A DNA stretch of 34,298 nt from Verrucomicrobiota bacterium (GTDB lineage: Bacteria > Verrucomicrobiota > Kiritimatiellia > SS1-B-03-39 > UBA6053): contig JAFIGC010000048.1 of NCBI GenBank assembly GCA_020831635.1, positions 1-34,298 of the forward strand, given 5' to 3'. The notes beneath the pieces are model-generated. The model made no database searches. It was not told where the DNA came from and saw only the letters and a program-made list of their open reading frames with translations. Below, piece after piece: positions 1-34,298 of the stretch (position 1 is the stretch's first letter; each line of letters opens with the position of its first letter). The position numbers were made by a program, and so were the translations under genes.

Positions 1-65
1 TGTTACTTATATGTAGAGGTTTGTGCGGAATTAGCCCGTGAACTTCAGACTAGGGAATAAGGGGT

Positions 66-1040
66 CTATCTAATCGCAAGCAGTCGGTCGGCCATACGTT
101 CCACGTATTCCCGCCTCACATCCGGCCTGAGGAAGGAGCGGGCAACAAGGAGTTCGACCTGCGGCGCGCGGTGGGCAAAGTCGTCAAGAATCGAACCCGC
201 AATGGCAGGTGACATTCCGTATCGCTCGGCGAGCAGCAAGAAATCGGGCCGACCGTAAAAGCCGTTGCGGGCATGAAAATCCGTTTCGGTGTCGTCGAAG
301 AATTCGAGCGCACAGCGGGGTTCGTTGGGCAGATGGAGTCCGGTGCAGAGAAGATCGTAGGCGGGACTGAGTACATGATCGCCCAGTTCCGTTTGCAGGA
401 GGGAAAAGTTTTTCAGGTGCGCGTCTCCGTTGGAGAACACGTAATTGAACACGTGTCTGCGGAAGAGATCCTCGATGAGAACCGAATAGGCCGGGCAAAA
501 TGCGCGGAGAATCCGTCCGGTTTCCTCGAGGCTGCCGTCGTACTTGTAATTGCGTCCGTGATTCGCCTCGCTGCGATTGGAGAGCTGGCAAAAATCTTCC
601 TGGGGAATGCGCGACCCATCCGCGCGGCGGTCAAATCGTTTGACCAAATAGGCGGGTTCACCGTCCGCCAACTCCACCAGCGCGCAAGGGGGGACCGGAA
701 TACCGAACACCTGTCCGGCAATGCACAGGGTGAGATGTTCGTTCGCGGGAACCTCATCCAGGTGTCGAAGCGAGGCGAGGCCTGGAATGGGTTTGAGAAG
801 AAAGGTGCCCTCGGTTGTGGCGAGTGTGAGCCGTCCCCGGGACAAACGGAGGGAAATCTTGTCCTGCACGCCGGATATGGAGAGTCGTCTCGCTTCTTCG
901 GCCCGGTAGGTAATGACCTCCGCCCGCGTGAAAGAAAGGCGGTGGGGGAGCACCGAACGTCCATCCGTCAACCGCCGCACGGCGGCGGGAGAGAAACCAT
1001 CGTGTTCGATGGGTTTCAATGTGGATCGGCATGAGAACAT
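66..1040 (-). CDS. hipT: HipT-like serine/threonine kinase toxin of a HipBST module
   Basis: This is a 324-residue HipA-family kinase that lacks the N-terminal subdomain of full-length HipA (about 440 residues). That subdomain is supplied by the next gene upstream, as in tripartite HipBST systems. Visible kinase landmarks are the SIS autophosphorylation pair followed by G-V-Q-D-K (S54, S56), the ATP-binding lysine in LLKP (K83), the catalytic loop NGDAHLKN (204-211, catalytic D206) and the metal-binding aspartate in AYDL (D229), so the enzyme looks intact. The studied HipT of E. coli O127 phosphorylates tryptophanyl-tRNA synthetase and carries the same two-serine motif; the target here is unknown. 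The ATG overlaps the hipS stop by one base (TGATG), which implies translational coupling. A general HipA-domain kinase is the only alternative. Confidence 0.9.
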   Translation of the reverse strand: MFSCRSTLKPIEHDGFSPAAVRRLTDGRSVLPHRLSFTRAEVITYRAEEARRLSISGVQDKISLRLSRGRLTLATTEGTFLLKPIPGLASLRHLDEVPANEHLTLCIAGQVFGIPVPPCALVELADGEPAYLVKRFDRRADGSRIPQEDFCQLSNRSEANHGRNYKYDGSLEETGRILRAFCPAYSVLIEDLFRRHVFNYVFSNGDAHLKNFSLLQTELGDHVLSPAYDLLCTGLHLPNEPRCALEFFDDTETDFHARNGFYGRPDFLLLAERYGMSPAIAGSILDDFAHRAPQVELLVARSFLRPDVRREYVERMADRLLAIR

Positions 1041-1363
1041 CAGGCGGACTCCGGATGCACGGTGACAGCGCCGATGGTGTCGTTGCCTGCCGTGAGCAGC
1101 AGGCGCCCGAACGCATCTTCTTCATCGATTCCCAGTCGGCGGCACTGCTCCGTTTTCAGGCTTCCTTCCGCAAGCAGGCCCGCAAAAAAGGGAAACAGCG
1201 TCTCGGATTGATACGGGGCGAGCCTTTTGGGAAGGGTCAGACTGACAGGCGGCGCCATGGGGTCGGCCAGGTACTGATCGAAATACGTGAAACAGTATCC
1301 CCCCGCCGTCTCTTCGAGATGCCCGGCCTCACGTCCCAACATCTTCACCGTACCGCTACGCAT
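1040..1363 (-). CDS. hipS: HipS-like protein, probable antitoxin (HipA N-subdomain 1 family)
   Basis: This 107-residue protein matches the detached N-terminal subdomain of HipA. It has the typical motif of a phenylalanine-tyrosine-rich strand, then S-L-T-L-P-K-R, then F-P-F-F-A-G-L-L-A-E-G, and ends in G-x-D-T-I-G-A-V. In known HipBST systems this small protein, not HipB, neutralises the kinase. The gene sits between hipB and hipT. Its ATG lies inside the end of hipB (8-base overlap) and its TGA overlaps the hipT start, so all three proteins should be made from one message in coupled fashion. Being standalone, in the order B-S-T, is what separates this locus from two-gene HipAB. Confidence 0.88.
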   Translation of the reverse strand: MRSGTVKMLGREAGHLEETAGGYCFTYFDQYLADPMAPPVSLTLPKRLAPYQSETLFPFFAGLLAEGSLKTEQCRRLGIDEEDAFGRLLLTAGNDTIGAVTVHPESA

Positions 1364-1574
1364 GGTCGGACTCCGTTGACTTCAGCCCGATTCGCAGTTC
1401 CAGACCCAGCGGGTCCAGCACTTTCGAGAGCGTGGAAAGAGTGGGATTGCCCTTGCCCGTTTCCAAGTCACTCAAAGCATGCAACGACACGCCGGAAAGA
1501 CGCGCCAGCGTTTTTTGGTCCACCGAAAGCTGCTCTCTCCGGCTTCGAATCGTTTGTGATAACGATATATTCAT
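1356..1574 (-). CDS. hipB: HipB-like XRE-family DNA-binding repressor
   Basis: This 72-residue protein consists almost entirely of an XRE/Cro helix-turn-helix: Q-K-T-L-A-R-L-S-G-V-S, then the recognition helix ending D-L-E-T-G-K-G-N-P-T, then L-S-T-L-S-K-V-L. HipB proteins bind palindromic operators and repress their own operon. Two copies of one palindrome (ATATTCAT-N4-ATGAATAT type) lie at 1567-1586 and 1627-1646, the first covering the start codon, which supports autoregulation. No Shine-Dalgarno site is visible. A -10-like TATAGA (1584-1589, minus strand) lies 9 bases from the ATG, so the message may be nearly leaderless. The C-terminus is short and lacks the extended tail of E. coli HipB. 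Confidence 0.9.
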   Translation of the reverse strand: MNISLSQTIRSRREQLSVDQKTLARLSGVSLHALSDLETGKGNPTLSTLSKVLDPLGLELRIGLKSTESDHA

Positions 1575-1586
1575 AAAAATGAATCT
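1567..1586. promoter_or_regulatory. HipB operator candidate, promoter-proximal
   Basis: The inverted repeat ATATTCAT-AAAA-ATGAATCT has one mismatch between its arms. It overlaps the hipB start codon and the -10-like TATAGA. It shares both half-sites and the 4-base spacing with the copy at 1627-1646, and the two copies are exactly 60 bases apart. Confidence 0.6.
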
Positions 1587-1626
1587 ATAACGTGATTATC
1601 GAAATTACAAGAAAATAATATGCTGA

Positions 1627-1646
1627 ATATTCATTTTAATGAATAT
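1627..1646. promoter_or_regulatory. HipB operator candidate, distal perfect copy
   Basis: The inverted repeat ATATTCAT-TTTA-ATGAATAT is perfect, and the symmetry extends one further base pair on each side (1626-1647). It lies upstream of hipB in the AT-rich gap before the terminator of the BON gene. Paired operators are usual for HipB-type repressors, which bridge or bend DNA between sites. Confidence 0.62.
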
Positions 1647-1660
1647 TATAGATTTATTTT

Positions 1661-1718
1661 AAAAAAAAGGGCGGTGGTTGCCGGATTCCCGTGGGAATCC
1701 AAGACAACACACCGCCCC
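1661..1718 (-). terminator. Intrinsic terminator of the BON-domain gene
   Basis: Read on the minus strand, an 8-base stem GGGCGGTG/CACCGCCC (arms at 1710-1717 and 1669-1676) closes around an inner perfect hairpin GGATTCCC-GT-GGGAATCC (1683-1700) and is followed at once by eight T residues (1661-1668). It lies 26 bases beyond the BON gene stop and insulates that gene from the hip operon. Confidence 0.85.
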
Positions 1719-1743
1719 ATTCGCTTTTTGGCTTTTCTGGGCT

Positions 1744-3276
1744 TTACAGAATTTCGATCGCGTTCACGGTCATTTCGTTGTTCACCTTTTCGACGCCTTT
1801 GACGTCGGACACGGTCTTGCTGACCAGCGCTTTTTCGGCATCGTTTTGGGCGATGCCGGTCAGGGTCACTTCGCCTTCGCGGGTGACGACTTTGATGTCC
1901 GATCCACGGGTGGAGCGATGATTTTTCAAGACCAACCTGACTTGGGCGGTGACTGAGGCGTCATCGATCCGTTCGCCGGGAGTGCGCCCTTCCGTCACGG
2001 GGACGGTGGACACGGTCATGTTGTTCACCACCGAGGTGACTCCGTCAATGTCGGCGGCATGTTCGCCGGTCAGGTCCTTTTGCGCCTGGGTGGAAGCTTC
2101 GCCAGCCAAGGTGACCACGCCGTCTTGTACGGAGACGTCGGTGTCGCGCATGGCCACATTCCGACGAAACAACAAGCTCAAACGCACCTTGCGTTCAATC
2201 CACTTGTCGGATTTTTCCATTTCGGCATCGGTCTCGGTTTCGAGGGTGTTGACCACGCGGGTCACGCCGTTCAGGCCCGCGGCGGTGGCTTCGGCCAGGT
2301 TCTTGTTGGATTCGTTGGCCGCGCTGCCGCTCAAAGTGACGACACCGTTTTCGGCATCGATCTTGATGGAATCATCTTTGAGGTGGGTGCGGTACACGTA
2401 GGTTGTTTTGAAAGACGATTCGATTTGATCGTCGCTCACAGCCAGGCCTGCCGTTCTTTCGCGTCTCGCTTCATCAACGCGAACACTGCGTTCGGTATTG
2501 CGGGGGATCGGCGTGCCTACGGTCATTTCGTTGTTCACCTTGTCTACGCCATTGATGTTGGACACCGTCTGGGTGACCCGCGCTTTGTCAGCATCGTTTT
2601 GCGCGATGCCGGTCAAAGTCACTTCCCCTTCACGGGTAACGACTTGAATGTCCGACCCGCGGGTGGAACGATGACTAGTCAAGACATGTCTGACATGTGC
2701 GGTCAAGGTGGCATCGTCAATCCGCACGCCGGGCGTACGCTCGTCGTTCACGCGATCACCCGAAACGGTAATGTTGTTTTTCACGGATTTCACACCGTCA
2801 ATTCCAGCCGTATTTTCAGCGGCAAGCGTTTTTTGCGCCTGGGTCGAGGCAACGCCTCCCAGGATGACAGCTCCATCATTTACAGAGACGGTGGTGTTGA
2901 GAATGTTCAGATTCTGATGTAGGGAAAGGTTGGATTTCACCTTGCGCTCAATCCAGGAATCCGACTTTTCCGCAGCCGCTTCCTCTTCGGTTTCGATCAT
3001 GCTCTCGACACGGACCACGCCGTTCAGACCGGCTGCCGTTTTTTCGGCAAGGCGCTTGTTGGACTCAGAGGCCACGGTGCCTCGCAAGGTGACGACACCG
3101 TCCCGGGCATCAATCTTGATGGTGTCATCCTTGAGGGTTGTGCGGTACTCATGGGATGTTTTGAAGGACGATTCGATTTGATCGTCGGCTGCGGCCGCTT
3201 GAAGCGGCGGAGCGAAATAAAGGACGCTTGCGGTGACTACCGCGAGGCCCAAATGATGAATAGTTGAATGACGCAT
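1744..3276 (-). CDS. Periplasmic protein with six BON domains (two duplicated three-BON blocks)
   Basis: The chosen ATG at 3276 gives 510 residues and is preceded by AAGGAA at 9-base spacing; a longer frame to 3375 adds an unlikely leader. Residues 1-28 form a Sec signal peptide (basic start, hydrophobic core, A-A-A-A cleavage region), so the protein should act in the periplasm. Six BON domains of about 65-70 residues follow, recognisable by the repeated pattern I-x-V-x-x-G-x-V-T-L-x-G and ending in G-V-x-x-V-x-N. Domains 1-3 and 4-6 are near copies joined by a basic linker. BON proteins such as OsmY bind phospholipid or act as stress chaperones; the exact role here is unknown. It is a single-gene unit with its own terminator. 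Confidence 0.88.
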   Translation of the reverse strand: MRHSTIHHLGLAVVTASVLYFAPPLQAAAADDQIESSFKTSHEYRTTLKDDTIKIDARDGVVTLRGTVASESNKRLAEKTAAGLNGVVRVESMIETEEEAAAEKSDSWIERKVKSNLSLHQNLNILNTTVSVNDGAVILGGVASTQAQKTLAAENTAGIDGVKSVKNNITVSGDRVNDERTPGVRIDDATLTAHVRHVLTSHRSTRGSDIQVVTREGEVTLTGIAQNDADKARVTQTVSNINGVDKVNNEMTVGTPIPRNTERSVRVDEARRERTAGLAVSDDQIESSFKTTYVYRTHLKDDSIKIDAENGVVTLSGSAANESNKNLAEATAAGLNGVTRVVNTLETETDAEMEKSDKWIERKVRLSLLFRRNVAMRDTDVSVQDGVVTLAGEASTQAQKDLTGEHAADIDGVTSVVNNMTVSTVPVTEGRTPGERIDDASVTAQVRLVLKNHRSTRGSDIKVVTREGEVTLTGIAQNDAEKALVSKTVSDVKGVEKVNNEMTVNAIEIL

Positions 3277-3454
3277 AATATGTATTTCCTTGAACTTGAA
3301 ACGTGTTGTCGGTGAATTCCGGCAACTGGGGCGTACTTTACACCTTTGCCCGTCCTGATGAAATGGGGTGAACACCTACCGCGATTTACGCACAAAGTGA
3401 TTGCTTACACGATGGAATCGGTGCAATACTTCAATTGGAAAGCGTACAGGTAAG

Positions 3455-6142
3455 ATGACAATGAAGGCTCCAGCCAAACCCCGACCCAAGAAACCGAAAA
3501 AATCGAACGTGTCTGCAAAAGCAGTCGTCGCGGAAAAACCGTCGTTTCCGATCGTCGGCATCGGGGCCTCCGCCGGGGGCCTTGAGGCGCTGGAGCAGTT
3601 CTTGGAAGAAGTGCCGGACCACTGCGGCATGGCCTTCGTGATTGTGCAACATCTGGACCCGACGCACAAGGGGATCATGCATGAACTGCTGCAACGGGTC
3701 ACCGGCATGTCCGTCATGCAAGTCAAGGACTGCACCCAAGTGAAGCCAGACTGTGTCTACGTGATCCCCCCCAACAAAGACATGTCGATTTTGCATGACG
3801 TCCTGCACCTGCTGCCGCCCGCGGCCCCCCGGGGGCTGCGCCTGCCGATTGATTTTTTTCTCCGTTCGCTGGCCGAAGACCGCCAGGAACACAGCATCGG
3901 GGTGATTCTCTCCGGCATGGGCTCCGACGGGACCCTCGGCCTGCGCGCCATCAAGGAAAAGGCGGGCCTGGCCTTGGTGCAGGAACCCTCAACCGCGAAA
4001 TTCGATAGTATGCCGCGCAGCGCGATGGATGCCGGCTTGGCGGATATCGTGGCCGCGCCCGACGCCCTTCCCGGGAAAATCATCAGCTATCTGCAACGCT
4101 CGCCCCTGGTCCAAAAATCCGAGGAGCCCGTGGAAAGCAAGACCCGGGACGCGCTGGAGAAAATCCTGATCCTCATCCGATCTCGCTCCGGGCATGATTA
4201 TTCCCTCTACAAACGCAATACCATTGTCCGCCGGATTGAGCGGCGGATGGGGCTGCACCAAATCGATAAGATGGAGACCTATATCCTGTATTTGCAGGAG
4301 AACCCGCAGGAACTGGATCTGCTGTTCAAGGAATTGCTGATCGGGGTGACCCGCTTTTTCCGGGATCCGGCGGTCTGGGAGCAGTTGGGCGAAAAAGTGA
4401 TCCCCTCCCTACTGGAAACCCGCGAATCGAAATCGGACGCCCTGCGGGCCTGGGTCCCCGGCTGCTCCACGGGCGAGGAAGCGTATTCCCTGGCCATCGT
4501 CCTCAAAGAGGCGGCGGAACGGCTCAAACCGAGAGCCCGGCTCACCATACAAATCTTCGCAACCGATCTGGACCAAGACGCCATTGACAAAGCCCGGCAG
4601 GGACTGTTTCCCGAAAACATCGCCTCCGACGTGACCCCGGAACGGCTGAGCCGTTTTTTCATCAAAGAAGATCACGGCTACCGGATGAGCAAGGAAATCC
4701 GGGAAATGGTCATTTTCGCCCCGCAGGATATTATCCGGGATCCACCCTTTACCAAGTTGGACATGCTGAGCTGCCGCAACCTGCTGATCTATCTTTCCGC
4801 TGAAGTTCAAAAAAAACTGATGCCACTGTTTCACTACAGCCTGAACCCCGGCGGGGTCCTGATGCTCGGCAGCGCGGAGACGGTCGGCAGCGGCGGGGAA
4901 TTGTTTGTCCCGCTCCACGCGAAATTGAGAATTTTTCAGCGAACGGAATCGACTTTGGGCGCGGTCCCGGTGCAATTCCCGTCGTCTTTCAGCGCCAAAC
5001 CTCAAACCGACGGGCAGGTGCCCCCGGCTTCGAAAATGCAGGGCAGCCTGCAGACGATGGCGGATCAGTTGGTCCTGCGGAAATATGCCCCGCCATCGGT
5101 GCTGGCCAACGACAAGGGCGATATTCTCTATATCTCGGGTCGCACCGGAAAATATCTCGAGCCCGCCGCCGGCAAGGCCAACTGGAATATTTTCGCCATG
5201 GCCCGCGAAGGACTGCGCTACGAACTCGACGCCGCCTTTCAGAAAGTGCTCCGGCAGAAACAGGGCACGGCCATCACCATCGAGGGACTGAAAATCGCGG
5301 ATCATGTAGGCGATCAGGGGGTGAATCTCCGGGTGGAACGGCTGGAGGCCGAAGGCCCCTTGCAGGGGCTGGTCATGATTGTCTTCACCGACGTGGTATT
5401 GCCGGAGACCCCGCCCCCAACCGCAGAGCAAACCACCCGGGGACAGACCCACAGCATGAAAATCACGGAAATGGAGCGGGAACTCGAACGGGTTCGTCAG
5501 GATGCGCGCAGCAACAATGAAGAAATGCAAACCTCGCAGGAGGAACTGCGCTCGACCAACGAGGAGTTGCAATCCACCAACGAGGAACTCCAGTCCACCA
5601 ACGAGGAACTGACCACCTCGCACGAGGAGATGCAGTCGCTCAACGAAGAACTGCAAACCGTCAACGCGGAAATGCAGGCCAAGGTGGACGAGCTTTCCCG
5701 GGTCGGCAACGACATGAAAAACCTGCTCGACAGCACCGACATCGCCACACTCTTTCTGGACAATGATCTCAACGTGCGACGCTTCACCTCGCTGACCACC
5801 AAAATCTTCAAGCTCATTCCCGGGGACGTGGGTCGTCCCCTCTCGGATCTGGCCACGGATCTGTGCTATCCCGAACTGGCCGAGGATGCGCGGGAGGTTT
5901 TGCGAGCCTTGGCGGCCTCGGAAAAACCCATTGCGACCCGGGACAACCGCTGGTTTACGGTGCGCATCATGCCCTATCGCACCTTGGACAACCGCATTGA
6001 TGGCGTGGTGATCACTTTCACGGACATCACCGTCGCCAAAACCTTGGAAGCCAAACTTCGGGAACGGCAATCCGTTTTGGAAGACCATGTCGCCAGCCAT
6101 ACCCAAGAGCGAACCAGAAAGCCCAAGCAAACCAAGCCGTGA
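3455..6142 (+). CDS. CheB-CheR fusion with coiled coil and PAS domain
   Basis: This protein has about 895 residues. The start at 3455 (or ATG 3461, two codons later) is preferred over TTG 3401 because AGG lies just upstream. The CheB methylesterase domain (about 30-215) has the full Ser-His-Asp triad: S39 in GIGAS, H66 in QHLDP, D158 in GMGSDG. The CheR methyltransferase (about 230-490) has the SAM motif around P-G-C-S-T-G-E-E and an R-N-L-L-I-Y motif. A PAS-like segment, a coiled coil with the repeat E-E-L-Q-S-T-N (about 655-745) and a PAS domain ending T-D-I-T-V-A-K follow. Homologues often continue into a histidine kinase; this one stops, and a separate kinase gene overlaps its end. The receiver domain of chemotaxis CheB is absent. 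The role is probably receptor-independent signalling, with targets unknown. Confidence 0.9.
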   Translation: MTMKAPAKPRPKKPKKSNVSAKAVVAEKPSFPIVGIGASAGGLEALEQFLEEVPDHCGMAFVIVQHLDPTHKGIMHELLQRVTGMSVMQVKDCTQVKPDCVYVIPPNKDMSILHDVLHLLPPAAPRGLRLPIDFFLRSLAEDRQEHSIGVILSGMGSDGTLGLRAIKEKAGLALVQEPSTAKFDSMPRSAMDAGLADIVAAPDALPGKIISYLQRSPLVQKSEEPVESKTRDALEKILILIRSRSGHDYSLYKRNTIVRRIERRMGLHQIDKMETYILYLQENPQELDLLFKELLIGVTRFFRDPAVWEQLGEKVIPSLLETRESKSDALRAWVPGCSTGEEAYSLAIVLKEAAERLKPRARLTIQIFATDLDQDAIDKARQGLFPENIASDVTPERLSRFFIKEDHGYRMSKEIREMVIFAPQDIIRDPPFTKLDMLSCRNLLIYLSAEVQKKLMPLFHYSLNPGGVLMLGSAETVGSGGELFVPLHAKLRIFQRTESTLGAVPVQFPSSFSAKPQTDGQVPPASKMQGSLQTMADQLVLRKYAPPSVLANDKGDILYISGRTGKYLEPAAGKANWNIFAMAREGLRYELDAAFQKVLRQKQGTAITIEGLKIADHVGDQGVNLRVERLEAEGPLQGLVMIVFTDVVLPETPPPTAEQTTRGQTHSMKITEMERELERVRQDARSNNEEMQTSQEELRSTNEELQSTNEELQSTNEELTTSHEEMQSLNEELQTVNAEMQAKVDELSRVGNDMKNLLDSTDIATLFLDNDLNVRRFTSLTTKIFKLIPGDVGRPLSDLATDLCYPELAEDAREVLRALAASEKPIATRDNRWFTVRIMPYRTLDNRIDGVVITFTDITVAKTLEAKLRERQSVLEDHVASHTQERTRKPKQTKP

Positions 6143-6186
6143 TACGGACGAATGCGCCATCCACCACGGATGTCAGGAATCGAACC

Positions 6187-7665
6187 ATGAAAAATCCCGA
6201 TCGGGGAGAACGCAAGCCCCCAAAAAGAAAGCAAAACACGGCAAAGAAGACACCTCCTTCCGCCGCCGTGCAAGAATTGCGTCTCCGCGCCGAATCCCGG
6301 CTTCAGAAAGGTGAAAAGTCTCCCGAGGAAATCGAGGCCCTGACGTCCGATACCGACACCCGTCGGCTGCTCCATGAACTCCAGGTCCACCAGATTGAAT
6401 TGGAAATGCAAAACGTGGAACTTCAGGAGTCCCGGAACCATGCCGAATCGTTGCGGGACAAGTATATTGAACTCTATGATTTTTCCCCGGTCGGGTATTT
6501 CTCGCTGGATGAAAAGGGCCTAATTCTGGAAGTAAACCTGACCGGCGCGGCGATGCTCGGGGTGGTGCGTTCCGAACTCATCGGCAGCAACTTGACGCGG
6601 TTTGCGGAGTCGTCCTGCCAATCCGTCCTTTTCAACCTGCTGGCGAGTGTCTTTGCCGACAGCGGAAAAAAAACAGACGAAATCCAATTGAAAAAGCATG
6701 GAGGGGAGCACTTCTGGGCCGGCCTCTACGCCTCCCCCGCCTTTTCCACGGACCACGGCCAAAAAGTCTGTCGGATGGCTATTTCCGATGTCACCGCGCA
6801 TAAAAAGGCGGAGGAGGCCCGGCACCAAGTAGAACTTCTGACGCATTCCAACCAGGAACTCAAACAGGAGATCGTCCGCCGTCAGGCCGTGGAGGAAGCC
6901 CTCAAAAAAAGCGAACGGCATCAAAAGGAGCTTCTGGAGCAGGCCCGTGACTTACAGGGAAAATTGCGAAAGTTGTCCCACAGCAATCTGCATGCCGTGG
7001 AAAGGGAACGAAAGCGCATCAGCCGGGATTTGCACGACGATGTGATCCAAACGTTGGTCGGGATCAACTTCCATCTGGCCGCTTTGGCGGAAATGCCCGA
7101 GATCACCGCGGAGATGCTCAAAGAAAAAATCGTGCAAACCCAACATCTGGTCGAAGCCTCGGTCAGGTCGATTCTCACGTATGCGCTGGAATTGCGTCCG
7201 CCGGGGCTGGATGATCTGGGCTTGGTGGTTTCGTTGAACACTTTTCTCAAAGATTTCATGAAGCGTACCGGGATTGAGGTGGATTTCAAAGCGAATGCCG
7301 ACGAAGACCAACTCGGCAGCGACCAGCGGATCGCCCTGTACCGCATCGTCCAGACCGGGCTAGCCAACGTCATGGAACATGCGGAGGCCTCCCGGGTGGA
7401 ACTGCGGATTTCCGAAACCGCGGACGAAGTCAGTCTGCAAATCACGGATAACGGCATCTCCTTCGATGTGCCGGGGCATGCCGCCCTGCGGTCGGGCAAA
7501 CACCTGGGCCTGATCAGCATGCGCGAGCGGGCCGAGATGATGGGCGGGACGTTTCGGATCGAATCCCAACCGGGGCAAGGCACCTCCCTGTATGTCCGCA
7601 TTCCGATCACTGGCAACACCGGCGGTACGGGCGGCACGGGCGAAGAAGATCCCGCGGAAAAATGA
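6187..7665 (+). CDS. PAS-domain sensor histidine kinase (NarL/LuxR-type HisKA_3 class)
   Basis: This is a cytoplasmic kinase of 492 residues with no membrane segment. The ATG at 6187 has AGGA 8 bases upstream; an alternative GTG at 6139 overlaps the previous stop (GTGA). Domain order: basic N-terminus, an L-H-E-L-Q-V-H-Q-I-E-L-E-M-Q-N linker (62-76), a PAS domain (about 90-205), a coiled coil (205-265), a HisKA_3 dimerisation helix with phospho-accepting H283 in R-D-L-H-D-D, then a HATPase_c domain with N394, the D-N-G box at 421-423 and H-L-G-L-I-S-M at 439-445. Such kinases phosphorylate LuxR-type regulators, but none is encoded next to it. Adjacency to the kinase-less CheB-CheR-PAS protein suggests that the two act together as a split version of the usual fusion. 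The tail is a short Gly-Thr repeat. Confidence 0.9.
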   Translation: MKNPDRGERKPPKRKQNTAKKTPPSAAVQELRLRAESRLQKGEKSPEEIEALTSDTDTRRLLHELQVHQIELEMQNVELQESRNHAESLRDKYIELYDFSPVGYFSLDEKGLILEVNLTGAAMLGVVRSELIGSNLTRFAESSCQSVLFNLLASVFADSGKKTDEIQLKKHGGEHFWAGLYASPAFSTDHGQKVCRMAISDVTAHKKAEEARHQVELLTHSNQELKQEIVRRQAVEEALKKSERHQKELLEQARDLQGKLRKLSHSNLHAVERERKRISRDLHDDVIQTLVGINFHLAALAEMPEITAEMLKEKIVQTQHLVEASVRSILTYALELRPPGLDDLGLVVSLNTFLKDFMKRTGIEVDFKANADEDQLGSDQRIALYRIVQTGLANVMEHAEASRVELRISETADEVSLQITDNGISFDVPGHAALRSGKHLGLISMRERAEMMGGTFRIESQPGQGTSLYVRIPITGNTGGTGGTGEEDPAEK

Positions 7666-7680
7666 TCCGGGAATTTTTTT
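7650..7680 (+). terminator. Probable intrinsic terminator after the histidine kinase
   Basis: TCCCG (7650-7654) pairs with CGGGA (7668-7672) across the stop codon, followed by a run of seven T residues. The stem is short, so the call is moderate. Confidence 0.45.
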
Positions 7681-7870
7681 ACACCGCCGCACGATACTGC
7701 AAAGGGAAAACCACTCGAAAAGTGGTGCCGGATTCGGCGGAGCTGGCGATTTCAAGGCTCGCCTCCAGCAACTCACAGAGACGTCGAGCATTTCGGGAAT
7801 GTGGTCGAGGAATTGCCTGTAGGAGAGGGATCGTCCGATGATTTGATCCGGGTCGCAATGTCTTCGTATT
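7679..7870 (-). pseudogene. Relic of a histidine kinase: N-terminal scrap joined out of frame to the C-terminal end
   Basis: On the minus strand, one frame reads D-Q-I-I-G-R-S-L-S-Y-R-Q-F-L-D-H-I-P-E-M-L-D (about 7785-7850), like the N-terminal segment of some sensor kinases. In another frame the last ~36 codons (7679-7785) read R-R-L-C-E-L-L-E-A-S-L-E-I-A-S then S-G-T-T-F-R-V-V-F-P, which is the end of a HATPase domain after the G2 box. The ATP-binding core between them is missing. The simplest reading is a large internal deletion with a frame change. The relic abuts the stop codon of the downstream ATPase of the pair at 7872. The C-terminal match is good; the N-terminal match is weaker. Confidence 0.5.
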
Positions 7871-7871
7871 G

Positions 7872-9653
7872 TTACTTGCGACGACTGAGTTTGCGCTTTG
7901 GCTCATCGATCGGTCGGCGACGGGTGGACTCGGGGAGCTTGAGCAAGCGCTTCTCCATGCCATCGTAGAATATCTCTGCCGTGCCGCGGATTTCTGGCGC
8001 GATGTTCTGCAAGGCGCGTTTATCTCCGATCTGCAAGGCACGCAAGGCCTCGACCCAAGGACGAAGCCGTGAGGTGGTGTTGCCGAGTTGATCCAAGAAA
8101 CGGATCAGGTCCGCACCGTAATTGAGGTGAATGAGCACGGCACTCGCGCGCAGCCAGTCATCGGTGTTCGTCATGACAAAACCTTCGGTGCGGAGTGCGA
8201 GGGCCTTGGACAGTTCGTCGCAAACCAAGCCCCAGTTCGAGTCATAGGCGGCAAAAAGGGCTTTATGGAGATGTGTGGTGTCAGGGAGATCGTTTTTAGG
8301 CAAGGTCAACAGTTCGTCCTCAAGTTGACGGGCGATGCGGCTGCGTTCGGCAGGTTCATAGAAGTTCTCAAGAAAGCGGGTCAGAAACTCCACCTCTCGG
8401 CGCTGTCGGCGGGAGGCATTGCGCATGAGGAACCAAATATTGAAGAAACGCTCGGCGATGAGGTAACCGGTGCGGCTTTCGTTAAAGAGTTCGGTGCGTT
8501 CAATGATGCCAATCTTCTCCAGTCGGTCCAACTGGGCACTGATGGTGCCGGAGGCAAGATTGGCGGTGGTATGGTGGCGGGCGTGGGTACGGGTGGCGTG
8601 GCTGGCATCCACCGCCATGCCCGTGGCACTGGCGATTCCGGCGGCGGTGATGGGGTCCCAGTGGTTGGCCATGGCGCTGACGATAACCTGCTGCTGCGGT
8701 GTGAGTTCCTCGAAGCGTGCCTTATAAAGTGGAGTCACGCGGTCTAGCAGCCCCTCAAGATCGCCGAAAACGCTGGGAGAAAAATCTTCGGCATATAGGA
8801 AGAAAAGGGTGATCGTGGTGCGGGGGTTGCCCCCGGTAAGTTGGTGGAGGATTTTCAACCGTTGAGGGAATTGAAGGACGCGATGGCGGATGTCTTCGCG
8901 ACGGGCTGCGGTAGCAATGTGAAGAAGCAAATTACGCATCTCCTCTTCCGAGAGAGGACGAAGATAATGGACTTTGAACTGATCATAGAACGCGGCACCA
9001 TAGTCCTGACTTTGGGGCGGGGGGCTGGGACTGGCGCCTACGAGGATCGGAGCACCGGCTCGCATCAGCAGTTCTCGCAAGCTATGCTGCTGGCCTTGGT
9101 CAAGCCGCTCGAAGACGAGTTGGAGGTTATCCACCAACAACACGGGGCGTTGGCCATTGGCTTGGGCGGCTTTGGCAAAAGCGGCATAGACTTCATCGGC
9201 AAAGGGTTGGTCGTCCTTGGCGGCTTGCACACTGTCATTTTGCAACCGGGCGACGACGGCATCAATCTCAGCCACGGCTTTGCCGTCTTTGGCGGCCTCG
9301 CGTGCATCTGCAAGTGAATCGAGGCAGTTGAGCCAAAACTTGGAGAGGCGGTCCACGGCGTATTGCTCCTCGGCGAAGACAAGCGGGATGAACCGCTCGG
9401 ACAAAGCAGGCTCAGTGCGCAACTCGGCGGAGATACGGGCAAGGAGCATCGTTTTACCCATGCCCCGCTGTCCGACGATGAGATGATGCTGGGGCCGGCT
9501 CTTGAGTTTCTCGGCGCTGAGATCGGCCATGATGCGTTGGAACTGCTCCTTGCGAGCGGCGAAGGCCGCTATGATCTTCTCCGGGGAAATGCGCCCGGTG
9601 TTGTATAGAGAGATCTCGTGAAGGGCGAGGATGGGAGAAGTAGAGCGCTTCAT
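7872..9653 (-). CDS. STAND-like P-loop ATPase, second gene of an ATPase pair
   Basis: This protein has 593 residues from the ATG at 9653, which overlaps the stop of the upstream ATPase by four bases (ATGA) and so is translationally coupled. A longer frame to 9860 runs wholly inside the neighbouring gene and is rejected. Walker A is GQRGMGKT (61-68), Walker B is V-L-L-V-D-N (171-176) and a sensor-like P-I-L-V-G-A follows at 202-207. A winged-helix-like section (about 360-450) ends Y-L-I-A-E-R-F-F-N-I-W-F, as in archaeal-type AAA_14/AAA_16 proteins, then a helical basic C-terminus. No nuclease, TIR or protease domain is visible. The function is unknown; membership of the STAND signal-sensing ATPases is inferred from layout. 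Confidence 0.75.
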   Translation of the reverse strand: MKRSTSPILALHEISLYNTGRISPEKIIAAFAARKEQFQRIMADLSAEKLKSRPQHHLIVGQRGMGKTMLLARISAELRTEPALSERFIPLVFAEEQYAVDRLSKFWLNCLDSLADAREAAKDGKAVAEIDAVVARLQNDSVQAAKDDQPFADEVYAAFAKAAQANGQRPVLLVDNLQLVFERLDQGQQHSLRELLMRAGAPILVGASPSPPPQSQDYGAAFYDQFKVHYLRPLSEEEMRNLLLHIATAARREDIRHRVLQFPQRLKILHQLTGGNPRTTITLFFLYAEDFSPSVFGDLEGLLDRVTPLYKARFEELTPQQQVIVSAMANHWDPITAAGIASATGMAVDASHATRTHARHHTTANLASGTISAQLDRLEKIGIIERTELFNESRTGYLIAERFFNIWFLMRNASRRQRREVEFLTRFLENFYEPAERSRIARQLEDELLTLPKNDLPDTTHLHKALFAAYDSNWGLVCDELSKALALRTEGFVMTNTDDWLRASAVLIHLNYGADLIRFLDQLGNTTSRLRPWVEALRALQIGDKRALQNIAPEIRGTAEIFYDGMEKRLLKLPESTRRRPIDEPKRKLSRRK

Positions 9654-10855
9654 AAGACTTCCCGACGGTGCCAATATTCGCGGAGGAGAAAGGAACGGAA
9701 CGTGTAGCGCCTTTTGCTTTCCAATAAATAGCCATCCCGCAGAAGCATCAGCAGGAGTCTCGCGAGTTGTTCCTCGACGACAGCCGGATCTGCCGTCTGG
9801 CGAGAGGTCATCAGGGCATTTAAAACTTGGGAACGTGTGCGTCCGTTCGCATACTGGCAAAGATGCCGCAACGCATCCTTGGCGACAGTGGCATCACTTG
9901 AGCCAAACTGCTCGCCGAGTCGCTGACGCCAGGTATCGAATTGACTGAGGTTTTCTGGGCGCAATAGCTGAGCGAAGGCCTCATCGACTGCAGCGGCATC
10001 GGCTTGTTTGGCTCCAGCATCAACGAGGGCGTGGAATACGACCTGTAAATGGTGCGGCAACGGCCAGCCCACTCGCCGGATGATCAGGGCACGCTGATCT
10101 GCGGCTAGGGGAAGGTGGTTGCTCTCGCCGAGGCGAGTGAGAAAAACATCCGCTTCTTCTGTGGTGAGTGCTTCAAGGCTGAGTCCGGTAAGATCGTTGA
10201 TGGTCTTTCGCAAATTGCGGTCATCCACAAAGCTATCGAGACCGATGCTGCCGAGGAATATCCAGCGAACCTGCTGACGGTACGTTTGCCGCAGAGCCCG
10301 TAACCAATGCAGAAGGCGGCTGACGCTTTCGGTTCCATGCTCCAGTTTGCCGAGGGCGAGAAGAAGCTCGGGCATTTCGTCAATGGCAAGCAACACGGGC
10401 TTTCCTCCAGCCTCTATTCTGCGAAAAATACTCTCCAAGGCTCGCCCAAGCGTGCTGTGGTCAGGGTCATCTACACTGCCCATTTCCATGTCCATGCCCG
10501 CGGCATTGACTTTCATACCGCTCAAGGCTTGGCGAGCCTTCTGAAACGCGAGCGAAATCCGGCTCAAAGCCTCGGGATGCAGACCGGCCTCGTTCAGCCC
10601 GTCAACAAGCTTCTCCGCGAAGGCCAGTTCATCATGGCATCCTTCCACGTTCATAAACACCGCCGAGTGCCCGGCCTGTCGCTCCAACTCGCAGAGACGG
10701 AGAACCAAAGACGTTTTGCCCACACGGCGTGGGGCAGTGAGCAAAAGATTCGCTCCATTTGCCAACTCACGCTGAAGCCGGGCAAGATCGCGTGGACGAT
10801 CGAAGAAATCGTCATTTTCAACGGGAGAGCCAGTAATGTTTCGCATGGGTTTCAT
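9650..10855 (-). CDS. STAND-like P-loop ATPase, first gene of an ATPase pair
   Basis: This 401-residue protein starts with a short leader and F-F-D-R-P-R-D-L, the usual entry to archaeal-type AAA ATPases. Walker A is APRRVGKTS (41-49), Walker B is V-L-L-A-I-D-E (154-160), and a sensor-1-like W-I-F-L-G-S-I-G follows. The C-terminal third is a winged helix ending R-Y-T-F-R-S-F-L-L-R-E-Y-W. A second Met at 10846 is a possible start. It has its own sigma70-like promoter (10864-10892) so near the ATG that the mRNA would be nearly leaderless. It forms a two-gene operon with the distinct ATPase downstream; the two are not simple duplicates, because only the P-loop cores are alike. No effector domain is recognised. 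Confidence 0.77.
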   Translation of the reverse strand: MKPMRNITGSPVENDDFFDRPRDLARLQRELANGANLLLTAPRRVGKTSLVLRLCELERQAGHSAVFMNVEGCHDELAFAEKLVDGLNEAGLHPEALSRISLAFQKARQALSGMKVNAAGMDMEMGSVDDPDHSTLGRALESIFRRIEAGGKPVLLAIDEMPELLLALGKLEHGTESVSRLLHWLRALRQTYRQQVRWIFLGSIGLDSFVDDRNLRKTINDLTGLSLEALTTEEADVFLTRLGESNHLPLAADQRALIIRRVGWPLPHHLQVVFHALVDAGAKQADAAAVDEAFAQLLRPENLSQFDTWRQRLGEQFGSSDATVAKDALRHLCQYANGRTRSQVLNALMTSRQTADPAVVEEQLARLLLMLLRDGYLLESKRRYTFRSFLLREYWHRREVL

Positions 10856-10863
10856 AATTTCTG

Positions 10864-10892
10864 AATGTAGAACCCAAATACATCGTTGTCAA
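10864..10892 (-). promoter_or_regulatory. Sigma70-like promoter of the ATPase pair
   Basis: On the minus strand a perfect TTGACA (10887-10892) stands 17 bases from TACATT (10864-10869). The predicted transcription start is one to three bases before the ATG at 10855, so no leader with a ribosome-binding site is possible. Confidence 0.65.
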
Positions 10893-10908
10893 TATACAAT
10901 TTGGTATT

Positions 10909-10924
10909 TATACAGATCTGTATA
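10909..10924. promoter_or_regulatory. 16-base perfect palindrome upstream of the ATPase-pair promoter
   Basis: TATACAGATCTGTATA is perfectly self-complementary and ends 17 bases upstream of the -35 box. Its position suits an activator or upstream operator. The cognate protein is unknown; no regulator gene lies beside the pair. Confidence 0.45.
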
Positions 10925-10970
10925 TTTTATCTGTCGGCATGTTCCATTTAGAATCTCCCAGCGTCGGACT

Positions 10971-11016
10971 CGTCAGACCCGTCCGACCCGTCGGAGGTGG
11001 GGCCTTCCGACGGGTC
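10971..11016. repeat. Imperfect 9-base tandem repeat running into a strong hairpin
   Basis: Four consecutive 9-mers, TCGGACTCG, TCAGACCCG, TCCGACCCG and TCGGAGGTG, precede an inverted copy. GACCCGTCGGA (10985-10995) pairs perfectly with TCCGACGGGTC (11006-11016), giving an 11-base stem. No T-run follows on either strand, so it is not a classical terminator. It lies between two minus-strand genes and could be a dispersed intergenic repeat of this genome. Confidence 0.5.
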
Positions 11017-11088
11017 CCACGAGTCCGCGGGTCCGGGCCGCATCGCTTGCACCTCTCGGAGGATGACAATCCGTAATGCACAGTTGAC

Positions 11089-11104
11089 ATTCATAAATAT
11101 GAAT
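11089..11104. promoter_or_regulatory. Third copy of the HipB operator motif, away from the hip operon
   Basis: ATTCAT-AAAT-ATGAAT carries the same half-sites and the same 4-base spacing as the two hip operators, 9.4 kb away. On the plus strand it sits right after TTGACA (11085-11090), but no plus-strand gene follows; on the minus strand it lies just after the beta-helix gene. Confidence 0.35.
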
Positions 11105-11119
11105 TTTTGTAGAATACGA

Positions 11120-12895
11120 TCAGAGCGTGGACAGGCTGCCGCGGCGGCCCGGGAGGGGCCATGGGCCCACGGCGGAACCGTCGGCGGGCCAGACCCTCCC
11201 CCGCACGTCCCGATCCACCGGATCCCGCGCGGACGAAGTGTACCCGGCCAGATCGACATCCCAGTCCCAGCGCAGTTCCCCGTCCTCCGAAAGGTCCACC
11301 GTCCCTTGGCATTCGCACAGGTCGGCATCAAAGCCGCGCGCCTGCCACGCCGCCACATCCAGCCCCCCGTGACAGACCGTTCGCACCAACACGTTCGCGG
11401 CGAACACATTGTCGTCCTCATCCACGCGGTGCGCCGGGGGATCCACGAAAACATTTCCTTCCACCCGGTTGCCCACGCAGGTCACCGGACGTTCGTTGAC
11501 CCTACGCTGGGTATGGCAGAATAATTTCATGGGTTCCTCCCGCACCCTGCCGATCAAATTGTGCAGGTAGAGTTGGAACGAGGAATCCCCGCCGAAAATG
11601 CCCGGACCGTCCACGTTCCAAATCAGATTCCGGTCGACGAGATTGGGCTCGTGGGAGGCTTCCACGAAAATTCCGCCTTGTATGCTCTCGATGTCGCGGA
11701 TGTGGTTGCGGGTGACCCGCGAGCCGCGGTTGTCCCAGTCGAGCCAAATGCCGCAGGCGCCGCGGAGGTGGCGGATAAGGTTGCCCGCCACCAACGTGTG
11801 CCGAGTCAGCAAGAGCTTGATGCCGGCGCACTCGAAATAATATTCGGCCTCCTGCCATCCGCAGTCTTCAATGAGATTGTCGAGCACGCGTGCCTCGGTC
11901 GCGCCCAGACAGCGGATGCCGGCGGTGCCACAGTCTTCGAAGTGGTTCCGGCGGGCAATGACAAAGCCCTCGCTTGCCCAACCCCGTCCGGGGTTGCGGG
12001 GATCCGCGTCGCCATGCTCGAAGGGATGGTCGCCGAACTCCAGACCGGCGGAGTTGATCCCGCGGAAGCGGCAATCCTCGATGATCCAATGCCCCCCGCC
12101 CAGGGTAGAGACGGCACCGGCGCCCGCGCGCAAAAAGGCGTTCGCGCAGTGTTCGAAAACCAAACCGGAGAGGCGCACATACCCGAGCCCGATCGAATCG
12201 GGGCAAAGCAATTGCGGACGCACCGCCAACTCGAAACGGTGACGGGCGGGATCTCCGCTTCCGTAGGGGTGGACCAAAAGCGCGGAGCCGTCCGCTTCGA
12301 ACACATAGGATCCCGGCAGCTTCGGCAAATCCCCGGCATGATGGAGTTGCTGCAAACGCCGTCCATCCTGGAACAGCAGTCCGCGCCGCAACGTGAAGGG
12401 CGGACGCCCGGAGACCGGCTCCATCCACGGCATCAGGGCCTCTTCAACCGCTTCGACATTGGCCGCCAAAACCTTCCGACGCTCTACTTCGCCCAGTTCG
12501 TCCAAGGCCAGACGCCACACCCGTTGCGAGAACGAGGGCGTAAGACCCTGCGGGCCAAAACCTTCCTCCCAAGGACGCGGACGGATCCAGCCCCCCGGCA
12601 AAACACGGGAACCGCTCACCACCACCGTTTCGCCCGGCGCCGCCTCCAGCGAGATCATGGCCTCCGGTCCCTCGCCGCCGCGGCGGACGGCCAGCGCTTC
12701 GCGGTACACCCCGGTGTGAACGCGGATCCGCTGCCCCGGCATCACCCGGTCCAAGGCGGCCTGGATGCAAAGCAGCGGGGCGTCCTCCGTACCCGGATTG
12801 TCATCGTCGGCATCCGGATGACCCCGCGCCACCACCAGTGTGGACGCGTAAGGGCTCAGGTCTTCCCAAAGGGGGTATTGATGTTTCATAAGCAT
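11120..12895 (-). CDS. Right-handed parallel beta-helix protein
   Basis: This 591-residue protein has no signal peptide or membrane segment visible (a second in-frame Met lies at 12889). The N-terminus has the family entry A-D-D-D-N-P-G-T, then I-Q-A-A-L-D-R-V-x-P-G-Q and V-H-T-G-V-Y-R-E, which opens many pectate-lyase-like beta-helix proteins. Helical coils follow from about 215 to 460, with repeated short strands and asparagine turns (N-L-I-E-D-C-G, N-L-I-R-H-L, N-H-I-R-D-I, N-L-I-W-N-V). Such proteins bind or cleave polysaccharides, and PVC bacteria have many copies. Catalytic residues cannot be assigned. It stands alone between the ATPase pair and the large operon, on the same strand but 223 bases from the operon end; no functional tie to either is evident. 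Confidence 0.78.
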   Translation of the reverse strand: MLMKHQYPLWEDLSPYASTLVVARGHPDADDDNPGTEDAPLLCIQAALDRVMPGQRIRVHTGVYREALAVRRGGEGPEAMISLEAAPGETVVVSGSRVLPGGWIRPRPWEEGFGPQGLTPSFSQRVWRLALDELGEVERRKVLAANVEAVEEALMPWMEPVSGRPPFTLRRGLLFQDGRRLQQLHHAGDLPKLPGSYVFEADGSALLVHPYGSGDPARHRFELAVRPQLLCPDSIGLGYVRLSGLVFEHCANAFLRAGAGAVSTLGGGHWIIEDCRFRGINSAGLEFGDHPFEHGDADPRNPGRGWASEGFVIARRNHFEDCGTAGIRCLGATEARVLDNLIEDCGWQEAEYYFECAGIKLLLTRHTLVAGNLIRHLRGACGIWLDWDNRGSRVTRNHIRDIESIQGGIFVEASHEPNLVDRNLIWNVDGPGIFGGDSSFQLYLHNLIGRVREEPMKLFCHTQRRVNERPVTCVGNRVEGNVFVDPPAHRVDEDDNVFAANVLVRTVCHGGLDVAAWQARGFDADLCECQGTVDLSEDGELRWDWDVDLAGYTSSARDPVDRDVRGRVWPADGSAVGPWPLPGRRGSLSTL

Positions 12896-13118
12896 GAATC
12901 GTGACCGGAGGCCGCCCGGGAGTCAAGGTGAATCGATAGTAGTCGCGGCATTACGCCAATGGTATGTTCGTTTCAGAGGGGGGACGCCTCTAAAATAAAA
13001 AAAGCTGCACCTATAGATCCACGAGGGGGAATGAGTCCGACCTCCCTGAACCAAGGAGGCAAAACAAAACCTCAGGAAATGCCATGGTACTGATCATGGA
13101 TGTAAATAGGACCTCGCA

Positions 13119-16100
13119 TTATTCAAATCCTCCATCGACTTTTAGGGTGACGCCATTTTCGGTAACCGTTCTAATCACGGACTCTCCAAACCCATTTTCG
13201 CAACTGGCGGATATATCCAACGACAGTCGAACATGCGCACCGGGACTGTTTTGAAGGTGTTGAATGAGTTCTTCGGAAATTCGGGCGACTTCACGTGCCA
13301 TGCGTACAGGATCCAGTTTGGCGCTTCCATGGTACTCCACGACCTTGTTTGGGGTTTCCGAAGTCGTGTGCAAGATAAACGGAGAGGGTGAACCTTCAAG
13401 GTTAGGCACATTGGATGTGGCATCCAAAATGTCCGAAACCCCTTTTTGTTCCCTTTCTTTTTGAAATTGCGTTTCCGCAACAGCAGCCCTCACCACGAGG
13501 CCGTTGGACTGAGGGTCCAGCATCCGCATCCCACCCACATGGAGTCCGATATACCTTTCTTCTTTTTCATCGTACCCGTCTGCGTAGGCAAAAGCGTCTT
13601 TGGCCCAGTTGATTTGGGAAATGCCTTCGTTGATGGAATCCAAAAGAACATCGGGGGACATGAGTTTCGGCAGGTAGAGATACTTGGCGTAATCCTCGAC
13701 CAACGTGGAAATCCGCACGTGATCCCCCTCCCTGAACAGCGGAATTTTCTCAAGATGCTCCTTTAGAAGGTGGGAGGTCAGTCTTCGGCAAAGCGAACCC
13801 TCCGCGCCCAAGCGTTGTTGCACCCGTTCAGGAATAGAGGCGCTTCCTTTCAATCGGAATTCATTCCAAATCATTTCCGGCCTTCCTGGAATCTGCTCCG
13901 GTGTCAGCAACCAACAGTAAGCCTCCCGGAGTCGCGCGGAAATCTCGCGTTCCGCCTCTGCAATTCGGCTGTCCACCTGCCCAAGCTGGTTGTCCCCCAA
14001 ATCCAATTCACTTTTTCGGGATTTGATCAGGTTCCAAGCCAAAAACTTGCAGACCGACTCCTCCACATGCTGAATTTGGGCACTGTCGGGGGCCACAAAA
14101 ATCAAGGTGTTTTTGTACTGTCGGGGAGAGGTTCCCCGATTCGCGAGAAAATCCTCCGCCGCCTTACGCGCCGGGGAATTTTCCGTGCTTTTCTGGTGTG
14201 GACAATCCGGACGGAGGCCAATTAACCGCGTCATCAACTCATCCGGAATATCCGAGGAGACATCGGGTACAAACGGGGCGCGGTCGAAGATCTTGGCCAT
14301 GGCGAAATCGCGGTCGAGCCGTTTGCGGATTTCCTCATGCAAAAGGTCGTGCCGTTTTTTCAGCCGTTCACTTTCATCTTCCGCCAAACTGTTCAAACTC
14401 GGGGTGGTGGAATACCAATAACGGTTGATGCCGTCTGTATACAGGTAGGTGGCCTGATTGGTGAGCTTTTTCAATGCATCCGAGAAAATCGCGACCGTTT
14501 CCCCCGGTTGGACCGTGGCCAGTTTCACTCTGGCTTCGTCCACCCCCTTGTTGGCGGCCCGTTCCAGCGGTGCGGTGGCAAGAAACAAAGAACGCCCCAC
14601 CCGCCTGGTGGCGGAGTAACGCCCCAACTGGCTGGCGAATTTGCGGTCCACCTGCACGGGCGTGCTGTCGGGTCCATCCACATCTTTATCAATCACCGCC
14701 ACCCAATTTTCCTCCAGGTAGTTGGCCAAAGCATCCCGAACGCCCACCGCGTTGACGGGCACATGGGCCGGATGGATCATGAGTCCATTGTCCTGATTCT
14801 CCCAGAGATAATGAATCACCGCCGCCATCAGGCGCAACACCCCCCGGGTACGCTGAAAGCGGACGAGACTCCCCCAGGAATTATACAATTCATCAAACAA
14901 TTCAGGATGAATGGGATAGGCGTCCCGCAGGCGTTTTTCGTAGCGCGGATCCAGGGTTTCAGCGGGAAACTCCTGGGCATGGGTGCGATACATGTCCCCA
15001 TACGCCCGGACCACGGCATCCCGGTGTTTGTACATCTCGGCGGGCAAGGTGTTGAAGAGGCGGCGACGCACGATCTCATAACTTTCCTCTTGGGTCGCGG
15101 AACGCCAGGGGCTGTCCTTGCGTCCAACCACATGACGAAGCCGATGCAAGGCCTCCATACCCCGCTGCCCCCCCACCTCCGTCAAATCAGCGTCCTCTTC
15201 GCCCGGCCTGTCCGAAGCCGGCAAACTCACCACCAGCAGACAGTTGTCCACAGTGGAAACCACCTCCGTGAGTTCCTGGGCAAAGGTGAAATGCGTTTCA
15301 AAACTCCCGGCGGGCAAATCCGCCTCTTCGTGCAACTGCCGCGCATACGCCACCCATTCGTCGATGAGGATCAAACATGGCCCATGGTCCACGAAAAGCT
15401 TCCGCAGCGAATCATCCCGGGGCGTCGTACTTGTGCGGTCCGCCTCCGCCACCAACGCATAGCCCCCCGCGCCCCCCAACTGCCAGGCGATTTCACCCCA
15501 AAGCGTGCGTACCTTGGTACCGTCTTCCTTGACCGACGGGTCACCGGGCGAAATCCGATTGCCCACCAACACCACGGGGTTTACCTTTTTGGAAAGTTTG
15601 GAAATGCCCACTTCTTTCAAGACCCCCTCCAGGCCCGGCAACTCATCCAGCCTTTCCGCGCCGCACAAGTGATACAAGGCCAACATGGAATGGGTTTTCC
15701 CGCCCCCGAAATTCGTCTGCAACTGAATGACCGGCTCCCCGCCTTTGCCGCTCAAACGCCGGATCGCGTTGGACAACAAGCGGTGAAGACCCTCGGTAAT
15801 AAAGGTGCGGCGAAAGAACTCAATTCCATTCGCGTATTCCGGGGGGGCGCTTTCAGGATACTGCGAAACCTGCCACAAATCCGCGGCAAAACGGGCCATG
15901 GCCAGTTGACCGCCGGACACATCCTGGTGCGGGGTCACCACTTCCCGCCAAGGCTTCAGGTTCGGCAAGGCGCGTCCTTCCACCGTTACATCCACCGCCT
16001 GACGGACCACCTGCCGGGCCTGCTCGCTGTACACCAGCCGCTGCACTTCCTCGGCCATCGCCTCCAACTCCTTCGCTTCAGGGGCGGAAACCGCGCGACA

Positions 16101-16460
16101 CAGACGCGACATGGTGTCCAGCGCCCGAAAGGTGTCTGCAGAGGAGAAACCGTGGTCATGGGCGAACGCTTTCCGCACTTCCCAAATTTCGCTCACATAA
16201 CTTCGCTCCGCAAAACCCAGCGTGCGGCGGAAGACATCCCCCCAAAATTTGTTCATCACCGCGAGACATGCTTGCGTGTCCCACGTATCCACCTCCGCCT
16301 CGAATTCGTATTGGTGGTCGTGGCCGCCAAAACCACGGCGCACCGCGGTAACCCAATCGGTTTTGTAAATCGTGCGCATCTCGCGTTCGATATAAGGCGC
16401 GAGCGCACTGCGAAGTAAATGCAGGGCTTCGTCAATACGGGTTCGGTTACTTTTTGCCAT
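13119..16460 (-). CDS. Swt1-type HEPN domain fused to DUF499 ATPase (PglY/BrxC-related)
   Basis: This protein has 1113 residues; AAGGAA lies 9 bases before the ATG. Residues 1-120 resemble the Swt1-type HEPN domain and hold R96-K-A-F-A-H101, matching the catalytic R-x4-H of HEPN RNases. The rest is a DUF499 (COG1483) AAA-like ATPase with Walker A T-N-F-G-G-G-K-T-H-S (249-258) and Walker B C-L-I-L-I-D-E-W-V (362-370). DUF499 proteins include PglY/BrxC-class ATPases of BREX and recur in defence islands with DUF1156 methyltransferases. This is the last gene of the eight-gene operon, 65 bases after the dprA-like gene. It may be the ATPase that couples recognition to an RNA- or DNA-directed effector step; this role is inferred, and HEPN domains can also be inactive scaffolds. 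Confidence 0.85.
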   Translation of the reverse strand: MAKSNRTRIDEALHLLRSALAPYIEREMRTIYKTDWVTAVRRGFGGHDHQYEFEAEVDTWDTQACLAVMNKFWGDVFRRTLGFAERSYVSEIWEVRKAFAHDHGFSSADTFRALDTMSRLCRAVSAPEAKELEAMAEEVQRLVYSEQARQVVRQAVDVTVEGRALPNLKPWREVVTPHQDVSGGQLAMARFAADLWQVSQYPESAPPEYANGIEFFRRTFITEGLHRLLSNAIRRLSGKGGEPVIQLQTNFGGGKTHSMLALYHLCGAERLDELPGLEGVLKEVGISKLSKKVNPVVLVGNRISPGDPSVKEDGTKVRTLWGEIAWQLGGAGGYALVAEADRTSTTPRDDSLRKLFVDHGPCLILIDEWVAYARQLHEEADLPAGSFETHFTFAQELTEVVSTVDNCLLVVSLPASDRPGEEDADLTEVGGQRGMEALHRLRHVVGRKDSPWRSATQEESYEIVRRRLFNTLPAEMYKHRDAVVRAYGDMYRTHAQEFPAETLDPRYEKRLRDAYPIHPELFDELYNSWGSLVRFQRTRGVLRLMAAVIHYLWENQDNGLMIHPAHVPVNAVGVRDALANYLEENWVAVIDKDVDGPDSTPVQVDRKFASQLGRYSATRRVGRSLFLATAPLERAANKGVDEARVKLATVQPGETVAIFSDALKKLTNQATYLYTDGINRYWYSTTPSLNSLAEDESERLKKRHDLLHEEIRKRLDRDFAMAKIFDRAPFVPDVSSDIPDELMTRLIGLRPDCPHQKSTENSPARKAAEDFLANRGTSPRQYKNTLIFVAPDSAQIQHVEESVCKFLAWNLIKSRKSELDLGDNQLGQVDSRIAEAEREISARLREAYCWLLTPEQIPGRPEMIWNEFRLKGSASIPERVQQRLGAEGSLCRRLTSHLLKEHLEKIPLFREGDHVRISTLVEDYAKYLYLPKLMSPDVLLDSINEGISQINWAKDAFAYADGYDEKEERYIGLHVGGMRMLDPQSNGLVVRAAVAETQFQKEREQKGVSDILDATSNVPNLEGSPSPFILHTTSETPNKVVEYHGSAKLDPVRMAREVARISEELIQHLQNSPGAHVRLSLDISASCENGFGESVIRTVTENGVTLKVDGGFE

Positions 16461-16525
16461 GGGATGGATTTCCTTGCTTAGGTTGAAATGGGTTTGGTGT
16501 GAAAATGGAAAATGCCCGCCAGATT

Positions 16526-17764
16526 TTATTTTCGGACATATCGGACCGGCTTGTTCAGTTTTTTGATTTTCTGATCGCGTACGGCCTGCTTCAGCCAGAT
16601 TTGAAGTTGTCCCTTGGCGACATCCAGCGTTTTGGTGAGTTCGTCGACCGTGGCCGGTTTCTCCAACGCGTGTTGAAGCACGGGCAAAACAGCCTCGTAG
16701 ATCGGGGACGACTTCTGCTCCAGCTTCTGAGAGGTGCCGTACGTCCCCTTATCCTCCGATAGGGCCTTTTCCCTGACCACCGCGGGTTCGTCGAACAAAG
16801 CGAGTTCCATTTCCTCGGCTTTCTGTTTCGGTTTGCGCTCGAGCGCCTTCCGCAATGAGGTTTCCGGGGATGCTTCAGACATTTCGGGAAACGTAACGGC
16901 ACCCAACTTGATGAGTTGGGGATTGCCCACGGGAACGGAACCCGTCATGCGGACAAACACCGGCCTGCCGGTCTTTCGTTTCAGTTCCTCGGCGGCGCCG
17001 GCCCAGGTTCCCCCTTTTTTGTGATCCGAACTCACCACCAAGCCATAGTCGGCCATGGCGTAGATGAGTTTGTTGCGGGCCATGGCGGTGCCAACGGTGA
17101 ATCTCGCCTCGGGGTGATAGGGCGAAATCAACAGCAAGGTCCCGTCGGAGATGGCTTTCCGCGCCTCGCGGGCCACGCTGTTTTTGAGCAGGTTCTCCGC
17201 CAACACCCCGACCACACACCCGCCCGCGTCCAAGGCCCCTTTCATGGCGATTTGGTCCACCCCGCGTGCGCCCCCGGAGACCACAGGCAGACCGCCCCGG
17301 GCGCACCAGGCCGCAGCCGTTTCAGTGAACCGTTCCGCTTCCTCGTCAATGTTCCGGGAGCCCACGATCGCCATGCCGCCCCCCTTGAGCAGAGATCGTT
17401 CGCCCACCCCGAACAAGATGGGAGGTGCCTGCTCCTTCAAATGATTCCGGTAGCGGGCCGGATAGTCGGGATCGCTCCGGCAAATCACCCAAATATTGCT
17501 GCGATTCCACGTCTCGACCGCGAATCCCAGTTGAACACCCCGTTTGAGAAGGGCCGCCAACCTTGCTTCCGGAAGTTCCGATCCCATGGCGGCGGGCTTT
17601 ACGTTCTCGGGCGAAAGTAAATCCGCCGGACGCAGATTTGCCTGCACAAGCCATCGGACCAGACGATTATACTCCGAAGGTTGCAGGGGCTTTGAATCCG
17701 TTTCTTTCCCCAGCCGTCCGCAGAGCAGGAGAATCGCTTTTGCATCATCGCTCATTTTTTCCAT
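16526..17764 (-). CDS. DprA-like single-strand DNA-binding protein
   Basis: This protein has 412 residues. The ATG at 17764 is set by GAGG (17771-17774) with a 6-base spacer, a site that overlaps the recQ-like stop; a longer frame to 17827 is rejected. The Rossmann-type DprA fold (about 95-290) shows G-S-R (135-137), S-G-G-A-R-G-V-D (163-170), A-R-N-K-L (229-233) and G-G-T-W (251-254). The C-terminus (about 350-412) is a winged helix: V-D-E-L-T-K-T-L-D-V. Classical DprA protects incoming single strands and loads RecA in transformation. Here the gene is embedded in a defence-type operon, directly after a helicase with a phosphoribosyltransferase tail. DprA-like proteins next to phosphoribosyltransferases occur in several phage-defence settings, which argues against a housekeeping competence gene. 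Confidence 0.88.
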   Translation of the reverse strand: MEKMSDDAKAILLLCGRLGKETDSKPLQPSEYNRLVRWLVQANLRPADLLSPENVKPAAMGSELPEARLAALLKRGVQLGFAVETWNRSNIWVICRSDPDYPARYRNHLKEQAPPILFGVGERSLLKGGGMAIVGSRNIDEEAERFTETAAAWCARGGLPVVSGGARGVDQIAMKGALDAGGCVVGVLAENLLKNSVAREARKAISDGTLLLISPYHPEARFTVGTAMARNKLIYAMADYGLVVSSDHKKGGTWAGAAEELKRKTGRPVFVRMTGSVPVGNPQLIKLGAVTFPEMSEASPETSLRKALERKPKQKAEEMELALFDEPAVVREKALSEDKGTYGTSQKLEQKSSPIYEAVLPVLQHALEKPATVDELTKTLDVAKGQLQIWLKQAVRDQKIKKLNKPVRYVRK

Positions 17765-17772
17765 AAAATACC

Positions 17773-19878
17773 TCAATCCATACGTGGGGAGTTTAAGGTT
17801 AAGGCCAGAGGGTGTACCACCGGGCATCCCGCCTGCCGGAGCAACGCCGCCGCCACTGTGAACGTCCAGCCCGAGTCCGTCATATCGTCAACCAGCAGGC
17901 AGGGATCGGACATCAGTTGGTCCACATCCACACCGAAAGCTCCATCCAGGTTGCGCGCCTGCTGAAAACTGTTGTTCATATGCTTTTGCTGTGGATTGTC
18001 CATCGTCTTGGACAAACAAGGTCGGAACGGCAGGCACAGGCATTCCGCCAGACGCCGTGCAAAGTCCGGAACCAGGTCAGGGTGATTCAGAGAGGGAATA
18101 CAGGTCAGCCAAGTTGGGGCCGGATCAGGGGTCCATTCCCGGAGCATTTCCACACAGGCCGTCACCAGCGAATCGTCAAAATGATTTTGCTCGTATTTGC
18201 CCGCCGCCACCATCTGACCCCAACCCGCGTCTCGCCAGAGACAAAGCGCACGGCCCTCCTCCGCGCACAAATCGGCGGTGATGCGCCCCGAAAACTTGTG
18301 GATGGGCAGTGCTCCACCGCTTGGCCATTGTTTGCGTGGCTTCAGTGGTTGGTAGCTGCGTTTCAGGAAAATCGCGGCTTGGTTTGCAAGATCCAAATTG
18401 TATTCAGGTGATAGCAACGGAGCCTCCACACAACCCGCGCAGCGACCACAGGGACTGGCGGCGGGATCATCCAAGGCCCGGGCCAGAAACTCCATCAAAC
18501 AGCCCCGGTGTTCCATGTACTCTGTCATCTGCGCCTGCTCTTGGTGGCGAATGGCGGTAATGGAGTCCACATAGCCCTCGTTAATTCGATACGTTTCCGC
18601 CACGGCGGTCACATTCCATTTTGAACCGATTTTTGTAACCGGCGCCGGGGATTCCACGGAAAGGAATTTCAACGCTTTTTCGATCTGCCCATGGCTTAGG
18701 TTCAGGACCGCCTTCAATTGCGGCACTGACAATCCCCCATCGGTTTGACCGAGCGCTTCCAGAATGGCTTCCACATGTTGCTGCGGCGGAAATGCGTTTC
18801 GGATAAAGTAATCGGTGATGCGTTCGTCCTCCTCCCCGTGCAGGAGAATGCCATAAGCTTCCTCCACCGCACGCCCGGCGCGACCGACCTGCTGGTAATA
18901 GTGTACCACCGACCCCGGACGTTGAAAATGAATGACAAAGCCCAGGTCGGGCTTGTCAAAACCCATGCCCAAGGCCACGGTTGACACCAACACCTTGACT
19001 TCGTTTTGAAGCAGATCCTGCTCCAAAACTTCGCGACGGGGATCTTCGCCCTCAACATCTTTCACGTCCGCATGATAGGCCTCCGCACTTATATCGTTTT
19101 TTTTCAGCCACGCCGAGACCCGTTCCGCGTCCCGAACCGTCAGGGTATAGATGATCCCACTCCCCGGCAATGCGGGAAGCGTTCGGGCCAGCCACGCCAT
19201 GCGAGCCGCCGGACTGGGCAAAACGATATTTTGCAACTTCAGACTTTCCCGCACCAGAGGTCCCCGCACCAACTGAATGCCTTCCCCCAACTGGGAGAGC
19301 ACATCCGCCACCACCCGGTCATTTGCGGTGGCGGTGGTGGCCAAAACGGGAATATTTGACGGAAAGGCCTGCAGTACCCGCACGATGCGCCGATAATCCG
19401 GACGGAAATCGTGACCCCAATCAGAGATGCAGTGGGCCTCGTCCACCACAAAAAGCCCCACCCGATCCGCCACATGCGCCAACACATTCGCCCGAAAGTT
19501 GTCATTCGCCAAGCGTTCGGGCGAGATCAGCAGGATATCAATCTGATCGTTTTGAAGCCGGTCCTCAATCTCATCCCAGTCCTCCGTATTGGTGCTGTTG
19601 ATCGTCTCCGCCCGCACCCCGATCCTCCGGGCCGCCTCGATTTGATTCCGCATCAGGGACAATAATGGAGAGATCAATAACGTAACTCCCGCTCCCTGGT
19701 CGCGAAGCAGACGGGTCGCAAGAAAATAAACCATGCTTTTCCCCCAACCCGTGCGTTGCACCACCAACAAACGACGACGGTTCAGCAGTCCGTCAATCGC
19801 CTCCCACTGTCCATCCCGAAAATCGACATTGGGCTGGTCCAAGGCCTGCCGTAAATAGGTTGTTGCTTGTGCACGCAT
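17773..19878 (-). CDS. RecQ-family helicase with C-terminal phosphoribosyltransferase domain
   Basis: This protein has 701 residues; the ATG lies 5 bases after the methyltransferase stop, with no clear Shine-Dalgarno site, so coupling is likely. The RecQ core has motif 0 (F-R-D-G-Q, 20-24), Walker A Q-R-T-G-W-G-K-S (41-48), DEAH (146-149), the R-x-D-Y aspartate region near 159-162 and motif VI Q-V-G-R-A-G-R (329-335). A zinc-binding set C459, C476, C479, C482 follows. Residues about 510-700 are not RecQ-like and end in a type I phosphoribosyltransferase PRPP loop: L-L-V-D-D-M-T-D-S-G-W-T (661-672), like ComFC. It presumably unwinds DNA 3' to 5'; the PRTase may bind a nucleotide ligand rather than catalyse. 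The fusion beside a DprA-like gene mirrors the competence pair ComFC and DprA. Confidence 0.88.
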   Translation of the reverse strand: MRAQATTYLRQALDQPNVDFRDGQWEAIDGLLNRRRLLVVQRTGWGKSMVYFLATRLLRDQGAGVTLLISPLLSLMRNQIEAARRIGVRAETINSTNTEDWDEIEDRLQNDQIDILLISPERLANDNFRANVLAHVADRVGLFVVDEAHCISDWGHDFRPDYRRIVRVLQAFPSNIPVLATTATANDRVVADVLSQLGEGIQLVRGPLVRESLKLQNIVLPSPAARMAWLARTLPALPGSGIIYTLTVRDAERVSAWLKKNDISAEAYHADVKDVEGEDPRREVLEQDLLQNEVKVLVSTVALGMGFDKPDLGFVIHFQRPGSVVHYYQQVGRAGRAVEEAYGILLHGEEDERITDYFIRNAFPPQQHVEAILEALGQTDGGLSVPQLKAVLNLSHGQIEKALKFLSVESPAPVTKIGSKWNVTAVAETYRINEGYVDSITAIRHQEQAQMTEYMEHRGCLMEFLARALDDPAASPCGRCAGCVEAPLLSPEYNLDLANQAAIFLKRSYQPLKPRKQWPSGGALPIHKFSGRITADLCAEEGRALCLWRDAGWGQMVAAGKYEQNHFDDSLVTACVEMLREWTPDPAPTWLTCIPSLNHPDLVPDFARRLAECLCLPFRPCLSKTMDNPQQKHMNNSFQQARNLDGAFGVDVDQLMSDPCLLVDDMTDSGWTFTVAAALLRQAGCPVVHPLALTLNSPRMD

Positions 19879-19883
19879 CGTGG

Positions 19884-22694
19884 TTAATTGAGATCCAATT
19901 CGGTCTGATTGGAAACGCGGGGCAGATCGTTGAGCTGGTTCACAATCGACGGCCAGGACACCACCAGCGCGTTAAAGGGCAGTGCTTCCGCCGGCCATCG
20001 TTTGCTCTCGCTGATTTGAAACAGCAGATAAGCCAACTCGCGGCAGGCTTCCGCCAGGCCGGCATCCACGTCACGGAGGTCCTTCAAAATCCGGGCCGCG
20101 TCCACTTCCCCGCCCTGTTTCAAGGCACGGGTCAAATGACCGGTGGCCTCCCACAGGCTCAGTCGCTTGTCCGTCGCCGGATTCCAGTTCACGGGAAGTT
20201 CATCCGGTTTCAGCAGCCGCACCTTGCTGGCGGAAGCCTGGAGAATCCCCCCGTCCTGCAAACCTTTCACCGAAACCGCCTGCGCCCGCGCCAAGCCCTC
20301 CGCATCCCCGAAGGGACCCGCCTCGTAGCCGTATTGACGGAACCAGGCCACCGCCCAGCGGGTATCCGAGTCGAATTCCGACTCTTGTTCCTCCAAACAT
20401 TCCGACAGAACCTGATTGATCACCCGCAAGGCCGCCCGAACCGACATTTCCCCGCCCTCGTTTTCCAGAACCCGTCCAAACGAGGAAAACACCGCCATGC
20501 CGGGCCCCAGCGCAGCCTGCGCCAAGTCCACCGGGGCGATGTTCGCCTTTTGCAAAGTCTCCACCGCCGAGGGCAGACGTTGGCGCAGTTCCCGCAGGAA
20601 GTCCCGTCGGCTGGCGGTGGGCGCTTCCGGGGAACGCGGACGACAGGCCAGCACGATGTAGCTGGCCAGGGCGTTGGAACCCATCGCCCGCATCCGCCAC
20701 TGCTGGGATGCCCGCACCGGCACCGTGGCCGTGATTTGAAAGCCGCTGGCGTTCAAGGCCTCCAGCAGCGTTTCCCAGCCCGTGGTCAGATTCACCCGCT
20801 CGTCATCTTCCGCGCCGGCTTGCTCGTCCGACTGCTTGAATGCGTAATACACCGTCAGCGGAAAACGCGGATCCATGCGCGCCCGCAGGTTGGTGAAGGC
20901 CTGGCGAAATCCATTTTCAAAATGTTCCTTGGCCGCCTGCTTGTCACCGTCATGCCGCTCCGCCGCCGCCGTCAGTTCAGGCCCCTTGGGCACCAGCACG
21001 GTGCTGAACACCTCCGGATACAAAGCCGCCAGGTTCTTGCGCAGCCAGACATAGAAAAAATCACTCAGGGCCGCATAGCCGATATTATCGTAATACGGCG
21101 GATCCGTGCTCACCAGCAAAGGCCCCTCCACACTGTTCACCGCCGCCACCGCGTCCTGCTGTTGGGTGCGGGAAACCGCGTCTTTTCGGCGGGTGATGGT
21201 TTGAATACATTTGGTGACATACTCCATGCAGGTTTGATAAGAACCCACGGAAGTCCCCAGCAGATTTCCTTCCGCAAAGTCCCAGACCATGGGAATCGCC
21301 TGACGTCCAAACAAATGCATGGGTTTTTCGTTACTTGCTCCCCATCCGCATAACGAATTATTAAAATCCGCACTACGGTCCACGGCAAAGGCGAGAAAGG
21401 TGGTGACCGCCTTGGCGTATTCCTCCGCCTGCGCCTCCGAAAGTCCGGTATTTTTCGCATCCGCAAGCACCTGCCCCCGATTTTCCGCAATTGCATCACA
21501 CAGAAACCCCATGGTGAAGAGTTGGCGTTTGGTGAATAAATCCCGATATTCGTTCAATCCATATAGCGGGGTGTAAAAGGCCCTTCGATCACTAGAAATT
21601 TCACCATCGGGACTCCAAGTGGGTTGGGCTGAAAAAGCAATGCTTTCGTGTTCTTGGGGGGTGTCAACATAAACTCGCTTCCTGCCACCATCTGCCACAA
21701 CTGCAACCAATTGGAATCCCATCTTCCCGGCGCATCCTTCTTCTTTAATGTAAGATGCGGAAATAGTACTCCCCGATAACAAGCAGGTGAAGTTTGAACC
21801 ACGCCCTTCTTTTGTGCCTGATTTAACCACATCACTATCTTTGGGTGTACCATGTAATATCTTAAAGCGAACTTGGTTTTTTTCGGGTTCTATGTAAGGC
21901 TCAAGGTAAGCAAGTTTCCCCTTCTTTGAGCAGAGCCAGTAGGTTGTAAGCAAGGGCACATGGGTTCCACCCACTGTCGGATCCGGACTGCGGACGGTTC
22001 GAGCCCATATCCAGGCGATGACTTCGGCCTTCTGTCCCCCAAGGTCTTTTGGAAGTTTGACCTTGGGATAGAGCTGTCCGATCTCCTTGATGGCCTTTTT
22101 GCGGATTTGCTCCCCATACCAGGCCACGTCCTTGGCCAATCCGGTCGCACCCTGCCAGGAGCCCTGGATCTGCGCGGCGTCGTCCGGATTCACGGGCGGA
22201 TGATCCAGCCAGCGCGGCACGATCTCCAACTGGGCTTTGTTGATCATCACCGCCACCGGGTTCAGATCGGAAGCCACGGCGGGAAAACCCAGCCGCTGCG
22301 CCTCCAGAGGAATGGAGCCCCCGCCGGAAAAGGGGTCGAGCACGGTGGGGAGTTGACCCTCACAATGTTTGGCCATCTCCGCCCGCGCCTCCTCATAGAC
22401 TTCCGGCTTTTCGTGCAGCCGGGGTTGCATCATGCGGCGAATAATCCCGTGCAAGCGTTCCCGCTCCGCCTCGATAGCCTCCGCCGTCGCTCCGGCAAAG
22501 CGGGGATCCGTTTCCGGATCATTCACCACCGACGCGAACAGCACCGCCCTCGCCGTCGGCAAAGGCAAACGCGCCCACCAGTGATGAATCCCCTTCGGGT
22601 GCGGCCCGATCCCCGGCATTTTGTCATACGCCGAAGCGTCATTGATCACATCCAGCGGCAGGGAGACTTCGATAAGTTTTTTGGGGTGGGTCAT
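19884..22694 (-). CDS. DUF1156-family adenine-specific DNA methyltransferase (COG1743)
   Basis: This 936-residue protein starts at an ATG that overlaps the DUF4276 stop by four bases (ATGA). The DUF1156 signature H-H-W-W-A-R-L-P-L-P-T-A-R-A-V is at 37-51. SAM motif I, L-D-P-F-S-G-G-G-S-I, is at 119-128 with an acidic S-D-L-N-P at 142-146. Catalytic motif IV, D-P-P-Y-Y-D-N, is at 530-536. Both motifs are intact, so an active N6-adenine (or N4-cytosine) methyltransferase is expected. Homologues act as PglX-like enzymes in some BREX types. No separate specificity subunit is encoded, so recognition must lie in this protein, probably between the motifs. The central part (21585-21905) is clearly more AT-rich than the flanks, as if exchanged. 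It is the expected self-marking enzyme of the operon. Confidence 0.9.
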   Translation of the reverse strand: MTHPKKLIEVSLPLDVINDASAYDKMPGIGPHPKGIHHWWARLPLPTARAVLFASVVNDPETDPRFAGATAEAIEAERERLHGIIRRMMQPRLHEKPEVYEEARAEMAKHCEGQLPTVLDPFSGGGSIPLEAQRLGFPAVASDLNPVAVMINKAQLEIVPRWLDHPPVNPDDAAQIQGSWQGATGLAKDVAWYGEQIRKKAIKEIGQLYPKVKLPKDLGGQKAEVIAWIWARTVRSPDPTVGGTHVPLLTTYWLCSKKGKLAYLEPYIEPEKNQVRFKILHGTPKDSDVVKSGTKEGRGSNFTCLLSGSTISASYIKEEGCAGKMGFQLVAVVADGGRKRVYVDTPQEHESIAFSAQPTWSPDGEISSDRRAFYTPLYGLNEYRDLFTKRQLFTMGFLCDAIAENRGQVLADAKNTGLSEAQAEEYAKAVTTFLAFAVDRSADFNNSLCGWGASNEKPMHLFGRQAIPMVWDFAEGNLLGTSVGSYQTCMEYVTKCIQTITRRKDAVSRTQQQDAVAAVNSVEGPLLVSTDPPYYDNIGYAALSDFFYVWLRKNLAALYPEVFSTVLVPKGPELTAAAERHDGDKQAAKEHFENGFRQAFTNLRARMDPRFPLTVYYAFKQSDEQAGAEDDERVNLTTGWETLLEALNASGFQITATVPVRASQQWRMRAMGSNALASYIVLACRPRSPEAPTASRRDFLRELRQRLPSAVETLQKANIAPVDLAQAALGPGMAVFSSFGRVLENEGGEMSVRAALRVINQVLSECLEEQESEFDSDTRWAVAWFRQYGYEAGPFGDAEGLARAQAVSVKGLQDGGILQASASKVRLLKPDELPVNWNPATDKRLSLWEATGHLTRALKQGGEVDAARILKDLRDVDAGLAEACRELAYLLFQISESKRWPAEALPFNALVVSWPSIVNQLNDLPRVSNQTELDLN

Positions 22695-23308
22695 GATGTA
22701 TGGGAAAGTGCGGTTTGGATTTCTTTTCGGAATTTACGAAAGGAGCGGCAGATGCCAGATGATTCCAAATCAAGCAGCCGCGTCAGCTCCGGCTGGTCCA
22801 CTGGTTCGGAATACGTGCTCAGAGGCAAAAGGTTTTGTTTAATCCAGTTTTTACCGGAAAGTTCCTCAGGATGATCCGGGGCGATGAGGCCTTTGCGAAA
22901 CCTCGCATCCGATGACAGGCTGGGCGCGGAAGCCGCGAGCCAGTTTTCGAACATGCGTTTGGCGATTACCACAGACAGGCGAACATCACCTACCAGAGGA
23001 TTCGCATCGTTCCGTATGCGTTGGGCCAGGGTGACGGGGCAGTCTCCCTCGGCATCCAGCAAAACCAGAAGAACGCCCGGCTTGCCCCTGATATTTTTGG
23101 CCGCCAACTGAAGGGAACGTCCGAATTCCCCCTCGGCCTCTCTTTTTAAAAATCGGTCTCGCTTCACTCGAAGAGGAGGGAAACATTGGAGTGGCCTCGT
23201 GCATCCCTCTGCCGCGGCAATTTTCCGTATGAGAATCTCCACGGCCTTTACCTCCCCATGCCCCTCCACCAAAGAGGCAAAACAAATTGGATTCCATGAA
23301 TCAGACAC
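22691..23308 (-). CDS. DUF4276-like TOPRIM-type protein, probable partner of the AAA_21 ATPase
   Basis: The GTG start at 23308 gives 205 residues. It has a strong GGGGAG site (23316-23321) with a 7-base spacer and overlaps the ATPase stop by 8 bases; a longer frame to 23584 lies inside the ATPase gene and is rejected. The N-terminus reads S-L-V-E-G-H-G-E (E15), then L-V-L-L-D-A-E-G-D (D85, D89) and a later F-E-N-W. This is the glutamate then D-x-E-x-D order of TOPRIM-like nucleases. AAA_21 plus small TOPRIM-like protein pairs resemble a split OLD nuclease, as in PARIS, which uses a different TOPRIM family. It is a likely nuclease effector or tRNA/DNA-cutting partner, inferred. Assignment to DUF4276 is by pattern only. 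Confidence 0.72.
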   Translation of the reverse strand: MSDSWNPICFASLVEGHGEVKAVEILIRKIAAAEGCTRPLQCFPPLRVKRDRFLKREAEGEFGRSLQLAAKNIRGKPGVLLVLLDAEGDCPVTLAQRIRNDANPLVGDVRLSVVIAKRMFENWLAASAPSLSSDARFRKGLIAPDHPEELSGKNWIKQNLLPLSTYSEPVDQPELTRLLDLESSGICRSFRKFRKEIQTALSHTS

Positions 23309-24512
23309 CGATAAACTCCCCTTGTAAATCTTTTTCACGGTTTTGCCGAAGATACTCTTCGTCAGGGACGATTTGCTGTAAGCGCAGCAACTCACCGGCG
23401 CTAAAGAGGTTTTCCCGAATGCTGTCACGACCCACGTGAGACATGGGGGCGATTTCCGATCCATGATGACCCTGGCCGACGGCAAGGATCGCCTCTGGAG
23501 AGACCCCTTCCATATCCAGAAAATCAGGGCTGTGAGTTGAGAGCAACACTTGGCGACCCAGCGAAACTTCCTGGAATGCCGCAAGTAAAATACCGGATGC
23601 CGCCGGGTGTAAGGCTAATTCCGGTTCCTCAATGGCGATGAAAGGCACATGAACCTCGAAGGAACCCAAATGTTGAAAACAAGCCACCAACACTGCAAAG
23701 GCCCGGAGAGACCCATCCGACATCTCTGAGCCCCTGAAGCGTACAGGTTGGGGGTTGCCAAGAAATTTTCGTTCGTCGTCCACGATTTGCCAGAAGTCCA
23801 AGGTCTCCATCCGATCCAAATCGACTTTCCTGACATCCACAAGCCCGGAAACAAACCTTTGCAGATAGGTCACAATCCGTTGACGTGTCTCCAGGGACAT
23901 TCCCCCGAAAACTGACGCCACATTGGATCCATTGCTGTTGAGCATCACCTCGGGGCTTGGGGACTGCAAAGACCTAATGGCTTCGGGACCCAGATTGTAA
24001 AAGCCCATGTGCAGCAGCTCATCGTAAAGATAGGTAAACTCGTCAAAGCCTGAAACCAAATTCAGATAAGGGCGATCCTCTGGGACCGGGGGACGAATCA
24101 CGAAAGAGGCCTCCAGAAGTTTTCCATTTTCGATTCGGTAATAAGATTCACGTTTCTTATGATCGTTCACCCAGCAAGCCTCTTTGAGCAGGATCGGCCG
24201 GTTCTTACTGTTTTGGCCCACCGTAAAGCCAAATTTTGCGGACACCCCGTGATCCAATTCCAGGATCATGCTGATGCAGAAACTCGAGATGTCTTCACTG
24301 GATCGGTGTAGAACGGAATTCAATCCTCCCCGCACGCGAAGGGCGTGGTCCAGATTGCTGGAAATGATGTCCCTGACAAAACGCAGTGCATCAATCAGGT
24401 TGCTTTTTCCCGCACCGTTCGGACCCACCAAAATGCTAAGATCCGTGAGTTCGATGCGGACATTTCTCAAGCTTTTGTAACCTGTAACCGATATTTTGGA
24501 GATAAAGGCCAT
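23301..24512 (-). CDS. AAA_21 ABC-type ATPase (RecF/OLD-like)
   Basis: This protein has 403 residues from the ATG at 24512, one base after the XRE gene stop. Features in order: a Y-K-S-L-R-N strand, Walker A G-P-N-G-A-G-K-S (30-37), a long helical and variable middle, an ABC signature M-S-D-G-S-L-R (264-270), Walker B F-I-A-I-E-E-P-E (291-298), L-H-P (301-303) and the H-loop S-T-H-S-P-D (325-330). All ATPase motifs are intact. It lacks the TOPRIM domain that full-length OLD proteins carry at the C-terminus; the following overlapping gene encodes a TOPRIM-like protein, so the two probably form one complex. Hand-counted stretches here range from about 40 to 57% GC, against 55-60% in the flanking methyltransferase, hinting at separate acquisition. 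Confidence 0.88.
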   Translation of the reverse strand: MAFISKISVTGYKSLRNVRIELTDLSILVGPNGAGKSNLIDALRFVRDIISSNLDHALRVRGGLNSVLHRSSEDISSFCISMILELDHGVSAKFGFTVGQNSKNRPILLKEACWVNDHKKRESYYRIENGKLLEASFVIRPPVPEDRPYLNLVSGFDEFTYLYDELLHMGFYNLGPEAIRSLQSPSPEVMLNSNGSNVASVFGGMSLETRQRIVTYLQRFVSGLVDVRKVDLDRMETLDFWQIVDDERKFLGNPQPVRFRGSEMSDGSLRAFAVLVACFQHLGSFEVHVPFIAIEEPELALHPAASGILLAAFQEVSLGRQVLLSTHSPDFLDMEGVSPEAILAVGQGHHGSEIAPMSHVGRDSIRENLFSAGELLRLQQIVPDEEYLRQNREKDLQGEFIGV

Positions 24513-24513
24513 T

Positions 24514-24888
24514 TCAATCGCCCCCCTCGGTTTCCGCCCCAAACCATTGGGAGTCACAACCCTCCGGCTCCAGGTGGCTGCGGTAGGTGCAGCCGAGGGC
24601 GTGGGCGATCTTCACCATGGAATCGAGGGTGAAATTGGTGTTTCCCCGCAGGATCTTGGTGATGTAGGCCGGGCTGCTGTCGATGCGCCGGGCGAGTTCG
24701 GTGCGGTTGACCCCCAGTTTGTCCATGCGGGCCACCATTTGCTCGGTGAATTCGAGCACCGCACCCTCCAGTCGGTAGCTGTGGGTGTTCCGCGCCTCTT
24801 CCATCAGGCCTTGGAATTCGTTTTTTTTGTTCATGGCTTCTTCATTTAACTTCCAGGTTAAAAAGCAAGTGTTTTCCAGCAAAATCAT
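24514..24888 (-). CDS. XRE-family helix-turn-helix regulator inside the operon
   Basis: This protein has 124 residues. The ATG at 24888 overlaps the helicase stop (ATGA) and has a strong GGAGG (24894-24898) 5 bases upstream, which is why this start is chosen over a Met at 24834 (106 residues). The N-terminal half is helical (E-G-A-V-L-E-F-T-E-Q-M). Residues 60-100 are an XRE/Cro fold: R-T-E-L-A-R-R-I-D-S-S-P-A-Y-I-T-K-I-L-R-G, then F-T-L-D-S-M-V-K-I-A-H-A-L-G. It could act as an internal controller, like the C proteins of restriction-modification operons, or as an antitoxin-like partner. The operator is not identified. Translation is expected to be tightly coupled to the helicase. Confidence 0.85.
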   Translation of the reverse strand: MILLENTCFLTWKLNEEAMNKKNEFQGLMEEARNTHSYRLEGAVLEFTEQMVARMDKLGVNRTELARRIDSSPAYITKILRGNTNFTLDSMVKIAHALGCTYRSHLEPEGCDSQWFGAETEGGD

Positions 24889-27800
24889 CCGTTCCTCCCC
24901 TTGGCGAGGAGTTTTTTCATGGAGAGATTCATGGAAGCGGCGGAGAAGGCAATACCGTCTGCGAAGGGCTGGTGCACATAAACCGGGGTCTCGGCGGCGC
25001 CGTTTTCGATGGGAACAATCACCAGCCACCACTGATCGGGTCGGTTGAGCCCGGTGAGGATCTCGTTGCGGGTGAGGGTGACGGTGTCCGCTCCGGCGGC
25101 ACGGGCTTTTACCTCCAAAAAACGCAGTTTTCCGGTGTCGGGGTCGAGGGATTCGATGTCGTATCCGACGTGTTCGGCGGAGACATCGCGGGGGATGAAG
25201 CCCATCTCCAGCTCGGACGCCATTACCGCCTCCATGCCCAGCAACTCCGATGCCTGGTTGTCCCGGCCATACATGGGGGGCTTTTCCCGCACCACGCCGG
25301 GTTCGGCGGTGATTTCCGTAAACCAGCAGGCGGGCACCACCAATGCGCCGCCATGGACCACCGGCGGAGTGGCCATGATGTTCCGCTGGCGGTCCAGCTC
25401 TTCGAGACGCAGGCTGAGCCGTTCGGCGAGATCCTCTGCGCGTTGCTGGGCGTTCTGTGAATTCAGTTTGGAACGACTGTTCCCCGCCTCCTCGCGTTCC
25501 CGCAATTCGATGGCCCGGGCGTCCCAATAGCGGATTTCGGATTCCAAGCGGCGGCGAACCTGCTCGCGGGTTTTTTCGATCAGGGCTTCGCGTCGCTCCC
25601 GAACACCGTCCAAGTGATCCGGCACCAGGTGTTCGATCGCATATTCCACCGCTTTTTCCTCCAGATCGGCGGAGAGCCAGGACTCGTTCAGGAGGGTTTT
25701 GGCGTCCTCAAGTTGTTCGGAGGTTGGGGAGGTATAATCCAGATAGGGGGCATAACCCGCGTCCACCAAGCGTCCATCGGGGTAGAGTTCGACAAATTGA
25801 AGGAGTCTGGAGAGCACGTGGTTGCCCCCCGACGCCGTGTCCGGCCTTCCATCATGGACCGCGCTCTCCAGGAACAGGAGTAGCCGGGGTTGGGACACGG
25901 TATCCGCGGGATCCACGAGGATGGTTCCCTGGCGGAGGGTTTCGCGATGCCGTTCCAAGACCAAGCTGATGGTCGCGTCCAGAAGCGGATGGCCCGGCGC
26001 GATAAGCGCGGCGGGCGGGTGCCCATCGACCCGCACGGCTTCTTTTTCAAAGGTGACCCGTTCCATGGCCTTGGGAAGGGGGGCACGAATGCCCACCACC
26101 CGGTCGCGCCGGCGTATATCCAAGGGAACATGGCGAATCTCGAAGCGTCGGCTCTCCCGTTTGAGCAGCTTGCCGCCGAAGGAGGAAAACGCTTCTTCAA
26201 AAAAGCTCCCGATATAGTGGGGTTGCAATTTACGGGCTTCCGCCCGCTGCATGCGCTCGCAAAGGCTTTGGATGCGCGCCTGGTCGAATTGCTCGGGGGA
26301 GATGGCCCGTTCATCCACCAAACGGCGGAGCTTGGAATGGTCCAGATTCTCATCAATGACCTGGTTCAGCCAAACTTCGGTTTCATCGCTCTCATTGAAT
26401 CGAATCGCCTTGAGCAGCAGATCTTTGAGGGGCGTGTCTTTGAAGGCTTCGCCCAGCACGTCGAAGACGGCATCCCCGAGCGCTTCGCGTTCCGCCTCGA
26501 TTTTTTGCAACAGACGGAGATACACGTCGCCCTCGCGGGTTTCTCCGGCCACAAGATTCCACAGATGACAGGTCTCCCGCTGACCAATACGGTGGATCCG
26601 GCCAAAACGTTGCTCCAGGCGGTTCGGATTCCAAGGTAAATCGTAATTCACCATCAGGTGGGCCCGTTGAAGGTTGATGCCTTCTCCGGCGGCGTCGGTG
26701 GCGAGCAGAATCAGGCATTCCGGGTCATTCGAGAACATTTCCTGGATGGCGCGACGCTGTTCGCGGGTTACTTGTCCATGAATCACCTGGATGGCGTCCG
26801 CGCTGGGAACCATGGCCAGAAGTTTTTTGCGCAGATAGTTGAGGGTGTCGCGGTGCTCCGTGAAGATGATCAGCTTGCGTTGCCGTCCGTGTGCGTCTTT
26901 CATCTTGTCGTTTTTATGAAGGGCGTCGGCCAGTTTGATCCACTTGCTGTCCGTGCCTGCATTTTTGACCGCCGCCGCCTGTTTTTCGAGACTTTTGAGG
27001 GTGGCGATCTCTTTTTCCAGTTCGCCGATGGTTACCGATGCGGTGGCAAGGTCGAGAATCCGCTCCTCCATCTCCTCGAATTCATGGCCGGGCAGATCCT
27101 CAATGTCCTCCACCGCTTCCTCGTCCAGATCCGGTGCGCCGGTCAATTGAATCTTCCGGAGTTCCGCGCCCCTTTTGAGGATTTTCTCCTCGCGGACCCG
27201 CTTTTCCAGCCGTTCGCGGCGGCGGCGAAGGGATTGGTAAATGGCTTCGGGGGAAGAGGCCAAACGCCGTTGCAGAATGGTGAGCGCAAATCCAACCGTG
27301 CCTTTTCTGCCGCTCTCCATGTTGTCGGCCCGGTTGAACTCCTCGCGAACATACTCCGTGACCGCCCGGTAGAGTTTCGCTTCCTGGTCCGAGAGCGTGT
27401 ACTCCAGCGTGTAGGCGTAGCGGGGCGGAAAAAGGGGCTTGCCTTCCATGGTGACCAACTGCTCTTTGACCATGCGCCGCATCAGGTCGGAGGCATCCAC
27501 GCTGTGCACGCCGTCCCGCATGCGGCCCTCGAACCGGTCTCCGTCCAACAGGGATAGAAAAAGCTGAAAATCCTCGTCTTTGCCATTGTGTGGGGTCGCG
27601 GTGAGCAACAGAAATTGTCGGGTGTGCCGGGAAAGCAACTGTCCAAGCCGAAAACGTTTGGTGCGTTTGATTTCGCCCCCGAAATAGGTGGCGGCCATTT
27701 TGTGGGCCTCGTCCACAATCACCAAATCCCAGTCAACCTGTTTGACCTTCTCCTGCAACTCCTCATCCCGACTCAGTTTATCGAGCCGCACGAGGCAAAA

Positions 27801-28400
27801 ATTATGCTCCAAAAACCAATTGCCGGTACGGGAGGATTCCTGTCCCTCTTTGGTGAGGATATCAAAGGGCAGATTGAACTTCTGGTCGAGTTCATCCTGC
27901 CACTGTTCGACGATGGACCCGGGCGCGACGATCAGGCACTTGGAAATATCGCCCCGGATGACCAGTTCTTTCACCAGCAAACCCGTCATGATGGTTTTGC
28001 CGGCTCCCGGGTCGTCGGCCAACAGAAAGCGGAGAGGTTGCCGGGTAAGCATGGTGTCGTATACCGCCGTCACCTGGTGTGGAAGGGGTGTGACGGAAGA
28101 GGTGTTCACCGCCACCATGGGATCAAATAAATGCGCCCAGCGAATACGCTGGGCCTCTGCGGCAAGTCGAAATGCATTCGCATCCGCCGAAAGTGAAAGC
28201 GTGCGGGATCGACATTCCACATTCAGTCGGTGCTCGTCCGATCGATACAACAGCATGCTGCCCGTTTTCCCCCGGGCATCCACAAAAGTCACGTTGACCG
28301 CTTGGGACCCGATCATTTTGGCGTGTTGAATGGATACGGTTTCACCGGGAATCATCCCGCTGACCGAGGCACCCACAATAATGTCTTCCAGCTTAGGCAT
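24885..28400 (-). CDS. SNF2/HepA-type helicase with C-terminal DUF3883 nuclease-like domain
   Basis: This 1171-residue protein is the first gene of the eight-gene operon. The SF2 core shows H-Q (108-109), Walker A D-D-P-G-A-G-K-T (129-136), D-E-A-H (230-233), L-L-T-A-T-P (265-270) and, in the second lobe, T-D-A-A-G-E-G-I-N-L followed by Q-R-F-G-R-I-H-R-I-G-Q. A long insertion with coiled-coil character separates the lobes (about 375-480). The C-terminus has a DUF3883 domain: G-Y-D-I with D1081, then L-E-V-K-A-R (E1096, K1098), a D-x14-E-V-K pattern like Mrr/PD-(D/E)xK folds. COG0553 helicases of this layout accompany DUF1156 methyltransferases and DUF499 ATPases in defence islands. Probable role: translocation on, and possibly cleavage of, unmodified DNA (inferred). 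Confidence 0.9.
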   Translation of the reverse strand: MPKLEDIIVGASVSGMIPGETVSIQHAKMIGSQAVNVTFVDARGKTGSMLLYRSDEHRLNVECRSRTLSLSADANAFRLAAEAQRIRWAHLFDPMVAVNTSSVTPLPHQVTAVYDTMLTRQPLRFLLADDPGAGKTIMTGLLVKELVIRGDISKCLIVAPGSIVEQWQDELDQKFNLPFDILTKEGQESSRTGNWFLEHNFCLVRLDKLSRDEELQEKVKQVDWDLVIVDEAHKMAATYFGGEIKRTKRFRLGQLLSRHTRQFLLLTATPHNGKDEDFQLFLSLLDGDRFEGRMRDGVHSVDASDLMRRMVKEQLVTMEGKPLFPPRYAYTLEYTLSDQEAKLYRAVTEYVREEFNRADNMESGRKGTVGFALTILQRRLASSPEAIYQSLRRRRERLEKRVREEKILKRGAELRKIQLTGAPDLDEEAVEDIEDLPGHEFEEMEERILDLATASVTIGELEKEIATLKSLEKQAAAVKNAGTDSKWIKLADALHKNDKMKDAHGRQRKLIIFTEHRDTLNYLRKKLLAMVPSADAIQVIHGQVTREQRRAIQEMFSNDPECLILLATDAAGEGINLQRAHLMVNYDLPWNPNRLEQRFGRIHRIGQRETCHLWNLVAGETREGDVYLRLLQKIEAEREALGDAVFDVLGEAFKDTPLKDLLLKAIRFNESDETEVWLNQVIDENLDHSKLRRLVDERAISPEQFDQARIQSLCERMQRAEARKLQPHYIGSFFEEAFSSFGGKLLKRESRRFEIRHVPLDIRRRDRVVGIRAPLPKAMERVTFEKEAVRVDGHPPAALIAPGHPLLDATISLVLERHRETLRQGTILVDPADTVSQPRLLLFLESAVHDGRPDTASGGNHVLSRLLQFVELYPDGRLVDAGYAPYLDYTSPTSEQLEDAKTLLNESWLSADLEEKAVEYAIEHLVPDHLDGVRERREALIEKTREQVRRRLESEIRYWDARAIELREREEAGNSRSKLNSQNAQQRAEDLAERLSLRLEELDRQRNIMATPPVVHGGALVVPACWFTEITAEPGVVREKPPMYGRDNQASELLGMEAVMASELEMGFIPRDVSAEHVGYDIESLDPDTGKLRFLEVKARAAGADTVTLTRNEILTGLNRPDQWWLVIVPIENGAAETPVYVHQPFADGIAFSAASMNLSMKKLLAKGRNG

Positions 28401-28406
28401 GAAAAC

Positions 28407-28435
28407 TTTATATCACATCATTCTCTTGTCGACAA
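28407..28435 (-). promoter_or_regulatory. Promoter of the eight-gene defence-type operon
   Basis: On the minus strand TTGTCG (28430-28435) is spaced 17 bases from TATAAA (28407-28412). The -10 box ends 6 bases before the ATG at 28400, so the transcript is predicted to be almost leaderless. The palindrome TTGTCGACAA covers the -35 box. Confidence 0.6.
28426..28435. promoter_or_regulatory. Palindrome over the -35 box, candidate LysR operator
   Basis: TTGTCGACAA is a perfect 10-base palindrome inside the 69-base divergent gap between the helicase and lysR genes. It overlaps the operon -35 element, so binding there would block RNA polymerase. It is short, so chance cannot be excluded. Confidence 0.4.
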
Positions 28436-28455
28436 TGCTTGTGAATGCATGTAAC

Positions 28456-28471
28456 ATGACTTTATAGTCAT
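28456..28471. promoter_or_regulatory. Inverted repeat over the LysR gene start
   Basis: ATGACT-TTAT-AGTCAT is a perfect inverted repeat that covers a -10-like TATAGT (28463-28468) and the LysR gene start codon. A second short repeat, CATGT-A-ACATG, lies directly upstream (28449-28459). Together they suit negative autoregulation, which is common for LysR-type regulators. Confidence 0.45.
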
Positions 28472-29378
28472 GAATTATCAGATCTTAAACCGAACCGTGA
28501 GCTTGGATAGGCTGGAAACCTTCCGCAAGGTGGTGGAACACGGGTCCATTGCCGAAGCAGCGGATCGTGACAGTAACCGACAAAGCCAGTTCAGTCGTCA
28601 GATCAAGGAATTGGAATCCGCTTTTGAGGTCCGTTTGTTCGATGCCAAAGGCAAAGAACGCCGCCTGAACGAGAAAGGGCGTGAACTGGTCTTGCTGATC
28701 GAACAGTTTTTCGGGGCGTTGGAGGATTTCTGGAAATCCAACACCACGGATGGGATTACTATCAGCATTGGGGCGGGCGAGAGCATTCTTGAAGGGGTGG
28801 TCCTGCCTGCCTTGGGGGAATTTGGGCTCACGATGCCGCATGTAAAAGTACAGATGCGAAATCTGCGGTCCAAGGAAGTTGTTGAGCAATTGAGCCTCGG
28901 GAGCTTGGACATTGGGATTCTAGTAGGTCCGCCTCAACAGGAGTCTTTGACATGGTCCCCATTGGGTAAAATTCGGTATCATGTCCTGATTCCAAGAACC
29001 TTTCTTCGTGTAGGCGTTTCGCAGGCTTTCACGGATATCGTTAAGCATCCGTGGGCTGTTTTAGCTGGGAACGGAAGAGGTCGTAATCTTCTGGAGGCGA
29101 ATCTGAAAGCGATTCATTCCAAAGTACATGTGACTTTCGAAGCCAGTTCGTACGCCCATTTGGCTGAAATCGCCCGCATGGGGTTGGCTGTAGTCTGCGT
29201 GCCGGAATGGATTGGTAAAAACTTGTCTGCGGATTTGGTGTCATCCGTCTCTTTTGAGGAACTATCCTCCATGAACAGAGACTTCTATTTGGTAAGCAAC
29301 CCCAAAAATTCCGATCTTCGGCCTTTAGTTGCAAAAGCGGCACACAATATTTCCCGCATCTTGGATGCTGGATTTTAA
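28470..29378 (+). CDS. LysR-type transcriptional regulator divergent from the defence-type operon
   Basis: This 302-residue protein has an N-terminal winged helix (about 11-70): L-D-R-L-E-T-F-R-K-V-V-E-H-G-S-I, then S-Q-F-S-R-Q-I-K-E-L-E and F-D-A-K-G-K-E-R-R-L-N-E-K-G-R-E-L. A periplasmic-binding-protein-like effector domain follows (about 95-300), with L-D-I-G-I-L-V at 150-156 and E-I-A-R-M-G-L-A-V-V-C-V-P near 231. The recognition helix departs from the usual A-A-x-x-L-x-x-S-Q-P-A/S-V-S pattern, with an odd D-S-N-R-Q-S-Q. It is transcribed away from the operon across a 69-base gap holding palindromes, the classical layout for a LysR protein that controls the divergent genes. The inducer is unknown. 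Confidence 0.88.
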   Translation: MNYQILNRTVSLDRLETFRKVVEHGSIAEAADRDSNRQSQFSRQIKELESAFEVRLFDAKGKERRLNEKGRELVLLIEQFFGALEDFWKSNTTDGITISIGAGESILEGVVLPALGEFGLTMPHVKVQMRNLRSKEVVEQLSLGSLDIGILVGPPQQESLTWSPLGKIRYHVLIPRTFLRVGVSQAFTDIVKHPWAVLAGNGRGRNLLEANLKAIHSKVHVTFEASSYAHLAEIARMGLAVVCVPEWIGKNLSADLVSSVSFEELSSMNRDFYLVSNPKNSDLRPLVAKAAHNISRILDAGF

Positions 29379-29398
29379 AATTGCTTTAAGACAAAATT

Positions 29399-29645
29399 TT
29401 ACCCCCGCACCTTCACCTCCACATGATGCTCCCGGCGGTCGTTTTGGAGGTGGAGAGGTTCGGGTTCCGAGGCGTCTTTCGCGGTGGAGGGTGATGTGAT
29501 AGACGGTTTGCAGGTAGCGATAGCGGACTTTGTAGCCAGGTCAGATTTTGGGGGTCAAGGGGCGGAAGTGGAGGTGCTCGCCCTCTTTGTGGATGCCAAG
29601 CAGGGTTACCACGAGCAGGCGGTACATCCAACCGACGGAGTGCTG
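29399..29645 (-). pseudogene. 3' remnant of a GH94 (cyclic glucan synthase / cellobiose phosphorylase-like) gene
   Basis: On the minus strand a frame reads S-V-G-W-M-Y-R-L-L-V-V-T-L-L-G-I-H-K-E-G, matching the conserved G-S-A-G-W-M-Y-R region near the end of GH94 enzymes, and then R-P-L-T-P-K-I. An in-frame TGA (29541-29543) replaces the expected Trp, and the same frame resumes P-G-Y-K-V-R-Y-R-Y-L-Q-T-V-Y-H-I-T-L-H-R, again GH94-like. A frame change follows, and the last codons read D-R-R-E-H-H-V-E-V-K-V-R-G before TAA (29399-29401). Upstream of about 29645 the similarity ends abruptly, and 29646-29763 holds nothing I can recognise. This is a truncated, mutated leftover, so the rest of the gene was lost by deletion or rearrangement here. 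Confidence 0.68.
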
Positions 29646-29763
29646 ATCACGGGCTTGCGTCAGGCGTAGCCGGATGGGGAGAAGATTGGGGGAAAGGTTC
29701 GTTGTGTGGAGCCTCTGCTTCCGCGGGGGCCTCAACGGGCTCGGCTGAGAGAATCGGGGGATT

Positions 29764-30408
29764 CTAATGTGGATCTCCGCGGGGATGTCGCCGCATTCCG
29801 TTTCCACCACGGCCTTCAGGTGGCCCCCGGCCTCTTCCGGGTCCGTGCCCATACAGAGGTAAAAGCAGTGCCTCCCCGCGGTGGCCCTCCGCATAAAGCT
29901 GCCGGGCACTGCGCGAGGCGCGAAGCAGTTCCGAACGCGTAAGGGATCGTTGAAAAAAATCCGTCATCAACATTCGGCTGGTTTCTTCATCCATCCCCAC
30001 AAGCTGAAACGTTTCACCCGCCTCCAAAAGACTGATCAATCTGCCCGCCGACTGTCCCCCCGCTTTCGAAAGCAGTTCCTCAATCATGTGCGGTGGCATT
30101 CCGCCCTCCCGCACCCGGGCCACGGTTGTCCATAAATCCTGAACGACGGGGGAACGGAGGGAAAAGCTCTGTTCCTCCAGCAGACCACGTGCTTCCCGCA
30201 AATGCCGGGCGCGCAAATCAAGGGCTTCCAGAATGACCTCATCGCTGACGTTTTTTGCGCGGCCTTCCCGGAGTCGCTCCCAAAGCGGTGCCACAGGAAG
30301 TCCCTCCGCCTCCCATACCGCAATCCGTGCTTCCGGGGAGGATTCCGGCGTATCACACCGTATCAGAGGACTCACGAACAAGAGAACCACAAAGCCAATT
30401 CGGTACAT
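29764..30408 (-). CDS. Exported helical protein encoded with the ECF sigma/anti-sigma pair
   Basis: This protein has 214 residues, starting 2 bases after the anti-sigma stop, so it belongs to the same operon. Residues 1-19 form a signal peptide (M-Y-R-I then a hydrophobic run); a Cys at 19 might be lipidated, but the box is poor. The mature part is helical, with a degenerate repeat: G-L-P-V-A-P-L-W-E-R-L-R-E-G-R-A-K-N-V near 36-54, then E-G-G-M-P-P-H-M-I-E near 101-110. I know this pattern only from uncharacterised proteins. The last ~30 residues are Gly/Arg/Pro-rich and unlike the rest; another frame from about 29909 reads M-G-T-D-P-E-E-A-G-G-H-L-K, so a recent frameshift near the 3' end is possible. 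It presumably acts outside the cytoplasm in the same signalling pathway. Confidence 0.62.
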   Translation of the reverse strand: MYRIGFVVLLFVSPLIRCDTPESSPEARIAVWEAEGLPVAPLWERLREGRAKNVSDEVILEALDLRARHLREARGLLEEQSFSLRSPVVQDLWTTVARVREGGMPPHMIEELLSKAGGQSAGRLISLLEAGETFQLVGMDEETSRMLMTDFFQRSLTRSELLRASRSARQLYAEGHRGEALLLPLYGHGPGRGRGPPEGRGGNGMRRHPRGDPH

Positions 30409-30410
30409 GA

Positions 30411-30896
30411 TCAGATCTCCAGTATGGCGTTCAAACGACCAAATCCGTCTTCACGGTGAAGTTCCGCAAGGGAGTCGGAAACCCACAGGTGGCCGTCCAC
30501 CAGAAAGCCGTACTCATGCCGGCCCTCGGGCAAGGTCAGTTCCACCGTCCAGTGACCGGTGGCATCCGGTCCCTGCAAGCGGATGTGTCCGGTTTCCCAT
30601 TGGGTGAACGAGCCGACCAGTTGCACCTCTTGCGCCTCGGAAGCCAAAAGTTCAAAGCGCACCACGCGGGCCGTCGGCTCCGGCGCGGCGGGCTCCGGCG
30701 GCATCTGCAGAAAAAGGGTGAGCAGCAGCATCGCGAGGGCCCCGGCCACCATGGGGGGAGCCCAGGCCAGACCCTCCGGCCACCAGACGGCGCGGCGGCG
30801 TACGGGCAAGCCCAGGCGCACCCGGCGCGCAAAGTCTTTCGGGGCGGACTCTTTGAGGCGGGGTAACAAGTCTTCGAGAGGATCATGATCGTTCAT
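30411..30896 (-). CDS. Membrane anti-sigma candidate with glycogen-binding (CBM48/isoamylase-N) domain
   Basis: This protein has 161 residues. The N-terminus (1-40) is cytoplasmic and basic, one transmembrane helix spans about 44-64, a Pro/Ala-rich linker follows, and residues 79-160 form a CBM48-like Ig fold: V-Q-L-V-G-S-F-T-Q-W, G-H-W-T-V-E-L-T-L-P-E-G, H-E-Y-G-F-L-V-D-G, then a D-S near 141. That domain binds alpha-glucans in isoamylases and AMPK; here it would be periplasmic and could sense a carbohydrate. The gene overlaps the sigma factor by 14 bases, the normal arrangement for an anti-sigma factor, and the short cytoplasmic part would bind sigma. No zinc-type H-x3-C-x2-C motif is seen. 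The anti-sigma role is inferred from context. Confidence 0.75.
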   Translation of the reverse strand: MNDHDPLEDLLPRLKESAPKDFARRVRLGLPVRRRAVWWPEGLAWAPPMVAGALAMLLLTLFLQMPPEPAAPEPTARVVRFELLASEAQEVQLVGSFTQWETGHIRLQGPDATGHWTVELTLPEGRHEYGFLVDGHLWVSDSLAELHREDGFGRLNAILEI

Positions 30897-31431
30897 ATGA
30901 ATTTTCCTCCTGGAAAAGCGGGTGGTTTAAAAGATGTTCACGGGCCCTGGCCAGACGCATTTTCACGGCGCTTTGTCGGATTTTAAGGATTGTGGCGATG
31001 TCGTTCACAGAATATCCCTCCATATATTTCAGGGTGAGGATGGCCCGTTCAGACGCTGAAAGGGCTTCCATGGCATCCGTGAGTGCCGCCAGGCGCGGAT
31101 CGCGGTCATGTTGCTCCTCCTGCAGCAGAGGGTCCACCTGCTCGCGATCTTCCCGCCGGGTGCGGCGGCGGATATGGTTTTTTGCCAGATTGGCGGTGAT
31201 CCCCAAAAGCCAGGCTCGAAATTCCCGCACGGGATCAAATTGATGCAACTTCCGATAGGCGCGGATGAAGGCTTCCTGGGCCACGTCTTCGCCGTCGGTC
31301 CGGCTTCCGGTGATGCGGCGGGCGAGGTTGACCGCCACGTCTTGATACCGGAGCACCAAGCACGAGAACGCGGAGGGATCTCCCTCCAAACTGCGCTGTA
31401 TCCATTCTTTTTCATCGGGTTCATCATTCAT
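30883..31431 (-). CDS. ECF-family RNA polymerase sigma factor
   Basis: This 182-residue protein has region 2 at about 14-85 (Y-Q-D-V-A-V-N-L-A, D-G-E-D-V-A-Q-E-A-F-I-R-A-Y-R, F-R-A-W-L-L-G-I-T-A-N) and region 4 at about 122-172 (L-S-A-S-E-R-A-I-L-T-L-K-Y-M-E-G-Y-S-V-N-D-I-A, then S-A-V-K-M-R-L-A-R-A-R). No extra N- or C-terminal domain is present. It is the first gene of a three-gene operon with a membrane anti-sigma protein and an exported helical protein. It is transcribed away from a small exported protein gene at 31591 across a 159-base gap, so that gene is a candidate target. An inverted repeat GTCAC...GTGAC (31467-31489) lies in the gap. Confidence 0.92.
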   Translation of the reverse strand: MNDEPDEKEWIQRSLEGDPSAFSCLVLRYQDVAVNLARRITGSRTDGEDVAQEAFIRAYRKLHQFDPVREFRAWLLGITANLAKNHIRRRTRREDREQVDPLLQEEQHDRDPRLAALTDAMEALSASERAILTLKYMEGYSVNDIATILKIRQSAVKMRLARAREHLLNHPLFQEENSYERS

Positions 31432-31590
31432 CTCTTTACCCTCTATACACCGCCCGGCCCGGAAAAGTCACTTCAGAAAAAAATGTGACCGAATTCCTTC
31501 ACCCGGTGTACAACAGGTAGAAGCACTTGTGAAACATCGGAAACCATTTCCGGCGGTAAGTGCGAAGAACCTCCTGATAAAGGAAAGAAA

Positions 31591-31911
31591 ATGAAACCGA
31601 AAATGACACTCGGAATGGTAACGCTCGCAGCAGCCTTGATCTCCGTCCCGGCAATCGCCTCAGCCAACAACGCCCCCCGGGACGGCAGCCGTACCCCGCA
31701 ACCGCGCCGTGAACAGGCACAGGAACGCCTGCAGGACGGTTCCTGCGGCAAAGAAACCTGTGACGGCGAACGCCAACACAAACGTCAACTGAACCGTCAA
31801 CAGAAACAGGACGGCAGTGGACAGGGCCGGGGGAACAACCCTCAGGCCAACGGCAGACGCCTCTGCGGCGGCAACGGCGCCCGACAAGGTCAAGGCGCCG
31901 GTGCTCAGTAA
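31591..31911 (+). CDS. Small exported Gln/Gly/Arg-rich protein
   Basis: This protein has 106 residues; AAGGAAAG lies 5 bases before the ATG. Residues 1-25 form a clear signal peptide ending A-S-A. The mature part is very polar: rich in Gln, Arg and Gly, with three Cys (in G-S-C-G-K-E-T-C and L-C-G-G) and no hydrophobic core, so it is probably disordered. I know no family for it. It is divergent from the ECF sigma operon and has GGAAAC (31539-31544, an ECF -35-like element) in its upstream region, within the small inverted repeat CGGAAA-CCA-TTTCCG (31538-31552). It may be an envelope stress or metal-related protein; this is a guess. Confidence 0.68.
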   Translation: MKPKMTLGMVTLAAALISVPAIASANNAPRDGSRTPQPRREQAQERLQDGSCGKETCDGERQHKRQLNRQQKQDGSGQGRGNNPQANGRRLCGGNGARQGQGAGAQ

Positions 31912-31932
31912 AGGTCAAGTTCGCAAACCGAA

Positions 31933-31964
31933 TCGCCCCTTGGGTTATCGAACCCAAGGGGCGA
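31933..31964 (+). terminator. Strong 14-base hairpin after the small exported protein gene
   Basis: TCGCCCCTTGGGTT (31933-31946) and AACCCAAGGGGCGA (31951-31964) are perfect complements around a 4-base ATCG loop. No T-run follows, so it is either a T-poor terminator or an mRNA-stabilising stem. Confidence 0.55.
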
Positions 31965-32070
31965 AATGTATGAAAGGAGGGCGACTCCCTTTGGGCCCGG
32001 TGATTTCATTCGCTTGAGAAAACACACTAAATCCATTGGAAATTCAGGGTATGGGAGCTAGGTTGGTTGC

Positions 32071-32523
32071 ATGAAGTATCTATCTTTGATTCAATTCGGC
32101 GTATTGGTTTTCATCGGTTCATTGCTCAGTTCCTGCACCGGGCAGACAGAGGGGGCGCAAATAGGTTTCGAGGACGGCACGTATCGCGGAGGTTTCATGG
32201 ACGAGGGAACGATTCAAGTGAATTTAGAATTCACTTTGGAAAGCGGTATCGTCACCGAGGCCTCGTTCCGCCACTTGGTGGGAGCGGATCCGGCCTATTA
32301 TCTGGATGTGGAGGATGAACCCTACCGTTCCGTTGTGCAGCAGTATCATGACGCTTTGCAACATCTGGTCGGCAAACCCTTGTTGGATCATCTGCCCGAT
32401 CTATACCGCCCTGAAACCATCGTGCGAACAGAGGTGGACGGCTACTCCGCGGCGACAATTCGCAGCAACAAGATCGTCTCTTCCATTCGCGACGCCTTGA
32501 ATCGAGGCGTGTACAGTTACTAA
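32071..32523 (+). CDS. Lipoprotein with FMN-binding (FMN_bind-like) domain
   Basis: This 150-residue protein has a lipoprotein signal peptide ending L-L-S-S-C (Cys22), so it is an envelope lipoprotein. The rest is one domain that begins D-G-T-Y-R-G-G-F, continues through a strand pair with I-V-T-E-A-S-F, and ends V-D-G-Y-S-A-A-T-I-R-S-N-K-I-V-S-S-I-R-D-A-L. This parallels the FMN_bind family (NqrC, RnfG), whose D-x-x-S-G-A-T motif carries covalent FMN on the threonine. Here the motif is S-A-A-T, with the threonine kept and one Gly changed to Ala. No ApbE flavinyltransferase or partner redox gene is nearby. It is a single-gene unit with a weak ribosome-binding site. Confidence 0.72.
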   Translation: MKYLSLIQFGVLVFIGSLLSSCTGQTEGAQIGFEDGTYRGGFMDEGTIQVNLEFTLESGIVTEASFRHLVGADPAYYLDVEDEPYRSVVQQYHDALQHLVGKPLLDHLPDLYRPETIVRTEVDGYSAATIRSNKIVSSIRDALNRGVYSY

Positions 32524-32592
32524 CTCACAAATCGATAGGAAATGTATCTCCCGTTGAACAGGTGGGAGTAAATTACCTGTTGCTATATTCCA

Positions 32593-34298
32593 CTACCTTA
32601 CGATCACCCGCCGCCAGAACCATAGCGGGGCGGGCTCCCCCAAGAAGGTCATCTCCACGTCCTCGATCGAGACACCGGTAAAAGTGCTGGTCTCGACATA
32701 GTCAAACCCGGGCTCGAGAACGGTCCAAGTCTCCAGATCGGTCGAGCCCTCGTAGTGCTCCACCCCATGTATTGCGTTCGGGCGGCGGCGGAAATTGATC
32801 GTCAACTGACCCTCGTTGATCGTCATCACCCCCAAATGCGCGCGATTGAGTGGTTCTTCCGGATTGTTGCCCAGCATGTAGTGAATAAAATTGTCGAACT
32901 CGTCCCCGTTCGCGTTGAGCGTCTCCCCAATAAACCCGTGTTCGGTTTGGAAGTCTGTCATCTCCATTTCGTAGGCCCCGAGGCTGATGGTGCCGTTGAG
33001 GATTCGCGGATTTCCGGCTATATCGGTCGAGTTGGCGGTCTGAAAGGAATCCGTATTGACCCCGGCATTCGTCCCGATCGAGTTGACCCGGCGCCGCAGA
33101 TCGCCGTAGTTGTTATTATTGGGGTCCTGATCCCAGCCGCTTCCGGTCCAGGGTTGGATGAGAAATCCGGACTGAGGGCCGGTCAATGAATCTCCCCCGA
33201 GATCCGAAATGATGATGTCGCTGGTAAAGTTGGTCCCGCTCATCGAGCCCGGGCGGGCACCCCCAAAGTGGCCGGGCCCCGAGATGACAAAATTCTTCCA
33301 GTAGAATGAATTAAAGGTCTGCACCTGGCTGCCCGGTTCGACCTCCAAGGCGTACACCGCCGCGCCGGAAAGCACCACAGGCGGCGCGGGCGCGCCGGGG
33401 AAACCAGTTATATGAACCGTGCCAGCGGAACCGTTCGCTCCGTCCGAACCGAAGGTCGAGGTACCGCCGCTGCCGCCCTCACCGATGCCGACCCCACCAC
33501 CATTGGCACCCCGCGCCCCGCCACTGCCCCGGTCATAGACCCAGTTGTGGGCGAAAGTGCTTTCATTCAGCAGCTTAAATCTCGCGTCCGCGAAGTACAC
33601 CGCGCCACCGATGGCATCGCCCGCCGCACCGGCGTTGCCACCGGCCCCCGAAGAGCCGGTGCTGCCGCCATTTCCTCCCCTGCCTCCATTGCCGAATGTG
33701 GAGTCGCCACCGTTGCCGCCATTGCCCCCTTTGCCACGGTTGCCGCCATTGCCGCCCGCCCCGCCGGAAGCAGACGCCACCGTGTTGCCGACAAATACAC
33801 AATCCTCGATGGGCTGTCCGCCAAAACCCACCAAACCATGAAAAGCCCCCCCTCGCGCGCTGCCGCTGGGACCTCCGTGGCCGCCCGCGCCACCATTCCC
33901 GCCGGAAGAGCCATTGCCACCCGCTGTGCCGCTGTCGGTAAAGCCGGTGGTCCCGTTCGTGCCATTGTTTCCCGCGGCTCCGTGACCGCCCCGACCGCCT
34001 GCGCCTCCAACACCGGGGCGCGCATGGTTGCCATGGAAGTAAGTTTCCTTCACGTAACCGCCCAAAGCGATCACCGCGCCGCCCCAGGCGTCACCGCCGC
34101 TGCCGCCGGCGCTGGCATTCTGCCCCCCCGCACCGGAACTCGCACCATTGGCCCCTTGACGTCCGCCGCCCCCCTGGCCGCCAATGGCCCAGGTCCACTC
34201 AAAGTAGCCGCGCTTGAACTCGCCGTCCAAGGGCCCTCCCCCGCGCCCGGGCGGCGGGCCGGCCGGGGGGGCGGGGGCCGGGGGCGGCGCGGGCGGGG
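32593..34298 (-). CDS. Glycine-rich repeat surface protein with choice-of-anchor-Q-like region (5' end outside window)
   Basis: The frame is open to the right edge, so the start is not in the window; a TTG at 34230 is not a credible start. At least 545 residues are visible. The N-terminal ~280 are G-G-x-G-G-x-G-G repeats like mycobacterial PGRS proteins, interrupted by short beta-helix-type segments (V-F-V-G-N-T, T-F-A-H-N-W). The middle holds D-I-A-G-N-P-R and I-S-L-G-A-Y-E, a choice-of-anchor-Q signature. The C-terminus has F-D-N-F-I-H-Y-M-L-G-N-N-P, a Y-E-G-S-T-D-L-E-T-W strand and a W-F-W-R-R ending, a pattern common at the ends of Verrucomicrobiota/Kiritimatiellota surface proteins. It is probably a secreted or surface beta-helix protein. 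Confidence 0.78.
   Translation of the reverse strand, partial: PPAPPPAPAPPAGPPPGRGGGPLDGEFKRGYFEWTWAIGGQGGGGRQGANGASSGAGGQNASAGGSGGDAWGGAVIALGGYVKETYFHGNHARPGVGGAGGRGGHGAAGNNGTNGTTGFTDSGTAGGNGSSGGNGGAGGHGGPSGSARGGAFHGLVGFGGQPIEDCVFVGNTVASASGGAGGNGGNRGKGGNGGNGGDSTFGNGGRGGNGGSTGSSGAGGNAGAAGDAIGGAVYFADARFKLLNESTFAHNWVYDRGSGGARGANGGGVGIGEGGSGGTSTFGSDGANGSAGTVHITGFPGAPAPPVVLSGAAVYALEVEPGSQVQTFNSFYWKNFVISGPGHFGGARPGSMSGTNFTSDIIISDLGGDSLTGPQSGFLIQPWTGSGWDQDPNNNNYGDLRRRVNSIGTNAGVNTDSFQTANSTDIAGNPRILNGTISLGAYEMEMTDFQTEHGFIGETLNANGDEFDNFIHYMLGNNPEEPLNRAHLGVMTINEGQLTINFRRRPNAIHGVEHYEGSTDLETWTVLEPGFDYVETSTFTGVSIEDVEMTFLGEPAPLWFWRRVIVR

Follow-up and report, generated by a model that had tools for sequence, protein, structure and literature searches.

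The window analysed here is a stretch of 34,298 nucleotides from a Verrucomicrobiota bacterium (contig JAFIGC010000048.1), which makes up one entire contig (C112) of a 6.0-Mb, 96.5%-complete genome. Eight open reading frames on its minus strand form a putative operon at positions 13119 to 28400 (15,282 bases; Table 1), in which neighbouring genes overlap by at most 8 bases or lie at most 65 bases apart. The initial annotation had described this order, shared strand and tight spacing, all of which were found again, as were its domain calls: SNF2/Helicase_C with NOV_C (DUF3883), HTH_3, AAA_21, DUF4276, DUF1156, DEAD/Helicase_C, DprA and DUF499 with HEPN_Swt1 (Pfam).

Table 1. Features of the putative defence operon (positions in the window)
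Feature	Position	Strand	Length (aa)	Description	PADLOC profile
hmaA	24885..28400	-	1171	SNF2/DEAD helicase with C-terminal NOV_C/DUF3883 nuclease-like domain	PDLC00659
XRE-family regulator	24514..24888	-	124	HTH_3	
HEC-01A	23301..24512	-	403	AAA_21/OLD-type ABC ATPase	PDLC04178
HEC-01B	22691..23308	-	205	GTG start; DUF4276, TOPRIM-like partner	PDLC04196
hmaB	19884..22694	-	936	Predicted DUF1156 DNA amino-methyltransferase	PDLC00660
psyrT (rqlH-like)	17773..19878	-	701	RecQ helicase with C-terminal phosphoribosyltransferase-like region, presumed toxin	PDLC03928
psyrA (rqlI-like)	16526..17764	-	412	DprA-family protein, presumed antitoxin	PDLC03927
hmaC	13119..16460	-	1113	HEPN_Swt1-DUF499 AAA+ ATPase	PDLC00662
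hmaA/divergent LysR intergenic region	28401..28469	-		Probable operon promoter region	

From 5' to 3', hmaA and the XRE gene overlap by 4 bases, the XRE gene and HEC-01A are 1 base apart, HEC-01A and HEC-01B overlap by 8 (GTG start at 23308), and HEC-01B and hmaB overlap by 4; gaps of 5, 8 and 65 bases follow between hmaB and psyrT, psyrT and psyrA (ATG at 17764), and psyrA and hmaC. These spacings depend on the start codons chosen among the listed alternatives. The intergenic stretch that separates hmaA from a divergent LysR gene probably carries the operon promoter, on the weak evidence that four of the five promoter-like sites in the operon region lie there, with 6.6 such sites expected from shuffles. 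Terminator-like sites show no excess in the scan of the operon region (16 found versus 20.3 expected from shuffles), and no Rfam family matches anywhere in the window.

The PADLOC search suggested by the initial annotation was run, and seven genes match named profiles (HmaA, HmaB, HmaC, HEC-01A, HEC-01B, PsyrT, and PsyrA), side by side, leaving chance as no serious alternative. By these profiles the core is Hma (HmaA-HmaB-HmaC), a system named by Payne et al. in 2021 (PMC8565338) and described as the Type-1 DUF499-centred BREX-related system, or “Type-1 BR”, in a 2026 BREX paper (PMC12839542). The HmaA profile scores 1548 bits over residues 1 to 1169, and the C-terminus of the protein carries a NOV_C domain (Pfam, 64.8 bits), where D1081, E1096, and K1098 are identical in all 56 other alignment rows. 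A helicase C-terminal domain of the PD-(D/E)XK type is reported for 79% of Type-1 taxa (PMC12839542), and an N-terminal Tudor domain is given as a trait of the Type-1 BR helicase. On Pfam sequence profiles, the matches of HmaA include no Tudor family. HmaB matches its PADLOC profile with 1021 bits and DUF1156 with 65.5 bits (Pfam cut-off, 24), and its DPPY motif at residues 531 to 534 is present in 79/79 other rows. HmaC scores 942 bits over residues 167 to 1109, with a profile that lacks the HEPN part, and has Pfam matches to HEPN_Swt1 (113.1 bits) and DUF499 (113.5 bits). Its GGGKT and DE motifs occur in all 63 other rows; the HEPN domain retains the R and the H and reads R-K at 96-97, with N at the second position in 56 of those 63 rows. 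The NCBIfam families DUF1156_antiphage (103 bits; cut-off, 1000) and DUF499_antiphage (166 bits; cut-off, 1200) are both matched far below threshold, which may reflect a different type of BREX-related system. HmaB has no match in phage records at an E value of ≤1e-20.

The operon had been called BREX-related and modification based, yet not canonical BREX. This reading holds: PF08665 (PglZ) has no match in the 96.5%-complete genome, on which canonical BREX is rejected, and the Acinetobacter PglZ, BrxC, PglX, and BrxL proteins give no tblastn match in the window. DISARM class 1, defined by DrmD together with DrmMI, DrmA, and DrmB, does not fit either: HmaA is the one protein of the operon that resembles DrmD (422 bits) and DrmA (225 bits), at scores far under that for the HmaA profile (1548 bits), and DrmMI and DrmB are not among the matches listed.

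The two nested modules proposed by the initial annotation both correspond to named PADLOC systems. The AAA_21/DUF4276 pair is, by profile match, HEC-01, a “Hma-embedded candidate” (HEC-01A, 383 bits; HEC-01B, 169 bits), and HEC-01B matches DUF4276 in Pfam (40.7 bits; cut-off, 30.2). In VIA-align, the best matches of the HEC-01B AlphaFold2 model (pLDDT, 78.8) are OLD C-terminal regions (Z-scores of 8.9, 8.7, and 8.7 over 167, 157, and 160 residues), with unrelated folds reaching 8.2 and 8.0. The Foldseek ranking for the same model places other folds ahead of OLD, and a HEC-01B alignment finds no match among PDB sequences up to an E value of 1. The gene preceding the pair encodes the XRE protein (HTH_3, 41.1 bits in Pfam; PDC-M64B-like, 35.6 bits in PADLOC), homologues of which lie between hmaA and hmaB in loci L021 and L059. 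The latter, from Holophagae, has the XRE gene, HEC-01A, and HEC-01B together between hmaA and hmaB, as in the window. HEC-01A/B occupies the hmaB-hmaC slot instead in locus L058, and in L128 the pair is flanked by a SNF2 helicase and a type III methyltransferase.

The RecQ-PRTase/DprA pair is identified by its profile matches (PsyrT, 976 bits; PsyrA, 438 bits) as PsyrTA, also called RqlHI, which is known both as a toxin-antitoxin pair and for its role in defence. Pfam finds DEAD/Helicase_C in PsyrT and DNA_processg_A (DprA, 126.9 bits) in PsyrA, and the two proteins are 53% and 39% identical, respectively, to an E. coli pair (L137). The DEAH motif of PsyrT at 146-149 and residues D664, D665, D668, S669, and T672 are invariant in 14 alignment rows. 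The AlphaFold2 model of PsyrT (pLDDT, 84.6) matches the RecQ core with a Z-score of 38.1; its fold searches return helicase cores alone, the RecQ core filling the lists, and so neither back nor counter a PRTase fold for residues 500-701. RqlHI is described to behave as a toxin-antitoxin system, with RqlH being toxic via its PRTase domain and RqlI binding RqlH (PMC4670107), and a DprA-PRTase pair is reported to protect against T7 and lambda (PMC9122126). The modules and the core have separate histories: PsyrT is 75% identical to PsyrT of L035, whose contig (8.6 kb) shows no modification operon, and HmaB is at most 57% identical to any HmaB within the best 80 of 569 loci (for L020, 60% across a portion of the gene).

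We surveyed gene spacing in these best 80 of 569 confirmed HmaB loci, a sample of nearer relatives and not of Hma as a whole. To call slots, the window proteins were searched by tblastn, and a gap of more than 350 bases (our own threshold) counted as filled. Core genes on the same strand are always ordered A-B-C. The A-B gap is filled in 48 of the 62 measurable loci and the B-C gap in 15 of 67; among the 56 loci where both can be measured, 12 have both filled, 31 A-B alone, none B-C alone, and 13 neither, a weak dependence between slots (Fisher p, 0.049). The other 24 loci have a neighbour missing or on the opposite strand (17 without HmaA, 13 without HmaC, and L091 with HmaA on the opposite strand), and most lie near contig ends. 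Six of the 80 lack HmaA despite at least 9 kb upstream, and three of these (L057, L068, and L084) also lack HmaC within at least 9 kb downstream, indicating that HmaB-like genes also exist outside the system. The cargo comprises 85 slot-1 and 33 slot-2 open frames of many families, called mechanically (at least 90 aa, same strand), so that some may not be genes; slot 2 includes toxin-antitoxin-like proteins (NTP_transf_2, 5/33; HepT-like, 2/33). The spacing of hmaB and hmaC is 13 to 73 bases in eight of the first ten census loci listed, which makes PsyrTA look like an insertion. Neither the exact eight-gene set nor PsyrTA between core genes was found among the best 80 loci, 56 of which have both gaps measurable; L065 has one PsyrT-like fragment 3' of hmaC. 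The divergent LysR gene was rejected as a general Hma regulator, its protein having no tblastn match (E value of ≤1e-5) in loci from L020 up, including 43 of the census loci in which 1.5 kb or more precede hmaA.

The less familiar point of the locus is the recurrent nesting of PsyrTA in different operons. Eight of 21 PsyrTA pairs lie inside a modification-based operon (one Hma, three BREX, and four type I restriction-modification [R-M]), one lies inside an efflux operon, and for 12 no host operon was detected. The host search used the Hma genes, a single BREX set, and a single type I R-M set, plus a few neighbour scans, so these counts may miss other hosts, and several contigs are short (L034, 14.7 kb; L035, 8.6 kb; L133, 13.1 kb; L134, 4.2 kb; L135, 6.7 kb). 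Plasmid contexts cover 11 of the 13 PsyrT records, all but H40 and H43. The E. coli allele, found in 53 of 5,426 genomes (at least 99%), resembles a single spreading island and entered the 21 pairs once. In L133, type III R-M-like genes flank PsyrTA on the opposite strand, which was scored as not nested. In L031, an RND efflux operon holds the pair, placed after the pump genes and before the gene for an outer-membrane factor (HlyD_D23, ACR_tran, [psyrT-psyrA], OEP), and modification systems as the sole hosts of nested PsyrTA are therefore rejected. The initial annotation had named genes that rarely travel together as evidence against a single system, and this is found in part: the full set is absent from the HmaB loci surveyed, and for 13 of the 21 PsyrTA pairs no surrounding modification operon was seen.

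We consider it likely that the operon is a Hma restriction operon which acquired an independent defence module in each of its two intergenic slots. HmaB would methylate host DNA, and the AAA+ protein HmaC would join HmaA on unmethylated incoming DNA. HmaA would then translocate and use its PD-(D/E)XK-like domain for cleavage, and the HEPN part of HmaC may serve as a last-resort RNase; the K at 97, in place of the commoner N, counts against this scheme. HEC-01A/B might act as a two-protein OLD-like nuclease, composed of an ABC ATPase and a TOPRIM-like subunit, and PsyrA would keep a genotoxic PsyrT in check, with infection upsetting the balance between the two. Both modules would then be separate back-up effectors beside Hma, their action adding to it, and a single transcript, possibly tuned by the XRE protein, would keep all three systems co-expressed. 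A tighter association of the modules with Hma would likewise be consistent with L059, where the XRE gene and HEC-01 fill the slot that they fill here.

A less likely explanation is that long operons admit any compatible module and that the combination is not selected. The very mixed cargo of both slots, the L031 efflux pair, and the PsyrT tree all agree with this; the tree requires at least 6 changes of nested state, and nested and other PsyrT interleave on it (7 changes against a shuffled mean of 6.7). However, modules have been inserted repeatedly, on the same strand, between intact core genes, and in several kinds of host operon, suggesting a benefit of shared expression. It is rather doubtful that PsyrTA in slot 2 is an addiction module, where loss of the operon would free the toxin, guarding the costly Hma from deletion and not the cell against phage. 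The toxin-antitoxin-like behaviour of RqlHI (PMC4670107) and the toxin-antitoxin-like genes among other slot-2 cargo point in this direction, and nesting in an efflux operon fits it better than phage guarding, but the DprA-PRTase pair protects against T7 and lambda (PMC9122126), and the 12 pairs seen in no host operon have nothing there to stabilise.

PsyrTA might also be a roaming guard inside host operons, above all those of modification-based immunity (Hma, BREX, and type I R-M), providing second-line cell killing. We propose that it would be kept there because shared expression lets PsyrTA fire once phage anti-restriction proteins, or DNA that has been damaged, upset the system hosting it. 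The L031 pair makes this less likely, and we regard it as unlikely overall; if true, the window would hold three layers of restriction, OLD-type nuclease, and genotoxic suicide. A single machine of all eight genes, with HEC-01 and PsyrTA detecting or carrying out parts of what Hma does, is very improbable despite the tight, overlapping spacing and the shared slot in L059, given the lack of the exact set in the surveyed loci, their many empty or half-filled slots, the HEC-01A/B pair of L128, and PsyrTA in BREX, type I R-M, efflux, and other contexts.

The stacked-module reading departs from the initial annotation, which saw one undescribed eight-gene system; the parts are the named Hma, HEC-01, and PsyrTA, and the case warns against naming composites as new. 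The presence of the RecQ-DprA pair in Hma, BREX, and type I R-M raises the question of whether nested PsyrTA answers failure of the host system or merely rides along. The literature searched holds no description of this eight-gene set or of repeated PsyrTA nesting in different operons, the Payne 2024 preprint being known to us as cited only. Defence genes nested inside Hma are already published (in that preprint), and the locus adds one more case of this arrangement, not a new system.

With Hma/Type-1 BR the window shares the three core genes on one strand in the order A-B-C, the HEPN domain fused to DUF499, and the helicase C-terminal nuclease-like domain of predicted activity; it differs in that the core is interrupted by four defence genes plus an XRE gene. 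The HEC-01 of PADLOC and of Payne et al. (2024 preprint) has the same AAA_21 ATPase and DUF4276 protein inside Hma, whereas here and in L059 the XRE gene precedes the pair. PsyrTA/RqlHI (PMC4670107) likewise combines a RecQ helicase with a PRTase-like end, retaining the acidic PRPP-type motif, and a following DprA-like gene, but in E. coli F11 the rqlHI pair is described as an operon of two genes, and the window pair sits between hmaB and hmaC. The closest parallel in placement is Acinetobacter BREX (PMC10117892; L140), where recQ and dprA genes vary between pglX and pglZ, again a RecQ-DprA pair inside a modification-based operon; the host there is BREX, and the part of that text available to us does not use the name PsyrTA for the pair. 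DarTG2 of EPEC (PMC12255303) and TgvAB of V. cholerae (PMC11411939), both in type I R-M operons, differ in host and cargo and share with the window a second defence module carried inside a host operon.

The window covers all of contig C112 of a genome of about 6.0 Mb, and the operon in it is an Hma anti-phage system carrying two acquired modules. Its eight genes, identified by Pfam and PADLOC profile scans, occupy 28400 to 13119 on the minus strand; neighbours overlap by no more than 8 bases or are separated by no more than 65, so that gene coordinates, Pfam and PADLOC all bear out the closely spaced one-strand run seen in the initial annotation. That annotation was also right about two nested modules, which PADLOC names as the HEC-01A/HEC-01B pair in the hmaA-hmaB gap (slot 1) and the PsyrT/PsyrA pair in the hmaB-hmaC gap (slot 2), but its suggestion that the eight genes form one undescribed system is not supported, since the core is the named Hma system and both modules have names as well.

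Features of the window, with one further locus of the same genome
Feature	Position	Strand	Identity and basis
HmaA	in operon 28400-13119	minus	SNF2 helicase with NOV_C end (Pfam/PADLOC)
XRE regulator	between hmaA and hmaB	minus	Pfam/PADLOC scan
HEC-01A	slot 1	minus	AAA_21 (Pfam/PADLOC)
HEC-01B	slot 1	minus	DUF4276 (Pfam/PADLOC)
HmaB	in operon	minus	DUF1156 (Pfam/PADLOC)
PsyrT	slot 2	minus	RecQ type (Pfam/PADLOC)
PsyrA	slot 2	minus	DprA type (Pfam/PADLOC)
HmaC	in operon	minus	HEPN_Swt1-DUF499 (Pfam/PADLOC)
LysR-type regulator	28470-29378	plus	divergent from hmaA, 69 bases apart
HipA N-terminal domain protein	1040-1363	minus	first of two HipA genes
HipA_C protein	66-1040	minus	second of two HipA genes
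BON-domain protein	1744-3375	minus	six BON-domain stretches, 292 bits
Open frame at contig end	32593-34230	minus	545 aa, very glycine-rich
Second full-length DUF499 ATPase (L026, G000:C124)	2236-5301		PADLOC DUF499, 1722 bits; about 2 kb from contig end

No homologue of the divergent LysR gene was found in the other loci compared, and it may regulate the window operon alone. The split HipA at 66-1363 presumably resembles HipBST-type modules.

The PADLOC profile matches of HmaA (1548 bits) and HmaB (1021 bits) extend over almost the full length of the proteins; that of HmaC (942 bits) covers residues 167-1109, its profile being without the HEPN part. The name Hma comes from Payne and colleagues (2021), with 1,638 instances in 26 phyla (PMC8565338). 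A 2026 paper renamed the system Type-1 BREX-related and describes an R-M-like module of an N6-methyltransferase, a DUF499 ATPase and a helicase-nuclease; in 1,370 of 2,446 taxa the ATPase carries a fused HEPN RNase (PMC12839542). The window shows both this fusion and a nuclease-like end. Alignments with other loci show agreement in the catalytic motifs: the nuclease-like domain of HmaA shares its D, E and K with 56/56 rows, HmaB its DPPY with 79/79 and the HmaC ATPase its GGGKT and DE with 63/63; the HEPN domain retains its arginine and histidine, the residue after the arginine being K, whereas it is N in 56 of 63 other rows. A search of the host genome found no PglZ, so the operon is not BREX, in agreement with the initial annotation. 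An HmaB search of the genome found no second full-length HmaB.

The slots were surveyed in 80 HmaB loci (L040-L119) from named genomes, the best 80 of 569 confirmed with an HmaB alignment. Among these 80, HmaA lies upstream and HmaC downstream wherever found on the HmaB strand, and L091 is the sole case of an HmaA-like gene on the opposite strand. HmaA was not found in 17 of the 80 and HmaC in 13, most of them near a contig end; six lack HmaA despite at least 9 kb upstream, three of which also lack HmaC. The HmaB-like genes of these three (L057, L068 and L084), where neither HmaA nor HmaC was matched in 10 kb on either side, are possibly lone DUF1156 methyltransferases or have diverged partners. 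Within the same best 80 of 569, 48 of the 62 loci with a measurable A-B gap have one longer than 350 bases, and the B-C gap passes this length in 15 of the 67 where it could be measured; with both measurable (n = 56), both are filled in 12, A-B only in 31, B-C only in none and neither in 13. The absence of B-C-only filling (0/56) is weak (Fisher p 0.049); slot 1 may perhaps fill before slot 2. The cargo is diverse, including AAA_21 and AAA_15 ATPases, Schlafen-type, NYN, nucleotidyltransferase, HepT-like and HNH proteins. Two filled slots, the state of the window itself, are therefore an established pattern.

HEC stands for Hma-embedded candidate (PMC12988326). A Holophagae genome (L059) carries an XRE gene and the HEC-01 pair in slot 1, as in the window, unlike L058, with the pair in slot 2; L128 (G042:C208) offers another modification-type setting, where an SNF2 helicase and a type III methyltransferase flank the pair. 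For the AlphaFold2 model of HEC-01B (pLDDT 78.8, alignment of five rows), the best VIA-align matches are OLD nuclease C-terminal regions (Z 8.9, 8.7 and 8.7; unrelated folds 8.2 and 8.0), and plain Foldseek places other folds at the top. Our best guess from this model is that HEC-01 may be a split OLD-like nuclease.

PsyrT and PsyrA are homologues of RqlH and RqlI, a link drawn in PMC9122126, which names the pairs syrTA and rqlHI, with DprA antitoxins. Russell and Mulvey described RqlH as genotoxic via its PRTase domain and RqlI as binding and restraining it (PMC4670107). In PsyrT, all 14 aligned rows share the helicase DEAH box and the acidic PRPP-type motif without variation. A strong PsyrA match (E <=1e-90; most remaining matches resemble ordinary DprA by score) occurs in 17 of 387 sampled genomes of the phylum, the host counted, and psyrT adjoins psyrA in all 16 others. 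PsyrT was found in 13 plasmid records, and PsyrA is present in 4 of the 11 examined. Actinobacterial and haloarchaeal records (L138, L141-L146) hold a PsyrT-like RecQ without a PsyrA match, in agreement with the rqlH lacking rqlI reported in PMC4670107.

Among 21 PsyrTA pairs (phylum genomes including the window, and plasmid records), eight have core genes of a modification-based operon on either side, some intervals holding additional genes. Besides Hma in the window, the pair is found at brxC/pglX in L027 (BrxB and BrxC by PADLOC, PglX by tblastn) and L036 (all three by PADLOC), at pglX/pglZ with a DUF262 gene in L140 (record annotation), and at hsdM/hsdS-hsdR in L028 (type I methyltransferase and HsdR by PADLOC), L032 (HsdR by PADLOC, HsdM by tblastn), L039 (both genes by tblastn) and L137 (record annotation). 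A ninth nested pair (L031, G190:C72) lies between ACR_tran and OEP of an RND efflux operon on the same strand, which disfavours an exclusive bond to modification systems. In L133, type III R-M-like genes flank the pair on both sides on the opposite strand; no host operon was seen around the remaining pairs of the 21, some of them on short contigs. The PsyrT tree (23 rows) places the window in a supported group of nine, the others being two BREX-nested rows and six further ones, L031 included. The label "nested in modification operon" changes 7 times, at least 6 of these forced by supported branches, and shows no more clustering than under shuffling (mean 6.7 changes). PsyrTA has entered or left host operons on many occasions. 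In E. coli, a single PsyrTA allele is present in 53 of 5,426 genomes, with hsdM-hsdS alongside every time and, in one of five contexts examined, an IS ahead of hsdR; it looks like a single spreading island.

The window PsyrT shares 75% identity with its L035 counterpart, whereas HmaB reaches at most 57% among the best 80 of 569 loci (60% with L020, across part of the gene), and hmaB and hmaC are 13-73 bases apart in 8 of the 10 first-listed census loci, indicating separate histories of the parts. The host's relatives L020, L021 and L022 carry different cargo from the window. A single message would likely express all layers of defence, with Hma restriction acting first and HEC-01 and PsyrTA presumably serving as separate effectors. 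Two other explanations of PsyrTA are live, its presence through addiction and its passive carriage, and the nesting in an efflux operon favours each of them.

Defence genes nested within Hma and type I R-M systems are already on record, in a Payne 2024 preprint, as cited by other papers, as DarTG2 in an EPEC type I R-M system (PMC12255303) and as TgvAB in one of V. cholerae (PMC11411939); an Acinetobacter BREX system is drawn with recQ and dprA (PMC10117892). In the literature searched, which did not cover preprints, we found no description of PsyrTA within Hma or of its recurrence across several kinds of host operon. The locus is therefore a further example of a published arrangement, to which the nesting of PsyrTA adds a modest new pattern.

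Follow-up and report, generated by a model that had tools for sequence, protein, structure and literature searches.

Sberro is said to have described PsyrTA in 2013. The RqlHI pair was described by Russell and Mulvey (2015). In E. coli, most of the toxicity of RqlH is gone when its phosphoribosyltransferase (PRTase) domain is deleted or when the PRPP pocket carries the D663A change, and RqlI co-precipitates with RqlH only when the PRTase is present (PMC4670107). Many Gram-positive RqlH proteins occur without RqlI (PMC4670107), so toxicity need not be a constant property of RqlH. In E. coli NILS69, no protection by overexpressed PsyrTA could be detected in the assay used (PMC12409345). In ShosTA, ShosT is a phosphoribosyltransferase/pyrophosphatase that disturbs purine metabolism and is counteracted by the DprA-like ShosA (PMC12593503). 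DNA damage is a further published effect of the ShosTA PRTase. Another DprA-PRTase pair, found in P2-like phages, is protective against T7 and lambda (PMC9122126).

The window, a stretch of 34,298 nucleotides from a Verrucomicrobiota bacterium (GCA_020831635.1 JAFIGC010000048.1:1-34298), carries a RecQ-PRTase fusion followed by a DprA-like protein. Judged by its sequence, this pair is the already described, toxin-antitoxin-like PsyrTA, which is the RqlHI of extraintestinal E. coli. Both proteins match near full length, gene order and strand are the same and the PRPP loop is intact; the difference is that the copy in the window is embedded in an Hma operon. Identity reaches 75% with the closest relatives among the sets examined and is about 53% with an E. 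coli plasmid copy. A novel RecQ-PRTase-DprA unit is ruled out by the PADLOC PsyrT and PsyrA matches and by the published description of RqlHI (PMC4670107). The window adds one more member to a known family; the proteins of this member are ordinary and its address is slightly unusual. The pair and its parts are as follows.

17773 to 19878, minus strand: PsyrT/RqlH, RecQ-family helicase with a C-terminal PRTase, 701 aa (PADLOC, RecQ_fam, AF2 model)
18430 to 18501, minus strand: four-Cys zinc site in the RecQ part, C460, C477, C480 and C483 (pattern C-x16-C-x2-C-x2-C)
17788 to 18396, minus strand: predicted PRTase domain, residues about 495-697 (Pribosyltran in aligned members, PRPP-synthetase profile matches)
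17863 to 17898, minus strand: PRPP loop LLVDDMTDSGWT, residues 661-672 (motif read in the PsyrT sequence)
16526 to 17764, minus strand: PsyrA/RqlI, DprA-like protein of 412 aa counted from its likely start, winged helix at the C-terminus (PADLOC, DNA_processg_A, model)

The PADLOC PsyrT profile matches the 17773-19878 ORF at 3.3e-294 and spans residues 3-696. Helicase motifs are found at residues 43-48 (Walker A, TGWGKS), 146-159 (DEAHCISDWGHDFR), 304-311 (GMGFDKPD) and 329-336 (QQVGRAGR). The NCBIfam RecQ-family model TIGR00614 is matched above its cut-off (7.7e-77) and the RecQ equivalog test is failed (297 bits vs a cut-off of 640), which places PsyrT in the wider RecQ family only. Residues 1-487 of the AF2 model of PsyrT (pLDDT 86.5) match RecQ catalytic cores, among them those of BLM (7aud, Z 38.6) and of D. 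radiodurans RecQ (4q48, Z 38.6). A complete RecQ core with a four-Cys zinc site had been proposed from the sequence; the helicase and all four cysteines of the zinc site are indeed present, but no canonical RQC/HRDC tail can be recognised in PsyrT, and the PRTase occupies its place. The zinc site is missing from 4 of 17 aligned PsyrT relatives.

The C-terminal domain of PsyrT is, by its sequence families, a PRTase. All 17 sequences aligned over the C-terminal region match Pfam Pribosyltran, weakly in the case of the window's own copy (E=0.005) and at 3.5e-7 for the best member, and a profile of the C-terminal region compared with the PDB has PRPP synthetases as its top matches (E=1e-4). Four residues of the PRPP loop (D664, D665, W671 and T672) are invariant across 18 sequences, and a DDxxxSxWT-type loop is present in 77 ORFs of related loci, most commonly in the form DDMVDSRWT. 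When the complete PsyrT model was compared with the PDB, the matches listed were all helicases, since the RecQ part takes up every place; the PRTase fold therefore rests on sequence families rather than on a structural match. At this family level the earlier expectation of a C-terminal PRTase with an intact PRPP loop is borne out. The label ComFC-like, which had been attached to the domain, is weakened to PRTase: the profile shows PRPP synthetases nearest, and a search of the bacterium's own genome with the comF model TIGR00201 listed three places, none of them within the window. A ComFC-specific PRTase is rejected on these grounds.

The DprA-like protein matches the PADLOC PsyrA model at 9.9e-132, vs 3.3e-26 for the ShosA model, and DNA_processg_A at 8.9e-37. 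Its start is most likely the ATG at 17764, 8 nt past the PsyrT stop, rather than 17827, because homologues align from there. In fold, the PsyrA model is closest to S. pneumoniae DprA (3uqz, Z 26.0) and ShosA (8zva, Z 25.3), and its winged helix is C-terminal, as the sequence-only reading had proposed in calling it a DprA fold plus winged helix. PsyrA falls below the DprA equivalog cut-off (91.9 bits vs 191.15), and a separate canonical DprA elsewhere in the same genome lies above it (266 bits). The pair resembles ShosTA in joining a PRTase to a DprA-like partner. ShosT, itself a PRTase, is not known to carry a RecQ helicase, whereas the PRTase of the window is fused to RecQ and does not stand alone beside its DprA-like partner. 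The pairing itself is stable. Related loci were gathered from species genomes and viral contigs, with 80 of 493 reported PsyrT candidates covered; PsyrA adjoins PsyrT in 76 of the 82 loci of this set, and five of the remaining six are cut off where the contig or locus ends; that RecQ proteins of this type mostly lie beside DprA had been anticipated.

From these domains it had been proposed that a competence-like single-strand handling unit was recruited to defence, with the PRTase sensing a nucleotide. The defence setting, inside an Hma operon, and the stable DprA pairing are upheld; the competence descent is not, given the separate canonical DprA. The DprA and PRTase folds are shared with competence proteins, and earlier papers, the one on RqlHI among them, have pointed out the domains common to RqlHI and ComFA/ComFC and a possible connection with incoming DNA (PMC4670107; PMC5512222). 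Descent from a competence unit thus amounts to shared domain ancestry only. As an account of function, a competence origin is rejected as the main reading in view of the published PRTase toxicity, the separate DprA and a separate weak ComF match elsewhere in the genome; the neighbouring genes include none recognised as a competence gene, and we regard a nucleotide-sensing competence unit as extremely improbable here. Since the published toxicity maps to the PRTase and the restraint to the DprA-like partner, an effector role for the PRTase is more probable than nucleotide sensing. Our best reading is that the PRTase would act as a toxin leashed by a DprA-like antitoxin.

A different function has been modelled for RqlHI (PMC4670107), in which RecQ, PRTase and the DprA-like protein form a joint repair or processing enzyme: the PRTase would alter a nucleotide, PsyrA and the helicase would resolve the product, and toxicity would appear only when the partner is missing. 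The intact RecQ core and the DprA-like fold retained by PsyrA fit such an enzyme. The patchy distribution of the pair, its defence-operon contexts and the parallel with ShosTA favour defence instead, and deletion of rqlHI in E. coli had no detected fitness cost (PMC4670107), leaving a processing role decidedly unlikely.

The setting of the pair in the window is an eight-gene run on the minus strand, in the order HmaA, helix-turn-helix protein, HEC-01A, HEC-01B, HmaB, PsyrT, PsyrA, HmaC. Its other members, and the divergent gene beside it, are the following.

28470 to 29378, plus strand: LysR-type regulator, divergent from HmaA (LysR_substrate 2e-27; HTH_1 6e-14)
24885 to 28400, minus strand: HmaA, SNF2-type helicase (PADLOC HmaA E=0, 1547.7 bits, full length)
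24514 to 24834, minus strand: small helix-turn-helix protein between HmaA and HEC-01A, 106 aa (sequence reading, family by eye)
23301 to 24512, minus strand: HEC-01A, OLD/AbiEii-like ATPase, part of a second embedded module in the HmaA-HmaB interval (PADLOC HEC-01A 2e-115; AAA_21)
22691 to 23300, minus strand: HEC-01B, DUF4276, start approximate (PADLOC HEC-01B 9.1e-50; DUF4276 1.2e-9)
19884 to 22694, minus strand: HmaB, DUF1156 DNA-adenine methyltransferase (PADLOC HmaB E=0, 1021 bits)
13119 to 16460, minus strand: HmaC, DUF499 ATPase with an N-terminal HEPN_Swt1 (PADLOC HmaC 8.3e-284; HEPN_Swt1 1.1e-32)

Hma is a Type-1 DUF499-centred BREX-related system (PMC12839542), HEC standing for Hma-embedded candidate. 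The predicted operon is complete, with the HmaA helicase, the HmaB methyltransferase and the DUF499 ATPase HmaC in one run; the three core proteins match at or near E=0, HEC-01A and HEC-01B are present and a HEPN domain, a frequent feature of HmaC, lies at the HmaC N-terminus. The genes around the pair are tightly spaced (HmaB-PsyrT 5 nt, PsyrT-PsyrA 8 nt, PsyrA-HmaC 65 nt). In 11 other Hma loci without an insert, the gap between HmaB and HmaC is 6-60 nt, and PsyrTA therefore sits exactly at that junction. Embedding of defences in Hma and in type I RM is already published, for Hma by Payne et al. 2024 according to its citation in PMC11411939. At Hma junctions of the sampled relatives we found as cargo PtuA, AbiL-like and HEC-02 ATPases, PifA, SoFic, HEC-07 and PDC-S02 proteins. 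The window differs in that the module embedded at the B/C junction is PsyrTA, which is present in 0 of 31 other sampled Hma loci. Of these loci, 11 belong to the same phylum and 20 to genomes taken around two other centres, and on this count the idea that PsyrTA is a standard component of Hma is rejected. An apparent PsyrT match beside HmaC in the latter sampling (locus L234) is a RecQ-family helicase without a PRTase. A promoter and terminator scan gave nothing beyond chance, and base composition has no step at the PsyrTA borders.

Outside the window, a same-strand type I RM, BREX or Hma gene lies beside the pair in 10 of the 82 related loci, and no such neighbour was found in the other 72 within the stretch examined. 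The neighbours are distributed as follows.

L083, L100, L101, L108: BrxC upstream of PsyrTA
L093: PglXI upstream of PsyrTA
L099: SNF2-type helicase beside PsyrTA
L162, L084: type I methyltransferase or endonuclease beside PsyrTA
L091: HmaC-like ATPase 21 nt after PsyrA
L152: HmaB-like methyltransferase beside PsyrTA

Two of these loci (L083 and L101) are flanked on both sides, by BrxC before the pair and by an Eco57I-type methyltransferase after it. As a small control for neighbour enrichment, 20 stretches of 20 kb were picked at random from these genomes, and one contained type I RM genes; defence genes cluster anyway. Further examples come from outside the 82-locus set. Copies on E. coli plasmids and chromosomes have the order hsdM-hsdS-PsyrT-PsyrA-hsdR, one of them with an IS element before hsdR, and the hsd-nested allele is present in 53 of 5,426 E. 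coli genomes. On an Acinetobacter plasmid the order is brxC-pglX-PsyrT-PsyrA-DUF262-pglZ-brxL; according to the legend of a 2022 plasmid paper, recQ, dprA and duf262 were already drawn among A. baumannii BREX loci (PMC10117892), and the main text of a 2026 BREX survey that lists embedded nucleases names no RecQ, DprA or PRTase. In a 70-row PsyrT tree, the 10 nested rows correspond to 10 label changes vs 9.5 for shuffled labels, and the nested placements are therefore scattered rather than inherited once.

The close spacing raises the question of whether PsyrTA is a working part of this Hma, such that HmaC or HmaB would need the PsyrT helicase or PsyrA to restrict. The gaps of 5-65 nt from HmaB through to HmaC and the second locus with an HmaC-like ATPase directly after PsyrA (L091) would agree with this. 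The absence of the pair from the 31 other Hma loci, many with B and C adjacent, and its persistence without Hma in most loci argue that it is very improbable; taken together, the 72 loci without such neighbours and the 31 Hma loci without PsyrTA indicate that the pair does not need Hma.

Alternatively, PsyrTA could be a self-maintaining toxin-antitoxin cassette that came to lie in an Hma operon, stabilises the operon against loss and has no part in phage sensing. Toxin-antitoxin-like behaviour is known for the pair (PMC4670107), most PsyrTA loci have no link to another defence system, and PsyrTA occurs on plasmids by partition genes, as in a Nostoc plasmid where ParA/ParB lie directly upstream. 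We nevertheless consider plain addiction unlikely, since the repeated, in-register and tree-scattered placement in methylation-based operons exceeds what it predicts.

We instead favour, as the probable reading, that the pair is a PsyrTA module which, from its place inside the Hma operon, provides a second line of defence of the abortive kind, a judgement that takes the identity of the pair and the nested-toxin reading jointly. It draws on the families, the helicase and PRPP-loop motifs, the gene order and the repeated scattered placement observed here. The NILS69 result, the Gram-positive RqlH proteins that occur without RqlI and the majority of PsyrTA loci lying away from such systems speak against a stronger claim. 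In an uninfected cell, PsyrA would hold PsyrT silent. The trigger may be a failure or inhibition of Hma restriction, or aberrant phage replication intermediates; the RecQ part would then engage structures containing single-stranded DNA and PsyrA would release PsyrT. The freed PRTase could misuse PRPP and nucleotides near DNA, and the outcome would be DNA damage and growth arrest ahead of phage release, as a backup behind Hma. Taken alone, the triggering steps are tentative and somewhat more likely wrong than right.

In a broader form of the abortive-defence reading, PsyrTA would recur as a guard nested in DNA-methylation-based defences (Hma, BREX and type I RM), watching the host system or the DNA intermediates that it leaves. 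Anti-restriction proteins would disable the host system and the PRTase would fire, in the way known for PrrC and type I RM. For toxins of other families, PrrC in type I RM loci among them, nesting in the same kind of place is established (PMC12629846), which makes the PsyrTA address worth testing. PrrC in type I RM and PARIS-like OLD-TOPRIM or BrxU-like DUF262 in BREX are likewise toxic or separate defence genes inside a methylation-based operon; they belong to other protein families, however, and the guard role of PsyrTA is a proposal that we regard as possible but doubtful. Such placements recur in unrelated hosts, which suggests that this PRTase toxin and methylation-based restriction are functionally linked. 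As for viral genomes, phage records gave no match at E<=1e-60, and two viral contigs encode relatives.

The defence genes held at the junctions of Hma, the BREX-related system in the window, differ between relatives: across six Hma loci (L072, L073, L074, L077, L078 and L079) the cargo comprises PtuA, AbiL-like, HEC-02, PifA, SoFic, HEC-07 and PDC-S02. Hma acts as a carrier that has two sites for such cargo. At another locus, a RecQ-family helicase without a PRTase domain directly follows HmaC (L234:1579-3531, minus strand).

Further genes in the window and in related loci are as follows.

Window 28470-29378, plus strand: LysR-type regulator, divergent from HmaA
L077:2274-3182, minus strand: LysR-type regulator, placed equivalently at a different Hma locus from the same phylum
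Window 24514-24834, minus strand: gene for a small helix-turn-helix protein, with HmaA on one side and HEC-01A (an OLD/AbiEii-like ATPase) on the other
L083:8487-9557: TIR-domain protein, downstream of PsyrTA inside a BREX-like gene run
L101:11942-13654: Schlafen AlbA_2 protein, likewise downstream of PsyrTA inside a BREX-like gene run
Window 66-1363, minus strand: two adjacent ORFs, read by eye

The two LysR-type regulators share 27% identity and their position relative to Hma, and the one divergent from HmaA possibly regulates Hma. Judged by eye, the helix-turn-helix product may be an XRE-type regulator or antitoxin, and the ORF pair at 66-1363 a putative toxin-antitoxin system that pairs a HipA-like kinase with its N-terminal partner. 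The TIR-domain and Schlafen proteins are candidate stacked effectors alongside PsyrTA.

PsyrT itself varies among relatives. Their alignment shows that four (L053, L054, L055 and L058) have lost the zinc-site cysteines and kept the PRPP loop. An ORF immediately preceding a full PsyrT (L109:3-1490, plus strand) matches it in the PRTase region only (6.6e-15), a possible PRTase-only duplicate. PsyrT is interrupted by an IS3-like element in E. coli NZ_CP124405.1 (near 3043220-3047991), and the remaining part is therefore annotated as a ComF family protein.
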